Positions 1 to 64,000 of a stretch of DNA of 64,000 nucleotides are shown here, one piece after another. A program made the position numbers and the translations under genes. The notes below the pieces were generated by a model. The model searched no databases. It was not told the DNA's origin and was given only the letters and a program-made list of their open reading frames with translations. The first letter of the stretch is position 1, and every line of letters begins with the position of its first letter. Origin of the DNA: Allobosea sp. CRIB-10 (GTDB taxonomy: Bacteria > Pseudomonadota > Alphaproteobacteria > Rhizobiales > Beijerinckiaceae); NCBI RefSeq assembly GCF_900112185.1, contig NZ_FOKP01000027.1, positions 1-64,000 of the forward strand. The letters run 5' to 3'.

Positions 1-131
1 CCGTCGGCCATCGCCCGCGTCAGCGCCTGCAACAGGTCGGAACGCAACGCCGCCGCCAATGCGTTCACCGGCGGATGGTCGAGGCTCGCGACGGCGACTC
101 TGCCGCACCGTTCAAGTCGCACCGTCGTCAT
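1..131 (-). CDS. Crotonase-type N-terminus (enoyl-CoA hydratase, possibly fused to 3-hydroxyacyl-CoA dehydrogenase), partial
   Basis: Only the first 43 or so codons lie in the window; the gene runs off the left edge on the minus strand. Translation from the ATG at 131 begins MTTVRLERCGRVAVAS and continues with LDHPPVNALAAALR, the first beta-strand pair and the P-P-V-N-A-L element typical of crotonase-fold enzymes, especially the N-terminal hydratase half of FadB/FadJ-like bifunctional beta-oxidation proteins. Which of the two it is cannot be decided here. Two strong palindromes lie just upstream (152-286), so the gene is probably tightly regulated, and the nearby enoyl-CoA hydratase and IclR genes suggest a related acyl-CoA degradation function. 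Confidence 0.7.
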   Translation of the reverse strand, partial: MTTVRLERCGRVAVASLDHPPVNALAAALRSDLLQALTRAMAD

Positions 132-151
132 GGAGCTTCGGCCCTCATTAT

Positions 152-170
152 AATTCTGCAATGCAGAATT
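152..170. promoter_or_regulatory. Palindromic operator 1 (AATTCTGCA-A-TGCAGAATT)
   Basis: A 19-bp palindrome, perfect apart from its central base, lies 20 bp upstream of the minus-strand crotonase start at 131. The same core TTCTGCAATGCAGAA recurs at 260-274. Palindromes of about 15-19 bp of this kind are typical targets of IclR- or GntR-family dimers; the IclR gene at 2485-3300 is the nearest candidate, but that link is inferred. Confidence 0.6.
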
Positions 171-257
171 AGTTTTGATATGCAGTTCTTAGATTTGCTT
201 CTGCCATAAGATATACCCGCATAAAAGCAAAATATCGGGAGAACGAGCAATCGTGAT

Positions 258-286
258 AATTCTGCAATGCAGAAATAATTCTGCAT
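258..286. promoter_or_regulatory. Palindromic operator 2 plus an extra half-site
   Basis: TTCTGCAATGCAGAA at 260-274 repeats the core of operator 1 exactly, and a third half-site AATTCTGCAT follows at 277-286. The two full cores are 106 bp apart centre to centre, about ten helical turns, which would suit DNA looping or cooperative binding. The flanking DNA is unusually A+T-rich for this genome, as expected of a promoter region. Confidence 0.6.
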
Positions 287-699
287 GTTGACGTGCGGTT
301 CTGGCTCATGCGAAGGCTTGCGAGCGTCGGCGTGACATTCTCATTCCGGCGACACACAAACGGAGGCTCGGCGCCATGCTTCGAAGTGGGCTTCTGGCAA
401 TAGCTGGTGCGCGCGGCCAAACCCGCAGCAGGCCGGCTACCGTCAAGCCGCGCGGCACCTGCCGCTGCTCCTGTTGTTCGGCTTGTCGCAAGAAGCTCGT
501 GGCTGCGGCCGATCCCGCCCATCACTTCGAAGGCAAGACTTAGCCAGAGCGCGATTGCAGCAATTTCATTGCGGCTCTCTCGTTAACGACGGCGCCGAAT
601 TGTCCGCGCGCAATCTGCGAGCCTCCCCGCGACCTCGGTCGAGACCACTCCGCGATCGCATCCGCATCCGCCCCCCGTAAACTTCAGACGAGACCTCTC
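287..699. other. Gene-free intergenic stretch
   Basis: No convincing coding sequence is visible on either strand between the operator cluster and the ATG at 700. Open frames here lack recognisable domains and a good ribosome binding site. It probably holds the 5' region and promoter of the 700-3300 gene group, but no clear -35/-10 pair could be picked out. Confidence 0.4.
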
Positions 700-1656
700 A
701 TGGCCCTGCCCGCCCTGCTTTCCGACGCTCTCGCCTTGCCAGTCATCGCCTCGCCGATGTTCATTGTCTCGGGGCCGGAGCTCGTCATCCAGCAATGCCT
801 CAACGGTGTCGTCGGCTCCTTTCCGGCGCTGAACGCCCGCCCCGCGGAGCAGCTCGACCTGTGGCTGACGCGGATCAAGGCGGAGCTCGCCCAGGCGAAG
901 GCGGCCGATCCCACGCGAAAAATCGCGCCCTTCGCGGTCAACCAGATCGTCCATACCTCCAACGACCGCCTGCAGCAGGACATGGAAACCTGCGTCAAGC
1001 ATGAGGTGCCGATCATCATCACCTCGCTGCGCGCGCCGAACGAGGTGGTCAAGGCTGCCCATTCCTATGGTGGCCTCGTCTTCCACGACGTCACCACCAT
1101 CCGCCATGCACAGAAGGCGCTGGAAGCCGGCGTCGACGGGCTGATCCTAGTCTGTGCCGGCGCCGGCGGCCATGCCGGCACCTTGAGCCCCTTCGCGCTC
1201 GTCGGCGAGGTGCGCCGCTTCCATGATGGGCCGATCATCCTCTCCGGCGCGATCGCAACCGGCTCGGCGATCCTGTCCGCGCAGGCGATGGGCGCCGATC
1301 TCGCCTATATCGGCACGCGCTTCATCGCGACGAAGGAGGCCAACGCCGCGGACGCCTACAAGGACATGATCGTAGGCACGAGCGCCTCCGACATCGTCTA
1401 CACGCCCTATTTCACCGGCGTGCCCGGCAACTACCTTAAGCCGTCGATCGTCGCGCAGGGCCTGAACCCCGACGATCTGCCCCATGCCGACAAGACCAAG
1501 ATGAGCTTCGGCTCGGGCACGGCCAAGGCCTGGCGCGACATCTGGGGTTCGGGCCAGGCCGTCGGGCTGATCGACGATTGCCCGCCAGTCGCCGAGGTGA
1601 TCGCCCGCCTGACATCCGAATATGCGCAGGCCAAGGCCGCGCTCTGCGCGCGCTGA
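700..1656 (+). CDS. NAD(P)H-dependent flavin oxidoreductase / nitronate monooxygenase family protein
   Basis: A 318-residue FMN-binding TIM barrel of the 2-nitropropane dioxygenase family. Visible hallmarks are the N-terminal PVIASPMF strand, the glycine-rich CAGAGGHAG loop at residues 152-160, the phosphate-binding SGAIATG at 182-188 and GADLAYIGTRFIAT at 198-211, in family order and at normal length. Members oxidise nitronates or act as enoyl or flavin reductases in aromatic and fatty-acid pathways, so the substrate is open. The ATG has only a weak ribosome binding site. It is followed after 12 nt by an enoyl-CoA hydratase and then an IclR regulator; the trio probably works together on an acyl-CoA substrate. 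Confidence 0.85.
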   Translation: MALPALLSDALALPVIASPMFIVSGPELVIQQCLNGVVGSFPALNARPAEQLDLWLTRIKAELAQAKAADPTRKIAPFAVNQIVHTSNDRLQQDMETCVKHEVPIIITSLRAPNEVVKAAHSYGGLVFHDVTTIRHAQKALEAGVDGLILVCAGAGGHAGTLSPFALVGEVRRFHDGPIILSGAIATGSAILSAQAMGADLAYIGTRFIATKEANAADAYKDMIVGTSASDIVYTPYFTGVPGNYLKPSIVAQGLNPDDLPHADKTKMSFGSGTAKAWRDIWGSGQAVGLIDDCPPVAEVIARLTSEYAQAKAALCAR

Positions 1657-1668
1657 GGAGGACGGGCC

Positions 1669-2412
1669 ATGACCGATACGATCCTGACCACGACCCCGGC
1701 CGCCGGCGTCCGTCAGATCACGATGAACCGGCCCGAGCGCAAGAACGCGCTCGACCGGGCGAGCTATCGCGGGCTGATCGACGCGATCGCCATGGCCGAA
1801 GCGGACAACGCGATCCGCGCGATGGTGCTGACCGGCGCCGACCAATGCTTCACCTCCGGCAACGACATCGAGGACTTCGTCGCGGTGACCGATTCTGGCC
1901 CGCGTGTCGCCATGGAGTTCCTGACCGCGATCTCGACGGCGAAGAAGCCGATCGTCGCGGCGGTCGAGGGCTTCGCCGTCGGCATAGGTACGACCATGCT
2001 TCTGCATTGCGACCTCGCTTTCGCCGGCACCGGCGCGCGCTTCCGCCTGCCCTTCGTGACAATGGGCCTTTGTCCGGAAGGCGCCTCGTCCTACCTCCTG
2101 CCGCTGCTCGCCGGTTCGAAGCGTGCGTCCGAATTGCTGATGCTGGGCGAGGCCTTCGGCCCCGACATCGCGGTCGATGCCGGCCTGATCAATGCCGTGA
2201 CGCCGCAAGGCGAGGCGCTGGCAAGGGCGCTGGACAAGGCGAGCGCGCTCGCCGCCCTGCCGCCGCAATCCGTGACGCTGACGAAATCGCTCCTGAAGCG
2301 GGGCGCGACCGAGGCGATCGCCGAGACGATCGCGACCGAAAGCCGTCACTTCGGCGAGCGTCTGCTGTCGGCCGAGGCCAAGGCCGCCTTCGCCGCCTTC
2401 CTGAAGCGCTAA
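1669..2412 (+). CDS. Enoyl-CoA hydratase/isomerase family protein
   Basis: A 247-residue single-domain crotonase. The oxyanion-hole segment SGNDIEDF (residues 63-70), the [12 protein letters not shown] helix-turn (about 97-107) and [10 protein letters not shown] (about 136-145) fit the isomerase-like branch, where the catalytic acidic residue lies in the PE(G/A) motif. The start is preceded by GAGGAGG at a good distance. It sits 12 nt after the nitronate monooxygenase-like gene and is presumably cotranscribed with it. Likely role: hydration or isomerisation of an unsaturated acyl-CoA; the precise substrate cannot be read from sequence. Confidence 0.87.
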
Positions 2413-2484
2413 CGGTTCGTGATCTTGGGGCAACCCAGAGCCGTCGATGTTAAGAGGCGAACAGCCGATAGCCAGGAGGGTATC

Positions 2485-3300
2485 ATGCGTTTGCGCAAAG
2501 CGCCGGGGCCGGCCCCAACCGGCCATGCGAATGGGCCGGACGACGATCGTCATTTCGTGACCGCGCTGGCGCGAGGACTCGACGTCCTGGCCTGTTTCGG
2601 CCGAGGCGAGGGCGCGCTTGGAAACTCGGAAATCGCCGCCCGCTGCAAGCTGCCGCCATCGACCGTTTCACGCATCACCCATACGCTGACGGTTCTTGGC
2701 TATCTCCATCAGGTGCCGGGCAGAATCAGTTATCGGCGCGGCACGGCTCTGCTCGCGCTGAGTGCCAAGGCGCTCGCCGGCCTGGACATTCGCCAGCTCG
2801 CCCAGCCGGGAATGCAGGATCTGGCGACCTTCTCGCAGGCGTCGGTCGCCCTTGGCGTCCGGGATCGGCTCAGCATGCGCTACATCGGGTGCTGCCGTGC
2901 CGATGTCGCGATCGCTCTCAACATGGATACCGGGTCACGCGTACCGATCTCGCGCAGCGCCATGGGAAGGGCCTACATCGCGCTGTGCAGCAGGGACGAG
3001 CGCGAGGCGCTGATGGAGGACATTCATTCCATCGACGAAGCTGCCTGGCCGAAACTCAAGGCCGGCATCGAGCAAGCGCTGCTCGATTACGATCAGTATG
3101 GCTGCGCGCTCTCGTTCGGCGACTGGCAGCCCACGGTCAACGCGATCGCGGTCGCGTTCGATCCCGGCGGCGGGTTGCCGATCATGTCGATCAACTGCGG
3201 TGCACCGACCGTGATCCTCGAGCGAGATTTCCTATTGCAGGAGGTCAGACCGAAGCTGAGGGCCCTGGCCTCCAGCTTGACGGGCATCCTGGGATCGTAA
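2485..3300 (+). CDS. IclR family transcriptional regulator
   Basis: A 271-residue protein with an N-terminal winged helix (ALGNSEIAARCKLPPSTVSRITHTLTVLGYL) and the C-terminal effector domain typical of IclR proteins (SRSAMGRAYIAL followed by a YGCALSFGDW region). I chose the ATG at 2485 because AGGAGG lies 7-12 nt upstream; an in-frame GTG at 2419 would add 22 residues with no ribosome binding site. It follows the enoyl-CoA hydratase by 72 nt on the same strand. It is the best local candidate for binding the TTCTGCA-A-TGCAGAA palindromes at 152-286, but this is inference. Confidence 0.88.
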   Translation: MRLRKAPGPAPTGHANGPDDDRHFVTALARGLDVLACFGRGEGALGNSEIAARCKLPPSTVSRITHTLTVLGYLHQVPGRISYRRGTALLALSAKALAGLDIRQLAQPGMQDLATFSQASVALGVRDRLSMRYIGCCRADVAIALNMDTGSRVPISRSAMGRAYIALCSRDEREALMEDIHSIDEAAWPKLKAGIEQALLDYDQYGCALSFGDWQPTVNAIAVAFDPGGGLPIMSINCGAPTVILERDFLLQEVRPKLRALASSLTGILGS

Positions 3301-3448
3301 AGCGCTTCATCCCTCCGGCGTCGCGTCCGGCGCTTCGACGTAGCGTCGACTGTTTCGGCTGTTCCGAGGCCTCGCCGATCGAGCGCCTGCCGCGACCGCC
3401 CGAACCCCCGGCACGGGGCCTGCCAGGATCTCGCCTCGTTCACCCGCA

Positions 3449-4342
3449 TCAGTGAGGCCAGGACGCGGCGAACTTACGAAGATGGGCCACCAGGGCATGC
3501 ACGGCGGGCGCCGGATGCGGCGTCGGCGTCGTCAGCAAGAAAAGGCGATCTCCGGGGCCGAGCACCTCATAGTCGGGCAACAAGGTGACGAGCCGGCCCG
3601 CCGCTATCAGTTCGTCCGCCATGTAATCCGGCAGCAATCCTGCGCCCATGCCGGCGAGCAACGCCTCGCGCATGAACAGAAAGTCCTCAGCCTGCAACCG
3701 TGGCGATGTCGCCAGCACCTTCACCGCGCCACGCCGCGACAGGCGGACGGGATAGTCGCGTCCCGATGGCGGGGGAGCGACAAAGGGAAAGCGCCGCAGC
3801 CCCTCGGGGCTGGTATCGTCGAATCGTGCCGCGATCTCGGGCGTCGCGCAAAGCCGCCAGGCGATACGGCGCAATTCGCGGGCGACGACCGTATCGGGCG
3901 GTGTCGATAGGACCCTGACTGCAACATCGATGTTGTCGGCGACGAGATCGTCGATGCGGTTGCCGAAGGTCACCCGGAGCGTGATCTCCTCGTGCTCGCG
4001 CAGGAAATCGAGCAGGACGGGCGCCAGCACCAGCCGCCCGAGCCCCGTCGGCACACTGACCCGAACATGGCCTCGCGGATGCTGCCGATGCCCGGCGATC
4101 GCCGCCATTGCCGCCCCCGCATCCTCCCGCAGGCGGATCGCATGTTCGTAGGCTGTATGCCCGGCATCGGTCAGGTCGACCCGCCGGGTCGTCCGCCGCA
4201 TCAGCTGCGCGCCGATCTGCCTTTCGAGGGTCTTGAGCTGCTGGCTGACCCTGGACCGCGACAGCCCGAGTCTTCGTGCCGCCTCGCTGAGATTGGGCGT
4301 CTCAACGATCTCGGCGAAGAGCAGAAGCAGATTCAGATCCAT
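3449..4342 (-). CDS. LysR family transcriptional regulator
   Basis: A 297-residue LysR protein. The N-terminal helix-turn-helix reads LSEAARRLGLSRSRVSQQLKTLERQIGAQLMRRTTRRVDLTDAG across about residues 18-62, followed by a substrate-binding domain with the usual LRVTFGNRIDDLVADNIDVAVR region. I start it at ATG 4342 (MDLNLLLLFAEI); an upstream in-frame ATG at 4405 would add 21 residues unlike the family. It is divergent from the acyl-CoA ligase at 4458, so it probably regulates the ligase and the Bug receptor behind it. A candidate operator lies at 4387-4415. Confidence 0.88.
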   Translation of the reverse strand: MDLNLLLLFAEIVETPNLSEAARRLGLSRSRVSQQLKTLERQIGAQLMRRTTRRVDLTDAGHTAYEHAIRLREDAGAAMAAIAGHRQHPRGHVRVSVPTGLGRLVLAPVLLDFLREHEEITLRVTFGNRIDDLVADNIDVAVRVLSTPPDTVVARELRRIAWRLCATPEIAARFDDTSPEGLRRFPFVAPPPSGRDYPVRLSRRGAVKVLATSPRLQAEDFLFMREALLAGMGAGLLPDYMADELIAAGRLVTLLPDYEVLGPGDRLFLLTTPTPHPAPAVHALVAHLRKFAASWPH

Positions 4343-4386
4343 GCAATTGTCCTGTTTTCCTAAACAATGATGTCTGGAAATCTGGA

Positions 4387-4415
4387 ATTGTAGACAAGTT
4401 ATCACTGGCTACAAT
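4387..4415. promoter_or_regulatory. Candidate LysR operator in divergent promoter
   Basis: ATTGTAG at 4387-4393 and CTACAAT at 4409-4415 are perfect 7-bp inverted arms with a 15-bp spacer, inside the 115-bp gap between the divergent LysR and ligase genes. A shorter ATTGT/ACAAT pair at 4346-4368 lies nearer the regulator start. Dyads in this position are typical of LysR control and autoregulation. Confidence 0.5.
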
Positions 4416-4457
4416 CGTTTCTGGAAGCACGTTTGAGCGTCGCCTGAGGAGCCCCCC

Positions 4458-5951
4458 GTGCCGGCAGACCTGATCTTCAATACCCGCATCGTCAGAGGGC
4501 CCGAGTTGGCAGCGCGAGGAAGCCGCCTTGCCGGCGGCCTCTTCGCGCTCGGCTTGCGCGAGGGCGACGTCGTTGCTGTGCTGCTCCGCAACGATCCCGT
4601 CTACGCCGACATCATTCAGGCCTGCAGGATCGGCGGCTTCGTCTATTGTCCGATCAACTGGCACTTCGCGCCGGTCGAGATCGGCTTCCTGCTGGCCGAC
4701 AGCGGCGCGAGGGCGCTGGTCGGCCATGCCGACCTGCTTGCGGCCGCCGGGGACGCCGTTCCGCCTGGCCTGAACTGCCTGTCTGTCGGCACCGGTCCTT
4801 CGGAGGCACCAGATTACGAGGCATGGCTAAGCCGGCAAAGCGCCTATGACGGCCCGGCCGTTTCGCCGCGGGGCCACATGGCCTACACCTCAGGCACGAC
4901 CGGGCGGCCGAAAGGGGTGGTGCGCGCGGCCCCGCCACTCGCCGACATCGCCGACCATCAGCGCAACACCATGGCTGTGGTCGAGGCCGCCTTCGGCATC
5001 AGGCCGGGCGGGCGCGCTCTGATGCCCGCACCGCTCTATCACAGCGCGCCTAGCCTGTTCGCGCAGATGTCCCTGCTGGTCGGCTCGCTCCTGGTGGTGA
5101 TGCCGCGCTTTCGGGAAGAGGAATTGCTCGGGCTGATCCAGGAACACAGAATCGAGACCGTCTACCTCGTACCGACGATGTATGTGCGTCTGTTGAAGCT
5201 GCCCGTGGAGATCCGGACGCGGTACGATCTGTCGAGTCTTCGCTTCGTGGCCTCGACGGGCGCCCCCTGCGCACCCACGCTCAAGCGCGCCATGATCGAT
5301 TGGCTCGGGCCCATCGTGCACGAAACCTACGCCTCCAGCGAGGCCGGCATGGTCACCGCCATCGGAGCTGAGGAGGCCCTTCGCCGGCCTGGCAGCAGCG
5401 GGAGGCCCATCGGCGACGCCAGCATTGCGATCCTCGACTCGGACGGAAGGCCATTGCCGGCGGGTGAGATCGGTCTGATCTATGTTCGTCAGCCCGCCTA
5501 TCCGGATTTCACCTATCGTAACCAGCCCGAGGCGCGTGCCGCAATCGAGCGCGACGGCCGCATCACGCTCGGCGACATGGGTTATCTCGACCCCGACGGT
5601 CATCTTTATGTCTGCGATCGGGCATCCGACATGGTGATCTCCGGCGGCGTCAACATCTATCCGGCTGAGATCGAGCATGCGCTGGTGCGCTGTCCCGGCG
5701 TTCTCGACTGCGCCGTCTTCGGCATTCCCGATCCGGAATTCGGCGAGCAACTGCACGCGCTGGTTCAGCTGCAGCCCGGTCAGGCGCCCCAGCCCGAGAC
5801 ACTGACCGAAGCGCTGCGGCGCGAGATCGCCGGCTACAAGGTGCCGCGGCGCATCGAGTTCGTGACTCAGCTGCCTCGCGACGACAACGGCAAGATCGCC
5901 AAGAAGGCGTTGCGCGCCCCGTATTGGGACAGAAGCGGACGGCAGATCTGA
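4458..5951 (+). CDS. AMP-dependent acyl-CoA synthetase/ligase
   Basis: A 497-residue member of the ANL superfamily that would activate a carboxylic acid to its CoA thioester through an acyl-adenylate. The phosphate-binding motif YTSGTTGRPKG occupies residues 143-153. The YASSEAG adenylation motif, GDMGYLDPDGHLYVCDR hinge and SGGVNIYPAEIE follow in order, and the C-terminal DDNGKIAKKAL contains the catalytic lysine. The start is GTG with GAGGAG about 7 nt upstream. It is followed after 45 nt by a Bug receptor, suggesting that the imported carboxylate is the substrate. Related enzymes accept aromatic, cyclohexane or short-chain acids; specificity is unknown. Confidence 0.9.
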   Translation: MPADLIFNTRIVRGPELAARGSRLAGGLFALGLREGDVVAVLLRNDPVYADIIQACRIGGFVYCPINWHFAPVEIGFLLADSGARALVGHADLLAAAGDAVPPGLNCLSVGTGPSEAPDYEAWLSRQSAYDGPAVSPRGHMAYTSGTTGRPKGVVRAAPPLADIADHQRNTMAVVEAAFGIRPGGRALMPAPLYHSAPSLFAQMSLLVGSLLVVMPRFREEELLGLIQEHRIETVYLVPTMYVRLLKLPVEIRTRYDLSSLRFVASTGAPCAPTLKRAMIDWLGPIVHETYASSEAGMVTAIGAEEALRRPGSSGRPIGDASIAILDSDGRPLPAGEIGLIYVRQPAYPDFTYRNQPEARAAIERDGRITLGDMGYLDPDGHLYVCDRASDMVISGGVNIYPAEIEHALVRCPGVLDCAVFGIPDPEFGEQLHALVQLQPGQAPQPETLTEALRREIAGYKVPRRIEFVTQLPRDDNGKIAKKALRAPYWDRSGRQI

Positions 5952-5996
5952 CAAGCCAAAGCAGGCCACAACCAGAAAGAAAAGAGGGGAAACACC

Positions 5997-6977
5997 ATGA
6001 GTTTTCGGTTTGCCGTCAAAGGCGCCATCTGCGCGTCTCTGCTCGCGCTCGGCACGATCCAGGGCGTTGCGGCCGACTATCCGACGCGCCCTATCAAACT
6101 CGTCGTGCCCTATCCGGCAGGCGGCGCGACCGATCAGCTGGCGCGCAGCCTCGGCGAGACCATGAGCCGCGATCTCGGGCAGCCGATCGTCGTCGAGAAC
6201 AAGCCTGGCGCCAACACCAATCTTGGCGCCGAAACGGTCGCGCGCGCCGAGCCCGATGGCTACTCCCTGCTCATGGCGAGTGGCGCAAACCTCGTGCTCA
6301 ACCCGCTCCTCTACAAAAAGCTGGGCTACGATCCGAGGCGCGATCTACGCCCACTCGGTCTGCTGGCCGAAGTCCCGCTCGTCGTCGCCACGCATAAATC
6401 GGTACCTGTGAAATCGGTCGCCGAGCTGGTTGCCTACCTCAAGGCCAACCCCAACAAGCTGAACTTCGCATCCGTGGGCATCGGCAATCCCCTGCATCTA
6501 GCGGTCGAGCGCTTCACGGCAGCGACCGGTACGCGGATGACGCATGTGCCCTATCGTGGCAGCGCGCCAGCGCTCCAAGATCTGGTTGGCGGTCAGGTCC
6601 AGCTGATGTTTGATACGGTCAGCACGTCCCTGCCGCATGTCCAGGCCGGCGCGTTGAACGGGTTGGCTGTGACGTCGACGTCGCGGCTTGCGGCGTTGCC
6701 CGATGTGCCCACGATCGCGGAAGCAGGCTATCCCGGGCAGGAGTCGGCGGTCTGGTTCGCACTTGCGCTGCCCAAGGCGACACCTGAAGCGATCGTAGAG
6801 CGGCTTCAGCGCAGCCTTGCCGGTTTCTATACCGACACCAACCTGCGAGCGACACTCGAAAAGCAGGGTTGGACAATGCAGCGCGCGATGAGCGAGGCCG
6901 ACATCGCAGCTTTTCTCGAAGCGGACCGCAAGCGCTGGGGCGACATCATCGCGAGCAGCAACATAGCTCTAGACTGA
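5997..6977 (+). CDS. Bug-family tripartite tricarboxylate transporter (TctC-like) substrate-binding protein
   Basis: A 326-residue periplasmic receptor. The N-terminus is a standard Sec signal peptide with likely cleavage near residue 26, just before DYPTRPIKL, the conserved first strand of Bug proteins. Further family marks are VVPYPAGGATDQLAR, IVVENKPGANTNLGA and THVPYRGSAPALQDLVGGQVQ. A GAGGGG ribosome binding site precedes the ATG. No TctA or TctB membrane gene is nearby, so this is an orphan receptor, a common situation for this family. Its place after the acyl-CoA ligase suggests that it binds that enzyme's carboxylate substrate. Confidence 0.9.
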   Translation: MSFRFAVKGAICASLLALGTIQGVAADYPTRPIKLVVPYPAGGATDQLARSLGETMSRDLGQPIVVENKPGANTNLGAETVARAEPDGYSLLMASGANLVLNPLLYKKLGYDPRRDLRPLGLLAEVPLVVATHKSVPVKSVAELVAYLKANPNKLNFASVGIGNPLHLAVERFTAATGTRMTHVPYRGSAPALQDLVGGQVQLMFDTVSTSLPHVQAGALNGLAVTSTSRLAALPDVPTIAEAGYPGQESAVWFALALPKATPEAIVERLQRSLAGFYTDTNLRATLEKQGWTMQRAMSEADIAAFLEADRKRWGDIIASSNIALD

Positions 6978-7152
6978 TGACCATCGCCAGCCGCTCGTCG
7001 GAAGCATTCCTGCGCCTCGACGCTTCTCAAGGGCTTCGGCGTTCTGCATCGCTGCGATATCCGCCGTAACGCAACAAGCGCCATCTGGCAGGAACCCACT
7101 GTCAGATGAGCTCGCTCCGGTCGCCCCCGAACCTGTCGCGGGCATCGGACCG

Positions 7153-7258
7153 CTAGAGTATTTCCGCGTTTCTCCGAATCGCGAAAATACTCTAGCTTCT
7201 TGTTTTATCACATTTTCTTGACGCGAACCGGTGCCCACTTCGCTCGAAAATGCTCTAG
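7153..7258. repeat. CTAGAG-bounded interspersed intergenic repeat
   Basis: The element starts CTAGAGTATTTCCGCG (7153-7168), which pairs with CGCGAAAATACTCTAG (7180-7195) to form a 16-bp-arm hairpin with one mismatch. It ends with GAAAATGCTCTAG (7246-7258), a second inverted match to the left boundary. Between them is CACATTTTCTTGACGCGAACC and a GGTGCCCACTTCGC segment. From memory, elements bounded by CTAGAGCATTTTC and containing GAAC-CGGTGCCCACTTC are widespread between genes in Rhizobiales; only one full copy is seen in this window, and a possible edge fragment (GGAATGCTCTAG) near 9341. Confidence 0.6.
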
Positions 7259-7608
7259 AGACTGACCCAGGCGGCGCCGGCGGTGACATGCCGGATCGCC
7301 GCCTGCATGGTCACGCGATCGCCGATCTCGCCGCGCGGGTTGAGCAGCGTGCCCCCGGCGCAACCGGCCCCCATTCTGAGACGACAGCTCGCATCCACGC
7401 CGGTTGGTAAATCAAGGTTTAGACCACCCAATCCTATCTGTCGCCGGGCGCTACTCGCATTCGGCAGCCCGCGTGCATGGCTTGACAAAGCGCGAAGGAC
7501 ACGGAGCAATCCCGCCCTATGACGGTCTGCCAGGTGACGAGCAGCACGAATCCAGACATTTCCGGCCTCCAAAGAATGCTGCGGACCGTATGAATTCGTC
7601 GTAAGGCG

Positions 7609-7632
7609 TCTGGCACCGGCGTCGGTGCCAGA
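7609..7632. terminator. Perfect 10-bp inverted repeat
   Basis: TCTGGCACCG (7609-7618) pairs perfectly with CGGTGCCAGA (7623-7632) across a 4-nt loop, a strong hairpin in either strand. No T-run follows, so it is either a non-canonical terminator or a protein-binding dyad upstream of the MocR gene at 7729. Confidence 0.35.
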
Positions 7633-7684
7633 CATCAGAACGTCCCCCTTCTCCGGTGCAAGCGGGTTGATGGAAGCAGAATGA

Positions 7685-7702
7685 TCCGATAGATCTATCG
7701 GA
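7685..7702. promoter_or_regulatory. 18-bp perfect palindrome upstream of MocR gene
   Basis: TCCGATAGATCTATCGGA is fully self-complementary and ends 26 bp before the ATG at 7729. Its position over the presumed promoter or 5' leader suggests an operator, either for autoregulation by the adjacent MocR protein or for another dimeric regulator. Confidence 0.5.
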
Positions 7703-7728
7703 CCAATCGAAACATTGCTCTCGGTGCA

Positions 7729-9075
7729 ATGATGTCGAAGTCCGACTATCTGAGACTGGCTGACGCGATCGCAGCGGATATTGCTGGCGGAGCGCTCAAG
7801 CCGGGAGACCGCCTGCCACCGCAGCGCAATTTCGCCTATGAACGGGGAATCGCCGTTTCGACGGCGAGCCGGGTTTATGCAGAGCTGCTGCGCCGGGGCC
7901 TTGTCGTCGGCGAAGTCGGCCGGGGCACCTTCGTCTCCGGCGAGGCCAAGCAGGGTGGAGTGTCTGTTGGTGAGCCGGGCGGCATCCGGATCGATTTCGA
8001 GTTCAACTATCCGATCCTTCCGACGCAGACGGCACTCATCGCGCGGAGTCTGAAAGGTCTGGAGGAGATCACGGCCCTGGATGCCGCGCTGAGACAGGCG
8101 ACCAGCATCGGAACGCCTGCCGTTCGCAGCATCGGAGCCGCGTTCCTGTCACAGGGCGGATGGACGCCGGCTCCTGAACAGCTCGTCTTCACCAGTTGCG
8201 GACGACAATCCATTGCCGCGGCGCTCGCAGCCGTGGTTCCGACCGGCGGCCGCTGCGGCGTCGAGGCGCTGACCTATCCCTTCATCAAGGGCATCGCCGC
8301 AAGGCTCGGGATCACGCTGGTGCCACTCGCTATGGACGAGAACGGCATGCGACCCGACGCGATCCAGAAGGCCCACCGCGAAGCCCATCTCTCGGGGCTC
8401 TACATCCAGCCGGCGGTCCAGAACCCGCTGGGCACGACGATGCCTGCGGCGCGGCGCACCGATCTGCTGCGGGTCGCCAGCGAGCTCGGCCTGCCGATCA
8501 TCGAGGACAATGTCTATGGCTTCCTCGACGATCAGCCGCCGCTGGCCGCACTCGCGCCGGACACCTGCCTCGTCATCGACAGCCTGTCCAAGAAGGTGGC
8601 GCCGGGACTGACGCTGGGCTTCATCACGGTGCCGCTGCGCCTGCACGAGAGCGTCAAGGCCGCCGTGCGGTCGGGCGGCTGGACAGCATCGGGATTTGCC
8701 TTCGCGGCCACACAGCGGATGATGGAGGACGGCACCGTCGCCGAGCTCGTCGGGCTGAAGCGCCTCGATGCCCGCGCGCGTCAGAACCTCGCGGCTGACC
8801 GGCTCGCCGGTTTCCAGATACAGGCCAACAAGAACAGTTATCATCTCTGGCTGACCCTGCCGGCGCAGTGGCGGTCGCAGAGTTTCGTCGCGGCCGCGGC
8901 CCGGCGCGATATCGCCTTGACCCCGTCGAGCACCTTCGCCGTCACGCCCGGACATGCGCCGAACGCCGTCAGGCTGGCCCTGGCGACGCCGTCGATGGAC
9001 CAACTCGATAGCGGGCTGCACACGCTGGCGGCGATGCTGCACGCAGGAGAAGACGACTTCGACTCGACCGAATGA
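7729..9075 (+). CDS. MocR-type GntR regulator with PLP-dependent aminotransferase domain
   Basis: A 448-residue fusion of a GntR winged helix (about residues 5-70: IAGGALKPGDRLPPQRNFAY, VSTASRVYAELLRRGLVVGEVGRGTFV) with a fold-type I aminotransferase domain. PLP-contact residues are visible: QNPLG with Asn232, IIEDNVYG with Asp260, and SLSKK with the Schiff-base lysine near 288, followed by APGLTLGF. MocR proteins sense PLP or amino compounds and usually control a neighbouring gene; here no target gene is adjacent on either side within 300 bp, so autoregulation or a distant target is likely. The start may be either of two consecutive ATGs; the ribosome binding site is poor. Confidence 0.88.
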   Translation: MMSKSDYLRLADAIAADIAGGALKPGDRLPPQRNFAYERGIAVSTASRVYAELLRRGLVVGEVGRGTFVSGEAKQGGVSVGEPGGIRIDFEFNYPILPTQTALIARSLKGLEEITALDAALRQATSIGTPAVRSIGAAFLSQGGWTPAPEQLVFTSCGRQSIAAALAAVVPTGGRCGVEALTYPFIKGIAARLGITLVPLAMDENGMRPDAIQKAHREAHLSGLYIQPAVQNPLGTTMPAARRTDLLRVASELGLPIIEDNVYGFLDDQPPLAALAPDTCLVIDSLSKKVAPGLTLGFITVPLRLHESVKAAVRSGGWTASGFAFAATQRMMEDGTVAELVGLKRLDARARQNLAADRLAGFQIQANKNSYHLWLTLPAQWRSQSFVAAAARRDIALTPSSTFAVTPGHAPNAVRLALATPSMDQLDSGLHTLAAMLHAGEDDFDSTE

Positions 9076-9484
9076 GCTTGATGTGAGCCCTTGAAGCTGG
9101 ACCGCTTTGAGGTGGAGTTGTCCGCGTCGTTTCCTATGACCTGTTCGATCGTTCCGTCCTTGCCGGCGGCCGGGAGAACTCGGCTCCGGAGGTGGTGGGC
9201 ATCGCCACTTCATGGCATCCGTCCGGCCAAAGCCAGCGGAGGCCGGGGTCACGACGCCAGCCAGGACGGTGGCCGTGACGAACAGGGCCGGAACCAAACA
9301 GTGTGCGAAGAGCCGAAGCTTCACGAGGCTGAAAATGCCGCGGGAATGCTCTAGGAAGGCCGGCGGTTTCAAGACATCGTCACCGCGGGACCAGGTGGAT
9401 GCGGTTGGAGCCAGTGCTCGCTACTGCAACGTCCGGTTTCGGGCGGATGCCAAACGTGCGCGCCTATGACCACGCCCGTGATCT
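9076..9484. other. 409-bp intergenic region between MocR and RraA-like genes
   Basis: Convergent gap. Apart from the signal-peptide-like remnant on the minus strand (9190-9324) and a possible CTAGAG repeat edge near 9341-9352, nothing recognisable is present. Confidence 0.4.
9190..9324 (-). pseudogene. Signal-peptide remnant of a lost exported protein
   Basis: From a GTG at 9324 the minus strand encodes a classic Sec signal: KLRLFAHCLVPALFVTATV, then LAGVVTPASA, with a likely cleavage after ASA. After about 40 residues the frame becomes low-complexity and runs antisense into the MocR gene without any recognisable mature domain. It looks like the 5' end of a deleted gene, or a very small exported peptide. 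The evidence is composition and pattern only. Confidence 0.3.
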
Positions 9485-10219
9485 CTACACCTGCTGTGCT
9501 TTCCACGCCAAATACTCAGCCTCGGCATCCTGGGCGAGCGGATAGTAGCGCCTAAGATCGCCGCCCTTCGACAGCATGATGCGCGAGAAATCCTCCCATT
9601 CGGCATGATGGCTGCCGGCTTCGAGTAGCCTCTCGGCATAGGCTATGGGGACGCAGATCGCCCCGTCATCGTCGGCGATGATGATGTCGCCCGGCCTGAC
9701 ATAAGTCCCGCCGCAGGCGATCGGCACGTTGACCGCATGCGGCATCAGCGTCGTCTGCGTGTGAAAATTCGGCGTCGTGCCACGCATCCAGTAGCCGATG
9801 TCGAGCGCGAACGCCTTGGCGGCATCGCGGATCACCCCGTCGATGACCATGCCTGCACCGCCCTTGCCGGCGAAATAGGTCAGCATCATCTCGCCGAAGA
9901 TCCCGCTCTGGATGTCGCCACGGGCGTCGACAACGACGACGTCGCCGGCCTCGACGTGATAGAGCGCATGCCGGTGAAGCTGCTTCTCGCGATCGGCATA
10001 TTCGTCGTCGCCATAGAGGTCCTCACGCTTCGGCATAAACTGCAGCGTCAGCGCCGGGCCGGCGATGACCTTGCCACGCGAGTGCGGCACGGCTCCGACG
10101 ATGAACGGGTTTCGGATGCCCATCTTGTAGAGTTCGCTCGACGCGGTGGCCGTGCCGATGCTGGCGAGCCCGTCGAGAAGCGCCTTGGCGGGACGGTTGA
10201 TCGTTGGGATGTCGAACAT
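9485..10219 (-). CDS. RraA-like protein (4-hydroxy-4-methyl-2-oxoglutarate aldolase / oxaloacetate decarboxylase-type)
   Basis: A 244-residue RraA-fold protein. The family core GGAGMVIDGVIRDA (about residues 120-133) carries the Arg131-Asp132 pair used for substrate and divalent metal binding in HMG/CHA aldolases, and GDVVVVDARGD plus GDIIIADDDGAICVP flank it as usual. Such enzymes cleave or decarboxylate 2-oxo acids to pyruvate. It is the last gene of the 14846-to-9485 operon, 67 nt after the enolase-superfamily gene, so it probably acts on a keto-acid that the dehydratase produces. Specific substrate unknown. Confidence 0.85.
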   Translation of the reverse strand: MFDIPTINRPAKALLDGLASIGTATASSELYKMGIRNPFIVGAVPHSRGKVIAGPALTLQFMPKREDLYGDDEYADREKQLHRHALYHVEAGDVVVVDARGDIQSGIFGEMMLTYFAGKGGAGMVIDGVIRDAAKAFALDIGYWMRGTTPNFHTQTTLMPHAVNVPIACGGTYVRPGDIIIADDDGAICVPIAYAERLLEAGSHHAEWEDFSRIMLSKGGDLRRYYPLAQDAEAEYLAWKAQQV

Positions 10220-10286
10220 GGGTCGTTCCTGATGGTTGCCGGCGTGACCGGGGCGTTGCGCTTCTTCAAGTTAGTAAGCCGGCTAC

Positions 10287-11477
10287 TCAAAGGCCGCCGA
10301 CGACCGGATGCCAGTCCGGGCGGTAGGGGTCCTGGTGGAAGCGGGCGTAGTAGTCGCCCTTCTCCTCGTAGAGTGCGCCGTAATGGCGCATCTTGTCCTC
10401 GTCGAGCGCGACGCCGAGGCCTGGGCCGGTCGGCACGCGGATGGCGCCGTCCTCATAGGGCATCAGCCCGCCCTCGATGATGTCGTCGGTCAGGTAGTGG
10501 TAGTGGGCGTCGCCGGAAAAGCTCATCTCGGGGATGGTCGCGGCGGTGTGCAGCATGGCGGCGAGCTCGATGCCGAACTCGGCGCCCGAATGCATGGCGA
10601 CGCCGAGCGCGAATGTGCGGCAGACCGCGGCGAGGTCCTTCACGCCGCGCGGGCCTTCCCAGTAGTGGATGTCGGTCAGGACGATATCGACCGCTCCGAG
10701 GCGGATCGCCGGGCCGAGATCGTCGAACTTGGCGGGATACATGTTGGTGGCGATCGGGATGCGCACCGCCTTGCGCACGGCGGCATTCCCTTCGAGCCCC
10801 CAGGCGGGGTCCTCGAAATATTCCATGCCGACGGCCTCGAGCCGCTGGCCGATGCGGATCGCGGTGGGTACCGACCAGACGCCGTTGGGATCGATGCGCA
10901 GGCCGAAATCCGGTCCCATGCGCTCACGGCAGGCTTCGACCGCCGCCGCCTCGATCTCGGGCGAGAGCACGCCGGCTTTCAGCTTCATCGCCCTGACGCC
11001 GAGCGTCTCGTGCAATTCCTGGCAGAGATCGGCCATGTCCTGCGGATGCTCGTCATGGCCGCCGCCCGGCCGGTCGTAGCGCCAGAACAGATAGGCGATC
11101 ATCGGGATGCGGTCGCGCACCGGCCCGCCGAGGAGGTCGCAGAGCGGGCGGCCGAGCGCCTTGCCCTGGATATCCAGGCAGGCCATCTCGATCGCGGCAT
11201 AGAGGCGGGCGTTGGAGAGATAATAGATCGCCCTGAGCGTCTTGAGCTTGATCAGCTCGAGATGGAACGGGTCCATGCCGATGATGCGAGGCTTCAGCTT
11301 CATCAGGGCGCCGCGCTGGTCGCCGCCGCCGACCTCGCCGAGACCGATGAGGCCTTCGTCGGTGACCAGTTCGAGGATGGTGCGCAGGAAATAGCCGGGA
11401 TGGACCCCGGTATTGTGGCGAAGCTGCGCATTGAGCGGGATCGCCACGCAGCGCACCCTCATGTCGACGATCTTCAT
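10287..11477 (-). CDS. Enolase-superfamily sugar-acid dehydratase (glucarate dehydratase-like)
   Basis: A 396-residue enolase-superfamily protein. The MKLKAG motif places catalytic lysines at about 165 and 167; metal ligands are Asp196 (RIDPNG), Glu222 (EYFEDP) and Asn245 (IATNM). The C-terminal TDIHYWEG (Asp269) and AMHSG (His296) supply a His-Asp dyad, a pattern of glucarate and related acid-sugar dehydratases. It would remove water from an aldarate or aldonate to give a 2-keto-3-deoxy acid. I start at ATG 11477 (MKIVDMRV), preceded by GAGGGAG; frames further upstream run antisense to the SDR gene. Next to an RraA-like protein and an SDR, it fits a sugar-acid pathway. Confidence 0.88.
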   Translation of the reverse strand: MKIVDMRVRCVAIPLNAQLRHNTGVHPGYFLRTILELVTDEGLIGLGEVGGGDQRGALMKLKPRIIGMDPFHLELIKLKTLRAIYYLSNARLYAAIEMACLDIQGKALGRPLCDLLGGPVRDRIPMIAYLFWRYDRPGGGHDEHPQDMADLCQELHETLGVRAMKLKAGVLSPEIEAAAVEACRERMGPDFGLRIDPNGVWSVPTAIRIGQRLEAVGMEYFEDPAWGLEGNAAVRKAVRIPIATNMYPAKFDDLGPAIRLGAVDIVLTDIHYWEGPRGVKDLAAVCRTFALGVAMHSGAEFGIELAAMLHTAATIPEMSFSGDAHYHYLTDDIIEGGLMPYEDGAIRVPTGPGLGVALDEDKMRHYGALYEEKGDYYARFHQDPYRPDWHPVVGGL

Positions 11478-11493
11478 CGGCCTGTTCACTCCC

Positions 11494-12255
11494 TCAAAGG
11501 TGCATGCCGCCATCGACGAAAAGCGTCGTGCCGGTGATGTAGCGGGCAGCGTCGGAGGCCAGGAACAGCGCGACCGCGGCACATTCTTCCGGTGTGCCCA
11601 AGCGGTTCGCCGGGATGCGGGCGAGCACGGCGTCGCGATAGGCGGGGTCGGCCAGGGCCTCGCGATTGCGCGCGGTCGCGATGGCACCCGGCGCCAGCAC
11701 ATTGCAGGTGACGCCATTGGCCGCGACCTGGCGGGCGATGTTGCGGACCATGCTCTCCAGCGCCGCCTTGCTCGCGGCATAGGCGAGCATTTCGGGATGC
11801 TCCCTGACCTGCTGGATCGAGCCGATCGCGATCAGCCGGCCGAAGCCACGTTCCGCCATGGCCGGAACGAAGGCCTGCATCAGCCGGTAATTGGCGGCGA
11901 GGTTGAGCTTCCATTGCCGGTCGAGCGCGGCACGCTCGAAGCCGTGCCAGGGCGCTCGTTCCTGCAAGGCGGCGTTGAGCACGAGCATGTCGATCCCGCC
12001 GAGCCGGTCCGTCGCCTCGGTGATCAGGCGCTCGACGTCGGCGGCCTGCGTCAGGTCGGCAGCGACGCCGAGCGCCGCTGCTGCTGCGAGGCAGGCTGCA
12101 TCGAGTTCCTCACCGGCCGCCGGGCCGTTGAGGCAGATGGTGGCGCCGGAGCGCGCCAGCGCGGTCGCGATGGCGAGGCCGATGCCCTGCGTCGCCCCGG
12201 TGACGAGCGCCCGGCGCCCCGTGAGATCGACCTGGAGGCGTGCCGGCTCAGCCAT
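11494..12255 (-). CDS. SDR family NAD(P)-dependent oxidoreductase
   Basis: A 253-residue classical short-chain dehydrogenase. TGATQGIG (residues 19-26) binds the dinucleotide, LNAALQ is the NNAG equivalent near 93-98, and Ser146, Tyr159 and Lys163 (YAASK) form the catalytic set. The C-terminus ends YITGTTLFVDGGMHL as usual. The chosen ATG at 12255 overlaps the stop of the upstream permease gene by 8 nt, indicating translational coupling in the operon. It probably oxidises a sugar or polyol taken up by the linked transporter to the acid-sugar precursor. Confidence 0.88.
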   Translation of the reverse strand: MAEPARLQVDLTGRRALVTGATQGIGLAIATALARSGATICLNGPAAGEELDAACLAAAAALGVAADLTQAADVERLITEATDRLGGIDMLVLNAALQERAPWHGFERAALDRQWKLNLAANYRLMQAFVPAMAERGFGRLIAIGSIQQVREHPEMLAYAASKAALESMVRNIARQVAANGVTCNVLAPGAIATARNREALADPAYRDAVLARIPANRLGTPEECAAVALFLASDAARYITGTTLFVDGGMHL

Positions 12256-13150
12256 GGCTGTCGCCGAGCCTCGCGTCGAAGGCGTCGCGCACGGCATCGC
12301 CGAGGAAGTTGAGCGCCAGCACGGTCAGGAAGATGGCGAGCCCGGGAAAGAAGCTCATCCACCAGGACTGGTAGAACTGGATGCCGGTCGCGACCATGTA
12401 GCCCCAGCTCGGCGTCGGCGGCTGGACGCCGAGGCCGAGGAAGGAGAGGGCGCTTTCGGTGATCAGCGCCTGCGAGGCCGAGAGCGAGCCGTAGACGATG
12501 ACGTTGCCGGAGACGTTCGGCCAGATGTGCTTGAACATGATGCGCAGCGGGCGCGCCCCGGAAGCCTGCGCCGCCACGACATAGTCGGCCTCGCGCAGCG
12601 TCAGCACCTCCGCGCGCACCAGCCGGGCGAAGCCGGGCAGCTTGGTGATCGCGATGGCGAGCATGACGTTGACGAGGTCGGGGCCGAGCACCGCGACGAT
12701 CGAGAGCGCCAGCACCAGCAGCGGGAAGGCGAGAAAGGCGTCCATGACGCGCATGATCAGCGCGTCCCAGCGCCCGCCGAGCCAGCCGGAAACCAGCCCG
12801 AGCAGCGAGCCGGCGATCAGCGCGAGCCCGATCGCGAAGATCACGACCTGCAGCGAGACCGTGGCGCCGTGCAGTACGCGCGAGAGCACGTCGCGGCCGA
12901 TCTCGTCGGTGCCGAACCAGTGCGCCGCGCTCGGTGGCATCGAGAAGGCGTCCGGGTCGATGTCGACGGGCGAATAGGGCGAGAGCCAGGGCGCCAGCAG
13001 GCCGAGCGCGACGATGACGGCGAGCACGATCGTGCCGAACCGGCCCTGCCAGGAGGCGAGGATCCGGCGCAGAATGATCGCGCCGGGCGAGAGCGGGGCT
13101 CGCCGCGTCGATGCGGCGGCGGAGGGCATAGGTCCGGTCACCGCTGCCAT
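12248..13150 (-). CDS. ABC transporter permease, DppC/OppC type
   Basis: A 300-residue inner-membrane permease of the peptide/nickel/opine class. About six hydrophobic segments are visible, starting with IVLAVIVALGLLAPWLSPY. The periplasmic HWFGTDEIGRDVLSRVLHGA sequence is diagnostic of DppC proteins, and the cytoplasmic EAA loop READYVVAAQASGARPL occurs before the last helices. It pairs with the DppB-type permease 4 nt upstream and presumably with the receptor at 15080. No ATPase gene accompanies them in this window. Confidence 0.92.
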   Translation of the reverse strand: MAAVTGPMPSAAASTRRAPLSPGAIILRRILASWQGRFGTIVLAVIVALGLLAPWLSPYSPVDIDPDAFSMPPSAAHWFGTDEIGRDVLSRVLHGATVSLQVVIFAIGLALIAGSLLGLVSGWLGGRWDALIMRVMDAFLAFPLLVLALSIVAVLGPDLVNVMLAIAITKLPGFARLVRAEVLTLREADYVVAAQASGARPLRIMFKHIWPNVSGNVIVYGSLSASQALITESALSFLGLGVQPPTPSWGYMVATGIQFYQSWWMSFFPGLAIFLTVLALNFLGDAVRDAFDARLGDSHG

Positions 13151-13154
13151 CGCC

Positions 13155-14096
13155 TCACGCCTTCACGCGCGGGTCGAAGGCCCGGTAGAGCAGGTCGGTC
13201 AGGAGGTTCACAGCGAAGACGGCGATGACGATGAACAGGATCGCGCCCTGGATGACCGGGAAGTCGCGCTGGAAGATGCCGTCGACCAGCATGCGGCCGA
13301 GGCCAGGCAGGGCGAAGACCGTCTCGGTCACGACCGCGCCGCCGAGCAGCGCGCCGATCTGCAGGCCGATGACGGTGACGATCGGGATCAGCGCATTGCG
13401 CAGCGCATGCCGGATGAGGACGAGGCGCTCGCTCAGGCCCTTGGCCCTGGCGGTGCGGATATAGTCCATCGACAGCACCTGCAGCATCGAGGCGCGGGTC
13501 TGGCGCATGACGAGCGCGGCGAAGGCCGTGCCGATCGTCAGCGCCGGCATCACCATCAGCCTGAGGTTGCCGCCGGGATCGTCGAGGAAGCGGACATGGC
13601 CGGAGGGCGGCAGCCAGCCGAGCTTGAGCGAGAACAGCATGATCAGCAGCACGCCCATCCAGAAATAGGGCACTGCGACCGAGGACATGGCGATGAGGCT
13701 CGCGGCCACGTCGATCAGGCTGCCGCGGAAGCGCGCGGCCAGGATGCCGGCGGACATGCCGATCGCGACGGCGATGAGGATCGAGAGGAAGCCGAGCTCG
13801 AGCGTCACCGGGATCCGCGCCGCCAGCATCTCGCCGACATCCTCCCGCGTGCGCAAGGAGCGGCCGAAATCGCCCTGGGCGACGCGCGCGAGCCAGGTGA
13901 CGTACCGGACAGGGGCCGGCTGATCGAGACCGTATTCGACGCGCACCGCGGCGCGCTGCTCGGGGCTCGCCTGCTCGCCGAGGATGGTGACGGTCGGGTC
14001 GCCCGGCAGCAGGTTGGTGAGCGCGAAGACGATGATCGTGACGAAGAAGGCCACCGGCAGCATCTGCGCAAGCTTCTTGGCCAGATAGGGCAGCAC
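13155..14096 (-). CDS. ABC transporter permease, DppB/OppB type
   Basis: A 313-residue permease with the DppB N-terminal pattern: a first membrane helix ending FALTNLLPGDP, then ARVAQGDFGRSLRTREDV before the second helix. The EAA-type loop reads MDYIRTARAKGLSERLVL. It forms the heterodimeric pore with the DppC-type partner encoded next. It follows the FadR-type regulator after 12 nt, so regulator and permeases are cotranscribed. Confidence 0.92.
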   Translation of the reverse strand: MLPYLAKKLAQMLPVAFFVTIIVFALTNLLPGDPTVTILGEQASPEQRAAVRVEYGLDQPAPVRYVTWLARVAQGDFGRSLRTREDVGEMLAARIPVTLELGFLSILIAVAIGMSAGILAARFRGSLIDVAASLIAMSSVAVPYFWMGVLLIMLFSLKLGWLPPSGHVRFLDDPGGNLRLMVMPALTIGTAFAALVMRQTRASMLQVLSMDYIRTARAKGLSERLVLIRHALRNALIPIVTVIGLQIGALLGGAVVTETVFALPGLGRMLVDGIFQRDFPVIQGAILFIVIAVFAVNLLTDLLYRAFDPRVKA

Positions 14097-14108
14097 GGTC
14101 GCGATCCC

Positions 14109-14846
14109 TCAGTAGCGATCGAGCCGGCGGTGGTCGCGGGCGATCTCGGCGATGACGGCGTCGGACACCGCGAAATGGGTGGTCATGGCGAGGCGCGCCG
14201 CCGCGGGATCGCGGGCCTTGATCGCATCGACGATGGCCTGGTGCCGGGCGACCGTCGCGGTGGGATCGCGCAGATCGCGCTGCAGGCCGAGCGCGCGCTG
14301 GGTGAACTTGATGGTGTCGACGAGCGCGCTGACCAGATGCTCCAGCAGCGCATTGCCCGAGCAGCGCGCCAGCGCGACATGGAAGGCGAGGTCGCCCTGC
14401 AGCCAGCGCTCGAAATCGCCGTCGATGTTGGCGCGCATCTTCTCCAGCGCAACCTCGACCGGTTCGAGCTGGAGCGGCGTGGCGCGCTCGGCGGCCAGCG
14501 CCGCGACCTCGACCTCGATGGCGCGTCTGAGCTCGACGGCCTCGCGCAGGCCATTATCGGTGACGCGGACGGCGAGGCGCAGGAACTGGTCGAGCGGAGC
14601 AACCGAGAGCCCTTTCACCGTGGTCGGCTTGCCCTGCTGGATCTGGACGATGCCGAGCGCCGAGAGGCGCCCGAGCGCCTCGCGTACCACCGGCTTCGAG
14701 ACGTTGAGCCGCTTGGCGAGGTCGGATTCCGACGGCAGCTGGTCTCCCGGACGATAGACGCGCTCGGCGACACGGTCGATCACGAACTGCGTCACCGCCT
14801 CGGTCAGGCGCTGCTTGTCGGGTTGGATGGCGGCGATTTCACTCAT
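14109..14846 (-). CDS. FadR/FCD-subfamily GntR transcriptional regulator
   Basis: A 245-residue regulator with an N-terminal GntR winged helix (YRPGDQLPSESDLAKRL, VSKPVVREALGRLSALGIV) and an all-helical FCD ligand domain (LREAVELRRAIEVEVAALAAERA, GDLAFHVALARCSGN, RHQAIVDAIKARDPAAAR), whose Asp/His residues commonly bind a metal and a carboxylate effector. It heads the minus-strand operon and is divergent from the receptor gene at 15080. An identical 9-bp core palindrome occurs immediately before its start codon and again in front of the receptor, so it very probably controls both. Confidence 0.9.
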   Translation of the reverse strand: MSEIAAIQPDKQRLTEAVTQFVIDRVAERVYRPGDQLPSESDLAKRLNVSKPVVREALGRLSALGIVQIQQGKPTTVKGLSVAPLDQFLRLAVRVTDNGLREAVELRRAIEVEVAALAAERATPLQLEPVEVALEKMRANIDGDFERWLQGDLAFHVALARCSGNALLEHLVSALVDTIKFTQRALGLQRDLRDPTATVARHQAIVDAIKARDPAAARLAMTTHFAVSDAVIAEIARDHRRLDRY

Positions 14847-14860
14847 AACATATCAGATAG
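14846..14860. promoter_or_regulatory. FadR-type operator copy 1
   Basis: TAACATATCAGATAG, containing the palindrome TATC-A-GATA at 14851-14859, abuts the regulator's start codon (14844-14846). Repressor bound here would block the initiation region. It matches copy 2 at 15012-15026 at all bases except the palindrome's centre. Confidence 0.65.
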
Positions 14861-15011
14861 CTTTGACCGCCGGCGCCGTCAACAGAGCTTTCCAAGCGTT
14901 CGGGCGGTGTTTGCAGCTTGGCCAGCATCGTGGCTGCGCGTCGCAGGCCGGCTTGTGCTGCTCATGCCAAGGTAGCTCGGCGGGTCATGCAAAACCGGGT
15001 TGCGTATCTTA

Positions 15012-15026
15012 TAACATATCTGATAG
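15012..15026. promoter_or_regulatory. FadR-type operator copy 2
   Basis: TAACATATCTGATAG, with core TATC-T-GATA at 15017-15025, lies 54 bp upstream of the receptor start. It is in the same orientation as copy 1 and 166 bp from it. The two sites bracket the divergent promoter region. Confidence 0.65.
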
Positions 15027-15079
15027 GTGAATGCTCCGCCGGCGCCGGACCAAGAGCGCCCTGGGAGGAGATCACGCCA

Positions 15080-16639
15080 ATGACCCTGATTTCACGTCGC
15101 GGTCTCTTGCTCGGCGCCTCGGGCGCGGGCCTCATCGCTGGATTGCCCGGCCTGGCCTTCGCGCAGGGGGCTCCGCTTCGCGGCGGCACCATCGTCGCCT
15201 CGATGGATCTGCAGCCGAAGAGCCTCGATCCGATCATGGGCGATGCGCCGACCTCGGATCGCTACGCCCTGATCCAGATGTTCGAGGGGCTGCTGAAGTT
15301 CGACGTACAGGGCAATCTCAAACCCTCGCTGGCGACGAGCTGGCAATGGTCGGAAGACAAGAAATCCATCGTCTTCAAGCTGCGCGAGGGCGTCGTCTTC
15401 CATGACGGCGAGCCCTTCGACGCCGAGGCGGCGGTGTTCAACATCGCGCGCGTCGTGGCGCCGAACTCGACCGCGCCGCGCAGTCCCGATCTCGCCGATA
15501 TCGCCGGTGCCGAGGTGGCCGGGCCGATGGCCGTCAAGATCAGCCTGAAACAGCCCTCCGGCGCGGCGCTGGCCTCGCTCGCGGTGGAGGCCGGCATGAT
15601 GTGCTCGCCGGCAGCGTTGAAGAAACTCGGCCAGGATTTCGGGCGCCAGCCTGTGGGGACCGGGCCCTACAAGTTCGCGGAATGGGTCGGCGGCAGCCAG
15701 ATCCGCTTCACCCGCAACGAGCGCTATTGGCGCGACGGCGCCGACGGCAAGAGGCTGCCCTATGCCGATGCCGTGACGCTGCGGATCATCCCGACCACGG
15801 CAGTCAAGATGGTCGAGGTCAAGTCGGGCGGGGTGCATCTCGTCGACGGCGTCACGCCGCGCGACTTCGAGGAGGTCGAGAAGAACCCGGCGCTGAGGCT
15901 GGTCGCGGTGCCGCCCGGCATCGCGCAATGGCTGACCTTCAACGTCTCCAAGGGGATCTTCGCCAATCCCCACCTGCGCGCCGCCGTCAATCACGGCATC
16001 GACCGCAACGTCCTGATGAAGGGCATCACCCGCGGCTTCGGCGCAGTGACGCCGACCTGGGTGCCGCCGAGCGACTGGTCCTATGACGCCGGCGTGCCGC
16101 AGCCGAAGCTCGACCCCGCCAAGGTCCAGGCCTTGCTCAAGCAGGGCGGCCAGCCCAACGGCTTCACCTGCAAGCTCTCGATCATCCAGCGCGATCCCGA
16201 TACGCAGGTCGCTCAGATCGTCCAGGCCCAGCTCAAGCCGTTCAAGATCAACATGGAGATCGAGATCCTGGAGCGGCAGGCCTGGGTGCCCAAGGTGCTC
16301 GGCCTGCAGCACGAGCTGGCGATGGGCCGCGTCAATGTTCCGCGCGCCGACCCGGACCATGTCTTCGGCCCGTTCTTCGGGCGTGCGGCGGCGCAGAACT
16401 GGTCCGGGATCAAGGACGAGGAGGTCTTCCGCCTGGTCGACCAGGGCCGCGAGGAGACCGAGCAGGCCAAGCGCAAGGCGATCTACAAGGAGCTCCAGAC
16501 CGCGCTCAACAGGAACGACTACTATTCCTGGCTGTTCTTCCGCGAGGCGCGCCATGTCGCGCGCAAGGAGCTGCAGAACATCGTGCTCGATTCCGGCGGC
16601 GCCTGGCAGCTCGCCGAAGCCTGGCTCGCCAAGGCCTGA
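15080..16639 (+). CDS. ABC transporter substrate-binding protein, peptide/nickel/opine family (SBP family 5)
   Basis: A 519-residue periplasmic receptor. The signal sequence has SRRGLLLGASGAG, a possible twin-arginine start, with cleavage near AFA-QGAPL. Family 5 features follow: GGTIVASMDLQPKSLDP, LATSWQWSEDKKSIVFKLREGVVFHDGEPFDAEA and VGTGPYKFAEW. The ATG at 15080 has GGGAGGAG upstream; the frame extends to 14918 but without a ribosome binding site. It is divergent from the regulator-permease operon and shares its operator, so it should be the receptor for those permeases. Ligand unknown; in context a sugar acid or conjugate. Confidence 0.9.
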   Translation: MTLISRRGLLLGASGAGLIAGLPGLAFAQGAPLRGGTIVASMDLQPKSLDPIMGDAPTSDRYALIQMFEGLLKFDVQGNLKPSLATSWQWSEDKKSIVFKLREGVVFHDGEPFDAEAAVFNIARVVAPNSTAPRSPDLADIAGAEVAGPMAVKISLKQPSGAALASLAVEAGMMCSPAALKKLGQDFGRQPVGTGPYKFAEWVGGSQIRFTRNERYWRDGADGKRLPYADAVTLRIIPTTAVKMVEVKSGGVHLVDGVTPRDFEEVEKNPALRLVAVPPGIAQWLTFNVSKGIFANPHLRAAVNHGIDRNVLMKGITRGFGAVTPTWVPPSDWSYDAGVPQPKLDPAKVQALLKQGGQPNGFTCKLSIIQRDPDTQVAQIVQAQLKPFKINMEIEILERQAWVPKVLGLQHELAMGRVNVPRADPDHVFGPFFGRAAAQNWSGIKDEEVFRLVDQGREETEQAKRKAIYKELQTALNRNDYYSWLFFREARHVARKELQNIVLDSGGAWQLAEAWLAKA

Positions 16640-16756
16640 TGCAGCCCGGACATCCTCGCCCTCTCGGCGTGGCACCCTCGGCGGTGATCGCGGCACTGGT
16701 GGTCGTCTAGGATCGATCATGACCGGTGTCGGCGGTCGAGTTCCTCTTACCCGACA

Positions 16757-16776
16757 GGCGAATGCATGCATTCGCC
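16757..16776. repeat. 20-bp perfect palindrome in decay zone
   Basis: GGCGAATGCATGCATTCGCC is fully self-complementary. It lies just beyond the IS3-like remnant and 118 bp after the receptor's stop codon. It could serve as a terminator stem for the receptor gene or mark an insertion or deletion junction. Confidence 0.45.
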
Positions 16777-16784
16777 GAAAGGGC

Positions 16785-16980
16785 CCGGACAAGATGCGCC
16801 GCTGCCTTGCGCAGGATCTCGTTCGCCTGCCGTAGCTCTCGCGTTCGAGAGCCTTGAGCTTGGCCGCCCTATTTGTCGTCAGGCCGGGCTTGCGGCCGCT
16901 GCCGACCTTAAGCCGTCTTCAGCCACTCGCTCGGTGTCTGCGCCGTGCAGCCGATCTTGCCCGACATCGGAGTTGGCGCC
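16785..16980 (-). mobile_element. IS3-family orfA transposase remnant
   Basis: On the minus strand, interrupted frames encode KIGCTAQTPSEWLKTA, then RPQARPDDK-like residues, KLKALER and ELRQANEILRKAAAHL in that order. These are the helix-turn-helix and leucine-zipper regions of IS3-type OrfA proteins, whose usual C-terminal motif is ELRQANEILRKASA. An in-frame stop after WLKTA and at least one frameshift show it is dead. No orfB, terminal inverted repeat or target duplication was found, so the element is a fragment. It lies exactly where the downstream ABC ATPase has lost its N-terminus. Confidence 0.7.
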
Positions 16981-17043
16981 GTCCGACAAATGCGGGGCGT
17001 TTCTGTCGCAGTGGATATCTGTTCCAGAGCCGACAGTCCGTAT

Positions 17044-17643
17044 GTCGCATCGGACCGAATAGACCCTTCGATCCAGATCAATGGGCAGACCTTGCACGAT
17101 CCCTATGACGATCTGGGGATCGTCTTCCAGAAGGATCTGCTGCTGCCCTGGCGCACGGCACTGAACAACGTCCTCCTGCAAGCGGAAGTGCGCGGGCTGC
17201 CGCGAAAAGCCTATACCGACCGGGCCCGCGACCTGCTGGCGCTTGTCGGCCTCAAAGGCTTCGAGAACCACTATCCGCACGAGCTCTCCGGCGGCATGCG
17301 CCGGCGCGTTGCGATATGCCGGCCCCTGCTCCGTGAGCCGAAACTGCTGCTGATGGACGAGCCCTTCGCGGCGCTGGACGCGATCACGCGTGATCAGCTG
17401 GCGCTGGACTTCCAGCATATCGTGAAAGCTGACGCCAGAACGGTCGTTTTCATCACGCACAGCATGGATGAAGCAGTCTTCATCGGCGACCGCGTCATGG
17501 TTATGACGGCTCGCCCGGGCCATATCGCCGAAATCATCGACATCGATATCCCTCGGCCGCGGACCCTGCAGTCACGAACATCGTCAGAGTATTCGAGTTA
17601 TACAGGCCGGATCCGCGACCTGCTCATGAAACACGGCACTTAA
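17044..17643 (+). pseudogene. N-terminally truncated ABC transporter ATP-binding protein (SsuB/TauB/NrtD type)
   Basis: Recognisable homology runs from INGQTLHDPYDDLGIVFQKDLLLPW (Q-loop) through LSGGMRRRVAICRPLL (signature), LLLMDEPFAALD (Walker B) and VVFITHSMDEAVFIGDRV (His switch). About the first 50 residues, including Walker A, are absent and replaced by unrelated sequence after the IS3 remnant. The signature is also atypical: RRRVAICRPL instead of RQRVALARAL. Without Walker A it cannot hydrolyse ATP, so I call it a pseudogene despite an intact downstream frame. Relatives energise sulfonate, nitrate or pyrimidine-precursor import. Confidence 0.75.
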
Positions 17644-17649
17644 CCACTC

Positions 17650-18340
17650 ATGACAGCCACGACACAGACCTCACCCGAAGGCCCGACGATGACACGTCTC
17701 GCGAGGCACTTCGCCGGTCGGCTGCGCGGAATCCTGCTGCCGCTGACGTCGACCGTGCTGTGCTTGGTGATCTGGCAGGTTTCGGTCGATCTGTTCAGCG
17801 TTCCAAATCTGATCCTCCCGTCGCCGAGCGACATCTTCTCCACATCGTCGTAAAGCGGGCGATGTACCTCACTTCACGATTCCGGTTCTCGTCGAAATCC
17901 TGCTGGGTTTCGGTTGCGCGGGCCTGATCGGTGTCCTGCTCGGCGTCCTGGTTTCGTTCAGCACGATCGCCCGGCAGACGGTTTATCCGCTCCTGGTGTC
18001 GTCCCAGATGATTCCGAAAGTTGCGATCGCCCCGGTGCTGATCATCTGGTTCGGGACGGGCCTCGAAGCCAAGGTCCTGATCGCGTTCCAGATCGCGCTT
18101 TTTTCGATCACCTTGTCGACGATGGTGGGCTTGGACGCCGCCGGGCGCGACAGCATGAAGCTGTTCCACTCGATGGGCGCCGGTCCTCTGGACACCTGCT
18201 TCAAGCTAAGGCTCCCGACGGCCCTGCCCAATATTTCGCGGGCCTGAAGATCGGCATGAGTCTGGCTGTCGTCGTGGCGGTGGTTGCCGAATTCGTCGCC
18301 GCGGAGCGGGGCCTGGGCTATTACCTTCTCTGCGCAAGCG
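17650..18340 (+). pseudogene. Frameshifted ABC transporter permease (SsuC/TauC type)
   Basis: Starts 6 nt after the ATPase fragment. The first segment ends FSVPNLILPSPSDIF and hits a stop at 17851-17853. Homology resumes in another frame with FTIPVLVEILLGFGCAG, VYPLLVSSQMIPKVAIAPVLIIWFG and DTCFKLRLPTALPNI, then shifts again near 18232 to FAGLKIGMSLAVVVAVVAEF and AAERGLGYYLL. At least two frameshifts plus a missing helical segment near 17840-17870 make it nonfunctional. Together with the truncated ATPase it is a dead sulfonate/taurine-type importer; no matching receptor gene remains next to it. Confidence 0.8.
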
Positions 18341-18416
18341 GCCAACTGGTGCTCATCCACGCCGCCGCAGGGGGAGTAGGGTCCGTCGCCTGCCAGTGGG
18401 CGAAGTCGATCGGAGG
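18340..18416 (+). pseudogene. Zinc-independent quinone oxidoreductase scrap
   Basis: Directly fused in frame to the end of the permease remnant is LVLIHAAAGGVGSVACQWAK, the beta-alpha-beta dinucleotide-binding core of quinone oxidoreductase/medium-chain dehydrogenases (AAGGVG motif). Nothing of the rest of that enzyme is visible before or after. It marks a deletion junction that joined two unrelated genes. Confidence 0.65.
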
Positions 18417-18576
18417 ACCAGTTCAAACGCCCCCCAAGATGATCGACTGGCGCTCAGCGCGGCGCGCAGTTCGCAGACGCCGATCTCACGGCCTGATCGC
18501 GCCTAGACTCCCTTTCCTGCGTGATTTGACGAGGACGCCGTCCATCAATGGCGTGCGTCGCGTCGCGCGCAGTTTT

Positions 18577-18596
18577 GTATCTCACCGGTTAGATAC
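18577..18596. promoter_or_regulatory. TetR-type operator copy A
   Basis: GTATCTCACCGGTTAGATAC is a 20-bp near-perfect palindrome (GTATCT and AGATAC arms, ACCGGT centre, one mismatched pair). It ends 68 bp before the Bug receptor ATG at 18665. It matches 15 of 20 positions with the site at 23716-23735, which is in front of the divergent minus-strand operon. Confidence 0.65.
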
Positions 18597-18664
18597 TTAA
18601 TTGACGCGATTGGGAGCGCGCGCTAGCCTTCCGGAAAAGAACACACCAACCGGAGGAGGAAGCC

Positions 18665-19648
18665 ATGTCCCCATGGAAGGCAGCGCTCTTAGCCGCTGCA
18701 TTGCTTGCGCTCGCCAGCCACCAGGCACATGCGCAGCAGACTTATCCAAACCGCTACATCACCATGGTCGTGCCCTTCGCCGCAGGCGGACCGACCGACA
18801 TCGTCGGCCGCATCGTGGCGGACCACATGTCGCGCACGCTGGGCCAGCAGATCGTGATCGAGAACACCGCGGGCGCCGCCGGAACGACCGGAGCGGCCCG
18901 CGTCGCCAAGGCGGCCCCGGACGGTCACACCATTCTGGTCGGGCCGATGAGCACGATGAGCTTTTCGCCGGCGCTCTATCCGAAGCTGACCTTCAATCCG
19001 CTGACGGATTTCGAGCCGATCGGCATCGCGGCCTCCGCGCCGATCATGCTCGTGTCCAACACGGCGGTGCCGGCGACCAGGCTCGCAGAGTTCGCGGCCT
19101 ATTTGAAGGCGAACCCGGCCAAATTGACCAATGGCAATGCCGGCGTCGGCTCGACGTCGCACCTCGCCTGCCTGCTGCTCAACAACCGCGCCGGCGCGTC
19201 GGTCACCCTCGTGCCCTATCGCGGCACCGGGCCTGCCTTGCAGGATGTCGTCTCGGGCCAGGTCGGCTATCTCTGCGACCAGGTGACGAGCCTGATGTCG
19301 CAGGTCAAGGCCAACGCCGTCAGGCCACTCGCCGTGCTGGCTCCGACCCGCTCCCCGGTGCTGCCCGACGTACCCACGGCCACCGAGGCGGGTATGAGCG
19401 GGATCGACATGGTCGTGTGGAACGCGCTGTTCGCTCCGAAAGGGACGCCGCCCGAGATCATCGAGAAGCTCAACGCCGCCCTGGTCAAGGCCATCACCGA
19501 TCCCGCCTCGCGCGAGAAATTCCTGCAGCTGGGCGCCGAGCCGCCGCCGGAGAACCAGCGCTCGCCGCAGGCGCTGCACCAGGTCCATGCCGCCGATGTC
19601 ACGAAATGGGGCGAGGTCATCCGCTCGGCCAATGTCACGATCGAATGA
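18665..19648 (+). CDS. Bug-family tripartite tricarboxylate transporter substrate-binding protein
   Basis: A 327-residue periplasmic receptor. A signal peptide ending AHA-QQTYPNR is followed by the Bug landmarks MVVPFAAGGPTDIVGR, IVIENTAGAAGTTGAARVAKA and VPYRGTGPALQDVVSGQVGYL. The ribosome binding site GGAGGAGG is strong. There is no TctA/TctB gene nearby. The upstream operator and the TetR gene 79 nt downstream suggest substrate-induced expression together with the 23662-20431 catabolic operon. Confidence 0.9.
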   Translation: MSPWKAALLAAALLALASHQAHAQQTYPNRYITMVVPFAAGGPTDIVGRIVADHMSRTLGQQIVIENTAGAAGTTGAARVAKAAPDGHTILVGPMSTMSFSPALYPKLTFNPLTDFEPIGIAASAPIMLVSNTAVPATRLAEFAAYLKANPAKLTNGNAGVGSTSHLACLLLNNRAGASVTLVPYRGTGPALQDVVSGQVGYLCDQVTSLMSQVKANAVRPLAVLAPTRSPVLPDVPTATEAGMSGIDMVVWNALFAPKGTPPEIIEKLNAALVKAITDPASREKFLQLGAEPPPENQRSPQALHQVHAADVTKWGEVIRSANVTIE

Positions 19649-19727
19649 CGCGTTCCGGCTTGTCCGGGCCCCGCTTTCTTGTCACATGGCCTAGGAGAGG
19701 AAATCCAACCCAGGCGATTGTGACGAC

Positions 19728-20411
19728 GTGCAAAAGAAGGATGCAGATGGCGTGACGGCGGCCGGAGAGGTTTCGGAGAAGCCTGTCCGTCGCCGCGACA
19801 GCGCAGCGACACGCGCCCGCATCATGCGCGTCGCCGCTCGCGAATTCGCCAGCAAGGGTTACGAGGGAGCCGGCACCGACGAGATCGCGGCGAAAGCGGC
19901 GATCAACAAGCGGATGATCTACCACTATTTCTCGTCGAAGGAGCTGCTTTACCTGGCTGTGCTCGAAGAGGCCTATCGCAGGGCTCGTGTCGCCGAGCAA
20001 AAGCTCGAGCTCGACAGCCTGGAGCCGCTGGAGGCACTGCAGCGCTTCGTCGAGTTCAACTTCGATTCCTTCGTGCGGGACCGGACCTTCATCAACCTGC
20101 TGGCGACGGAGAACCTGCAGAAGGCCAAGGTCCTGAAGAAGTCGGCGCAGGTCAGCAGCTTCAATTCGCCGATCATCCAGGCGGTCGGCCGGATCATCGC
20201 GCGCGGCGAAGCCGCGGGCTCCATTCGCCCGGGGCTGGATCCGCTGCAGCTCTGGATCACGATGATCGGGACCTGCTATTTCTTCTTCTCCAACATCTAC
20301 ACGCTGTCCGTCATCCTCGAGACCAAATTCGACGAGCCGGAGGTTCTGGCGGCCAGGCGCGCGCATGTCGTCGATTTCGTGCTGAACGCGGTGCGGCCGC
20401 ACGCGGGCTGA
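19728..20411 (+). CDS. TetR family transcriptional regulator
   Basis: A 227-residue TetR protein. The DNA-binding domain spans about residues 26-72 (TRARIMRVAAREFASKGYEG, GTDEIAAKAAINKRMIYHYFSSKELL), followed by a helical ligand domain. The start is GTG at 19728, with a second possible GTG at 19752. It lies between the Bug receptor and a convergent Gfo/Idh operon whose end is 19 nt away. The paired operators at 18577-18596 and 23716-23735 make it the probable repressor of both. Confidence 0.87.
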   Translation: MQKKDADGVTAAGEVSEKPVRRRDSAATRARIMRVAAREFASKGYEGAGTDEIAAKAAINKRMIYHYFSSKELLYLAVLEEAYRRARVAEQKLELDSLEPLEALQRFVEFNFDSFVRDRTFINLLATENLQKAKVLKKSAQVSSFNSPIIQAVGRIIARGEAAGSIRPGLDPLQLWITMIGTCYFFFSNIYTLSVILETKFDEPEVLAARRAHVVDFVLNAVRPHAG

Positions 20412-20430
20412 ATGCCGCTGCAGTATCGAC

Positions 20431-21297
20431 TCAGACGACCGAGCTGTGCCGCGCGATGCAGGTCGTCAGCACCTCGTCCATCGGCCGCGTCCACCAATCC
20501 GTCTCGGAGAAGATTTCGACCTCCGAGAAGCCGGCGAAGCCTTCGGCCTCGACGGCCTGGCGGATCCTGCTGATCTCGATGACGCCGTCGCCCATCATGC
20601 CGCGATCGAGCAGGAGATCGCGCGTCGGCACCAGCCAGTCGCAGATATGGAAGGCGAGCAGACGGGCAAGGCCGGCGCGCCTGATGCCGGCATAGAGCTC
20701 CGGGTCCCACCAGACATGGTAGACGTCGAGGGCGACGCCGAGCGCCCCTGTTCTGGCCGGGTCGAGCCGATCGCAGATGTCGAGCGCCTGGCCGAGCGTG
20801 TTCACGCAAGCGCGGTCGGCCGCATACATCGGATGCAACGGCTCGATGGCGAGCGGCATCCCGACCGATTTGGCATAGTCCAGCAGCTCGCCGATACCGT
20901 CCTCGACCTGGCTGCGGGCAAGCGCAATGTCCAGCGAAACCGCCGAGCCCGGCCGCGAATACTGCGGCAGCCCGCCGACGACGAGGACGAGGCAGGCCGC
21001 CTCGAGCGCAGCCGCCTCGTCGACGGCACGGCGGTTGTCGTCACGCGCCTCCTGCCGCCTCGACGCGTCGGCCGGGAACATGCCGCCGCGGCAATAGCCT
21101 GAGAGCTTGAAGCCATGCCGCCGGACCGCGGCCTTGGTCGCTTCCAGCCCGACGGCAGCGACCTGGTCGCGCCAGGGCGAAATCGCGCGGATCCCGTGCC
21201 TGGCGCAGGCCTCGGAGATCTGCAGCAGATCGCCCTGCTTGCGGATCGTCGCCGTGTTGATCGACAGCCAGGCGTGGTCACGCGAGAAGTCGCGCAT
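20431..21297 (-). CDS. Sugar phosphate isomerase/epimerase family TIM-barrel protein
   Basis: A 288-residue xylose-isomerase-like (AP endonuclease 2) TIM barrel. Putative metal ligands occur in IEPLHPMY (Glu), LDVYHVWWD (Asp/His), AFHICDW (His/Asp) and SEVEIFS (Glu). Such proteins isomerise or epimerise keto-sugars or inositol derivatives (IolE/IolI, DTE families). It is the last gene of a three-gene operon, 3 nt after DUF993, and is probably a ring-modified-sugar isomerase. The exact reaction is unknown. Confidence 0.85.
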   Translation of the reverse strand: MRDFSRDHAWLSINTATIRKQGDLLQISEACARHGIRAISPWRDQVAAVGLEATKAAVRRHGFKLSGYCRGGMFPADASRRQEARDDNRRAVDEAAALEAACLVLVVGGLPQYSRPGSAVSLDIALARSQVEDGIGELLDYAKSVGMPLAIEPLHPMYAADRACVNTLGQALDICDRLDPARTGALGVALDVYHVWWDPELYAGIRRAGLARLLAFHICDWLVPTRDLLLDRGMMGDGVIEISRIRQAVEAEGFAGFSEVEIFSETDWWTRPMDEVLTTCIARHSSVV

Positions 21298-21300
21298 GGC

Positions 21301-22488
21301 TCAGGCTCCGATGCCGTAGATCGCCATGACGCGCGCCATGCGGGCTGCCGCCTGGTGCGGATCGTGGAACAGCCCGGCCTTGTCGGCGAGGCGGAACAGC
21401 TCGGCCAGATGCAACATCGAGCGGGTGCTCTCCTGGCCGCCGAGCATGGTGAAATGATCCTGATGACCGTTCAGATAGGCGACGAAAACGATGCCGGTCT
21501 TGTAGAACCGCGTCGGCGCCTGGAAGATATGGCGCGAGAGCGGCACCGTCGGCCCGAAGGCTGCATGGAATCCCGGCAGGTCGTCGTCGGCCAACGCCGC
21601 CAGGGCCGCGGCGGCGGCGGGAGCAATCGCATCGAAGATGCCGAGCAGCGCATGCGAATGGCCTTGCTCGTCCCCGGCGATCAGCTCGGCATAGTTGAAA
21701 TCGTCGCCGGTATACATCAGCACCGACTCGTCGAGCCGGCGTCGCATGGCGATCTCCTTCTCCTTGTCGAGCAGGGAGATCTTGACGCCGTCGACCTTGG
21801 CCGCATTGGCATTGATGACGCCGACGGCGACATCCATCGCGGCATCGAGATCACGCGTGCCCCAGTAGCCAACCAGCGCCGGGTCGAACATGTCGCCGAG
21901 CCAGTGGATGATCACCGGCTCCTTCGCCTGCGACAGGATGCGATCATAGACCCTGACATAGTCGTCGGGGCTCCTGGCGACGCGGGCGAGCGCGCGCGAT
22001 GCCATGAAGATGATCCGGCCGCCGGCGCCTTCGATCGCCTCGAATTGCGTCTCGTAAGCCCTGACCACGTCGTCGATCGAGCGTGCCTCGGCCGGGTCGA
22101 GATGATCGGTGCCGGCCCCCGAGAAGATGACGGCTCCAGGCTTGGTCCGAGCAAGAGCCGTCGAGCGCTTGATCAGCTCCAAGGCCAGCGGCCAGTCGAG
22201 CCCCATGCCGCGCTGGGCGGTGTCCATCGCCTCGGCCAGGCCGAGGCCGAGATCCCAGAGATGCTCGCGATAGGCCAGTGTCCGCTCCCAATCCGGCGCG
22301 GCCTTGAGCCAGGGGTCGCTCGCGGCCCAGGGATCGGCGACGACATGGGCGGCGGCGAGCGCCAGCCGGTTGAATGGCTTGCCCGAACGGGGCGCCTGCC
22401 GCATCGGCTCGCCGAGCCGATAGAGTTCGGTGGAGCGATCAGGCTTCGGGAGCGTGACCGCAGCGGCGAGGCGGCGCGTGTCCTGCAT
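21301..22488 (-). CDS. DUF993 family protein (dihydrodipicolinate synthase-like)
   Basis: A 395-residue protein matching, by pattern, the DUF993 family, TIM-barrel proteins annotated as dihydrodipicolinate-synthase-like. Visible stretches include GMGLDWPLALELIKRS, VIIHWLGDMFDPALVGYWG, VDGVKISLLDKEKEIAMR and LMYTGDDFNYAELI. The lysine in GVKISLLD is a possible Schiff-base residue, as in pyruvate-class aldolases. DUF993 genes typically accompany Gfo/Idh oxidoreductases and isomerase-like barrels, as here, so a retro-aldol step in carbohydrate breakdown is likely but unproven. Confidence 0.82.
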   Translation of the reverse strand: MQDTRRLAAAVTLPKPDRSTELYRLGEPMRQAPRSGKPFNRLALAAAHVVADPWAASDPWLKAAPDWERTLAYREHLWDLGLGLAEAMDTAQRGMGLDWPLALELIKRSTALARTKPGAVIFSGAGTDHLDPAEARSIDDVVRAYETQFEAIEGAGGRIIFMASRALARVARSPDDYVRVYDRILSQAKEPVIIHWLGDMFDPALVGYWGTRDLDAAMDVAVGVINANAAKVDGVKISLLDKEKEIAMRRRLDESVLMYTGDDFNYAELIAGDEQGHSHALLGIFDAIAPAAAAALAALADDDLPGFHAAFGPTVPLSRHIFQAPTRFYKTGIVFVAYLNGHQDHFTMLGGQESTRSMLHLAELFRLADKAGLFHDPHQAAARMARVMAIYGIGA

Positions 22489-22510
22489 GGCGTGTTCCGA
22501 TCCCGTCCTC

Positions 22511-23662
22511 TCAGAGCGTGAGCTTCGGCACGTCGACCCAGCGACGTTCCTTCCAGCTCTGCAACGCGCATTCGACGAGCTGCACGCCTTTCGCGCCCTC
22601 GATCAGCGTATGCGAATAGGGCAGGCCCTCGACCACATGGCGGATGAACATCTCCCATTGCGTCTTGAAGCCGTTGTCGTAGGTCGCGTTGTCCGGCATC
22701 GTCATCCAGGTGTCGCGGAAGTCGATGCTCTGCCGCTGGTCGGGGTTCCAGACCGGGCGCGGGGTGGCGTTGCGCGGCTGGATAACGCAATCGTGCAGGC
22801 CAGCCACGGCCGAGCCGAGGGTGCCATCGACCTGGAAGGTGACGAGGTCGTCGCGATAGACGCGCGTCACCCAGCTCATATTGATCTGCGCGATCACGCC
22901 ACCAGCCAGCTGGAACGTGGCATAGGCGGTGTCGTCGGTGGTGGCCTTGTAGCGCTTGCCGCTCTCGTCGACGCGCTCCGGAATGCCTGTGCTGCCCAGG
23001 CAGCTCACGGCCTCGACCTCGCCGAACAGATTGTCCAGTACGTAGCGCCAGTGGCAGACCATATCGAGGATCATGCCGCCGCCATCCTCGGCGCGGTAGT
23101 TCCAGGACGGCCGCTGCGCCGCCTGCCAGTCACCTTCGAACACCCAATAGCCGAACTCCCCGCGCACCGAGAGCATCCGGCCGAAGAAGCCGGAATCGCG
23201 CAGTGAGCGCAGCTTCATCAGACCGGGCAAGAAAAGCTTGTCCTGCACGGTGCCGGTCTTGACGCCCTTCTCCTTGGCGAAGCGGCAGATGCTCAGCGCC
23301 TCCTCGAGATTGGTCGCGATCGGCTTTTCGCAATAGATGTGCTTGCCGGCCGCGACCGCCTTCTGCAGCAGGGTCGGCCGCATCTGGGTGGTTGCCGCGT
23401 CGAAGAAGATCTGGTTGCGCGGATCGGCGATCGCCGCGTCGAGATCGGTGCTCCAGCGCTCGATGCCATACGCCTTGGCGAGCCCCTCGACCTTCTCGGC
23501 GTTGCGCCCGATCAGGATCGGGTCGAGCTGGACGCGCGAGCCGTCCGAGAGCGGAACGCCGCCCTGAGCACGGATCGCGACCACCGAGCGGATCAGGTGC
23601 TGGTTCATCCCCATGCGGCCGGTCACGCCATTCATGACGACGCCGAGTGTCTGGACTGGCAC
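22511..23662 (-). CDS. Gfo/Idh/MocA family oxidoreductase
   Basis: A 383-residue NAD(P)-dependent dehydrogenase. The N-terminal Rossmann segment is GVVMNGVTGRMG (about residues 7-18), and HIYCEKPIATNLEEA (EKP at 112-114) is the family catalytic lysine motif. A C-terminal alpha/beta domain follows, with NYRAEDGGGMILDMVCHWRYVLDNLFG. It is the first gene of the operon with DUF993 and the isomerase-like barrel, the usual logic being oxidation of a cyclic polyol or sugar before cleavage. A TetR-type operator lies 54 bp upstream. Confidence 0.9.
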   Translation of the reverse strand: MPVQTLGVVMNGVTGRMGMNQHLIRSVVAIRAQGGVPLSDGSRVQLDPILIGRNAEKVEGLAKAYGIERWSTDLDAAIADPRNQIFFDAATTQMRPTLLQKAVAAGKHIYCEKPIATNLEEALSICRFAKEKGVKTGTVQDKLFLPGLMKLRSLRDSGFFGRMLSVRGEFGYWVFEGDWQAAQRPSWNYRAEDGGGMILDMVCHWRYVLDNLFGEVEAVSCLGSTGIPERVDESGKRYKATTDDTAYATFQLAGGVIAQINMSWVTRVYRDDLVTFQVDGTLGSAVAGLHDCVIQPRNATPRPVWNPDQRQSIDFRDTWMTMPDNATYDNGFKTQWEMFIRHVVEGLPYSHTLIEGAKGVQLVECALQSWKERRWVDVPKLTL

Positions 23663-23715
23663 GAGTTATCCTCCCTGGCTTTGCGCGATGCCGATCGCTG
23701 CCGGCACGCCATTTT

Positions 23716-23735
23716 ATAACTCAGTGGTTAGTTAC
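23716..23735. promoter_or_regulatory. TetR-type operator copy B
   Basis: ATAACTCAGTGGTTAGTTAC shares 15 of 20 positions with copy A at 18577-18596, including CTCA and GGTTAG. Its arms TAACT/AGTTA form an inverted repeat. It lies 54 bp upstream of the Gfo/Idh start at 23662, in A+T-rich promoter-like DNA. Confidence 0.6.
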
Positions 23736-23888
23736 TTATAAGAGCGGGAAAGAGCTGTCAAACCCGCGTACTCAGCCCGCTGCCCGGCAGCCGAGACCGT
23801 AGATCATCGTGTTGCCGAGATGCTGGTGCGCGCGACCAGAGCCGCTGGCCATCCGGCGACGCTGCCGCACATGGCTGCCGGGAAGGCT

Positions 23889-24791
23889 CTACCCTTGCCG
23901 GTCGGCGTTCTCCTTGGTCAGCCTCTCCAGCAGATCGAGGCCGGGCACCGCCGGCCCGCCCTGACAGCGGGTGAGGCCGACCGCGCCCGACAGGAAACGG
24001 GCGCCGGTTGAGATCTCGCAGAGATCATTGCGATCCAGGTCGTCCGCCACGACACCGCGCGAAATGAACCAGACGGCATCCGAGCCGAGCAGTATCGCGC
24101 GCCCGACGGGCAGGGCCACCGTCTCGAAGGCGGGCTGTAGGCCGGCGAGATTGAACGTCAGCAGATAGTCGTCGACCGCCCGGCGGATGATCGCCGTGGC
24201 CGGCGGCAGCAGCACCGGCACGCGCGCCAGCAATTGCGCCACCGGCTCGCCGCGCAGCGGATGATCATGGCGGGCGACCAGCGCGATCTCTTCCTCATAG
24301 AGATGCGTGAAGACCAGGCCGGCCATCTCGCTGGCCACCGGCATGCGGCCGAGCATCAGGTCGATCGCTCCCTCGCGCAGCAGCCCGACGAGATAGGAAT
24401 GCGGCCCGGTCTCGATCGCCAGCACGGTTTCGGGCGCAATCTCGCGGAAGCGCAGCGCCACCCGTGGAAACAGGCGCGTCGCCGCCGTGGGCAGGACCCC
24501 GACGCGGATCGTGCTGCCCGGCGCGCCCGGATGCATTGCCGCAGCGCCGGCTTCGAAGGCCTGCAATCCCACACTGGCATGGCGGCGGAACAGGGCGCCC
24601 TGCTCGGTCAGCACCAGACGCCGCTTCTCGCGTCGGAACAATGGCGTCGCCAGCAAGGTCTCCAGCTCCGCAAGGGTACGGCTCAGGGCCGGCTGGGTGA
24701 TGCCCTGGCGACGCGCGACCGATGACAGGCTGCCCTCGACTGCGATGTCCAGGAAGGCCCGGATATGTCGCAGCTTGATGGCAGGATGCAT
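23889..24791 (-). CDS. pcaQ: LysR-type activator of protocatechuate genes, PcaQ
   Basis: A 300-residue LysR protein. IKLRHIRAFLDIAVEGSLSS, RRQGITQPALSRTLAELETLL and TPLFRREKRRLVLTEQG form the DNA-binding domain; the PcaQ-like effector domain follows with VGVLPTAATRLFPRVA and LYEEEIALVARHDHPL. The ATG at 24791 gives the MHPAIKLRHIRAF start expected for PcaQ. It is divergent from pcaD and its start codon lies inside a dyad resembling the PcaQ box. In rhizobia PcaQ activates pcaDCHGB in response to carboxymuconolactone and ketoadipate-pathway intermediates. Confidence 0.9.
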   Translation of the reverse strand: MHPAIKLRHIRAFLDIAVEGSLSSVARRQGITQPALSRTLAELETLLATPLFRREKRRLVLTEQGALFRRHASVGLQAFEAGAAAMHPGAPGSTIRVGVLPTAATRLFPRVALRFREIAPETVLAIETGPHSYLVGLLREGAIDLMLGRMPVASEMAGLVFTHLYEEEIALVARHDHPLRGEPVAQLLARVPVLLPPATAIIRRAVDDYLLTFNLAGLQPAFETVALPVGRAILLGSDAVWFISRGVVADDLDRNDLCEISTGARFLSGAVGLTRCQGGPAVPGLDLLERLTKENADRQG

Positions 24792-24806
24792 AATCACTTG
24801 ATTATG
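24789..24806. promoter_or_regulatory. PcaQ box
   Basis: CATAATCA-CT-TGATTATG is an inverted repeat with perfect 8-bp arms, containing ATAATC-N4-GATTAT. It closely resembles the rhizobial PcaQ-binding sequence ATAACC-N4-GGTTAA. It overlaps the pcaQ start codon and lies 68 bp upstream of pcaD, consistent with activation of pcaD and autoregulation. Confidence 0.75.
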
Positions 24807-24874
24807 ACTCCAAGCAGTCTTTGCATTGTTCGCCGCGAATTCGTGCTGATAGGTTATGAGCAGGAGGAAAGATC

Positions 24875-25660
24875 GTGCAAGCCCTGACCCGTCCCTATGG
24901 AGCCCTCCATTGTCGCGTCGATGGTCGCTCCGATGCGCCGACGGTGATCTTCGCCAACTCGCTCGGCACCGATCTGCGGCTCTGGGACCCGGTCCTGCCG
25001 CTCCTTCCCGACACTCTGCGCTACATCCGCTACGACAAGCAGGGCCACGGCCTCTCGACGCTGGGGGGCGGCACCGACATCTCCGATCACGCCGACGACG
25101 CCATCGCATTGATCGAGGCGCTCGCCGACAGGCCGGTCGTCTTCGTCGGCCTCTCGATCGGCGGCCTGATCGCCCAGACCGTGGCGAGCCGGCGTCCCGA
25201 CCTCGTGCGCGCGGTCGTGCTCTCGAACACCGCTGCCCGCCTCGGCACGGTCGAAAGCTGGCAGGCCCGCATCGACGCGATCGCCGGCCATGGACTGGAC
25301 CATATCGCCGACGCCGTCATGGAGCGCTGGTTCGCCCCGGCCTTCCGCGCGAAACCCGAGCTGGCGCTCTGGCGCAACATGCTGACCAGGACCCCGGCGG
25401 CCGGCTACATCGCCGCCTGCAGGGCGCTGTCGAAGGCCGACCAGACCGCCGCCACCGCAGCGCTGCGCCTGCCGGCCCTGGCGATCGCCGGCGATACCGA
25501 CGGCGCCTCCCCGGCCGAGCTGGTCGAGGCGACGGCCGCGCTGATCCCCGGCGCCGCCTTCCACATCATTCCCGGCACGGGGCACCTGCCCTGCGTCGAG
25601 AATCCCGCGGCCTATGCCGCCATCCTCTCCCCGTTCCTGAGGGCCCATGCGCATGACTGA
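24875..25660 (+). CDS. pcaD: 3-oxoadipate enol-lactonase
   Basis: A 261-residue alpha/beta hydrolase that opens 3-oxoadipate enol-lactone to 3-oxoadipate in the protocatechuate branch. Nucleophile elbow GLSIGG places Ser94; Asp209 (GDTDG) and His237 (GTGHLP) complete the triad; oxyanion residues lie in FANSLGTDLRLWD. The start is GTG with CAGGAGGAAA upstream. The gene overlaps pcaC by 14 nt, and pcaDCHG are consecutive as in other alphaproteobacteria. Confidence 0.93.
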   Translation: MQALTRPYGALHCRVDGRSDAPTVIFANSLGTDLRLWDPVLPLLPDTLRYIRYDKQGHGLSTLGGGTDISDHADDAIALIEALADRPVVFVGLSIGGLIAQTVASRRPDLVRAVVLSNTAARLGTVESWQARIDAIAGHGLDHIADAVMERWFAPAFRAKPELALWRNMLTRTPAAGYIAACRALSKADQTAATAALRLPALAIAGDTDGASPAELVEATAALIPGAAFHIIPGTGHLPCVENPAAYAAILSPFLRAHAHD

Positions 25661-26039
25661 GCTCGCCGAAAAGGGCATGTCGATCCGCCGCCGCGTCCTC
25701 GGCGAGGCCCATGTGAACCGCGCCGAAGCCAACAAGTCCGCTTTCGACGCCCCGTTCCAGGCGCTGATCACCGACGCCGCCTGGGGCCATGTCTGGGCCA
25801 GGAACACGCTGCCGACCCGCGAGCGCTCGATGATGACGATCGCGCTGCTGGCCGGGCTCGGCAATTACGAGGAGCTCGCTCTGCACCTGCGCGCCACGCG
25901 CAACACCGGGGCCAGCCAGGACGACGTGATGGAGGCCCTCCTCCACGTCGCGATCTACGCTGGTGTCCCGCGCGCCAATCACGCCATCAAGATCGCGAAG
26001 GACATCTTCGCCGCCATGGCCCAGGAAGAACAGGCCTGA
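25647..26039 (+). CDS. pcaC: 4-carboxymuconolactone decarboxylase
   Basis: A 130-residue CMD/AhpD-fold protein. It decarboxylates 4-carboxymuconolactone to 3-oxoadipate enol-lactone. Family sequence is clear: [40 protein letters not shown] and [19 protein letters not shown], with the conserved Glu and His of the active site in YEELALH and the GVPRA loop. Translation starts at 25647 or the in-frame ATG at 25653, both inside the end of pcaD, indicating coupling. Confidence 0.93.
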
Positions 26040-26050
26040 AGGAGGAAGCC

Positions 26051-26773
26051 ATGAAACCCGCCGAGTTCTACCAGCGCGACCGTCTCTGGCAGCCGCCGGC
26101 GCTGACGCCGAACTACAAGACCTCGGTCGGGCGCAGCCCGCGCCTGGCGATGCTCTCCCTCCAGAGCTCGATGTCGGAGATCACCGGCCCGACCTTCGGC
26201 CACAGCGACATCGACCCGATCGACAACGACCTGATCAAGAACTACGCCCAATCTGGCGACCCGATCGGCGAGCGCATCATCGTGCATGGCCGCGTCCTCG
26301 ACGAGAACGGCCGCCCGGTGCCGAACACGCTGGTCGAGATCTGGCAGGCCAATGCCGGCGGACGCTACCGCCACCGGAAAGACAGCTATCTCGCGCCGAT
26401 CGATCCGAATTTCGGCGGCTGCGGGCGGACCCTGACGGACGAGAACGGCTATTATTTCTTCCGCACGATCAAGCCCGGCGCCTATCCCTGGCGCAACTGG
26501 GTCAACAGCTGGCGCCCGGCCCATATCCATGTCTCGGTCTTCGGCACCGCCTTCGTCCAGCGCCTGATCACCCAGATGTATTTCGAGGGCGACCCACTGA
26601 TCGCAAAATGCCCGATCATCGCAACGATCCCGGATCCGCACGCGATCGAACAGCTGATCGCGCCGCTCGACACCAACGCGGCCATCCCCCTGGATTGCCT
26701 GGCCTATAAATTCGACATCGTGCTGCGCGGCCGCCGCTCGACCCTGTTCGAGAACCGCCTGGAGGGCAACTGA
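26051..26773 (+). CDS. pcaH: Protocatechuate 3,4-dioxygenase beta subunit
   Basis: A 240-residue iron-bearing subunit for intradiol cleavage of protocatechuate to 3-carboxy-cis,cis-muconate. The four Fe(III) ligands are at Tyr106, Tyr145, His158 and His160 ([16 protein letters not shown]). Their spacings of 39, 13 and 2 residues match the Pseudomonas putida enzyme's Tyr408, Tyr447, His460 and His462. The N-terminal [22 protein letters not shown] motif is also PcaH-specific. An AAGGAGGAAG ribosome binding site follows the pcaC stop. Confidence 0.96.
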
Positions 26774-26775
26774 TC

Positions 26776-27387
26776 ATGGTCCAGCCTCTGCCCTATCTGA
26801 AGGAAACCGCCTCCCAGACCGCCGGCCCCTATGTCCATATCGGCCTGGCGCCGGGCGCGGCCGGCTTCGACATCTATCGCCGCGAGCTCGGCTGGGAGAT
26901 CGCCGGCCCGGACGTGCCCGGCGAGCGCATCCGCATCGAGGGCCTCGTCTATGACGGCACCGGCGCGCCGGTGAAGGACATCCTGCTGGAAGCCTGGCAG
27001 GCCGACGCCAACGGCATCTACCCCCACCCCGAGGATCCGCGCCATGGCGAGGTCGCGCCGGGTTTTCGCGGCTGGGGCCGCATCATCACTGATTTCGACA
27101 GCGGCCTCTGGAGCTTCGAGACGATCAAGCCGGGGCCCGTGCCCGGGCGCAACAAGCGCATCATGGCGCCGCACATCAACCTCTGGCTGGTCTCGCGCGG
27201 CATCAATATCGGCCTCAACACGCGGATGTATTTCGAGGACGAGGACAACGCTGCCGACCCTGTGCTGAACTTGGTCGAGCAGGAGAGCCGCCGCCAGACC
27301 CTGATCGCCCGCCGCACCGCCCCTGGAACCTATCGTTTCGACATTCGCCTCCAGGGCGAAGGCGAGACCGTCTTCATGGATGTCTGA
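26776..27387 (+). CDS. pcaG: Protocatechuate 3,4-dioxygenase alpha subunit
   Basis: A 203-residue partner of PcaH with the same intradiol-dioxygenase beta-sandwich but without the iron ligands, as expected for the alpha chain. Landmarks are KETASQTAGPYVHIGLAPG, LLEAWQADANGIYPHPEDPR and APHINLWLVSRGINIGLNTRMYF. The start ATG follows the pcaH stop by 2 nt. Confidence 0.95.
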   Translation: MVQPLPYLKETASQTAGPYVHIGLAPGAAGFDIYRRELGWEIAGPDVPGERIRIEGLVYDGTGAPVKDILLEAWQADANGIYPHPEDPRHGEVAPGFRGWGRIITDFDSGLWSFETIKPGPVPGRNKRIMAPHINLWLVSRGINIGLNTRMYFEDEDNAADPVLNLVEQESRRQTLIARRTAPGTYRFDIRLQGEGETVFMDV

Positions 27388-27390
27388 GCG

Positions 27391-28227
27391 ATGTCGCAAC
27401 CCTGCATCATCTGTGTCGCCATCACCGGCTCGCTCCCGACGAAGGCGAACAACCCGGCGGTTCCGATCACCATCGCCGAACAGATCGAGAGCACGCATGA
27501 GGCCTTCGAGGCCGGCGCCAGCATCGCGCACTGCCATGTCCGCGACGACGAGGGCAAGCCGAGCTCGGACCCCGAGCGCTATGGCCGCCTCAAGGAAGGC
27601 CTGGAAAAGCACTGCCGCGGCATGATCGTCCAGCTCTCGACCGGCGGCCGCTCGGGCGCGGGGCAGGCGCGCGGCGCGATGCTCTCGCTAAGGCCGGACA
27701 TGGCGTCGCTGGCGGTCGGCTCGAACAACTTCCCGACCCGGGTCTACGAGAACGCGCCGGATCTGGTCGACTGGCTCGCCGCCGAAATGGCGGCCCACGG
27801 CGTCAAGCCGGAGATCGAGGCCTTCGACCTCTCGCACATCCTCAAGGCGCACGAGATGTGGAAGCGCGGCCAGATCGTCGAGCGCCCTTACGTCCAGTTC
27901 GTCATGGGCGTGAAGAACGCGATGCCGGTCGATCGCGACGTGTTCGACTATTACATCCACACCGTGAAGCGGCTGTTCGGCGAGAATGTGCCCTGGTGCG
28001 CCGCCGGCATCGGCTCGAACCAGATCGTGCTGAACGAATGGGCGATCGCCGCGGGCGGCCATGCCCGCACCGGCCTGGAGGACAATGTGAGGCTGGACCG
28101 TGAACGGCTCGCGCCCTCGAACGCCGCGCTGGTCGAGCGAGCCGCTGATCTCTGCCGGACCTATGGCCGCCCGGTCGCGACCTGGCAGCAAGCCCGGGAA
28201 ATCCTCGGCATCCCGCTGAAGGCCTGA
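27391..28227 (+). CDS. Beta-keto acid cleavage enzyme (BKACE, DUF849 / 3-keto-5-aminohexanoate cleavage family)
   Basis: A 278-residue Zn-dependent TIM barrel. Metal and catalytic residues coincide with the founding Kce enzyme: His47 and His49 in IAHCHVRD, and Glu230 in GLEDNV; QLSTGG and WCAAGIGSNQ are also typical. BKACE enzymes condense a beta-keto acid with acetyl-CoA and split off acetoacetate plus a new acyl-CoA. It starts 3 nt after pcaG, in the position where rhizobia usually carry pcaB. I infer that it may cleave 3-oxoadipate to succinyl-CoA and acetoacetate, replacing PcaIJ/PcaF; the substrate is not proven. Confidence 0.88.
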   Translation: MSQPCIICVAITGSLPTKANNPAVPITIAEQIESTHEAFEAGASIAHCHVRDDEGKPSSDPERYGRLKEGLEKHCRGMIVQLSTGGRSGAGQARGAMLSLRPDMASLAVGSNNFPTRVYENAPDLVDWLAAEMAAHGVKPEIEAFDLSHILKAHEMWKRGQIVERPYVQFVMGVKNAMPVDRDVFDYYIHTVKRLFGENVPWCAAGIGSNQIVLNEWAIAAGGHARTGLEDNVRLDRERLAPSNAALVERAADLCRTYGRPVATWQQAREILGIPLKA

Positions 28228-28247
28228 GACTCCGCCGTGCCCGGGGC

Positions 28248-29879
28248 CTAATGCCCTGCAGCGTCTGTGGCGGCGATCACCGCCGCCACATCCGTGACGA
28301 CGCAGACATTCTGCAGCGCGTAGTTGACCGAGGCCGTGTGCCATTCGGCGTTCATCGTCGAGCAGGCATCCTCCGGCACCACCATGAAATAGCCCTTGTC
28401 GGCGCCGGTGCGGGCGGTGTGCTCGATCGACATGTTGGTCCAGGCGCCGGTGACGATGACGATGTCGCGGCCAAGCGCCTTCAGCACCGTCTCCAGCCGG
28501 GTGCCCTCCCAGGCGCTCATGCGCTGCTTCTCGACGATATGGTCGCCGTGCTGCGCCTCCAGGCCGGGGACAGGCGCCGCGCCCCAGGTGCCGCGCACCA
28601 GCGCCTTGGCGTCGGCAAGACCCTCGAACAGTGGTGCGTTCATGGTCACGCCGGGCGCGCCGGCCTCGACGATGAACCAGACATGGATCACCGGGATGCC
28701 GCGCGCCCGCGCCGCCAGCGCCAGTCGCGCGCCGTTGGCGATCGCGTTCTGCTGGCGGCAATGCTCCGGCGAGCCCGAGCTGGCGAAGGCGCCGCCCTCC
28801 ATCACCACGTCGTTCTGCATGTCCTGGATGATCAGGGCGCAGCGCGACGGATCGAGCCGGTAGCCGCCGGCGGCCTTCTTCGTGCCGTTTGCCGAGATGG
28901 AGGCGGCGGAATCGACGTCTGACCGCGCTGCGGCTGCGCGGTCACGGCTCGACGTCCCGGCGCCGGCATTGCTCGCTTTCATATAGGGCTCGATGCGCGG
29001 CCCGATTTTGGTCTCGACCGCGTAGAGCGAATGGCTCGCGGTGAGGAAGAGCGTGCGCCAGTCCAGTCCGCCCCAGGTCAGGTTGCCGACGAGCTCGGGC
29101 ACGCGCAGCTTGCCGATCAGCTCGCCCCTGATCGAGTAGACCCAGACGCCGCCGGGGCCGGTGACCCAGACATTGCCCTGCGCATCGCATTTCATCCCGT
29201 CGGGGACGCCGGGCTCGGTCCCGACGATGCCGGTGGCGAAGATGCGGCCGGGACCGAGCCGGCCATCCGGCAGGGTATCGAAGACGCGGATATTGTGCTG
29301 GACGGTGTCGTTGACGAAGAGCCGGTCTTCCGTGGGGCAGAAGCAGAGCCCGTTCGGCTGGTCGAAGAGATAGCGATCGACCAGGAGCTGCGGCGCTCCG
29401 CCTTCCGGCGGAATGCGGTAGACGCCCTGGAAGCCGAGCTGGCGCGGCCGCTCGACGCCGAAGACCGGCATGCGGCCATACCAGGGGTCAGAGAAGTAGA
29501 TCGACCCGTCCGACTTCACGACGACGTCGTTCGGGCTGTTGAGCTCCATGCCCTCGAAATGCGAGGCGATGACCTCGCGCCGGCCGTCCGGCCGCTCGCG
29601 CACCAGCGAAGAGGTCGCGTGCTCGCAGACGATCAGGTCGAGCGCGGCATCATAGGTCATGCCGTTGCATTTGTTCGCCGGCCGCCTGACCTCGCGCACG
29701 CCGTTCTTGTCCCAGCGGCGGCGCACATCGCCCGGCATATCCGAGAACAGGAGATGCTGCTCCTGCGGATGCCAGATCGGACCCTCGCAGAACTCGAAGC
29801 CGGTGCCGAGCTGGCGCACCGGCGCCCAGAGGTCGATCAGGTCGGCGAAGCCGGGCTGGACAGCGACATGCGTGGTCAT
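28248..29879 (-). CDS. SMP-30/gluconolactonase - isochorismatase-family hydrolase fusion
   Basis: A 543-residue two-domain protein. Residues 1-300 form a six-bladed SMP-30/gluconolactonase propeller with metal ligands Glu32 (CEGPIW), Asn117 (NSPND) and Asp227 (VPDGMK). An Ala/Ser/Asp-rich linker (about 302-337) joins an isochorismatase-like domain with Asp353 (IIQDMQND) and Lys451 (EKQRMSAW). The expected catalytic cysteine of TN-x-C-x-E is Ser484 (WTNMSIEHTAR), so a thioester-forming amidase is unlikely and a PhzD-like Asp/Lys/Ser hydrolase is possible. It ends the long minus-strand operon, 14 nt after the MBL-fold gene. Two ring-opening activities in one chain suggest successive hydrolyses. 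Confidence 0.87.
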   Translation of the reverse strand: MTTHVAVQPGFADLIDLWAPVRQLGTGFEFCEGPIWHPQEQHLLFSDMPGDVRRRWDKNGVREVRRPANKCNGMTYDAALDLIVCEHATSSLVRERPDGRREVIASHFEGMELNSPNDVVVKSDGSIYFSDPWYGRMPVFGVERPRQLGFQGVYRIPPEGGAPQLLVDRYLFDQPNGLCFCPTEDRLFVNDTVQHNIRVFDTLPDGRLGPGRIFATGIVGTEPGVPDGMKCDAQGNVWVTGPGGVWVYSIRGELIGKLRVPELVGNLTWGGLDWRTLFLTASHSLYAVETKIGPRIEPYMKASNAGAGTSSRDRAAAARSDVDSAASISANGTKKAAGGYRLDPSRCALIIQDMQNDVVMEGGAFASSGSPEHCRQQNAIANGARLALAARARGIPVIHVWFIVEAGAPGVTMNAPLFEGLADAKALVRGTWGAAPVPGLEAQHGDHIVEKQRMSAWEGTRLETVLKALGRDIVIVTGAWTNMSIEHTARTGADKGYFMVVPEDACSTMNAEWHTASVNYALQNVCVVTDVAAVIAATDAAGH

Positions 29880-29893
29880 GGTGCCGGCCCCCG

Positions 29894-30742
29894 TCAGGCC
29901 GCGAACCAGTTGCGCGCCGGCGGCGACTGCGCGACTGGGCCAGGCACCGCCATGTCCATACGGCCGACGACCTGGCCATGGGCGATCTTGGCCGGCTTGT
30001 CGTGCACCGGCAGCAGGAAGGCGCCGTTGGCGAGCAGCTTCTTGATCGCCGACTTCTCCTCGCGCTTGGAGACGCCGTGGTTGCCGGTGGTGCGCGGCTC
30101 GTTGGCGTGCAGCTCGTGGAAGGGCGACACGATCTGGTCGTTGAAATCGTAGATCACGTCGCCGCAGATGATGGCGCGCCCTTCATTGGTGTCGACATGG
30201 ACGTTCATCGAACCCTCGGTATGGGCGCCGGCGGCTTCCAGGTAGCAGCCGGGGAAGAGCTCGATCATTCCCGAGAGTTCGAGGTCCTCGAAGCGCAGCG
30301 CATCGCGCGTGTGCAAACGGTCGATCAGGTGCTTGATGTCGGGCGCCGGATATTGCGGGTGCATCAGCCCGGACACCGAGTATTCGAGCTCGCGCCGGTT
30401 GACGAGCACCGTCGTGTTCATCGGGAAGAGCTCGTCCTTGCCGGCATGGTCGATATGGAGATGGGTGTGCATGACATAGCGCACATCGCCCAGCCGCACG
30501 CCGTGCTTGGCGAGCTGGTTCTCGATCATGTTCTCGTGGAACTGGAGGCCGCGCATGCCGAGGCTCTCCATGATCTGGTTGTGGCGGTAGCCGGTGTCGA
30601 CCACCACCGGCCAGGGCCCACCAAGGATCAGGAAGCCATAGGTCGGCACGCGGCGGGTGCGCCCGCAATCGCGGCCGAGCACGAGGAAGCTCGATTCCAG
30701 CTCGATGTCGCCGTAGTCGAGAATCTTGATTTCGAGGGCCAT
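29894..30742 (-). CDS. MBL-fold metallo-hydrolase, N-acyl homoserine lactonase-like
   Basis: A 282-residue metallo-beta-lactamase fold protein. HTHLHIDHAGKDELF has the HxHxDH dinuclear zinc site (His94, His96, Asp98, His99); later ligands are His in EAAGAHTEGSM and Asp in IICGDVIYDF. This combination is that of the AHL-lactonase/AiiA-like class. In this catabolic operon it is more likely to open a pathway lactone than to quench quorum signals. It sits 19 nt after the amidohydrolase gene and 14 nt before the SMP-30 fusion. Confidence 0.87.
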   Translation of the reverse strand: MALEIKILDYGDIELESSFLVLGRDCGRTRRVPTYGFLILGGPWPVVVDTGYRHNQIMESLGMRGLQFHENMIENQLAKHGVRLGDVRYVMHTHLHIDHAGKDELFPMNTTVLVNRRELEYSVSGLMHPQYPAPDIKHLIDRLHTRDALRFEDLELSGMIELFPGCYLEAAGAHTEGSMNVHVDTNEGRAIICGDVIYDFNDQIVSPFHELHANEPRTTGNHGVSKREEKSAIKKLLANGAFLLPVHDKPAKIAHGQVVGRMDMAVPGPVAQSPPARNWFAA

Positions 30743-30761
30743 GAACGTCCTCCCCTTTTGA

Positions 30762-31643
30762 TTATTGGCCGAGGCGGTAGACCCGCCTCGCGGTGTCGTT
30801 GAACACGGCTTCCTGCGCCGCTTCCGGCACCGCGGCGCGATGCGCGGCGATCAGCTCGGCGTAGCTCGTCCAGAGCTTCTCGATCGGGAAATTGGAGCCG
30901 AACAGGCAGCGCTCGGGGCCGAACAGGGCAAGCGTCTCGCCGATGATGAAGGCGATTTGCTCGGGATCGTTGCGGCGCAGGAAGGTGCCGAGGCCGGAAA
31001 GCTTGCTGGTGATGTTGGGCTGCGCCGCGAGTAGCGTCATGCCCTCACGCCAAGCGGCGATGCCCTCCGGCGACAGGTCCTCCAGCATGCCGGCGTGCTG
31101 CAGCACGAACGTCACGCTCGGGCAGGCGGCGGCGAGCTCTGCCGCGCCCGCCATCTGGCCGGCGAAGACCTGGAGGTCGAAGCTGAAGCCGTAGTCGGCG
31201 AGCCGCACGACATTGGCGATCAGTCTGGGATCGCGGGCGAGATCGGGCCCGCTGGCGAAGCGGTAGAGCGTGTTCTCGTGCCAGTGCAGTTGCATGCGCA
31301 CGCCGCGCACGCGGGCATTGCGGGCGAGCTGGTCGAGCTGCGGGCGGACATCGTTTGCGAGCATGTCGGCATAGGCGACGATGGCGATCGGGAAGCCCGA
31401 TTCCTCCGAGGCCTGCGAGACGTAAGCCACCTCGTCGAGATAGCGATCAGTCGCCCAATTGGCCTGGACATAGACGGCCTCGGTCACGCCCGCGGGCCGG
31501 CAGTCGCCGAGATATTCGGCGATCGGATAGTCGCGCCGGATCGGCTCGTAGGGGCCGAAGATGCGCGGCTGCATCGGGCCGAGCAGCCAGGGCAGATCGG
31601 CCTGCCGCCAGATGTGGAAATGGGAATCGACGAGACCGGTCAT
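30762..31643 (-). CDS. Amidohydrolase 2 family TIM-barrel hydrolase
   Basis: A 293-residue amidohydrolase-related protein. VDSHFHIW near the N-terminus gives the HxH metal pair (His8, His10). TFVLQHAGML, ITSKLSGLG and CLFGSNFPIEKLW carry the remaining His and Asp typical of the fuconolactonase/2-pyrone-4,6-dicarboxylate lactonase branch. It is likely a lactonase or C-C bond hydrolase acting on the hydroxylated product. Its ATG overlaps the VWA-protein stop by 4 nt. Confidence 0.86.
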   Translation of the reverse strand: MTGLVDSHFHIWRQADLPWLLGPMQPRIFGPYEPIRRDYPIAEYLGDCRPAGVTEAVYVQANWATDRYLDEVAYVSQASEESGFPIAIVAYADMLANDVRPQLDQLARNARVRGVRMQLHWHENTLYRFASGPDLARDPRLIANVVRLADYGFSFDLQVFAGQMAGAAELAAACPSVTFVLQHAGMLEDLSPEGIAAWREGMTLLAAQPNITSKLSGLGTFLRRNDPEQIAFIIGETLALFGPERCLFGSNFPIEKLWTSYAELIAAHRAAVPEAAQEAVFNDTARRVYRLGQ

Positions 31644-32755
31644 GCCGCCAGCGAGCCTCCGAGTGACAGGATGTGCCGGCAGATCCGCGCCGTGCTGCCG
31701 CCGTTCGACAGGCTGGCAAGGCGCGGCGCGATCAGCCGGAGCGCTTCGGTCTCCGGCCGGTAGCCGGGATCGGCCGCCAAGGGCGTCAGCCAGTCGATGC
31801 GGTGGGCGCGCTGCGCCAGCCTCGCGATCGCCGTGACCAGCGCGGAGGGATCGCCGCGTTCGAGGCCATCCGAGAGCACGACGACGACCGCGCCGCGCGC
31901 GTAAGCAGCGAAGCGCGGCACGGCGAGGAAGGCTTGCAGCGCGTCGCCGATACGGGTGCCGCCATCCCAGTCGGCGACGAGTCCGGAGGCTTCCGCAAGC
32001 GCCTGCTCGCGGCGCTTGCGCCGGAGCGCCCGCGTTACGCGGGTGAGGCGGGTGCCGAAGGTGAAGACCTCGACCTGGCGGGTCGCATGGACGATGGTGT
32101 GCGCCAAAGCGAGATTGGCGTCGCTGCGCTGCTTCATCGAGCCGGAGACGTCGATCAGCAGCAGGATCGGCCGTGGCCGCGTCTCGCGCTTGAGCCGCTT
32201 CAGGCTCATCACCTCGCCGTCATGGCGGATCGCATCCTTGAGGCTGCGGGCGAGGTCGACCATCGGCCCGCGTCGCGCAGCCCGGTGGCGATAGCCGCGC
32301 CGGCGGGGCAGGGCGGCCGGCAGCGCCCGGCCGAAGCGGCGCAAGGTCTCGCTGTCGTCAAGCGGCTTAAGCTGGCGGATCGACAGGGCTTCCGCGCCGG
32401 TCGCGGCCTGGCCGGTCTCGTTGGCCTCCTCGCCGATCAGCACCTCGCGCGAACCGGCATCCTCCTGGATGGACATGTCCTCGTCCGGCGCGAAATCATC
32501 GTCGCCGGGCTCGGCCAGGGCGCCGCCGAGGAAGTGCAAGTCGAATAGGGCATCGAAGAGCGCGCGCTGCTCGGGATGGGGCGCAAGCGTCGCAAGCGCG
32601 GCCTTGCGGATGTGCTCGACACTGCGCGGGCCGAGCAGTTCGATCGCCATCAGGAAGCTGGTCGTCTGCTCGGGCGCGGCCGCGATGCCGTGCTCACGCA
32701 GCAGCGCCGGGAAAGCGACGAAAAGCCGGGCTGCGGCAGGAAGTGGCGCGATCAT
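31640..32755 (-). CDS. VWA-domain protein, CoxE-like Mo-hydroxylase maturation factor
   Basis: A 371-residue protein with an N-terminal helical CoxE region, an acidic stretch (PGDDDFAPDEDMSIQED, about 83-99) and a C-terminal von Willebrand A domain with the metal-ion-dependent adhesion site Asp202-x-Ser204-x-Ser206 (LLIDVSGSMKQR). CoxE works with the AAA+ CoxD to mature the molybdenum active site of CO dehydrogenase-like enzymes. Here it follows the MoxR/CoxD homologue with a 4-nt overlap and the hydroxylase subunit genes, in the same order as cox operons. Confidence 0.88.
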   Translation of the reverse strand: MIAPLPAAARLFVAFPALLREHGIAAAPEQTTSFLMAIELLGPRSVEHIRKAALATLAPHPEQRALFDALFDLHFLGGALAEPGDDDFAPDEDMSIQEDAGSREVLIGEEANETGQAATGAEALSIRQLKPLDDSETLRRFGRALPAALPRRRGYRHRAARRGPMVDLARSLKDAIRHDGEVMSLKRLKRETRPRPILLLIDVSGSMKQRSDANLALAHTIVHATRQVEVFTFGTRLTRVTRALRRKRREQALAEASGLVADWDGGTRIGDALQAFLAVPRFAAYARGAVVVVLSDGLERGDPSALVTAIARLAQRAHRIDWLTPLAADPGYRPETEALRLIAPRLASLSNGGSTARICRHILSLGGSLAA

Positions 32756-33636
32756 GCCGCCAGCCCCGGGATGAAGAGCGGCAGGCGAGGGCGCAAATGG
32801 GCGAGGTCCTCCTCGTCCTTGATCGCCGCGCCGAGCGAGCGGCGGAAGGCTTCCGGCCAGGGTGCCCCGCTCTGGGCCAGCGCCGTCGCGGCCTCGGCCC
32901 AGTCTACCGCCTCGGCGACACCCGGCGGCTTGGCCAGCGGTTCCTGCCGCAGCAGGCCGACCGCATGGACGACTGCGCGAGCCGTGCTCTCGGCAACGGC
33001 CGAGGAACGCAGCATGATGATCTGCGCTTCGCGCTCGGGCTCGGGATAGGCGATGTAGTGGTAGACGCAGCGGCGGCGCAGCGCCTCGTGCAATTCGCGG
33101 GTGCGGTTCGAGGTCAGGATCACCACCGGCCGCTCGGGCGCGCGCAAAGTGCCGCGCTCGGGGATCGAGATCGAGAAATCCGAGAGGAATTCGAGCAGGA
33201 AGGCCTCGAATTCATGGTCGGAGCGGTCGATCTCGTCGATCAGCAGCACGACCTGGTCCGGCCGCCGCAGCGCCGTCAGCATCGGCCGCTCGATCAGGAA
33301 ATCGTCGCGGTAGATGTCGAGCTGCTCGCCGTCCTTCGCCTGCCGGATGGCGAGCATCTGGCGTGGATAGTTCCATTCGTAGAGCGCGGCGGCCGCATCG
33401 ATGCCCTCGAAGCATTGCAGGCGGATGAGCTGGCGCCCGAGGATGCCGGCGAGCGCCTTGGCGGCCTCGGTCTTGCCGACGCCGGGCGCGCCCTCCAGCA
33501 GCAACGGCTTGCCAAGCGCGAGCGAGAGGTAGCCGGCCGTCGCGATGCCGTCATCGGCGAGATACATCGCCGCCTGGAGGGCCTCGGCGAGGTCCTCGGG
33601 GCTGGAGATGCCGGCGACGGTCGTCCTCAGCGCCAT
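32752..33636 (-). CDS. MoxR/CoxD family AAA+ ATPase
   Basis: A 294-residue AAA+ ATPase. Walker A GAPGVGKT is at residues 49-56, Walker B VVLLIDEIDRSDHEFEAFLLEFLSDF follows, sensor-1 is ILTSNRTRELHEALRRR. MoxR proteins act as chaperones with a VWA partner, encoded next. I start at ATG 33636 (MALRTTVAGISS); the longer frame to 33708 would overlap the preceding hydroxylase gene. Expected role: ATP-dependent insertion or sulfuration of the hydroxylase cofactor. Confidence 0.9.
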   Translation of the reverse strand: MALRTTVAGISSPEDLAEALQAAMYLADDGIATAGYLSLALGKPLLLEGAPGVGKTEAAKALAGILGRQLIRLQCFEGIDAAAALYEWNYPRQMLAIRQAKDGEQLDIYRDDFLIERPMLTALRRPDQVVLLIDEIDRSDHEFEAFLLEFLSDFSISIPERGTLRAPERPVVILTSNRTRELHEALRRRCVYHYIAYPEPEREAQIIMLRSSAVAESTARAVVHAVGLLRQEPLAKPPGVAEAVDWAEAATALAQSGAPWPEAFRRSLGAAIKDEEDLAHLRPRLPLFIPGLAA

Positions 33637-33640
33637 CGCG

Positions 33641-34684
33641 TCACCGCCAGTTGACCGGGCCGCCGCGGCGCGGACCGGGCTTGGCGCCACCATTGGCCTT
33701 GATCCCACGCAGGATCTTCTCGGGCGTGATCGGCAACTCGTCGACCCGGACGCCGACAGCGTTGTAGACGGCGTTGGCGATCGCCGGCAGCACCGGGTTG
33801 GCGCACATCTCGCCCGGACCCTTGCCGCCGAACGGCCCGTCCGGCGCCGGCCGCTCCAGCACGGTGACGTGATAGGGCGCGATGTCGCCCGGCCCCGGCA
33901 TCAGGTACTCGTTGAAGTCGCGCGGGCCGTGGTCGGGGCTGGGATAGTACGGCTCCGGCGTCTCATAGAGGGCGTGGCTGATGCCCATCCAGGCTCCGCC
34001 GACCAGCTGCTGCTCGACCATGCGCGGGTTGATGACGCGGCCGAGCTCGTAGGCGCTGGTCATCCTGAGCACCTCGACCTCGCCGGTCTCGTCGTCGACG
34101 CTGACATCCGCGACGAGGCAGGCATGGGCGAAGGCGGTGTTCGGGTTCATCTCGCCGGTCTCTGCATCGACGGCCGAAAGCGGGATCAGGAAGATGCCGC
34201 GCCCGGCGATGGTCTTGCCTTGCTTGAACTGCGCCGCCTGCGCCGTCGCCTTGACCGTGATGCTGCGCGAGGGCGCGCCGCGGACATGGATGTTGCCGCG
34301 CCCGTCGGTGACGAGGTCGGCGGCATTGACCTCCAACTCCTCGGCCGCGGCTTCGAGCAGCACGCCGCGGGCCTCGCGGGCGGCGACGATGATGGCGTTG
34401 CCCATGCGGTGGGTGCCGCGCGAGGCGAAGGAGCCCATGTCGTGCGGGCCGGTGTCGCTGTCGGCGGTGTCGACATACACATCCTCGATGGGCACGCCGA
34501 GCGTCTCTGCCGCGATCTGGCGCGAGACCTGCTTCATGCCCTGGCCGAGATCTATCGCCGAGAGCGCGACGGTGAACTTGCCGTCCGGGTTGGAATGGAT
34601 CAGCGCCTGGCTCGGATCGCCGCCCAGGTTCATGCCGATCGGGTAGTTGACCGAGGCCATGCCGCGGCCTTCGTGACGGGCCAT
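33641..34684 (-). CDS. Molybdenum hydroxylase large subunit, C-terminal half (split gene)
   Basis: A 347-residue protein equal to the second half of xanthine-dehydrogenase/CoxL-type subunits. It carries GDPSQALIHSNPDGKFTV, the cofactor-binding AIDLGQGMKQVSRQIAAETLG, and the C-terminal FGGKGPGEMCANPVLPAIANAVYNAVG with the catalytic Glu of the Mo site. The ATG at 34684 comes 1 nt after the stop of the N-terminal-half gene, with GAGGAGG inside that gene's end. The clean ribosome binding site argues for a deliberate split, as in the NdhL/NdhM subunits of Eubacterium nicotinate dehydrogenase, and not a sequencing error. Confidence 0.88.
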   Translation of the reverse strand: MARHEGRGMASVNYPIGMNLGGDPSQALIHSNPDGKFTVALSAIDLGQGMKQVSRQIAAETLGVPIEDVYVDTADSDTGPHDMGSFASRGTHRMGNAIIVAAREARGVLLEAAAEELEVNAADLVTDGRGNIHVRGAPSRSITVKATAQAAQFKQGKTIAGRGIFLIPLSAVDAETGEMNPNTAFAHACLVADVSVDDETGEVEVLRMTSAYELGRVINPRMVEQQLVGGAWMGISHALYETPEPYYPSPDHGPRDFNEYLMPGPGDIAPYHVTVLERPAPDGPFGGKGPGEMCANPVLPAIANAVYNAVGVRVDELPITPEKILRGIKANGGAKPGPRRGGPVNWR

Positions 34685-34685
34685 C

Positions 34686-36452
34686 TCAGCGCCTCCTCGT
34701 GCCGAAGACCGACGAGAACCGCACCGCGCCATGCTGGGTCTGCGCGGGTGCGGCCGGCGGTGGCGAGGCAGGCAGCGGGCTCGCCGGTTGATGGACGGGC
34801 GCTGGCGAATACGAACCGGGCGGCTGATAGGGCGGCGGCGCAGGCTGATAAGCCGGAGGTGGCGGCGCTGCCGGCCGCTGCGGTTCGTAGCGCGGCACCT
34901 GCGTCGGCGCGGCGCGGCCGTCGCGGGCGCCTTCCATCACCGGCTGCTTGCTCGGCGCAATCCTTGTCGTGCCGGCCGGCAGCACCTGCGTCACCGGCCC
35001 ATTGCGCGAGTCGGGCCGGCCGATCTGGCCGCGGGCGTCGAGCTGGGTCGCCGGGATCTGCGAGCGCTCGCCGGCGCCGCCGCCGAGCAGCGAGGAGGCC
35101 CGCTTGGCCTGCTCGGAGAGCGGCCAGTTCGCCTTCTCGGCCGCGACCTGCACGCATTCGACCAGCGCCGTGTTCTTGGCGGCGCGCCGATGCGGTTTCA
35201 TGTCCCCGTCGCGATAAGCGTTGAGGATCCGGAACTCCATCGGGTCCATGTTCGCGGCCTCGGCGAGGCGGTCCATCTGGACCTCGAGCGCGAAGTCGAC
35301 CGCGGTGACGCCGAAGCCGCGCATCGCGGTCGAGGGGCAGCGATTGGTGTAGGAGACGTAGATGTCGGAGGCGACGTTGGGGATCCAGTACGGCCCCGGC
35401 ACATGCGCCGTGCACTTGATCGCGGCGTAGCTGGACAGGCGCGTATAGGCGCCGGCGTCGAAATAGCTGCGGATATGGCGGGCAACAATCCGCCCGTCGC
35501 GCATCAATCCGTCCTTGATGTAGATGCGCTCTGCCCCGCGCGGCGAGCCGTAGAGCATCTCCTCCTCGCGATCGAGCACGAAGCGCACCGGGCGGCCGGT
35601 CAGCATGGCGCCGAGCACGGCGAGCGGCTCGGTCAGCGAGTCGACCTTGCCGCCGAAGCCGCCGCCGACCGTGCCGCCGATGAAATGCAGCTGGTTCGAC
35701 TCGACGTCGACGATCTTGGCGGTCGTGCCCAGCGCGAAGAACAGGCCCTGGGCGCAGGAGTGCACGACATACCGGCCGTTCTGTTCGGGCGCCGCGATCG
35801 AGCCGTTGGTCTCGGTCGGCGCATGCTCGATCGGCGACATCTGGTAACGATGTTCCATCACGATGTCGGCGCCGGCGAAGCCGCGCTCGACATCGCCGAA
35901 GCGCAGCTTCTGATGGTCGAAGCGCTCGTGATATTCGAAGTAGTTGCCGGGATAGGTCTCGTTGACCACCGGCGCGCCGGCTTTCAGCGTCTCCTCGACA
36001 TCGAACACCGCCGGCAGCGGGTCATAGTCGATACGCACCAGCTTGCGGGCCGCCTGCGCCTGCGCCTCGCTGTCGGCGAGGATCGCGACGACCGGCTCGC
36101 CCTTGTAAGCGACCTTGTTCACCGCCAGCGACGGCTCGTCGTCCTTGCCGAAATTGATCAGGCTGAGCAGCGTGTTCTTGTTCACGGGCACATCGGCGCC
36201 GCGCAGCACGCGCTTGACGCCCGGCGCGCGCTCGGCCGCCGAGGTATCGATCGCGCGGATACGGGCATGGTGATGCGGGCTGCGCACCACCTTGAGATGC
36301 AGCATGCCGTCGAAGGCGTGATCGTCGAAGAAGCGGGTCCGCGCCGTGACATGGCCCGGCATGTCCTGGCGCTGCACGCCCTTGCCGACGACGTTGAGAT
36401 TGTCGTCGCGCTCGTCGGCGAAGAGGTCCTTGCGCATCTCCATCGTTGTCAT
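34686..36452 (-). CDS. Molybdenum hydroxylase large subunit, N-terminal half with proline-rich tail
   Basis: A 588-residue protein. Residues 1 to about 445 correspond to the N-terminal Mo-subunit domain of xanthine dehydrogenase/CoxL enzymes: VVGKGVQRQDMPGHVTARTRF, VRSPHHHARI, FIGGTVGGGFGGK (cofactor binding) and STAMRGFGVTAVDFALE. The AMRGFG loop is of the heterocycle-hydroxylase kind, not the AYRCSFR loop of form I CO dehydrogenase. About residues 446-588 are a low-complexity tail rich in Pro, Ala, Gln and Tyr (for example PPPPAYQPAPPPYQPPG), which normal subunits lack. Start is ATG 36452, 11 nt after the 2Fe-2S gene. Confidence 0.88.
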   Translation of the reverse strand: MTTMEMRKDLFADERDDNLNVVGKGVQRQDMPGHVTARTRFFDDHAFDGMLHLKVVRSPHHHARIRAIDTSAAERAPGVKRVLRGADVPVNKNTLLSLINFGKDDEPSLAVNKVAYKGEPVVAILADSEAQAQAARKLVRIDYDPLPAVFDVEETLKAGAPVVNETYPGNYFEYHERFDHQKLRFGDVERGFAGADIVMEHRYQMSPIEHAPTETNGSIAAPEQNGRYVVHSCAQGLFFALGTTAKIVDVESNQLHFIGGTVGGGFGGKVDSLTEPLAVLGAMLTGRPVRFVLDREEEMLYGSPRGAERIYIKDGLMRDGRIVARHIRSYFDAGAYTRLSSYAAIKCTAHVPGPYWIPNVASDIYVSYTNRCPSTAMRGFGVTAVDFALEVQMDRLAEAANMDPMEFRILNAYRDGDMKPHRRAAKNTALVECVQVAAEKANWPLSEQAKRASSLLGGGAGERSQIPATQLDARGQIGRPDSRNGPVTQVLPAGTTRIAPSKQPVMEGARDGRAAPTQVPRYEPQRPAAPPPPAYQPAPPPYQPPGSYSPAPVHQPASPLPASPPPAAPAQTQHGAVRFSSVFGTRRR

Positions 36453-36463
36453 GGCGACCTCCC

Positions 36464-36946
36464 TCAGGCTCGGCGCGCGCCGGGCGCGTTCGCCGCGGCG
36501 AGGATGGCGGCGATGATCGGCTCGTAGCCGGTGCAGCGGCAGATATTGCCGCTGATCGCCTCGACGACCTCCTCGCGGCTTGGCTGCGGGTTCTTCGCCA
36601 GCAGCGCCCGCGCCGCGGTCAGCATGCCCGGCGTGCAGAAGCCGCATTGGGCGGCGAAATGTTCCATGAAGGCGTCCTGCAGCGGGTGCAGGTTCGGCCC
36701 ATCGGCCATGCCGGATGCGGTCTCGATCTGGCGCCCCTCACAGGACACTGCGAGCGTCAGGCAGGCGAGCTGCGGCTCGCCGTCGACGAGCACGGTGCAG
36801 ACGCCGCAGGTGCCCTGGCCGCAGCCATATTTCGGGCCGAAATCGCCGAGCCCGCGCCGGAGCGTGTCGAGCAGGTTGCTCGCCGGGTCGACGAAGGTGG
36901 CACGGTCGCTGCCGTTGAGGCGGAACTGGAGCGGGAGCTTGGCCAT
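36464..36946 (-). CDS. Molybdenum hydroxylase 2Fe-2S subunit (CoxS type)
   Basis: A 160-residue electron-transfer subunit. The plant-ferredoxin-type cluster is bound by Cys42, Cys47, Cys50 and Cys62 (GCGQGTCGVCT, QLACL), the proximal cluster by Cys101, Cys104, Cys136 and Cys138 (CGFCTPG, NICRCTGY). Length and spacing are normal. I start at ATG 36946 (MAKLPLQFRLNG); the longer frame is not supported. It lies between the FAD-subunit gene and the Mo-subunit halves. Confidence 0.95.
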   Translation of the reverse strand: MAKLPLQFRLNGSDRATFVDPASNLLDTLRRGLGDFGPKYGCGQGTCGVCTVLVDGEPQLACLTLAVSCEGRQIETASGMADGPNLHPLQDAFMEHFAAQCGFCTPGMLTAARALLAKNPQPSREEVVEAISGNICRCTGYEPIIAAILAAANAPGARRA

Positions 36947-36956
36947 CGGCGCCTCC

Positions 36957-37778
36957 TCAGCGCGGCTCGCCGGCGAGCAGCCGGCCGAGATGGACGGGGA
37001 GGATCTCGCGCCGGTACCACTCGCTGGCGATCGCGTCGGTGGCCGGGCGGCAGCCTTCGAGCGCCGCCTGCTTCGCCAGCTGGATCGCGGTGTGGTCGAG
37101 CGGCTTGCCGTCGAGCGCCCGCTCGACGCCGCGGGCGCGGATCGGTGTGGGGGCCATCGCGCCATAGGCGACGCGCGGCTGCGCGACGCGGCCGCCCGAC
37201 AGCGGCAGATGCGCCGCGATCGAGAGCAGCGAGATGCCCTTCGGCTTGACCCTGCTGATCTTGCGGAACTGGAACTCGGCCGGGTTCTGCGGCCGAGCGA
37301 ACTGCACCGCCGTCACCAGCCCCTGGCCGCCGCGCTCGCGGGCGCTGAGGAACTCCTCCAGCGCCACCGCCCGGCCCGAGCCATAGCCGGACTGCAGCAC
37401 GACCTGCGCATCGAGCGCCAGCAGCGCCACGGTGAAGTCGCCATAGGGCGCTGCCGCGAAGAGATTGCCGCCGATCGTCGCCATCGTCCGGACCGCCGGC
37501 CCGCCGATGGCGCGCGCCGCGGCATGCAGGCAAGCGAGATCGCGATTGGCCAGCACCATCGCCATGGTCACGCCGGCGCCGAGCTCGACGCGGGCGCCGC
37601 CAGCGCTCATCTGGCGGAAGGCCGGGTCGGTGACACGCACCAGCGTGCCCTCGGTCAAACGGCCCTCGTTGACGTCGCGCATCACGAGGGTCCCACCGCC
37701 GATCAGCAGCGCCTGGCGGTCGCCGGAGAGGATGCCGGCGGCTTCCGAGAGGCTGGCGCAGGTTCTGAGATCGAGCAT
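36957..37778 (-). CDS. Molybdenum hydroxylase FAD-binding subunit (CoxM type)
   Basis: A 273-residue flavoprotein subunit. The PCMH-type FAD domain shows LLIGGGTLVMRDVNEG (about 25-40) and RTMATIGGNLFAAAPYGDF (about 97-115). The C-terminal CO-dehydrogenase flavoprotein domain includes AEFQFRKISRVKPKGISLLS. It accepts electrons from the 2Fe-2S subunit and passes them to NAD or a membrane acceptor. Start ATG 37778 lies 1 nt after the stop of the SRPBCC gene. Confidence 0.93.
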   Translation of the reverse strand: MLDLRTCASLSEAAGILSGDRQALLIGGGTLVMRDVNEGRLTEGTLVRVTDPAFRQMSAGGARVELGAGVTMAMVLANRDLACLHAAARAIGGPAVRTMATIGGNLFAAAPYGDFTVALLALDAQVVLQSGYGSGRAVALEEFLSARERGGQGLVTAVQFARPQNPAEFQFRKISRVKPKGISLLSIAAHLPLSGGRVAQPRVAYGAMAPTPIRARGVERALDGKPLDHTAIQLAKQAALEGCRPATDAIASEWYRREILPVHLGRLLAGEPR

Positions 37779-37779
37779 G

Positions 37780-38232
37780 TCAGGCCTCCTCGCCGACGAT
37801 CGCCGGCAGGCGGCGCACCGCCTCGATGCCGTTGGTGTAGACCTCGTCACCGACGAGCCGGGCGAGCTCGGCCTCGCGTCCGGGCGGCGTGGTGAAGCGG
37901 CTTTCCCAGTGCCAGAAGCTGCGATTGCCGTCGGTCACCGGCAGCAAACGGACATGGGCGACATAGTTGAACAGCGGGATCGGCGTATCGAGCAGGCAGT
38001 AGCTGAAGGTCATCTCGAGGTCGGAGAGGGTCAGCAACTGCTCGCGCAGCTCGCTGCCGTCGCGCAGCACGAAGCGCCTGATGCAGCCTACTCGGTCGGA
38101 CGGGTAGGCGCGCTCGATCTCGCTCCTCGCCACGATCGGGTGCCAGCGGTCATGCCCGTTGAAGTCGCGCAGGACCGACCAGAGCCGGTCCACCGGCGCA
38201 TCGATGATCGTGCTGCGGACCACATGGGGCAT
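37780..38232 (-). CDS. SRPBCC family protein 2
   Basis: A 150-residue START/Bet v1-fold protein: IDAPVDRLWSVLRDFNGHDRWHP at the N-terminus, a central GCIRRFVLRDGSELREQLL, and a conserved C-terminal helix. It is a diverged paralogue of the adjacent 145-residue protein, so a duplication is likely. In CO-dehydrogenase clusters a protein of this fold (CoxG) tethers the enzyme to the membrane or binds quinone; others bind hydrophobic ligands. Located 2 nt after its paralogue and directly before the FAD-subunit gene. Confidence 0.87.
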   Translation of the reverse strand: MPHVVRSTIIDAPVDRLWSVLRDFNGHDRWHPIVARSEIERAYPSDRVGCIRRFVLRDGSELREQLLTLSDLEMTFSYCLLDTPIPLFNYVAHVRLLPVTDGNRSFWHWESRFTTPPGREAELARLVGDEVYTNGIEAVRRLPAIVGEEA

Positions 38233-38234
38233 GG

Positions 38235-38672
38235 CTATCCCCCAAAGGCGCGCTTGAGGGCGTCGAAGCCGCCCTGGAAGACATTGGTGCCGATACCGGC
38301 GACGAGCTCGGCTTCCTTGTCGGGCGCGCAATCGAAATCGGCCGACCATTCGATGAAGGTGCGCTCCTGGTCGGTGATCGGCGTCAGCCTGAGCGTCGCG
38401 ACATAGTTGGTCAGCGGCATCGGCGAATCCAGGATCGAATAGGTGCAGAACATGTCGTAGTCGGAGAGGCCGAGCAGCTGCTCGCGCAAGCGATCGCCGC
38501 TGCGCAGCGAGAAGGCGCGGATGCAGCCGACCTTGTCGGCCGGCTCGCCATTCTCGATCCGGCTCTCGGCGATGCGGGGATGCCAGTTCGGCAGGCCGTT
38601 GAAGTCGCGCACCCGGGCCCAGACCTTGGCGGCCGGGGCGGCGATGACGCTGGAAACGTAGACGCGGGCCAT
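38235..38672 (-). CDS. SRPBCC family protein 1
   Basis: A 145-residue START-like protein with VSSVIAAPAAKVWARVRDFNGLPNWHP, then GCIRAFSLRSGDRLREQLLGLSDYD. It shares order and many residues with SRPBCC protein 2, including RDFNG--WHP and GCIR. It follows the flotillin gene by 11 nt, placing a flotillin and two CoxG-like folds directly upstream of the hydroxylase. Likely a small-molecule-binding or membrane-recruiting accessory protein; no enzymatic motif is visible. Confidence 0.87.
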   Translation of the reverse strand: MARVYVSSVIAAPAAKVWARVRDFNGLPNWHPRIAESRIENGEPADKVGCIRAFSLRSGDRLREQLLGLSDYDMFCTYSILDSPMPLTNYVATLRLTPITDQERTFIEWSADFDCAPDKEAELVAGIGTNVFQGGFDALKRAFGG

Positions 38673-38683
38673 CTGTCAGCGCC

Positions 38684-41581
38684 TCACGACTTCTTGCCGG
38701 AGCCGGAGCGGTTGCCGCCGCCACCGTCGGGAGCGGGATCGCCGCCATCCTTGGGCTTGGCCGGCTGCGCTTCCTTGGCGACGCGCTGCATGTCGGAGGC
38801 CTCGCGCATCAGCCCGCCCATCTTGGCGAGATTGCCGCCCTCGATGCCGATTTCCTTCAGCACCTGGTCGATCATCGGCGCCTGCACGCGGTAGCGCAGC
38901 GCCGACTCGATGACCTCGTCGGTGGGCGAGCGTGCCGCCCCGCCTGTGCCGCTCGCTCCCGCCCCGCCGGCGAGCCCGTCGACATGGAGGATGCGGATGC
39001 CCTCGATCTTCTCCATCGGCTTGACGCTCTCGCGCACGATACCCTCGATCTTGTCGAGCAGGCGGCGACGGAACAGCCCGTAGCGGGCGCCGTCGCTGAG
39101 CACGTTCTCGGCCTCGTAGAGCAGCTTCTGCGCCTCGGCCTCGACGGCGCGGCGCACCTTCTCGGCTTCGGCCGCGATGCGCGCCTCCTCAGCAGCCTTC
39201 TCGGCAAGCAGTATCTCGACAGTCTTGCGCCGCTGGGCGCTCTCACTCTCGCGGACGGTCTTGACCTTCTCCTCGGCCTCGACCGCCTTGGCGCGGGCGA
39301 TCTCGGCATTGGCCTGCGCCGCCGATTCCTCCAGCGACTTGGCATAGAGCGCGATCGCCTTGTCCATGGCAGCGGACTCGACCTCGCGCTCGCGCTCGAT
39401 CTCGAGCTTGCGCAATTCGCGCTGGCGGCCGATGCGGGCCTCGTCGAGGCCGCGATCAGAGGAGATGCGGGCCCGCTCGACCTCCTCGTTCGAGGCGATC
39501 TGCGCTTCCTGCAGCGCCTGATTGCGGGCGATCTCCAATTGCTCAAGCGCGCGGCGGCGCTCGATCCGGACCGCTTCCAGCGCCTGCTCGCGGGCGATGT
39601 CGACGGTCTCGACCTGCTGGCGCGCCGTGATCTCGGCCTGGCGCAGCGCCTTGTCGGCGTCGGTACGCTCGACCTTCTTGGCGGCGAGCACGATGGCGCG
39701 CTCTTCCTCGGCGACCTCGACCGCCTTCTTCTGGGCGATCTGCAGCATCTCGCGCGTCTTGCTGGAGTCGATCCGCTCCTTCTCCAGCCCGAGCTCGGTG
39801 GCGATGCGCTGGCGCTCGACCGCGTCGCGGCGCTTCAGCTCGGCGGCGTCGAGATCGGCATTGCGCCGGATCTCGAGCTCCTTCGTCGCGAGCTCGGCGG
39901 CGATGCGCTCGGCCGCAACGACCTTCTCCTGCGCGATGCGGGCGGCTTCCGTCGCCTCGCGCGCCGAGATCTCGGCCGTGTCGATCGCCTGGTTGCGGGC
40001 GATCTCGAGATTGCGGACCTCCTCGTCGCGGCGGATGCGCTCGGCCGAGACGACCCGTTCCTGGCTGATCCGCGCCTTCTCGACCGTCTCGCGGGCGGCG
40101 ATCTCGGCGGCGTCGACCGTCTCGGTGCGCCCGATCTCCAGAAGGCGCTTGCGCTGCTCCAGCGCGATCCGGTCGGCCGTGATCACGTCTTCCTGGGCGA
40201 TGCGGGCCTTCTCGACTGCCTCGCGTGCCGCGATCTCGGCCTCGTCCAGGGCTCTGTTGCGGGCGATCTGGAGCGCACGGACGCGCTCCTCCTGCACGAT
40301 GCGCGCCGACTCCACCGCCTCGCGCGCCGCGATGTCCTCCTGGTCGAGCGTGCGGGTACGCTCGATCTCACGGTTGCGGACCTCCTGCTCGCGGGCGATG
40401 CGCTCGGCATTCACCGCGGTTTCCTGCAGGATGCGGGCCTTCTCGGTCGCCTCGCGCGCCTCGATCTCGGCGGCCTCCAGCACCCTGGTGCGCTCGATCT
40501 CCTTCTGCCGGATCTCGCGCTCGGAGGCGATGCGGGCGGCGTTGATCGCCTGCTCGTTGGCGATGCGCGCCTTCTCGACCTGCTCGCGGGCCGCGATCTC
40601 GGCTTCCTCGACGGCTTGTGTCCGTGCGATCTCCTGCTGGCGGATCTCCCGTTCCGAGGCGATGCGCGCCTCGCTGATCGCGCGCTCATTGGCGATGCGC
40701 GACTTCTCGATCTCCTCGCGCGAGGTGATCTGCGCCTGCTCGGCCTCGGTGTCGCGGACGGCGCGCTCGCGGGCGACCTCGGCGCGCTGCATGGCGCGCT
40801 TGATCTCGATCTCGCGCTGTTGCTCCAGCCGGGCCGCCTCGCTCTCGCGCTCGATGTCGAGCGCCTGGCGCTCGGCTTCGAGATTGCGGGTGCGGATGCG
40901 GATCATCGAGTCCTGCTCGATGTCGTTGCGCAGCTTCCGCTTGTCCTCGATCTCCTCGATGATCCGGGTCAGGCCGGCGGCGTCGAAGCGGTTGGACGGG
41001 TTGAAATATTGCAGGTCGGTCTGGTCGAGGTCGGTGAGCGCGACCGATTCCAGCACGAGGCCGTTCTGGTCGAGCGCCTCGGCGGCGGCGTCCTTGACGC
41101 GCTGGACGTAGGTTCCGCGCTTCTCATGCATCTCCTCCATCGTCATCTCGGAGGCGACGGTGCGCAGCGCCGAGATGAACTTGCCGGAGAGCAGCGCATT
41201 GAGCTGGTCCGGCTGCAGGGTGCGCCGGCCGAGCGTCGCGGCGGCGACCGAGACCGACTGCCGCTCCGGCTTCACCCGGACATAGAACTCGGCGTCGATG
41301 TCGACGCGCATGCGGTCGCGGGTGATCAGCGCATCGTTGTTCGCCCGCGTCACCGCGAGCTGCAGCACGTTCATGTTGACCGGCGTGACGTCGTGGATGA
41401 TCGGCAGCACGAAGGCGCCGCCATTGATCACGACCTTTTCGCCGAACAGGCCGGTGCGGACGAAGGAGACCTCCTTCGAGGAGCGGCGATAGAGCCAGTT
41501 CACCAGATAGACAACGATGGCGATGACGATCACCGCCACGATCAGCCAGAGGATCAGCGATCCGATCAGTTGCCCGGTCAT
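38684..41581 (-). CDS. Giant flotillin (SPFH domain) with long hendecad coiled coil
   Basis: A 965-residue membrane scaffold, nearly twice the usual 500-550 residues of bacterial flotillins. Residues about 6-30 are one transmembrane helix (LIGSLILWLIVAVIVIAIVVY). The SPFH domain follows (FGEKVVINGGAFVLPIIHDV, LQLAVTRANNDALITRDRMRVDIDAEFYVRV, about 45-230). Residues 282-578 are 27 tandem 11-residue units, arranged mostly in 44-residue blocks such as EAEIAAREQVEKARI; a further charged coiled coil runs to about 850. A flotillin-like C-terminal region and a Gly/Lys-rich end close it. Expected in the inner membrane. Its position before the SRPBCC and hydroxylase genes suggests that it organises the enzyme at the membrane. 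Confidence 0.92.
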   Translation of the reverse strand: MTGQLIGSLILWLIVAVIVIAIVVYLVNWLYRRSSKEVSFVRTGLFGEKVVINGGAFVLPIIHDVTPVNMNVLQLAVTRANNDALITRDRMRVDIDAEFYVRVKPERQSVSVAAATLGRRTLQPDQLNALLSGKFISALRTVASEMTMEEMHEKRGTYVQRVKDAAAEALDQNGLVLESVALTDLDQTDLQYFNPSNRFDAAGLTRIIEEIEDKRKLRNDIEQDSMIRIRTRNLEAERQALDIERESEAARLEQQREIEIKRAMQRAEVARERAVRDTEAEQAQITSREEIEKSRIANERAISEARIASEREIRQQEIARTQAVEEAEIAAREQVEKARIANEQAINAARIASEREIRQKEIERTRVLEAAEIEAREATEKARILQETAVNAERIAREQEVRNREIERTRTLDQEDIAAREAVESARIVQEERVRALQIARNRALDEAEIAAREAVEKARIAQEDVITADRIALEQRKRLLEIGRTETVDAAEIAARETVEKARISQERVVSAERIRRDEEVRNLEIARNQAIDTAEISAREATEAARIAQEKVVAAERIAAELATKELEIRRNADLDAAELKRRDAVERQRIATELGLEKERIDSSKTREMLQIAQKKAVEVAEEERAIVLAAKKVERTDADKALRQAEITARQQVETVDIAREQALEAVRIERRRALEQLEIARNQALQEAQIASNEEVERARISSDRGLDEARIGRQRELRKLEIEREREVESAAMDKAIALYAKSLEESAAQANAEIARAKAVEAEEKVKTVRESESAQRRKTVEILLAEKAAEEARIAAEAEKVRRAVEAEAQKLLYEAENVLSDGARYGLFRRRLLDKIEGIVRESVKPMEKIEGIRILHVDGLAGGAGASGTGGAARSPTDEVIESALRYRVQAPMIDQVLKEIGIEGGNLAKMGGLMREASDMQRVAKEAQPAKPKDGGDPAPDGGGGNRSGSGKKS
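39848..40738 (-). repeat. Tandem 132-bp (44-residue) repeats inside the flotillin gene
   Basis: The stretch encodes residues 282-578 as seven tandem units: 44, 44, 44, 33, 44, 44 and 44 residues. Each unit begins near (A/E/T)AEI(A/S)ARE and ends near (L/V/I)(D/E). Every unit is a multiple of 11 residues, and the total of 297 is exactly 27 x 11. The single 33-residue unit lost one hendecad without breaking the register. Confidence 0.85.
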
Positions 41582-41608
41582 GTCAGCATCCTCCCGCCCG
41601 TGCCCGGG

Positions 41609-42484
41609 TCATTTCGTCTTGCCGGCCTTGCGTGCCGGCTTCTCGGTCTTCGGTTCGCGGCCGATCTGCTTGAAGGCGCGGGTCTGGTCGCGGATCGCGA
41701 CCTCGACCGGCAGGCGCTCCATCGAGGACGCACCGTAGAATCCGTGGCAGTGCGTCGTGTTCTTCATGATGAAGTCGGCGTCGGCGGGCTCGGCGACCGG
41801 CCCGCCATGGACGAGGATGATCGCGTCCTTCTTCACGGCGAGCGCGGCCTTGGCCCAGCTCTCGACCAGCGCCGGACAGTCCTTCAGCTTGAGCGCCGTC
41901 TCGGCGCCGATCGAGCCGCCGGTGGTTAGCCCGAGATGGCAGACGATGATGTCGGCGCCGGCCTTGGCCATCGCCCGTGCATCGTCCTCGCAGAAGACGT
42001 AAGGCGTGGTCAGCAGGCCCTTGGCGTTGGCCAGCGCGATCATCTCGACCTCGAGCCCATAGCCCATGCCGGTCTCTTCGAGATTGGCGCGGAAGGTGCC
42101 GTCGATCAGACCGACGGTCGGGAAGTTCTGCACGCCGGAGAAGCCGAGGCGCCTGACATCGTCGAGGAAGACATCCATGCGCCGGAACGGGTCGGTGCCA
42201 CAGATGCCGGCGATCACCGGCGTGTTCCGGACCACCGGCAGCACCTCGGCCGCCATCTCCATGACGATCGCATTGGCGTCGCCATAGGGCATCAGCCCGG
42301 AGAGCGAGCCGCGGCCGGCCATGCGGTAGCGGCCGGAATTGTAGATGACGATCAGGTCGATGCCGCCGGCCTCTTCGCATTTGGCCGAGAGGCCGGTGCC
42401 GGCGCCGCCGCCGATAATCGGCTCACCCTTGGCGATCATCGCCCGGAAGCGCTTCAGCAGGGTCTTCTTGTCGAAAGCCGTCAT
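41609..42484 (-). CDS. Phosphoenolpyruvate hydrolase family / TIM-barrel protein linked to Tm-1-like domains
   Basis: A 291-residue TIM-barrel protein. [67 protein letters not shown] and [15 protein letters not shown] are the hallmarks of the family annotated as PEP-hydrolase or TIM-barrel signal-transduction proteins. In fungi and plants this domain is fused to a Tm-1-like (UPF0261) domain; here that domain is encoded immediately upstream, with a 4-nt overlap, on the LivF fusion. The two probably form one functional unit. Catalytic activity is unclear. Confidence 0.85.
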
Positions 42485-44724
42485 GGCCTGCCTCCGCCCA
42501 CGCGTTCGCGACGCCGGCCGGCATGCAGCGTGCGGAACTGCTGCACCAGGGCGGACGCGAAGGCGGGATCGTTGATGTGGTGCGGCAGGCGGATCAGCTG
42601 CCGGTTCGGCCCGGTGCGCACCGTCTGTTCCAGCGCCTGGAACAGGGCGGCGTCGGCGGCGGGATCGTGGAAGGCCTGGCCTGGCGCATCCAGCGCGGAG
42701 ACGCCGAGCTCGGGGATCAGGAAGCGGACCGGCCCTTCCATCTGGTTCAGCCGCTCGCCGATCCAGCGGCCCATCCGGGCATTCTCCTCCGCCGTGGTCC
42801 GCATCAGCGTGATCTGCGGGTTGTGTGGATAGAGCAGCCGGCCGCGATAGCGCTCCGGCACCGTCTCGGGCGCCAAGAAATTGACCATGTCGAGCGCACC
42901 GACCGAGCCGACATAGGGGACGCGCGTGCGGATGATCGCCCCGAAGCGATCCTCGGTCGCCGGCAGGAAGCCACCCATCAGCAGGTCGCAGATCTCGGTG
43001 GTCGATACGTCGATCACCGCGCCGACGAGGCCGGACTCGACCAGCTTCTCCATCGAGCGCCCGCCGGTGCCGGTGGCGTGGAAGACGAGCGGCTCCCAGT
43101 CCTCGGCGAGGAGCCTGGAGACCTGCTGCACGCAAGGCGTGGTCACGCCGAACATGGTGAGCCCGACCAACGGCTTCTCCGGCGCGCGGCGGCGCGAGGG
43201 CTCGGGTTTGAGCTCAACGAGACGAGCCTTGGCCATGGCGGCGATGGCGTGTGCGCCATTGCCGAGCACGAGGCGCGAGACGCGGTTGACGCCCTGCACA
43301 TCGGTGACGGCATGCAGCATGGCGATGTCGGTGGCGCCGACATAGGCGCTGACATCGCCGGAGGCCATGGTCGAGATCATCAGCTTGGGCAGGCCGACCG
43401 GCAGCGCCTGCATCGCCGGCGTCACCATCGCGGTCGCGCCCGAGCCGCCGGCCGAGATGATGCCGAGCAGGCCCTGCTGGCGCGGCAGCCAGGCCTTGAA
43501 GGCCTCGGTCATCGCCGCCACTGCCGTGCCGCGATCGCCCGAGGAGATGCCGGCCGAACCTTTCGGCGAGGCGAGCGCGATCTCCTGCGGAGTGACGTCG
43601 CCGCCGGCGCTGCGGCCCGAGGTCGAGAGATCGACGAGGCGGGTGCGCAGGCCCTCGGCCCGGATCAGGTCGCGGATGAAGCGCAGCTCCTCGCCCTTGG
43701 TGTCGAGCGTGCCGGCGATGACGACATAAGGCTCGCTCCTCGCCGCGGCCGCGAGCGGCCGGATCGCGCCGACCGGCTGGCCATCGCGCGTCGCCAATGT
43801 TGGGCGCGAGATGGTGCGGGCTTGCGCCTCGATCCGCGCCGCGGGCACCGCTTGCGACCAGCGGTTCGGGATGACCGGGTTCGAGACATAGACGCGAATC
43901 GGCCCGGTTGGGGCCGGAGCGGCAGGCCCGGAGTTTCCGGCGGCCGGGGTCATGTCCGACGCCGCATCGGTCTCGTCATGGCCGTGGCGGCCGACGCCGA
44001 GCAGGCGCTGCTGCAGGTCGCGGTCGCCGGCGAGCGCCGCCGAGGCGATGATGCGGTTGATCCGGCCGTTGACCATGATCGCGACGGGATCGGACATCTG
44101 CGTGGCGACGCCGATGTTCTGCTCGATCACCAGGATCGCGACGTCGCCCTGCTCGGCGAGGCGGACCAGCATCTCCTCGACATGGGCGACGATGACCGGC
44201 GCCAGCCCCTCGGTCGGCTCGTCCATGATCAGCAGGCGCGGGTTGAGCAGCAGCGCCCGGCTGATCGCCAGCATCTGCTGCTCGCCGCCGGAGAGCTGGG
44301 CGCCGCCATTGTTGCGGCGCTCGGCCAGGCGCGGGAAGACCTCGTAGATGCGCTCGGGCGTCCAGGGCCCGCGCTTGCCGCGCTGCATCAGCCGCAGATG
44401 CTCGTCGACGGTCAGCGAGCGCCAGAGCCGGCGACCCTGCGGGACATAGCCGATGCCGAGCCGCGCCACCTCGGCCGGCGAGTGGCCGGCGATCTCCTCG
44501 CCGAAGAAGCGGATCGAGCCGGACGCGATCGGCACCAGCCCCATGATCGCCTTGCACATGGTCGTCTTGCCCATGCCGTTGCGACCGACGACGGAGAGGA
44601 CGCCGTGCTGCAGCGTGAGATCGACGCCCTGCACGGCGTGCGAGCGACCATAGAAGACGTTGAGGCCGGCGATCTGCAGGATCGGAACGCCGGCGGGGGG
44701 CGGAGCTTTCAGGCGCTCAGCCAT
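42481..44724 (-). CDS. LivF ABC ATPase fused to Tm-1-like (UPF0261) ATP-binding domain
   Basis: A 747-residue fusion. Residues about 14-245 are a branched-chain-amino-acid-type ATPase: Walker [10 protein letters not shown] (47-55), signature QLSGGEQQ (143-150), Walker [14 protein letters not shown] (164-176), with the LivF-typical [10 protein letters not shown] linker (about 246-330) leads to a Tm-1-like/UPF0261 domain: [18 protein letters not shown] (336-353), [31 protein letters not shown], and [11 protein letters not shown], followed by [15 protein letters not shown]. Tm-1 of tomato binds a viral replicase, but the bacterial role is unknown. I start at ATG 44724, overlapping livG by 8 nt. 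A nucleotide-binding domain tied to an importer ATPase suggests substrate processing or sensing at the transporter. Confidence 0.88.
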
Positions 44725-45505
44725 GGCCGCCCCCGAGATAGAGCTCCTGCACCTCCGGATCGGATTCGATCTCGTCCGGCCGCCCCTCTTTGAAGATGCG
44801 GCCATTGTGCATCATCGTCACGCTCTCGACGACGCGCAGCGCCACGTCCATGTCGTGCTCGATGATGATGTAGCCGATATGGCCCGGCAGCGAGGTCAGG
44901 ATCTGGACCAGGTCGGCCCGCTCGGTCGGCGACAGGCCCGCCGCCGGCTCGTCGAACAGGATGAAGCGCGGCGCGCCCGACAGAGCGAGCGCGATCTCGA
45001 GTTGGCGCTGCTGGCCATAGGCCAGCTCGCCGACCAGCCGATCCTTGACGGCGGTGAGGTGGACGGCGTCGACTAGGCTCTCGGCGGCATGCTGGAGCGT
45101 GTCGTCGCGGCGCGGCCGCCGCAGCGAGAAGCGGTTCCGCGAGACCCCGCGGCAGGCGAGGTAGACGTTGTCGATCACCGTCAGCCCGGTGAAGAGCGAG
45201 GAGATCTGATAGGTGCGCCTGAGGCCGCGCCGGATGCGCTCATGCGGCGGAAAGGCCGTCACATCCTCGCCGAAGAAGCGGATGACGCCGGAGCTCGGCG
45301 AAAAATCGCCGGTGACGCAGTTGAACAGCGTGGTCTTGCCGGCACCGTTCGAGCCGAGCACGGCACGCCGCTCGCCGGGGCGGACCGAGAGCGTGACGTC
45401 GGACAGGGCCGCGAGCGCCCCGAACAGGCGCGAGACGCCGCGCAGTTCGAGCGCATTGCCCGAGCTGCCCGTATTCAGCCGCTCCAGGCTCGGCACGGCG
45501 CTCAT
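44717..45505 (-). CDS. ABC transporter ATP-binding protein, LivG type
   Basis: A 262-residue ATPase of the branched-chain amino-acid/urea/amide family. Walker A GSNGAGKTT is at residues 51-59. RRTYQISSLFTGLTVIDNVYLA is the LivG-specific Q-loop region, LAYGQQRQLEIALAL the signature, and FILFDEPAAGLSPTER Walker B. It pairs with the LivF domain of the following fusion. The ATG overlaps the livM stop by 4 nt. Confidence 0.94.
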   Translation of the reverse strand: MSAVPSLERLNTGSSGNALELRGVSRLFGALAALSDVTLSVRPGERRAVLGSNGAGKTTLFNCVTGDFSPSSGVIRFFGEDVTAFPPHERIRRGLRRTYQISSLFTGLTVIDNVYLACRGVSRNRFSLRRPRRDDTLQHAAESLVDAVHLTAVKDRLVGELAYGQQRQLEIALALSGAPRFILFDEPAAGLSPTERADLVQILTSLPGHIGYIIIEHDMDVALRVVESVTMMHNGRIFKEGRPDEIESDPEVQELYLGGGHG

Positions 45506-46590
45506 GGCGCGCCTCCGCCGGTCCGCATTTGTGCATCCTGCGCCTCGCGGCTCTTGCGATAGCGCTCGCGCAGGCGCTGCCAGATGCCGATCAGCCCATC
45601 CGGCGAGAACAGCACGATGATGAGGAAGCCGAAGCCGATCAGCAATTGATAGCGCTTGCCTTCGAGCCCGACCCAGTCGAGCAGATCGAGGGCGAATGTG
45701 CGCAGCAGGACATAGACCAGCGCGCCGATGAAGGGGCCGATCGGGCGGCTGAGGCCGCCGACGACAGCGATGATCAGCATGTCGACGACAGGGCCGACGC
45801 CGCCCGTCCCCGGCGAGACCTGGCGCTGGTACCAGACCAGAAGCACGCCGGCGAAGGCGGCGATCACCGCAGCGAAGGCATAGGCGGCGATGCGATGGGC
45901 GACGACATCGAAGCCGAGCGCCGCCATGCGCCGCGGATTATCGCGCGTGCCCTGCAGGGCAAGGCCGAAAGGCGCCCGCGAGACATAGACGACCACGCCA
46001 TACGCCAGCGCAGCGCAGCCCAGCGTCAGGTAATAGAACGGCACGGTGCTGCCCCAGTCGATGCCGAGGAAGACCGGCGGCATCACGCCGTTGAAGCCGC
46101 TGAAGCCGTTGAAGATCGTGTAGTTCTGCAGCGTCAGGTAATAGAAGGCCGAGCCGATCGCGAGGGTGATCATGATCGTGTAGATGCCCTCGGTCCGGAC
46201 CGAAAGCGCGCCGCCCAGCGTGCCGAACAAGGTGGCGAGCAGGATCGCGACCGGCACCGCCGTCCACCACGGCCATTTCAGGCTGATCTGGGTAATCGCG
46301 CTCTCGCCGAAAATGGCGACGAGATAGGCGGCGAAGGCGGCGACGGTCATCTGGATCAGGCTGACGATGCCGCCATAGCCGGCGAGGAACATCAGGCTGA
46401 GCGCGATCATGCCGAGGATCATCGCATAGGCGAGGATCTGGACGAGCCAGAACGGGCTCGCGATCAGCGGCATCACCAGGAGCAGCGCCGCGACGATCCA
46501 GAAGCCCGTGCCCTGCCGGGCGATCACCTCGGCGAGCCCTTCGCGGGGGCGCGGCGTCGCGATCGCGAGGCGTGGTTCGGCCAGCGCCAT
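45502..46590 (-). CDS. ABC transporter permease, LivM type
   Basis: A 362-residue polytopic membrane protein with about nine hydrophobic segments and the LivM core VRTEGIYTIMITLAIGSAFYYL, GTRDNPRRMAALGFDVVAHR and GGLSRPIGPFIGALVYVLL. It forms the translocation pore with LivH, encoded 1 nt upstream. The N-terminal 25 residues before the first helix are cytoplasmic. Confidence 0.94.
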   Translation of the reverse strand: MALAEPRLAIATPRPREGLAEVIARQGTGFWIVAALLLVMPLIASPFWLVQILAYAMILGMIALSLMFLAGYGGIVSLIQMTVAAFAAYLVAIFGESAITQISLKWPWWTAVPVAILLATLFGTLGGALSVRTEGIYTIMITLAIGSAFYYLTLQNYTIFNGFSGFNGVMPPVFLGIDWGSTVPFYYLTLGCAALAYGVVVYVSRAPFGLALQGTRDNPRRMAALGFDVVAHRIAAYAFAAVIAAFAGVLLVWYQRQVSPGTGGVGPVVDMLIIAVVGGLSRPIGPFIGALVYVLLRTFALDLLDWVGLEGKRYQLLIGFGFLIIVLFSPDGLIGIWQRLRERYRKSREAQDAQMRTGGGAP

Positions 46591-46591
46591 C

Positions 46592-47605
46592 TCAGCGCCT
46601 CACCGCGGCCAAGCCTTGCGGCCGGATCGCCAGCACCACGACCATGATGACGAAGGTCAGCATCACCGCATAGGTCGGCATGTAGACCGAGCCGAACTGC
46701 TCGGCGAGGCCGACGATGAGCGCCCCCATCGCCGCGCCCGGGATCGAGCCCATGCCGCCGACGATGACGACGACCAGCGACGACAGCAGGATCTTGGTGT
46801 CCTCGCCTGGCTGAAGCGACTGGAAGGTGCCGCCGACGACGCCGGCGAGCCCCGCGAGCCCGGCGCCGAAGGCGAAGACCATGATGAAGACGAGCTGCAC
46901 GCGCACGCCGGTGGCGGAGAGCATGTCGCGATCGTCGACGCCGGCGCGCACCAGCATGCCGATGCGGGTGCGGTTGAGCGCCAGCCACATCGCGACACCC
47001 AGGATGATCGCGCCGATCAGGATGGCGATGCGGACCAGCGGGTACATCATCATCACCGCCTCGCCATTGCTGCGCAGTGCGACGATGAAGGGCAGCTGCA
47101 CTGGCCCGGAGAGCCAGTCCGGCGTCGTCACCTGGAAGGTATCGCCGCCATAGCCCCAGAGCAGCAGGTCGGCGACGATGATCGAGAGCCCGATTGTAAC
47201 CAGCGTCTGCCGCAGGTCCTGGCCCTCCATCCAGCGGAAGAGCAGCACCTGCATCAGGATACCGGCCAGGGCGACGACCACGAAGGCGCCGATCAGCGCG
47301 GCGAACCAGGAGCCCGTCAGGTTGCCGATGCTGTAGCCGACATAGCCGCCAAACAGATAGAGCGAACCGTGCGCCAGGTTGACGTTGCGCATCAGGCCGA
47401 AGATCAGCGTGAAGCCGCTGGCGACCAGGAAATAGAGCCCGCCGAGCGTGATGCCATTGAACAGCGCGCTCAGGAAGACGCGCTTGCGGCCGAAGGTCAG
47501 CTCCATCCACGGCGTCCAGACCGCAAAGATCAGGAAGAGGAGCAGGGCGACCGCGATCAGGATCACCAGCGACCAGATCGGGCGGCGGCCGATGAAATCA
47601 GACAT
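46592..47605 (-). CDS. ABC transporter permease, LivH type
   Basis: A 337-residue membrane permease. NGITLGGLYFLVASGFTLIFGLMRNVNLAHGSLYLFGGY is the LivH first-helix and NxAHG signature; RTRIGMLVRAGVDDRDMLSATGV is the EAA-like loop; VVVIVGGMGSIPGAAMGALIVG closes the core. I start at ATG 47605 (MSDFIGRR), which overlaps the AraC gene's stop by 8 nt, so the regulator and transporter are translationally coupled. Confidence 0.94.
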   Translation of the reverse strand: MSDFIGRRPIWSLVILIAVALLLFLIFAVWTPWMELTFGRKRVFLSALFNGITLGGLYFLVASGFTLIFGLMRNVNLAHGSLYLFGGYVGYSIGNLTGSWFAALIGAFVVVALAGILMQVLLFRWMEGQDLRQTLVTIGLSIIVADLLLWGYGGDTFQVTTPDWLSGPVQLPFIVALRSNGEAVMMMYPLVRIAILIGAIILGVAMWLALNRTRIGMLVRAGVDDRDMLSATGVRVQLVFIMVFAFGAGLAGLAGVVGGTFQSLQPGEDTKILLSSLVVVIVGGMGSIPGAAMGALIVGLAEQFGSVYMPTYAVMLTFVIMVVVLAIRPQGLAAVRR

Positions 47606-48452
47606 GGCTCGCCTGCGATGGCGGGAGGCCGACGGTGCGGAGCACCCGCCGATAGTCGCGCGGCGCCATGCCGACATGGGCGCTGAAAAAGCGGGTGAAC
47701 ACGCTCTGGCCGGAGAAGCCGAGGCGGTGGCTGATGCTGGTCACCGGATCGCTCGACAACACGATCCGCTCAAGCGCCGCGTCGATCCGGGCGGTATTGG
47801 CGAAGATGTTTGGCGTGACGCCGACCTGTTGCCGGAAGAGCTTGAAGAAATGGGCGCGCGACAGGCCTGCCTCGCGCGCGATCCGGGCGAGCGCGCCTTC
47901 GGACGAGGTATGCTGTTCCAGCAATCGGCAGGCCCGCAGCACCCGCCGATCGAGGGCGCCTGCCGAGGTGTCGTGTAGCAGCGAAGAGACGAGCTCGGGT
48001 CCGATCGGCTCGCTGGAAGCCTGCGCCAGCGCCATCAGCACCGGGGCGAGATTGAGCTCGCGGTGCTGCGACAGCAGCATCTCGACCGCCTGGTCGCGCC
48101 AGGCGGCGAGCTCGCGGGTTATGACCAGTTCGGATGACGGGAAGACCAGCGAACCGGCCGACGGCATGGCCTGCGCCGCCAGCCATTCCGGCTTGAGATA
48201 GATGACGAGGAAGAGCCCGAAGGCGCCCGGCTGCTCCGGCTGGAAATTATGCGGTTCCCAGGGGTTGATCGCCACACCCATGAACGGATCGACCCGGACC
48301 ATGTGGTCATTGACGGTCACGAGGCCCCGCGAGCCCTCGAGAAAGAAGATCAGATGCGCTTCGCGATGCGCATGCACCACCATCGGGCGATCGAGATTGT
48401 AGATCGACACCCGTCCGAAGGGACCGTGGCAGACCGCGACTGCGCGACTCAT
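47598..48452 (-). CDS. AraC family transcriptional regulator, first gene of the long operon
   Basis: A 284-residue regulator. The N-terminal cupin-like ligand domain includes HAHREAHLIFFLEGSRGLVTVNDHMVRV and INPWEPHNFQP. The C-terminal double helix-turn-helix has ALARIAREAGLSRAHFFKLFRQQVGVTPNIF and ITSISHRLGFSGQSVFTRFFSAHVG-like sequence. It leads a gapless 18-gene operon that it presumably controls, probably in response to the imported compound. A 166-bp spacer with a hairpin separates it from the receptor gene. Confidence 0.9.
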   Translation of the reverse strand: MSRAVAVCHGPFGRVSIYNLDRPMVVHAHREAHLIFFLEGSRGLVTVNDHMVRVDPFMGVAINPWEPHNFQPEQPGAFGLFLVIYLKPEWLAAQAMPSAGSLVFPSSELVITRELAAWRDQAVEMLLSQHRELNLAPVLMALAQASSEPIGPELVSSLLHDTSAGALDRRVLRACRLLEQHTSSEGALARIAREAGLSRAHFFKLFRQQVGVTPNIFANTARIDAALERIVLSSDPVTSISHRLGFSGQSVFTRFFSAHVGMAPRDYRRVLRTVGLPPSQASHV

Positions 48453-48564
48453 GGCTCCTCGCGTAGCAATGCCCGGTGGACCTAAGGCTGCCTCATCAGG
48501 TGAGCCTTGCCCGACAGCGCAGGCTGATCGCGCGCGACGTCGTTGACCGGAGCGGGACGGCTGA

Positions 48565-48600
48565 CCGGACAGGACACGATCCTTGTCGCGTCCCGTCCGG
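48565..48600 (-). terminator. Hairpin between receptor gene and AraC operon
   Basis: CCGGACAGGAC (48565-48575) and GTCCCGTCCGG (48590-48600) form an 11-bp stem with one mismatch and a 14-nt loop, starting 18 nt after the receptor stop at 48619. No T-run follows, so it may be a partial terminator that makes the receptor more abundant than the downstream genes. Confidence 0.4.
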
Positions 48601-48618
48601 GGAGTCAGTCAGTGGAAG

Positions 48619-49878
48619 TCAGGGCTTGCATTCCGGATTGGTCCGGGAGGGCAGCCCCACCGCCTTGAAGGCTTCGGCAGACAGGCCCATCGTCTTCGAG
48701 ACATTCGGGACGGTCCGGACGAACTTGTTGGTGAGCTCGCCGTTCGGCGTCTCGACGACCTCGGTGATGAAGGTCGTCGCGATCGCCTGCCGGTCGTCGT
48801 CGAGCTTGATCGGCCCGTTCGGGGCATCGAGCTCGACCTTGGCGAGTTCCGCCCGGAACTTGGCGCCGCCGTCGGAGAGGTCGGCATTGACCTTCTCCAG
48901 ACCCGTCGCCATGCCGTTGAAGGCGTTGTAGTAATTGGTCGCGAACAGCGAGGGGCTGGCGAAGCGCTTGTCCGCCGGGAAGGCGTCCTGATAGGCCTTC
49001 ACCCAGGCCTTCCATTTCGGATCGTCCCAGGCATCGGCGACGCCGCCCGAGGAGGGCGTGCCGACCAGCAGGCGCTTGGCGGCGCCGCGCGAGGACAGCA
49101 CCGTCTGGTCGACCATGATCGAGCCGCCGACGAACTTCGCCTTGCCGCCGGTCTGGCCGTACTGGTTGAGGAAGTTGACGGAGTCGCCGCCGCCGAGGCC
49201 GAGGAAGACGGCGTCGACGTCATCAGGGATGTTGGCGATGACCGAACCGAAATCCTTGGTTCCGAGCGGCACCCATTGACGCTGCACGATCTGGCCGCCG
49301 GCCTTGCAGTAGCCGAGGGCGAAGCCGAAGACCTGGGTATAGGGGAAGGAGTAGTCCTCGCCGATCACGGCGAGCTTCTTGTAGCCCTTGTCCTTGAAGA
49401 CGTACTCGCCGAGCCCGGCCATCCACATCGCGCCGTTGCTGTTGAAGCGGAAATAGTTCGGCGACGGGTTGACATAGGTGGTCTCGAGCGCGCCCGACGA
49501 CGCATCGACCACCGTGACGTTCGGCACCGTCTTCGAGTAGTCGCGCATCGCGATGCCCTCGGAGCCCGAGAGCGGGCCTAGGATGAGCTGGACCTTGTCC
49601 TGCTCGACCAACTTGCGCGCCGCCCGCAGCGCCGAGTCCGGACTGGCGTCGGTCGCCGCGATGATGAACTCGACCTCGCGCCCGGCGATCTTGCCGCCGC
49701 GCTGCTTCAGAGCGATCTGCGCGCCGCGGACACCGTCCTCGCCGCCCGAGGTCAGCGCGCCCGAGAGCGTCGCCAGCACGCCGATCTTGAGTTTTTCCTG
49801 AGCCTGGCCGGTGCCTCCGGCCGCAATCAAAGCGCACGCCGCGACGGCGGCCATCAGTGCCTTCCGCATTGCATTCAC
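48619..49878 (-). CDS. ABC transporter substrate-binding protein, LivJ/urea-amide type
   Basis: A 419-residue type I periplasmic receptor. A Sec signal (ALMAAVAACALIAAGGTGQA) is followed by LKIGVLATLSGALTSGGEDGVRGAQIAL, ILGPLSGSEGIAMRDY and GYKKLAVIGEDYSFPYTQVFG, typical of branched-chain-amino-acid/amide receptors. It is longer than LivJ (about 370) and closer to receptors for aromatic acids or urea. Encoded upstream of the AraC-LivHMGF operon on the same strand, it should deliver the operon's substrate. Confidence 0.92.
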   Translation of the reverse strand: MNAMRKALMAAVAACALIAAGGTGQAQEKLKIGVLATLSGALTSGGEDGVRGAQIALKQRGGKIAGREVEFIIAATDASPDSALRAARKLVEQDKVQLILGPLSGSEGIAMRDYSKTVPNVTVVDASSGALETTYVNPSPNYFRFNSNGAMWMAGLGEYVFKDKGYKKLAVIGEDYSFPYTQVFGFALGYCKAGGQIVQRQWVPLGTKDFGSVIANIPDDVDAVFLGLGGGDSVNFLNQYGQTGGKAKFVGGSIMVDQTVLSSRGAAKRLLVGTPSSGGVADAWDDPKWKAWVKAYQDAFPADKRFASPSLFATNYYNAFNGMATGLEKVNADLSDGGAKFRAELAKVELDAPNGPIKLDDDRQAIATTFITEVVETPNGELTNKFVRTVPNVSKTMGLSAEAFKAVGLPSRTNPECKP

Positions 49879-49953
49879 CTCCCTGCGTGAACGGCCGCGC
49901 CGAAGGTGTCCAACGGCGGAGCCGATGGCGGATTTTTATCCCGCTCTAAATCT

Positions 49954-49981
49954 AGGCTAGCACAGGCCGATCTACTGCCAA
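49954..49981 (-). promoter_or_regulatory. Possible sigma-70 promoter of the receptor gene
   Basis: On the minus strand TTGGCA (49981-49976) and TAGCCT (49959-49954) are separated by 16 bp, with an A+T-rich stretch following (AGATTTAGAG). It lies about 80 bp upstream of the receptor ATG. The -10 match is weak, so this is tentative. Confidence 0.3.
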
Positions 49982-50010
49982 GGTCGTAGATATTGCCGAG
50001 GGTCTGCTTT

Positions 50011-51213
50011 TCAGCGCCAGCCGCGGCGCCACAATGTGAAGACGCCACATGCGGCCAACTGACCGGCGACCAGCAGATAGGGCCAGTCGAAGCTCCCCGT
50101 CCGGCCGGCGATGAGCGCGAAGACGAGCGGGCCACAGAACGAGCCGGCGAAGCCGAAGAGGTTCGCGGCCGAGGTGACGTCGCCGATCCGCGCGGGAGGC
50201 GCGAGCCGCGCCAGCTCCGCCATATAGACCCCGTTCCAGCCCAGGGACGTCGCTCCGATCAAGGCGACGCAGCCATACAGGGCCCAGGGCGGCCCCGCCG
50301 CTGACCAGACGAACAGGATCAGCGCTCCGCTCGTGGCCAGCAGGAGCAGGCACAGCAGCAGCAGGCCCCGGCGCCAGCGGTCCGCCAGCCAGCCCAGGAC
50401 GATCCGCGAGAACGTGCTGGCGACGAGCAGGACGGCCACGAAATACCCCGCTTCGGCGAGCCCTTTGCCATGCTGCGTTACCAGATAGGTGGCGGTGAAG
50501 GCCTGGACGCTCGCTTGCGCGATCGAGAACGAGATGCCCATGCCGGTCACCAGCGGCAGCAAAGGGTGGGACCGGATGACTTCGGCCGACCGGCGCAGCG
50601 CCGAGGGCGACAGGAACATCCGGGGCCAGCGCCGGTTCGCAGGCCCTCTCTCCAGGTCGAGACGCCTCCGAAACGGCTGGACGGCGAGCAGGCTGAGCCC
50701 GACGATGGCTGCGATCAGCCAGATCGTCTGGGCAAACCCCAGCGCGACAACGACCGGAGCCACCGAGACGCCGGCGATCGCGCCGCCGAGCGGGACGCCG
50801 GCTTGCCGGATCGAGAAGATCAGGTTGCGATGCCGGGGCGGCGCCGTGCGCATCAGCATCGTGCTGCCCGCCGGATTGTTCGGCGCGGTGCCGAGGCCGA
50901 GCACCAGGGCGCCGACGAAGCCGAGCGTGGCGGCAGGCTGCGAGAGGAGGACCAGGCCCAGGCAGATCGCCGCGAGGCCGAGCTGCAAGGTGCGGATCGG
51001 GCCGTGATGGTCGAGCATCGGGCCGCCACAAGCCAGGCACCAGCAGATGCCCAGCGAAACGGCCGCGGAGACATAGCCGATGCTTTCCGGCGGCAGGTTC
51101 CAGCGCTGCATCAGGATCGGGCCGAGCAGCGGAACGGCTGCGGCGGCGAAGGAACTCACGACCTGCACGAGGAGCGTCGCGCTCAGGGCGCTCCCCCACA
51201 AAGGCAGCTTCAA
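50011..51213 (-). CDS. MFS transporter
   Basis: A 400-residue polytopic protein with about twelve hydrophobic segments. The loop 2-3 region GGPMLDHHGPIRTLQLG matches the MFS G-x3-D-x2-G-x3 pattern, and a related element LGWLADRWRRG lies between helices 8 and 9. Substrates of such single-component carriers range from organic acids to drugs. It precedes the receptor gene by 132 bp on the same strand, so it could be a second route for the same substrate or a product exporter. Confidence 0.88.
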   Translation of the reverse strand: MKLPLWGSALSATLLVQVVSSFAAAAVPLLGPILMQRWNLPPESIGYVSAAVSLGICWCLACGGPMLDHHGPIRTLQLGLAAICLGLVLLSQPAATLGFVGALVLGLGTAPNNPAGSTMLMRTAPPRHRNLIFSIRQAGVPLGGAIAGVSVAPVVVALGFAQTIWLIAAIVGLSLLAVQPFRRRLDLERGPANRRWPRMFLSPSALRRSAEVIRSHPLLPLVTGMGISFSIAQASVQAFTATYLVTQHGKGLAEAGYFVAVLLVASTFSRIVLGWLADRWRRGLLLLCLLLLATSGALILFVWSAAGPPWALYGCVALIGATSLGWNGVYMAELARLAPPARIGDVTSAANLFGFAGSFCGPLVFALIAGRTGSFDWPYLLVAGQLAACGVFTLWRRGWR

Positions 51214-51596
51214 AACACATCCTCCCAGCGCCTTCGCCGCATGGTCACGTCGGTGCAGCAGTCTTCGGCTGCGCCATCGGCTTGCGCTGGTCTTCGGAGA
51301 ATATGCCGGCTTGGTCGAGGTCAGGTCCGAGCTGCCCGACCTGCAGGATTTGCATATGGCCGAGGAAGCGAACCCGGTCTTTCATCCGCCGATTGCAGAT
51401 CGCTGCTCCGGCTCGCTCGAAGGTGATGCCGGAGGCACGGCCATGTCGGCACGATTTGATCCAGATCAAATCGGCATCGATGCAGCTGCCACACGGTCCG
51501 GCTGCCCCTGTGACAGATGTGAAATCTTAATCCTGGGTCCTCCAGAGCTCCTCACATCGACCGCGCGAGAGCGGCGATACGTTGAGGAAAGAACCG
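51214..51596. other. 383-bp divergent intergenic region
   Basis: Lies between the divergent MFS and chemoreceptor genes. It contains the FNR/FixK box at 51452-51473. Short open frames here have no recognisable domains, and nothing else is identified. Confidence 0.45.
51452..51473. promoter_or_regulatory. FNR/FixK-type binding site
   Basis: TTGAT-CCAG-ATCAA at 51456-51469 is a perfect match to the FNR/FixK/Anr consensus TTGAT-N4-ATCAA. The dyad extends to 9-bp arms (CGATTTGAT and ATCAAATCG). It is centred 134 bp upstream of the chemoreceptor ATG and 250 bp from the MFS start. Activation from -41.5 would place transcription near 51504, leaving a leader of about 90 nt. Confidence 0.75.
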
Positions 51597-53117
51597 ATGT
51601 CTGCATCCGACGATCTCGCCCGACGGCTTGAATTCCTGCAACTCGATGGAACCGCACGGCAACGGATCCGCAATGTCGAGTCGACGATCACCGCGGCGCT
51701 TCCAGGCGCGCTCGACGCCTTTTATGCGCAGATCAAGGCCTTTCCGGAGACCATGGCCCTGTTCCGCAGCGAGGAGCAGCTCGGCGGCGCCAAGACGAGG
51801 CAGCTCTCGCATTGGGCTGGGATCGCCAAGGGCCAGTTCGACGAGACCTATGTCGCGGCCGTCACCCGTGTCGGCCAGGTCCATGCCCGGATCGGGCTCG
51901 AGCCGCGCTGGTATATCGGCGGCTACGGGCTGCTGCTCTCGCAGCTGATTGGCAAGGTGCTGGAAGCCCGCTGGCCGAAGAGCCGTTTCGGCGCCAAATT
52001 GCCGGGGGCAGATGAGCGGACGGCCGAGATCGGCGCCATCGTCAAGGCCTGCCTGCTCGACATGGATTATGCCATCTCGGTCTATCTGGAAGCTTCGGAG
52101 GCGGCGCGTCTTAAAGCGGAGGCCGGCGCGCGCGCCAGCGAGCAGGCCAAGGCGGCCGAGCGCGACAAGGCGATCGCCCTGATGAGCGAAGGCATGGCGG
52201 CGCTGGCGAAGGGCGATCTCACCGTCCGCATCGCCAAGGACATGCCGGCCGAGTACGCCGAGATCGGCACGCATTTCAACGACGCCATGGCCCGCCTCGG
52301 CGAAATGATCGCGACGATCAAGACGAGCTCGACCGCCATCGCCGCCTCCTCGCAGGAGATCAGCGACGGCGCGGCCGATCTCTCCGAGCGCACCGAGGAG
52401 CAGGCTTCCGCCTTGGAGCAGACGGCGGCGACGACGGAGGAACTCGCGGCGTCCGTGAAGAGCTCGGCCCAGGCCTCGCGCGCCTCGACGGCCCTCGCCG
52501 ACGAGGCGACGGCGGTGGCGCGCACCGGCGGCGGCATCATCCGCGAGGCGATCGCGGCGATGGCGCGGATCGAGGATGCCTCGAAGAAAATCTCGGAGAT
52601 CACCGGCGTGATCGACGGCATCGCCTTCCAGACAAACCTGCTCGCGCTCAACGCCGCGGTCGAGGCGGCGCGGGCCGGCGATGCCGGGCGCGGCTTTGCC
52701 GTCGTCGCCGCCGAGGTCCGCGCCCTCGCCCAGCGCTCGGCCGAGGCCGCCAAGGACATCACCGGCCTGATCGGCACCTCCGGCGCCGAGGTGACCGAGG
52801 GCGTCCGGCTGGTCAGGCTCGCCGGCGACACGCTTGAGCAGATCGTCGGCGCGTCCGGCCGGGTTTCGGCGACGGTCGGCGAGATCGCGACTGCGGCGGG
52901 CGAGCAGGCCAGCGGCATCGAGGAGATGAGCCAGGCCGTCAGCCATATGGACGAGATCACGCAGCGGAATTCCGTGCTCGCCGAGCAGAGCGCGACCTCG
53001 GCACGCATGCTGCTGACGCAGATCGAGCGTCTCAGCCAGCTCGTTGCTACCTTCCGCACGCAAGGCGATCCCAGGCCGTCCGCCATGGCCCCCGCGCAGC
53101 GCAGCCGGGCGGCATGA
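51597..53117 (+). CDS. Globin-coupled methyl-accepting chemotaxis protein (HemAT-like aerotaxis sensor)
   Basis: A 506-residue soluble chemoreceptor. Residues 1 to about 175 form a sensor globin with a likely proximal His96 ([21 protein letters not shown]); a HAMP-like segment ([17 protein letters not shown]) follows. The signalling domain has [44 protein letters not shown], the invariant hairpin tip. No transmembrane segment is present, so it is cytoplasmic. The ATG at 51597 has GAGGAAAG upstream; an in-frame TTG at 51582 is less likely. Predicted function: oxygen sensing for flagellar taxis, with motAB nearby at 59205-60964. Confidence 0.92.
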
Positions 53118-53134
53118 GCCCCATTCCGGCCGGA

Positions 53135-53920
53135 TCACATCCGGCCGGCGTCGACCTTGATGCGCTCCGAGGTGATCGAGGACGACTGATCGCTCGCCAG
53201 GAACAGGGCGGCGCGCGCCACCTCCTCCGGCTCGACCCAGCGCTTCAGCGCCGCCTTGTCGGTGTAGTTGACCCGAATGATCTCCTCGGCGGGCCGGTTC
53301 TCCTTGGCGGCACGGGCGGCGATGACGCGCTGCATCAGCTCGCCATTGACCGCGCCCGGGCAGAGCGCATTGACCCGGATGCCGTCGATACCGACTTCCT
53401 GCGCCACCGCCTGGGTGATGCCGATCACCGCGAACTTCGTCGCGGTATAGGCGCTGCGCATCGGATAGCCGCGCAGGCCCATCAGCGACGACATGTTGAT
53501 GATCGAGCCGCCGCCGCGCGCCCGCATCAACGGCACGCAATGCTTGATGCAAAGGATCGTGCCGCGGATGTTGATCGCCATGGTCTCGTCCCATTGGGCG
53601 ATGTCGAGATCCTCGGCATTGGCGACCTGCCCGGTCACGCCGGCATTGTTGACGAGGATATCGACGCCGCCAAAACGCGCGGCCGTTTCCCGGGCGAGCC
53701 TTGCGGCATCGGTTTCCTGCGAGACATCGGCGGCGATGGCCTGCGCGCCGATCCCGGCGGCCGCCTTGTCGAGCGAAGCCTGGGAGCGGCCGGCGATCAC
53801 CACCTGCGCACCTTCGTCCACGAACATCCCGGCGATCGCCAGGCCGATGCCGGTGCCGCCGCCGGTGACGATCGCGACCTTGCCGGAGAGGGCTGGAGCA
53901 CGGGACGATAGCGATGTCAT
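53135..53920 (-). CDS. SDR family NAD(P)-dependent oxidoreductase
   Basis: A 261-residue short-chain dehydrogenase: TGGGTGIG (about 19-26), NNAG in LVNNAGVTG, Ser in NMSSLMG, and YTATK as the catalytic Tyr-Lys pair. Like FabG-type enzymes it would oxidise a secondary alcohol or reduce a ketone; substrate unknown. It converges with the chemoreceptor gene 17 nt away. Its upstream region has two dyads (53945-53959, 53969-53999). Confidence 0.9.
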   Translation of the reverse strand: MTSLSSRAPALSGKVAIVTGGGTGIGLAIAGMFVDEGAQVVIAGRSQASLDKAAAGIGAQAIAADVSQETDAARLARETAARFGGVDILVNNAGVTGQVANAEDLDIAQWDETMAINIRGTILCIKHCVPLMRARGGGSIINMSSLMGLRGYPMRSAYTATKFAVIGITQAVAQEVGIDGIRVNALCPGAVNGELMQRVIAARAAKENRPAEEIIRVNYTDKAALKRWVEPEEVARAALFLASDQSSSITSERIKVDAGRM

Positions 53921-53944
53921 GATGCAGCCTTCTCCTCACGGCAA

Positions 53945-53959
53945 TCGACCTTTGGTCGA
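53945..53959. promoter_or_regulatory. Short dyad near SDR start
   Basis: TCGACC-TTT-GGTCGA has perfect 6-bp arms and lies 25 bp upstream of the SDR ATG at 53920, in the presumed leader. It may be an operator or a small leader hairpin. Confidence 0.35.
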
Positions 53960-53968
53960 CTCTTTCGT

Positions 53969-53999
53969 TTGATATACAAGAACTAGTTTTGCATATCAA
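53969..53999. promoter_or_regulatory. Inverted-repeat operator upstream of SDR gene
   Basis: TTGATATACAA (53969-53979) faces TTTTGCATATCAA (53987-53999). Allowing two or three mismatches it is a 31-bp inverted repeat around an ACTAGT-containing centre. TTG-ATATRCAA half-sites of this kind are typical of GntR/FadR regulators; no such gene is adjacent, so the regulator is unassigned. Confidence 0.5.
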
Positions 54000-54040
54000 C
54001 AAACCCTCTTTGACCTTGCCCTGTCGACCACAGGCCGGTT

Positions 54041-55099
54041 TCAGCCGCCGAGAGCCTCCGGAATCGCGACTCCAAGGCGGCCGGCATGCGTATGCAGCAG
54101 GCGGAGCGTCTCCGCCGCCAATGCGCAGTTCCCGCCGAAACGCTTTCGCGCTTCGGCGGCGCGGTCGCCGGGGAGGCGGATCGGAGTAGTGCCCGGAGCC
54201 GTCTTCGACTGCCGGATGCGCTCGGCGAAGCCGGCAGCGGCGGCCTCATACTCGGCGAGCGGCCGCATTCCCTCGATCTCAATCGCCATGACCAAGTTGG
54301 CGCTGCCATAGGGCCGCGAGAGATCGCCATAGAGCGGCTGCACCTTGGCGCCGATCCCGCCGCCCGACAGGCCGCCGGCAAGCAGATCGACCATCACGGC
54401 GAGGCCAAAACCCTTCGCCCCCGCCGCCGGCAGGAGCACGCCCTTGATCGCCTCGGCCGCGTCGCGGGTCGGCAGTCCCTCGGCGGTCTGGGCCCAGCCC
54501 TCGGGAATGGGCTCGCCCTTGCTCGCCGCGAGCCGGACCTTGCCCATCGCACCAGCGCTCATGGCGAGGTCGAGCACGATCGGCTCGCCGCCGGTCGGGA
54601 CGGCGATCGCGAGCGGATTGTTGCCGACGACCGCCTCGGCGCCGCCCGGAGCCGGCAGCATCGGGCGGGTATTGGCCATGACGATGCCGATCTTGCCGGC
54701 GAGCGCGATCCTGCGGGCGAAGCGCCCGGCCGCGCCGACATGGAAGGCGTTGCGGACGGCGACGATGGCCACCCCGTACTCAGCCGCGCGGGTGATCGCG
54801 ATCTCGCAGGCACGCTCGGCCGTGACATGGCCGAGCCCGTTTTGAGCGTCGAGCGTCAAGCGCGCGCCGACATCGACGACGATCTCGCCTTTGGCTGTGG
54901 GATCGACCGAGCCTCGCTCGATCCGCTCAAGATACATCGGCAGCTGGAGCAGGCCGTGCGAGGCAAGGCCCTCGATATCGGCATCGACGAGGGCCTCAGC
55001 CACCAAATTGGCATTGTCGGGCGGCGTCCCGGCCGCCTCAAGCAGGGCGGCGGCGAAGCGGCTCAGCACCTCCGCGGGATAGCCGCCCGACGCCGGCAT
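54041..55099 (-). CDS. Ldh family (malate/L-lactate/ureidoglycolate-type) dehydrogenase
   Basis: A 352-residue member of the non-Rossmann malate/L-lactate dehydrogenase family. GLASHGLLQLPMYLERIERG contains the conserved Ser-His48-Gly, and RNAFHVGAAGRFAR, RPMLPAPGGAEAVVGNNPLAIAVPT and GAKGFGLAVMVDLLAGGLSG are the family blocks that bind NAD(P) and substrate. It would oxidise a 2-hydroxy acid. The ATG shares one base with the stop of the amino-acid receptor gene, so the two are coupled. Confidence 0.9.
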   Translation of the reverse strand: MPASGGYPAEVLSRFAAALLEAAGTPPDNANLVAEALVDADIEGLASHGLLQLPMYLERIERGSVDPTAKGEIVVDVGARLTLDAQNGLGHVTAERACEIAITRAAEYGVAIVAVRNAFHVGAAGRFARRIALAGKIGIVMANTRPMLPAPGGAEAVVGNNPLAIAVPTGGEPIVLDLAMSAGAMGKVRLAASKGEPIPEGWAQTAEGLPTRDAAEAIKGVLLPAAGAKGFGLAVMVDLLAGGLSGGGIGAKVQPLYGDLSRPYGSANLVMAIEIEGMRPLAEYEAAAAGFAERIRQSKTAPGTTPIRLPGDRAAEARKRFGGNCALAAETLRLLHTHAGRLGVAIPEALGG

Positions 55100-56109
55100 C
55101 AGCGCACCGGCGGCGCGTATTGCAGGCCGCCTTTCGTCCAGAGCTTGTTCAGGCCGCGCTCGATGCCGAGCTTCGAGCCCGAGCCGACATTGCGCTCATA
55201 GACCTCGCCGTAATTGCCGACCTGCTTGATGATCTGCAGTGCCCAATCCGGCTTCAGCCCCATCGACTTGCCGAGATTGCCGGTGGCGCCGAGCAGGCGC
55301 TGGACCTCGGGCGAACCGCTGCGCTTCTGCTCCTCGGCATTGGCCGAGATGACGCCGAGCTCCTCGGCGACGAGCATGGCATAGAGCGACCAGCGCACGA
55401 TGCTGGTCCAGGTCTCGTCGCCCTGGCGCACCACCGGGCCGAGCGGCTCCTTCGAGATCAGCTCCGGCAGGATCACATATTCCGTCGGGTTGACCAGCTT
55501 CAGCCGATAGGCCGAGAGCGCCGAGACGTCGTTGCTGAAGACGTCGCAGCGGCCGGACTCGAAAGCCTTGGCGACCTGATCGCCGGCCTCGAAGGCGACG
55601 CCCTCGTATTTCATGCCGCTGGCGCGGAAATAGTCGGCGATGTTGAGCTCGGTGGTCGTGCCGGTCGGCACGCAGACCGAGGCGCCGTTCAGCTCCTTCG
55701 CCGATTTGATGTTCAGCGCCTTGCGGACCATGAAGCCTTGGCCGTCATAATAGCCGACGCCGACATAGCGCAGGCCCATCTGGGTGTCGCGCGACAGGGT
55801 CCAGGTCGCCTGGCGCGAGAGCATGTCGATCTCGCCGCTCTGCAGGCTGACGAAGCGGTCCTTCGGGCTCAGCGGGGTATAGCGAACCTTGCCGGCATCA
55901 CCGAGCACGGCAGCGGCAACGGCCCGGCAGATGTCGACGTCGAAGCCGCCCCAGCGTCCGGCCTCGTCAGGCACCGAGAAGCCAGCGACGCCCGGGCTGA
56001 CGCCGCAAATCATCTCGCCGCGGCCCCGCACGGTCTCCAGGGTGCCGGCAGCGGCCGGCAAGGCGCAGGCGGCCATCAGGCCGGCGATCAGCAACAGGCG
56101 TGTCTTCAT
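55099..56109 (-). CDS. General L-amino acid ABC transporter substrate-binding protein (AapJ-like)
   Basis: A 336-residue family 3 periplasmic receptor. A signal peptide (RLLLIAGLMAACALPAAAG) precedes VRGRGEMICGVSPGVAGFSVPDEAGRWGGFDVDICRAVAAAVLGD, the AapJ/BztA-type start, followed by RFVSLQSGEIDMLSRQATWTLSRD. No Aap permease or ATPase genes follow, so it must use a transporter encoded elsewhere. It is divergent from the aldolase operon at 56296 and coupled to the Ldh gene. Confidence 0.9.
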   Translation of the reverse strand: MKTRLLLIAGLMAACALPAAAGTLETVRGRGEMICGVSPGVAGFSVPDEAGRWGGFDVDICRAVAAAVLGDAGKVRYTPLSPKDRFVSLQSGEIDMLSRQATWTLSRDTQMGLRYVGVGYYDGQGFMVRKALNIKSAKELNGASVCVPTGTTTELNIADYFRASGMKYEGVAFEAGDQVAKAFESGRCDVFSNDVSALSAYRLKLVNPTEYVILPELISKEPLGPVVRQGDETWTSIVRWSLYAMLVAEELGVISANAEEQKRSGSPEVQRLLGATGNLGKSMGLKPDWALQIIKQVGNYGEVYERNVGSGSKLGIERGLNKLWTKGGLQYAPPVR

Positions 56110-56295
56110 TCGGATTCTCTCCCCCCGAGTGTCATGACCGACGTTTCCCCGTCGGATCCCAGCGCGATCCTGACGGCTTTCCGACGCAGGGGGCGCGCAC
56201 CTCGACTGATTTCGAGATGTGAAACGCCGGGACTTCCAGCCATATCCCGGAGAGGCGGTGCCATCATCGGGTCATCGACATCGGCACGGCAGACC

Positions 56296-57114
56296 ATGCA
56301 GACATCCGCCCAGTCCAGCTTCCGTCAGCGCCTCGTCAGTGGTGCCTTCCTGGCAGGGAGCTTCGTCAAGACGCCGAGCCCGCATGCAACCGAGATCCTC
56401 GGCAATAACGGCTTCGACTTCATCGTCGTCGACCAGGAGCACGCCCCCTTCGACCGCGTCACCACCGACCTCGTGCTGCTGGCCGCACGGGCGGCAGGCG
56501 TTGCCGGGGTCGTGCGCGTGCCGACCCTGACCAGCGACGCGATCCAGGCCTCGCTCGATTGCGGCGCGGTCGGCATCCTCGCCCCGCATGTCGCGAGCGT
56601 CGCGGATGCGCAGGCGCTCGTCGCCGCCTGCCGCTATCGCGGCGGCAAGCGTGGTTTCTCCGGTGTCACCCGCGCCGGCCGTTATGGCGGCAGCAAGATG
56701 TGGGACCTCGTCGACGCCGCCGATGCGGCGGTGGCGACGATCGCGATGATCGAGGATCCGTCGGCGCTGGCTGAGATCGACGCCATCCTCGCGGTCGAAG
56801 GATTGGACGCCGTCTTCATCGGCCGCGGCGACCTCACCGTCGCCTTCGGGGCGCCGACCCGCGATGCGCCTGAGGTCCGCGATGCCGTCGAGACGATCCT
56901 CCGGGCTGCGAAGAAGGCCGGCAAGCCGGTCTGCGTGATGACCGACAATGGCGAGGAATCCGCTGGGTTCGCCGAGCGCGGCGCCAGCGCCTTCATCCTC
57001 TCTTCCGACCAGGGTTTTTTGCGCAAGGCGGCGAGCGAAGCGCTGGGCCAGATGCAGACAGCCAGGAGCCGGGTCGAGCCCCCCCGGCGCGCGATAGGAG
57101 ACGAAGACCCGTGA
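56296..57114 (+). CDS. HpcH/HpaI family aldolase
   Basis: A 272-residue class II pyruvate aldolase. By alignment to HpaI the general base His49 (VVDQEHAPFD), Arg74 (VVRVPT) and metal ligands Glu153 (MIEDPSAL) and Asp179 (IGRGDL) all occur with the reference spacings. It reversibly splits 4-hydroxy-2-oxo acids to pyruvate and an aldehyde. The start ATG 56296 is the best fit to family length, though the ribosome binding site is weak. It overlaps the next gene by 4 nt. Confidence 0.9.
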   Translation: MQTSAQSSFRQRLVSGAFLAGSFVKTPSPHATEILGNNGFDFIVVDQEHAPFDRVTTDLVLLAARAAGVAGVVRVPTLTSDAIQASLDCGAVGILAPHVASVADAQALVAACRYRGGKRGFSGVTRAGRYGGSKMWDLVDAADAAVATIAMIEDPSALAEIDAILAVEGLDAVFIGRGDLTVAFGAPTRDAPEVRDAVETILRAAKKAGKPVCVMTDNGEESAGFAERGASAFILSSDQGFLRKAASEALGQMQTARSRVEPPRRAIGDEDP

Positions 57115-58028
57115 GCTATCCCTCCAGCGATCCGCGCTCGAAGCTCGCCGCTCCGGCAGCGACGAAGGCACCTGCGGTCAAGGCCTATGCCGGCGCCGAC
57201 TATGCCCGTTTCTATGCAGAAGAACCGCAGCAGACGACCGAGAGCGAGCGCACCTGGCTGGCGCGCGGGCAGAACTTCATCACCGCCTATTCCGATGTGA
57301 AGGCAGGCGCTGTGCTGGCGCGTGTGGCGCAGCCGGACGAGTACTGCCTGATCCTGCCCGAGAAGGAGCTCGGCGCGACGGTCACGGCCGGGGCGGAGAT
57401 CGTCGAGGTCGCCGGTAACTCGATCATCTTCGTGCCGCCGGGCGCCTCGCGCATCACGCTGAAGGGCGCCGGCCGTGTCATCCGCATCTTCTCCAGCGTC
57501 GCGGCCGATCTGGCGGCGGCGTGCTCGAACGCCGACTCCTATGCGCAGCCCCATGCCAATGTCGCGCTGCTGACACCCTGGCCGGAACCGCGTGGCGGCT
57601 TCAAAATCCGCGCCTACAGCCTCGATGCCGGCGGCGGCGAGGGCCGTTTCGGCCGCATCTTCCGCTGCACCACGCTGATGGTGAACATCCTCGACCCGCG
57701 CTTCGGGCTGCGCGACGTCACCGCGCTCTCGCCGCATCACCATGACGATTTCGAGCAGGGCTCGCTGGTGATCGACGGCGGCTACATCCACGACATCCGT
57801 TGGCCCTGGACGCCGGACATGCGGATCTGGCGCGAGGACGAGCACGAACTGATGGCGGCGCCCTCGCTGACCGTGATCCCGCCGCCCGCGATCCACACCT
57901 CGCGCTCGGTCCTGCCCGGGCTGAACCAGATGATCGACATCTTCTCGCCGCCCCGCCTCGACTTCTCGCAGAAGCCCGGCTGGGTCATCAACGCCGCGGA
58001 TTATCCGATGCCCGGCGAAACCGCCTGA
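57111..58028 (+). CDS. Cupin-like protein of unknown function
   Basis: A 305-residue protein that looks like a bicupin. The first half has YCLILPEKELGATVTAGAE and SIIFVPPGASRITLKG; the second has SPHHHDDFEQGSLVIDGGYIH, with a His-rich potential metal site, and PPAIHTSRS. Start is GTG inside the aldolase stop region. It lies between an aldolase and a DUF6282 protein and is likely an enzyme or sugar-acid-binding protein in the same pathway. I do not recognise a specific function. Confidence 0.75.
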   Translation: MSYPSSDPRSKLAAPAATKAPAVKAYAGADYARFYAEEPQQTTESERTWLARGQNFITAYSDVKAGAVLARVAQPDEYCLILPEKELGATVTAGAEIVEVAGNSIIFVPPGASRITLKGAGRVIRIFSSVAADLAAACSNADSYAQPHANVALLTPWPEPRGGFKIRAYSLDAGGGEGRFGRIFRCTTLMVNILDPRFGLRDVTALSPHHHDDFEQGSLVIDGGYIHDIRWPWTPDMRIWREDEHELMAAPSLTVIPPPAIHTSRSVLPGLNQMIDIFSPPRLDFSQKPGWVINAADYPMPGETA

Positions 58029-58039
58029 GAGCCAGCGAC

Positions 58040-58975
58040 ATGACCGCCAACACTGCGACCATCGACACGCGCAACCGCCAGATCGCCGAGCTCCTGGTCG
58101 GCGCCGTCGATCTGCACTGCCATAGCGGCCCCGCCGCGATGCCGCGCATCCTCGACCATCACGAGGCGATGCTGGACGCCGCCGCGGCCAAGTTCCGCGC
58201 CGTCGTCTACAAGGACCATTTCTATCTCGGCACCGCCCATTCGATCCTGCTCGAGAAGCTGGTGCCGGACACCGGCGTCAGGCTGTTCTCCGGCATCGCG
58301 CTCAACAACGCCTCGGGCGGCTTCAACCCGCATGCGGTCGACCATGCCATCAAGCTCGGCGGCAGAATCGTTTGGATGCCGACGCTCTCGGCCAAGAACC
58401 ATATCGATGTGCTCGCCTCCGGCGCGGTGAAGACCTTCCCGAAAACGGCGCAGAAGATGCTCGACCCCGTGCCGCTGACGCCCTTTGGCGCCGACGGCAA
58501 GCTCACCGACGACGTCAAATTGATCCTCGACCTGATCGCGGCCGGCGACATCATCCTCGCCGGCGGGCATCTCTCGACGGCCGAGCTCTTCGCGGTGTTC
58601 GAGGAGGCGAAGGTCCGCGGCGTCAGGAAGCTCCTGGTCAACCACCCGACCTACATGGTCAACAATTGCAGCGATGCGGAAATCCGCGACCTCGTCAGCC
58701 TCGGCGCGGTGATGGAGCACTCGATCTGCATGTTCGTCGAGGGCAAGTCGAAGAAGTTCGAGCCGCCGGAGCTGCGCCGGGTGATCGAGGTCGCTGGCGT
58801 CGAGAACACCGTGCTCTGCTCCGATCTCGGGCTGGTGGGCTCGCCGCGCCCGATCGAGGGCTATCGCGAGATCGTCGGCCACCTGCTCGACCTGCAGTTC
58901 ACGGAGGCCGAGATCAAGCGCCTGACCGGCGGGCATGCGGCGGAGCTGCTGGGGCTGGAGGCCGCCGCCAGATAA
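58040..58975 (+). CDS. DUF6282 family amidohydrolase-like protein
   Basis: A 311-residue protein with an N-terminal VDLHCHSGPAAMPRILDH metal-binding-type motif, VVYKDHFYLGT, HAIKLGGRIVWMPTLSAKNH and VLCSDLGLVGSPRPIEGY, all consistent with a PHP/amidohydrolase-like barrel of the DUF6282 group. A hydrolytic role is inferred from the histidine pattern. It follows the cupin gene by 11 nt and ends the three-gene operon. Confidence 0.8.
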   Translation: MTANTATIDTRNRQIAELLVGAVDLHCHSGPAAMPRILDHHEAMLDAAAAKFRAVVYKDHFYLGTAHSILLEKLVPDTGVRLFSGIALNNASGGFNPHAVDHAIKLGGRIVWMPTLSAKNHIDVLASGAVKTFPKTAQKMLDPVPLTPFGADGKLTDDVKLILDLIAAGDIILAGGHLSTAELFAVFEEAKVRGVRKLLVNHPTYMVNNCSDAEIRDLVSLGAVMEHSICMFVEGKSKKFEPPELRRVIEVAGVENTVLCSDLGLVGSPRPIEGYREIVGHLLDLQFTEAEIKRLTGGHAAELLGLEAAAR

Positions 58976-59204
58976 AAAAGCCAGAGACCGGCGCGACGGT
59001 CCGCTCGTGCCCCATCGCGGACATGTGCAGTGCCCGGACTCGAAGGCCCGGCTGGCAAACAGCCTGACGTGATGGATGGCGTTTCGCGATCGACCAGCGC
59101 CGACGCCGGACGCACATGTTCCGCGTCGCAATGATCAGCCTCTCACGTCTTGTCAGCCTTGAGCTCAATCTCGGGCAGACCGTGAGGCGGCCAAGGCGAT
59201 GTGT

Positions 59205-60077
59205 TCAGCGAAGGGGAGTCGGGGGCAATGGCGGCTCTTCATTGAGTAGAGTGATCCTCACCCGGCGGTTTGGCGAAATGTAGGGATTGTCGGGGAAGAC
59301 CGGCTCAGTGTCGGCGCGCCCCACCACAGAAGCGAAGCGGTCATTGGGGAACCCTGCGCTCGACAGGATCTCGCGGACGGCAAGCGCGCGCCCGGTGGTA
59401 AGGCCCCAGGGATCGACGCCCGCCACCGAGCCCGGGCGTGCGGCGGCCGTGTGGCCGGTGATAGCCAAGCGGTTGGGCAGGCGGCGCAGCGTGGGCGCGA
59501 GCGTCTCCAGCACGCGACGGGTGCTCGGATAGGGCTGGACCGAGCCCTCGGGGAACATGGAGCGGCCCGACTCGTCCATGAGGGCGACATCCAACCCCTC
59601 CTTGGTCGGCTCGATCACAATGTTGCGCGACAGATCGGCAATTTCGGGCATGCTCTGGAGCGCCTGCCGGAGGCTGGCTATGGCGCTGTGGCTGGCCTGC
59701 TGGCCGGCAGCCGAGCGGTTGACCTCGCGGTCGCCGGTGCGGCCCGAGTTTGTCTGCTGCGCGCTGTCCTCCGGCTTGGCGGCCCCCCTCGCCACCTCGC
59801 GTGGCGCCAACGGCTTGCCGCCTGATTTGTCGAGGGAGGTGCCCCACAGCATGCCGCCAGCGCCACTGGTGCTGGGGCTGACAGAGCCCGGCGCGAAATA
59901 CTCCGCCAGGCCTTCCTTCTGCTCCTGCGTCGTCATGCTGATCAGCCACATCAGCAGAAAGAACGCCATCATCGCGGTCACGAAGTCCGCATAGGCGATC
60001 TTCCAGGCGCCGCCATGGTGCGCATGCGCGGCCTTCTTGACCTTCTTGACGATGATCGTCTGGGCGGGCTTGGTCAT
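59205..60077 (-). CDS. motB: Flagellar motor stator protein MotB
   Basis: A 290-residue stator subunit. The single transmembrane helix AWKIAYADFVTAMMAFFLLMWLI contains the proton-binding Asp31, and the C-terminus is an OmpA-like peptidoglycan-binding domain (RLAITGHTAAARPG, LTTGRALAVREILSSAGFPNDRFASVVGRADTEPVF, NRRVRI). The middle is a short low-complexity linker. It follows motA by 29 nt on the same strand. Confidence 0.95.
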   Translation of the reverse strand: MTKPAQTIIVKKVKKAAHAHHGGAWKIAYADFVTAMMAFFLLMWLISMTTQEQKEGLAEYFAPGSVSPSTSGAGGMLWGTSLDKSGGKPLAPREVARGAAKPEDSAQQTNSGRTGDREVNRSAAGQQASHSAIASLRQALQSMPEIADLSRNIVIEPTKEGLDVALMDESGRSMFPEGSVQPYPSTRRVLETLAPTLRRLPNRLAITGHTAAARPGSVAGVDPWGLTTGRALAVREILSSAGFPNDRFASVVGRADTEPVFPDNPYISPNRRVRITLLNEEPPLPPTPLR

Positions 60078-60106
60078 CTAAGTCCCTGCTGGAGATTGGA
60101 CCGGGC

Positions 60107-60964
60107 CTAGGCGGCCAGTTTGGCGGTCGCCGCTTCCACTTCGCTGAAGGTCGGGCGAACGTCGCTCATCAGAGCTTTGCGGGCAAATTCGACCGCCATC
60201 ACCGGCGGCTGGCCGCTGATATGAGCGAGGAGACCCGCCTTGAGTGACAGGAAGTATTTTGCCTCCGCCTCGAAGGTGCTCTTGAGCGACGCCGCCATGG
60301 GCGCGAAGAAGCCGTAGGCGACGAAGACGCCAAAAAAGGTGCCGACGAGCGCGCCGCCGATCAGGTGTCCCAGCACCTCCGGCGGCTCCTTGATCGCCCC
60401 CATCGTCTTGATCACGCCGAGCACGGCGGCGACGATGCCGAGCGCCGGTGTTCCGTCGGCGATCGACTGCATGGCCGAAACGAGACGCTCCTGCTCCTGA
60501 TGGTGCGTCTCCAGCTCCTCGTCCATGAGAGCGTCGATCTCGTGAGCGTTGTTGGCGCCCAGCGTCAACATGCGCATGTAGTCGCAGACGAACTCGACCG
60601 CATGATGGTTCGCAGCAAACGTCGGGAAGGCATTGAACAGCGTCGACTCGCTCGGATTTTCAATGTGCTGCTCGACCGCGAGCATGCCCTTCTGCTTCAC
60701 GAGCTTGTACAATGAATACTGCATCCCCAGCAGCTCGACATAGCATTCCTGCTTGTACTTCGAGCCCTTCAGGATGGTGCCGAGCATGGACGGCACGGCC
60801 TTGAGCACCGGCGGGGGATTGCCGATGACGAAGGCGCCGATCGCTGCACCGAGGATGATGACGAACTCGAACGGCTGCCAGAGGACCTCGAGGTGGCCAC
60901 CCATGGCCGCGTAACTGCCGAAGACGCAGACGAAGACGATGATTGCGCCGACGATCAGCCGCAT
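60107..60964 (-). CDS. motA: Flagellar motor stator protein MotA
   Basis: A 285-residue membrane protein with four helices: the first pair at the N-terminus (IVGAIIVFVCVFGSYAAMGGHLEVLWQPFEFVIILGAAIGAF), a large cytoplasmic loop with EQERLVSAMQSIADGTPALGI, and the last pair GIVAAVLGVIKTMGAI and IGGALVGTFFGVFVAYGFFAP. Together with MotB it forms the proton channel driving rotation. No other flagellar gene is in the window. Confidence 0.95.
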   Translation of the reverse strand: MRLIVGAIIVFVCVFGSYAAMGGHLEVLWQPFEFVIILGAAIGAFVIGNPPPVLKAVPSMLGTILKGSKYKQECYVELLGMQYSLYKLVKQKGMLAVEQHIENPSESTLFNAFPTFAANHHAVEFVCDYMRMLTLGANNAHEIDALMDEELETHHQEQERLVSAMQSIADGTPALGIVAAVLGVIKTMGAIKEPPEVLGHLIGGALVGTFFGVFVAYGFFAPMAASLKSTFEAEAKYFLSLKAGLLAHISGQPPVMAVEFARKALMSDVRPTFSEVEAATAKLAA

Positions 60965-61268
60965 GGCTTGCTACCCTCGCACCACAGCAGCTACAGCCCG
61001 CGCGAAGCCACTACCCATCCAACGAAATGACGGATCAAGGTTAAGGGCGAGTTAGAGACATGGCAGGGCTGGGGCGACAAATTGGCCCAGGGGAAGAAAT
61101 CGGAGTGCCCACGGATCGTCTAGTGAGCAGCGACTCTTGCGAACGCCGGCTTCTGGGCCAATCGCGACATTCGTGATTTCAGGCGACACGATTAGCCATA
61201 GCCGAATGGAGAGCGGGAGCCTGGCGTGGGCGAACCTCAGGCCAGGCTCCTGATTCGTAACTTTCAGA
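60965..61268. other. 304-bp intergenic region upstream of motA
   Basis: Holds the presumed motA promoter side and, near its right end, a hairpin at 61216-61250 after the Bug receptor gene. No coding sequence or other element was recognised. Confidence 0.45.
61216..61250 (-). terminator. Hairpin downstream of Bug receptor gene
   Basis: GGAGCCTGGC (61216-61225) and GCCAGGCTCC (61241-61250) are perfect 10-bp arms with a 15-nt loop, beginning 18 nt after the receptor stop at 61269. No T-run is visible downstream, as is common in G+C-rich genomes. Confidence 0.55.
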
Positions 61269-62255
61269 TCAATCCAGCGAGATCGCCGCAGCTTTCACGA
61301 CGTCCGCCCATTTCGCCACTTCCTGCGTCTGCGCCGTCTTCACCGCCGCCGCATCGCCGCTGAACGAACGCACGCCGATCGTCGCGAGCTTCTCGCGCCC
61401 GTCCGCGCTCTCGACATAGGCGCGGGTGATCGCGGCGATGCGCGTCACGATCGGTTCCGGCAGCCCCTTCGGCCCGACCATGGCGAACCAGCCGGTCGCG
61501 TTGACGCCCGGCAGGCCGGCCTCAGACAGGGTCGGCACCTCAGGCAATTGCGGAGCGCGCTGGTCGCTGGTCACAGCGAGCGCCCGGATCGCACCGCTTT
61601 TGACATGCGGGATATAGGCCGGGATGAAGTCGATGGCGACATTGACCGTCCCCGCCAGCAGATCGGTCGAGAGCGGGGCCGAGCCGCGATAGGGCACATG
61701 CGTCATTCGGAAATCGGCCTTGCGCTGGATCAGTTCGCCGGTGACATGCCCCATCAGGCCGAAGCCCGGGCTGCCGAAGGTGAGCTTGCCCGGATTGGCC
61801 TTGCCGTAGGCGACGAGCTCGGCGAAGGACTTGACCGGCAGCGAGGGATGGACCGCGACGATGCCCTGGACGTCGCCCAAAAGCGCGATCGGGGCGAAAT
61901 CGGCGAGCGGATCGAAGGTCAGCTTCTTGTAAAGCAGCTTGTTGGTCGCGAGCGGTCCTGAGGACGAGAACAGCAGCGTGTAACCATCAGCCGTCGCCCG
62001 GACGACGCCGGTCGCCGCGATGTTGCCGCCGGCGCCGGTCTTGTTCTCGACGACGAAGCCCTGGCCGAGCTCGCTGCGCAGTTTCTCCGCCAGCAGCCGG
62101 GCGACGACGTCGGTCGAGGCGCCCGCCGGGAACGGCACGACGATGGTGACCGGCCGGCTCGGCCAGGTCTCGGCGAAGGCCGGCCCGCCGGCGGCCAGCA
62201 CACCGGCGCCTGCCATGGACACCATGAAGCCACGGCGTGAGATCGGGCACATCAT
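61269..62255 (-). CDS. Bug-family tripartite tricarboxylate transporter substrate-binding protein
   Basis: A 328-residue receptor. The signal has a twin-arginine-like SRRGFMVSMAGAGVLAAGG, cleaved before ETWPSRPVTI. VVPFPAGASTDVVARLLAE, FVVENKTGAGGNIAATGVVRA and THVPYRGSAPLSTDLLAGTVN are Bug motifs. I start at the first of two ATGs (62255), with GGAGGAAA upstream; the frame to 62303 has no such site. It lies 86 nt downstream of an IclR regulator on the same strand, its probable controller. No TctAB genes are nearby. Confidence 0.9.
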   Translation of the reverse strand: MMCPISRRGFMVSMAGAGVLAAGGPAFAETWPSRPVTIVVPFPAGASTDVVARLLAEKLRSELGQGFVVENKTGAGGNIAATGVVRATADGYTLLFSSSGPLATNKLLYKKLTFDPLADFAPIALLGDVQGIVAVHPSLPVKSFAELVAYGKANPGKLTFGSPGFGLMGHVTGELIQRKADFRMTHVPYRGSAPLSTDLLAGTVNVAIDFIPAYIPHVKSGAIRALAVTSDQRAPQLPEVPTLSEAGLPGVNATGWFAMVGPKGLPEPIVTRIAAITRAYVESADGREKLATIGVRSFSGDAAAVKTAQTQEVAKWADVVKAAAISLD

Positions 62256-62341
62256 CTGAGGTTTCCTCCGGACAAGATCGCTTTGCAGCTCTTGTCCGGA
62301 CACTAGGCACGGCTCGTCCGCCTCCCCTTGGGAAAGCGCCG

Positions 62342-63145
62342 CTATTTCTCGCCTTGAAACGCGACGCCCATGGATTGCGAGAGCGCCTCCAACTGCGCCT
62401 CGATATTGGCGGCCGCCTTCTTCAGCGGGTGGATGATCCGCGCCTTATCCTCGGGATTGGGCACCGCGGCGCGGAAGAAGGTGACGCCGAAGGTCGCGAG
62501 CACGCGCTCGCCGAGCTTGATCGGGACTGCGATCGTCGCGGAATTTGTCGGCTCGGCGGCAGGATCGCGCTCGGTATAGCCGCGCCGGCGCGCTTGCTCG
62601 ATCATGCCTTCGACATCCTCGTCGGAAAGGCCGCTGTTCTCCGGCTCGGTCGAGGTCCGCATCGCGGCGCGCAGCACCTCGCGCTCCTCGTCAGGACAGA
62701 AGGCGAGATAGGCGCGGCCCAGCGCCCGGCCGCCAAGATTCAGCCGGTAGCCGAGGGTCGCATGGAAGGGCGAGATCGGGCTGTCGGGGATCGTCGAGAA
62801 GCGCACGACCACGGCATCATAGTCGAGCAGGCAGACGGCGCAGGGCCATTTGATCTGGCGCGTCAGGGCCGTCGCCCAGGGCCGCGCCGCCTCGATCACC
62901 AGCGGCGCGCCATGGAAGCCCGAGCTCAGATGCGCCACCTGCGAGGTCACGAGATAGCCGCGCATGCGCTCGTCGCGGGTGACATAGCCGGCCTCGATCA
63001 GCGTCTCGAGCAGGCGCACGATCGTCGGCTTCGGCATGCCGGTGCGGCGATGCAATTCGCCCACGGTCGCAACGCTGCAGCGGTTGACCTCGGTCAGCAG
63101 CCGCAGCGCCTTGAGAACGGACTGGACGGGCGCGAAGGAGAACAC
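62342..63145 (-). CDS. IclR family transcriptional regulator
   Basis: A 267-residue regulator: winged helix APVQSVLKALRLLTEVNRCS, TVGELHRRTGMPKPTIVRLLETLIEAGYV, then the IclR effector domain (LGGRALGRAYLAFCPDEEREVL, ARRRGYTERD). It precedes the Bug receptor gene and follows the oxidoreductase gene, all on the minus strand. Confidence 0.9.
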   Translation of the reverse strand: MFSFAPVQSVLKALRLLTEVNRCSVATVGELHRRTGMPKPTIVRLLETLIEAGYVTRDERMRGYLVTSQVAHLSSGFHGAPLVIEAARPWATALTRQIKWPCAVCLLDYDAVVVRFSTIPDSPISPFHATLGYRLNLGGRALGRAYLAFCPDEEREVLRAAMRTSTEPENSGLSDEDVEGMIEQARRRGYTERDPAAEPTNSATIAVPIKLGERVLATFGVTFFRAAVPNPEDKARIIHPLKKAAANIEAQLEALSQSMGVAFQGEK

Positions 63146-63230
63146 GCGGCGGATCCGGCTAAGCGAGCACGAACCGCTCTTCTAGATGAGAATTCCCGCG
63201 ACGGGGTAGTTATTCGCGCAGCCCGCAGGA

Positions 63231-64000
63231 CTATTCCGGCATGGTCAGGACGACCTTGCCGACCTGGTCGCCTGCATCCATCAGCGCATGGGCATCGCGG
63301 ACGTCGCGCCAGTCGAAGCTCGCGCAGACATGGCTGTGGATCGTCCCGCTCTCCAGCAGCGGCCAGACCTTCTCGACCAGCTTCTCGGCGATCCGGCCCT
63401 TATAGGCGGCATCGCGCGGCCGCAACGTCGAGCCCGTCAGGGTCAGCCGGCGACGGACGATGTTGCGGACATTGACCTCGGCCATCTGGCCGAGATGGCT
63501 GGCGATCAGCACGACGCGGCCATCGGGCGCCAGCAATTGCAGCTGCTTTTCGGTATAGGGGCCGGCCTGCGCATCGAGGACGACATCGACCTTCTCCTTG
63601 CCGATCGCCGCCTCGATCTCCGAGACCCAGTCGGCGCGGTAATCGACGGCAAAATCGGCGCCGATCTCCAGGCAAACGGCGCGTTTCTCAGCGGACCCGG
63701 CGGTCGCGATCACGCGGGCGCCGCGCAATTGCCTGGCGATCTGGATCGCGGCCATGCCGACGCCGCTGGTGCCGCCCTGGACCAGCAGGGTCTCGCCATC
63801 GGCCAGCCGGCCGAGCCAGATCACATTGTTCCAGGCGGTGAAGAACACCTCCGGCAGCGCCGCCGCCTCTGCGAAGGAGAAGCCCTTCGGCAGCTTCATG
63901 CATTGCAGGGCCGGCACTGCGCAGAGCTCTGCATAGCCGCCGCCATTGGCCAGCGCGCAGACGGCATCGCCGACCTTCGGCCAGGCGACCTCGGCGCCGA
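63231..64000 (-). CDS. NAD(P)H:quinone oxidoreductase-like medium-chain dehydrogenase, partial
   Basis: At least 256 codons, continuing off the right edge; the frame is open upstream of 63917 as GDAVCALANGGGYAELCAVPA, so the internal Met is not the start. LLVQGGTSGVGMAAIQIA is the cofactor-binding GxxGVG loop, and AAALPEVFFTAWNNV precedes it as in quinone oxidoreductases (PIG3-like). No structural-zinc cysteine cluster is seen. Role: NADPH-dependent reduction of a quinone or enone. It is 85 nt upstream of the IclR gene. Confidence 0.88.
   Translation of the reverse strand, partial: GAEVAWPKVGDAVCALANGGGYAELCAVPALQCMKLPKGFSFAEAAALPEVFFTAWNNVIWLGRLADGETLLVQGGTSGVGMAAIQIARQLRGARVIATAGSAEKRAVCLEIGADFAVDYRADWVSEIEAAIGKEKVDVVLDAQAGPYTEKQLQLLAPDGRVVLIASHLGQMAEVNVRNIVRRRLTLTGSTLRPRDAAYKGRIAEKLVEKVWPLLESGTIHSHVCASFDWRDVRDAHALMDAGDQVGKVVLTMPE

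Follow-up and report, generated by a model that had tools for sequence, protein, structure and literature searches.

Why should a catabolic gene block combine a molybdenum (Mo) hydroxylase with a solute importer and a flotillin, and does anything in the enzyme itself tie it to that company? The block lies at positions 28248–48452 of the window (the whole 64,000-nucleotide stretch of Allobosea sp. CRIB-10 DNA that was analyzed) and holds 18 genes, all on the minus strand, which overlap by up to 8 nt or stand at most 27 nt apart, the widest gap separating the PF09370 gene from the flotillin gene. A sequence-only reading had described such a near-gapless block and assigned its families; all 18 genes are indeed present with 27 nt as the largest gap, and Pfam returns the same families: AraC, two BPD_transp_2, two ABC_tran, UPF0261, PEP_hydrolase (PF09370), Band_7 with Flot, two Polyketide_cyc2 (SRPBCC), FAD_binding_5, Fer2/Fer2_2, MoCoBD_1 and MoCoBD_2 (in separate genes), AAA, VWA_CoxE, Amidohydro_2, Lactamase_B, and SGL with Isochorismatase. 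The Liv-type binding protein and the PF09370 TIM barrel are additions to the gene set named in that reading, and a binding-protein gene also lies near the operon in most long relatives. The 18 genes are probably read as a single transcript. Terminator-like sites on both strands of 28000–47990 are not in excess (7, against 5.6 expected, SD 2.0), and a structured RNA search of 27000–51500 gave nothing above threshold.

Table. Positions in the window of the operon genes, of the adjacent binding-protein gene, and of regions within the flotillin and LN
Feature	Position	Strand	Basis
LivK-type periplasmic substrate-binding protein (Peripla_BP_6), 166 nt upstream of the 18-gene block	48619..49869	-	Pfam
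AraC-family regulator	47598..48452	-	Pfam
LivH-type permease	46592..47605	-	Pfam
LivM-type permease	45502..46590	-	Pfam
LivG-type ATPase	44717..45505	-	Pfam
LivF-type ATPase fused to UPF0261 (Tm-1-like) N and C domains	42481..44724	-	Pfam
PF09370 PEP-hydrolase-like TIM barrel	41609..42484	-	Pfam
Flotillin, 965 aa, Band_7 + long helical repeat + Flot domain	38684..41581	-	Pfam
Flotillin periodic region, about residues 190-790, 11/44-residue periodicity	39212..41014	-	
SRPBCC protein 1 (SR1)	38235..38672	-	Pfam
SRPBCC protein 2 (SR2)	37780..38232	-	Pfam
FAD subunit of Mo hydroxylase	36957..37778	-	Pfam
2x[2Fe-2S] subunit	36464..36946	-	Pfam
LN, Mo subunit N-terminal half (hammerhead + MoCoBD_1), NdhL-like, tailed	34686..36452	-	Pfam, PDB match
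LN tail beyond core, 145 aa, Pro/Ala-rich	34689..35123	-	
LN conserved C-terminal peptide RFSSVFGTRRR	34689..34721	-	
LC, Mo subunit C-terminal half (MoCoBD_2), NdhM-like	33641..34684	-	Pfam, PDB match
CoxD/MoxR-type AAA ATPase	32752..33636	-	Pfam
CoxE-type VWA protein	31640..32755	-	Pfam
Amidohydrolase-2 (fuconolactonase-like)	30762..31643	-	Pfam
Metallo-beta-lactamase-fold (MBL), lactonase-like hydrolase	29894..30742	-	Pfam
SMP-30 domain fused to isochorismatase-type domain; Ser at usual Cys position	28248..29879	-	Pfam

The domains of the xanthine dehydrogenase family are all present (FAD_binding_5, Fer2/Fer2_2, hammerhead, MoCoBD_1, and MoCoBD_2), and the split of the Mo subunit, already noted from the sequence, is genuine: in the PDB, LN and LC both match best to subunits of nicotinate dehydrogenase (3hrd, presumably from Eubacterium barkeri), whose large subunit is divided into NdhL and NdhM at the same domain border. 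LC starts 1 nt after LN in the window, and a sequencing error or frameshift is ruled out by separate, intact halves in relatives from several families; such halves also occur in one archaeal and one actinobacterial record. Glu292 of LC and its glycines are invariant in nine aligned LC proteins, in a GxGE region that we take to be the active-site motif. Scores against the CO dehydrogenase large-subunit model TIGR02416 fall far below its cut-off (LN 150.7 and LC 112.5 bits vs. 991), and the AlphaFold model of LN is uninformative (mean pLDDT 36.2).

Because no NCBIfam cut-off is reached by the catalytic proteins scanned, we claim no substrate, and an identification of the pathway from family names was dropped on the same grounds; equivalog scores are 96.6 of the 400 bits required for L-fuconolactonase, 61 of 325 for 4-pyridoxolactonase, and 54.6 of 375 for AHL lactonase. 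The compound would be a cyclic one that is oxidized to a lactone or lactam. A more specific proposal, that an N-heterocycle such as a nicotinate-like acid is hydroxylated by the Mo enzyme and its amide then cleaved by the isochorismatase-type domain, fits the nicotinate dehydrogenase match with its shared split, as well as that domain's distant kinship, at scores below the cut-offs, with RutB and biuret hydrolase. We consider it unlikely: the similarity is remote, Ser replaces Cys at what we take to be the nucleophile position in 108/108 distinct SMP-30/isochorismatase proteins (101 by pattern and seven read by eye), most of the hydrolases resemble lactonases, and in 9 of 27 representatives AraC is directly preceded by a gene for an Fe-dependent alcohol dehydrogenase, which in the one case scanned was nearest to 4-hydroxybutyrate dehydrogenase, below cut-off. 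An aldehyde dehydrogenase is also found near the long operon of Yoonia.

Conservation in relatives establishes that the operon arrangement is not chance. The gene-neighborhood comparison proposed earlier finds the genes kept together rather than scattered: gene order is retained in 65/65 named-genome loci with enough flank, and 64 of them have the complete set of 14 genes that starts with LivF::UPF0261 and finishes with SMP-30/isochorismatase, although these counts lean to close relatives because they are drawn from the 80 nearest among at least 496 loci. Across 51 whole-genome or plasmid loci, with matches scored at E ≤ 1e-8 and 33% identity, 37 carry the flotillin and 29 of these hold all 18 genes, while the remaining 14 give no in-place match to SR2, LivHMG, LivF::UPF0261, MBL, or the SMP-30 protein. 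This scoring counted LN as missing from genome G376, where its frame is in fact present as an ORF ending RFSSVFGSRRR directly upstream of LC. The 18 genes are one conserved unit, and the cluster is common to many soil and plant-associated bacteria.

The earlier view of a single functional unit stands as regards the conserved gene set, but the set is built of separable modules that occur apart in relatives, where we find three architectures: the long operon; a short core that has the Mo hydroxylase but no flotillin; and an importer/UPF0261/flotillin/SRPBCC set without the Mo enzyme (type-ii). The short core comprises Mo hydroxylase, CoxD, CoxE, and amidohydrolase (the last accompanying the enzyme in 11/14 flotillin-less loci) and lacks flotillin, importer, MBL, and SMP-30 protein. 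Type-ii operons keep the importer, LivF::UPF0261, flotillin, and both SRPBCC domains with a different oxidoreductase, a zinc dehydrogenase that is fused to SR2 in 14/15 loci, which points to a possible contact between SR2 and the enzyme. One platform shared by two operon classes with different redox enzymes suggests a reusable design. The modules can also separate within a genome: in G517 the flotillin, SR1, and SR2 lie beside a tailed Mo enzyme and the importer set is ~180 kb away, a placement found by genome search that rules out importer loss. The flotillin scores above the Pfam cut-offs (Band_7/SPFH 66.3 bits, Flot 120.4 bits) and below that of the FloT equivalog (38.9 bits vs. 700); its length is 870–1166 aa in 107 loci, and residues 329–685 have no match in the type-ii flotillin of Variovorax.

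What the earlier reading did not include, and what is new here, is a conserved C-terminal tail of LN that is found only where a flotillin gene lies beside it. A Pro-rich tail of 80–192 residues ending in RRR occurs in 108/108 readable flotillin-bearing loci, whereas 13/13 informative flotillin-less loci have at most 20 motif-free residues; four loci added later agree (two of each kind), and since these counts include near-copies they are to be read beside the LC tree, with 101 distinct LC from flotillin-bearing loci and 17 from flotillin-less ones, 2 of the 17 being contig-cut. The linker is variable in length (26% Pro, 17% Ala), and tail length is uncorrelated with flotillin length (Spearman 0.02, 106 loci). 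By a motif rule written after the sequences were seen, 87/108 tails end in the strict form RFSS-V/I-x-G-x-RRR; the identical peptide RFSSVFGTRRR recurs in 79 loci from 51 different DNA strings, and in one end, RHGSRLAGTRRR, even the RF is missing. LN is tailless also in three short-core genomes (G522, G625, and G663) that have a type-ii flotillin at another place in the genome. On a quick LC tree, tail and flotillin need one change, gained on one branch, so their co-occurrence is a single evolutionary event rather than repeated evidence, and independent gains of the tail are not needed.

The conserved tail, present only with a neighboring flotillin, suggests a membrane-docked enzyme factory. 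We give about even credence to a catabolic operon whose Mo hydroxylase sits next to the importer, docked on a membrane platform of flotillin and SRPBCC proteins. A quite improbable alternative detaches the tail from the flotillin and has it stabilize the split subunit, by clamping LN to LC or by guiding cotranslational assembly: the tail does sit at the LN end facing the split, with LC following 1 nt later in the window, but 15 informative short loci and NdhL (425 aa) have the same split and no tail, and the tail is kept despite a 311-aa frame between LN and LC in G517 and a gap of 0.6–1.6 kb in seven other genomes of its family. Somewhat less improbable, although still unlikely, is an ordinary catabolic pathway in which the flotillin organizes importer microdomains in general and the tail is a direct membrane anchor or electron-transfer contact. 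The LN end is basic (RRR in 108/108) and has hydrophobic residues, and PMC4240915 describes a presumed transfer of CO dehydrogenase to the membrane, where it would reduce quinone; moreover, because SR2, importer, UPF0261, and SMP-30 protein arrived together with tail and flotillin, co-occurrence cannot name the partner of the tail. Against the anchor, the short-core enzymes of the same family are tailless, and a long flexible tail would suit a tether to a protein platform.

Under docking on the flotillin/SRPBCC platform, the Liv-type importer, its ATPase bearing a Tm-1-like domain, would deliver the compound, and the flotillin, probably cage-like as is human flotillin, whose 44 subunits build a membrane cage 32 nm across (PMC11260169), would gather the enzyme at the inner membrane face with the two SRPBCC proteins. 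The model for the recruiting role of the latter is CoxG, a member of the SRPBCC superfamily for which recruitment of CO dehydrogenase to the membrane has been proposed (PMC4240915). According to the same source, coxG mutants still grow on CO, more slowly, which counts against a platform. The flexible LN tail would dock by its basic end on flotillin or SR2, holding the nicotinate-dehydrogenase-like enzyme (FAD, FeS, LN, and LC) whose Mo center CoxD and CoxE may mature, and the oxidized product would be opened by the amidohydrolase and then by the MBL and SMP-30/isochorismatase hydrolases. We offer more tentatively, as a possibility, that the extra-long flotillin forms a membrane-bound reaction chamber, a modular platform taking a swappable redox enzyme through a docking peptide or SR2 fusion, in which the imported compound would be oxidized at the membrane before release. 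The platform parts of such a chamber would be the importer with its fused Tm-1-like domain, the TIM-barrel partner, the flotillin, and two SRPBCC carriers. No microcompartment or encapsulin shell family was found by Pfam among 20 proteins scanned.

Across many genomes a flotillin lineage is now linked with an identified enzyme, with an importer, and with an end peptide that is conserved, and the operon provides a bacterial setting for UPF0261 and PF09370, relatives of plant Tm-1. The usual account of flotillins in bacteria makes them general organizers of the membrane that lack defined clients; with enzyme and end peptide in hand, client docking becomes a hypothesis testable with short constructs. 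The open-access literature yielded no paper joining flotillin with a Mo hydroxylase, or flotillin with UPF0261 and xanthine dehydrogenase, an absence that proves little.

Among known systems, nicotinate dehydrogenase NdhFSLM, which oxidizes nicotinate and has selenium at its Mo site, is likewise a four-part Mo hydroxylase with a two-polypeptide large subunit split at the same place; sequence similarity is remote, and the NdhL chain of 3hrd (425 aa) is tailless whereas LN is tailed. We know of no flotillin, SRPBCC, CoxD/E, or Liv importer genes adjoining NdhFSLM. The blcABC gamma-butyrolactone operon resembles our locus in its MBL lactonase-like protein and in the Fe alcohol dehydrogenase near some long operons, with no family cut-off reached, but has no known counterpart of the Mo hydroxylase, flotillin, or importer. 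To our knowledge, the cox cluster has an unsplit large subunit and no flotillin, importer, or hydrolases. As described in PMC4240915, that cluster (coxBCMSLDEFGHIK) also combines a Mo hydroxylase with a CoxD-type ATPase, a CoxE-type VWA protein, and an SRPBCC-superfamily protein.

The UPF0261 and PF09370 families are reported to co-evolve (PMC5028733), and their proteins are adjacent here too; unlike the plain pair, UPF0261 is fused to an importer ATPase, both here and in type-ii operons. Our flotillin has in common with flotillin/SPFH cages its Band_7 and Flot domains, together with a long stretch of periodic sequence; it differs in being operon-bound to one enzyme and in its length of 870–1166 aa. 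Cargo proteins of encapsulins and bacterial microcompartments bear, at the end of a flexible linker, a short terminal peptide that is conserved, and they associate with a scaffold; the LN end peptide is alike in its flexible linker and in occurring only with a scaffold gene, its docking being putative.

The 18 genes of the window's operon follow one another with no real gap, their junctions ranging from an 8-nt overlap to a 27-nt gap. Pfam assigns them to AraC, LivH, LivM, LivG, LivF fused to UPF0261 (a Tm-1-like domain), PF09370 (a PEP-hydrolase-like TIM barrel), flotillin and two SRPBCC proteins (SR1 and SR2); then to the FAD, FeS and two separate Mo-cofactor proteins of a molybdenum hydroxylase (LN with MoCoBD_1, LC with MoCoBD_2); and finally to an AAA ATPase, VWA_CoxE, Amidohydro_2, a lactonase-like metallo-beta-lactamase-fold protein (MBL) and SMP-30 fused to an isochorismatase-type domain. 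The gapless block and the family names of the sequence-only reading (Liv importer, Mo hydroxylase, CoxD/CoxE-like, SRPBCC, flotillin, hydrolases) are both borne out. A LivK-type binding protein lies 166 nt before AraC; the host genome is 6.33 Mb, and among named records those nearest to the window's LC are from Bosea. The CoxD/CoxE look-alikes are nearest to the NCBIfam MadB ATPase and MadC VWA families, both below cut-off (258.9/475 and 69.6/600 bits). Convergent with the operon's end is a likely protocatechuate (pca) set, the last protein of which scores as 3-oxoadipate:acetyl-CoA acetyltransferase (485 bits; cut-off 350), i.e., a putative thiolase-free end of the beta-ketoadipate route.

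Coordinates of the operon and of neighboring or related features
Feature	Record	Position	Strand
18-gene operon	window	48452-28248	minus
CoxD/CoxE look-alikes	window	31640-33636	
Likely pca set	window	23889-28227	plus
pca genes named by eye from the sequence	window	24944-27387	plus
Acetyltransferase, last of pca set	window	27391-28227	plus
EthD-domain protein, G051 short core	L148	32-343	
YCII-domain protein, Nonomuraea short core	L129	19882-20157	
Non-split Mo hydroxylase and FeS gene	G182	13347-16936	minus

The split of the hydroxylase, also predicted from sequence, is confirmed by its best solved relatives, which for LN and LC are the large (3hrd_A, 1.7e-55) and medium (3hrd_B, 2e-47) Mo subunits of nicotinate dehydrogenase, divided at the same place. 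The split is old, since LC remains 57% identical in archaeal Salinigranum and 61% identical in an actinobacterial Nonomuraea record from the plasmid collection. Counting the window's genome, 49 of 297 genomes from the order carry an LC relative at E <= 1e-100, and 8 of 385 from the class at E <= 1e-70. Matches in two overlapping frames, for PF09370 and FeS in L130 (Yoonia; unannotated there) and for LN in L131 (Sinorhizobium BG8), probably reflect frameshifts, either genuine or introduced by assembly.

At least 496 relatives turned up in named genomes, and because the nearest 80 were kept, this set leans to close relatives (Bosea, Xanthobacter, Aquabacter, Rhabdaerophilum, Phreatobacter, Bradyrhizobium, Chelatococcus, and others). 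Among these best 80, 65 loci were sufficiently flanked, with no less than 9.5 kb upstream of LC and 6.5 kb downstream; gene order is kept in all 65, and 64 carry the complete 14-gene run that starts with LivF::UPF0261 and finishes with the SMP-30 protein, the exception (L080) having no amidohydrolase match. The genes are thus kept together, as the sequence-only reading proposed, and its observation was right and understated. Flotillin is found in 37 of 51 well-flanked whole-genome or plasmid loci (window counted), 29 of them with all 18 genes; the others are Shinella and G219 (no MBL), G661 and G573 (no PF09370), G693 (neither), G482 (no AraC), G376 (LN present, although missed by tblastn) and G517 (eight genes missing at that place). 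The operon extends to other alphaproteobacterial orders (Yoonia, G191, G208, G219, and G986).

The 14 flotillin-less loci are a short core of FAD, FeS, LN and LC, joined by CoxD, CoxE and amidohydrolase in 11 and by SR1 in seven; none has an in-place match to SR2, LivHMG, LivF::UPF0261, MBL or SMP-30 (E <= 1e-8, 33% identity). The pathway core is therefore the Mo hydroxylase, in most cases with the amidohydrolase after it. EthD- and YCII-domain proteins adjoining LC/CoxD or amidohydrolase in two short cores are possibly small isomerases of the same pathway. A haloarchaeal short form on a Salinigranum rubrum plasmid (L128) encodes FAD and FeS proteins and the divided LN/LC pair, followed by a cyclase-family (PF04199) protein and SRPBCC, with an Amidohydro_2 protein upstream.

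A second widespread operon class, type ii, combines a Liv importer, LivF::UPF0261, usually PF09370, flotillin, SRPBCC and an SRPBCC::zinc dehydrogenase. On a Variovorax plasmid it runs LivH, LivM, LivK, LivG, LivF::UPF0261, PF09370, flotillin, SR1, followed by an SR2 that continues into a zinc-type dehydrogenase; the split Mo hydroxylase is absent, and FAH-family, alpha/beta-hydrolase and amidohydrolase genes are present (Pfam-tested here, read by eye elsewhere). The arrangement recurs in G088, G522, G625 and G663. A class-wide flotillin search found 38 of 372 genomes (E <= 1e-75), of which 19 were covered in all, and 12 further contexts were taken; being mostly those nearest the window flotillin, they are no random draw. 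Ten are type ii, and two (G099 and G361) are flotillins without the rest of the operon. In 14 of the 15 type-ii loci (L241, G088, G522, G625, G663, G395, G402, G139, G165, G339, G182, G417, G188, G332, and G244), SR2 and dehydrogenase share a single reading frame of 484-511 residues, the remaining locus being G332, whose contig stops within SR2. PF09370 is absent in three of 15, LivH is out of view in G244, and gene order is rearranged in G188. Convergent to the operon in G182 lies a non-split Mo hydroxylase, just 33% identical, accompanied by an FeS gene and by what reads by eye as an FAD gene. Of the earlier proposal of a single unit, conserved order stands. The operon is widely conserved within its taxonomic order, and the short core and type ii show it to be built of separable modules.

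The Mo enzyme bears an end peptide that accompanies flotillin. The window's LN continues 145 Pro/Ala-rich residues past the conserved core and ends in RFSSVFGTRRR. Across 141 tabulated loci, which include near-copies between collections, and under a motif rule written after the sequences were seen, every one of the 108 loci where flotillin is present and LN is readable has an 80-192-residue tail with an RRR end; 107 fit RF...RRR and 87 the strict RFSS-V/I-x-G-x-RRR, with RFSSVFTRRR, RFISG-S/T-RRR, RFASISGLRRR and one RHGSRLAGTRRR among the variants. All 13 flotillin-less loci with at least 9.6 kb upstream have 14-20 residues past the core and no motif. The remainder are ten tailed and two untailed contig-cut loci and eight without a readable LN; in the tailed loci lacking flotillin from one of the tabulated sets, LC always sits only 1.7-5.1 kb from where the contig begins. 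Four later loci fit the same rule (two and two). The 145 loci hold 132 distinct LC: 101 with flotillin and tail, 17 with neither (two contig-cut), seven tailed with no flotillin in hand, and six and one with LN unread. Across 79 loci, 51 different DNA strings encode RFSSVFGTRRR, so that conservation is of the protein rather than the DNA sequence; the linker ahead of the peptide varies in length. No other protein with an RFSS-type end occurs in the 3.28 Mb of tabulated loci, where 128 loose-pattern matches comprise 118 LN, that of G376 and nine unlike sequences. Literature searches on the operon's flotillin, UPF0261 and Mo-enzyme themes, rather than on the peptide itself, did not turn up this end peptide.

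On a quick LC tree of 97 rows, one change explains tail versus no tail, and the co-occurrence is therefore a single acquisition, in which tail and flotillin came together with SR2, the importer and others, followed by joint retention. This supports a link between tail and flotillin, yet leaves the partner unnamed. Three observations narrow it: type ii itself; the untailed short cores of G522, G625 and G663, although these genomes encode a type-ii flotillin elsewhere; and G517, whose operon lies in two pieces ~180 kb apart, the tailed enzyme keeping flotillin, SR1 and SR2, with AraC, LivHMG, LivF::UPF0261 and PF09370 in the other piece and MBL and SMP-30 found in neither stretch. Between LN and LC, G517 has a 311-aa frame resembling, by eye, a drug/metabolite transporter, and seven other genomes of its family (f18) have 0.6-1.6 kb.

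Flotillins of the long operon measure 870-1166 aa (107 loci, median 966), compared with 558-734 aa in type ii. The window's repeats strongly with a period of 11/44 residues (at lag 44 identity is 35%; multiples of 11 are 10 of the 12 best lags), and its residues 329-685 have no match in the Variovorax type-ii flotillin. A longer wall could house the larger Mo enzyme, but tail length shows no correlation with flotillin length.

The amidohydrolase resembles fuconolactonases and the MBL lactonases, in each case under the equivalog cut-off, and the SMP-30 domain's best solved relatives are putative gluconolactonases. At what is presumably the usual metal-ligand Asp site, 113 of 126 distinct amidohydrolase sequences carry Asn, within FGSNFP or WGSNFP (the other 13 lack the pattern), and the isochorismatase-type domain has Ser in place of Cys in 108 of 108. 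An Fe-dependent alcohol dehydrogenase directly precedes AraC in nine of 27 representatives; the single example scanned comes closest to 4-hydroxybutyrate dehydrogenase, at 371.8 bits against a cut-off of 500. Together these features make us lean, on sequence grounds, to a cyclic substrate that would be oxidized to a lactone or lactam and then opened hydrolytically.

We suggest that importer, Tm-1-like domain, flotillin and SRPBCC pair would form a platform on which the enzyme is the swapped part, attached in type ii by fusion to SR2 and, in the long operon, left unfused with a flexible tail whose conserved end would, most simply, serve to dock the enzyme on flotillin or SR2. This docking is testable, and we consider its chances evenly balanced. 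Precedents for such a platform come from three systems. CoxG, of the SRPBCC superfamily, is proposed in PMC4240915 to recruit CO dehydrogenase to the membrane, a coxG mutant being described there as having no particulate CO dehydrogenase and still growing on CO, but more slowly. Human flotillin is described in PMC11260169 as a cage built from 22 pairs, with a width of 32 nm and a height of 22 nm, and UPF0261 and its TIM-barrel partner co-evolve, according to PMC5028733.
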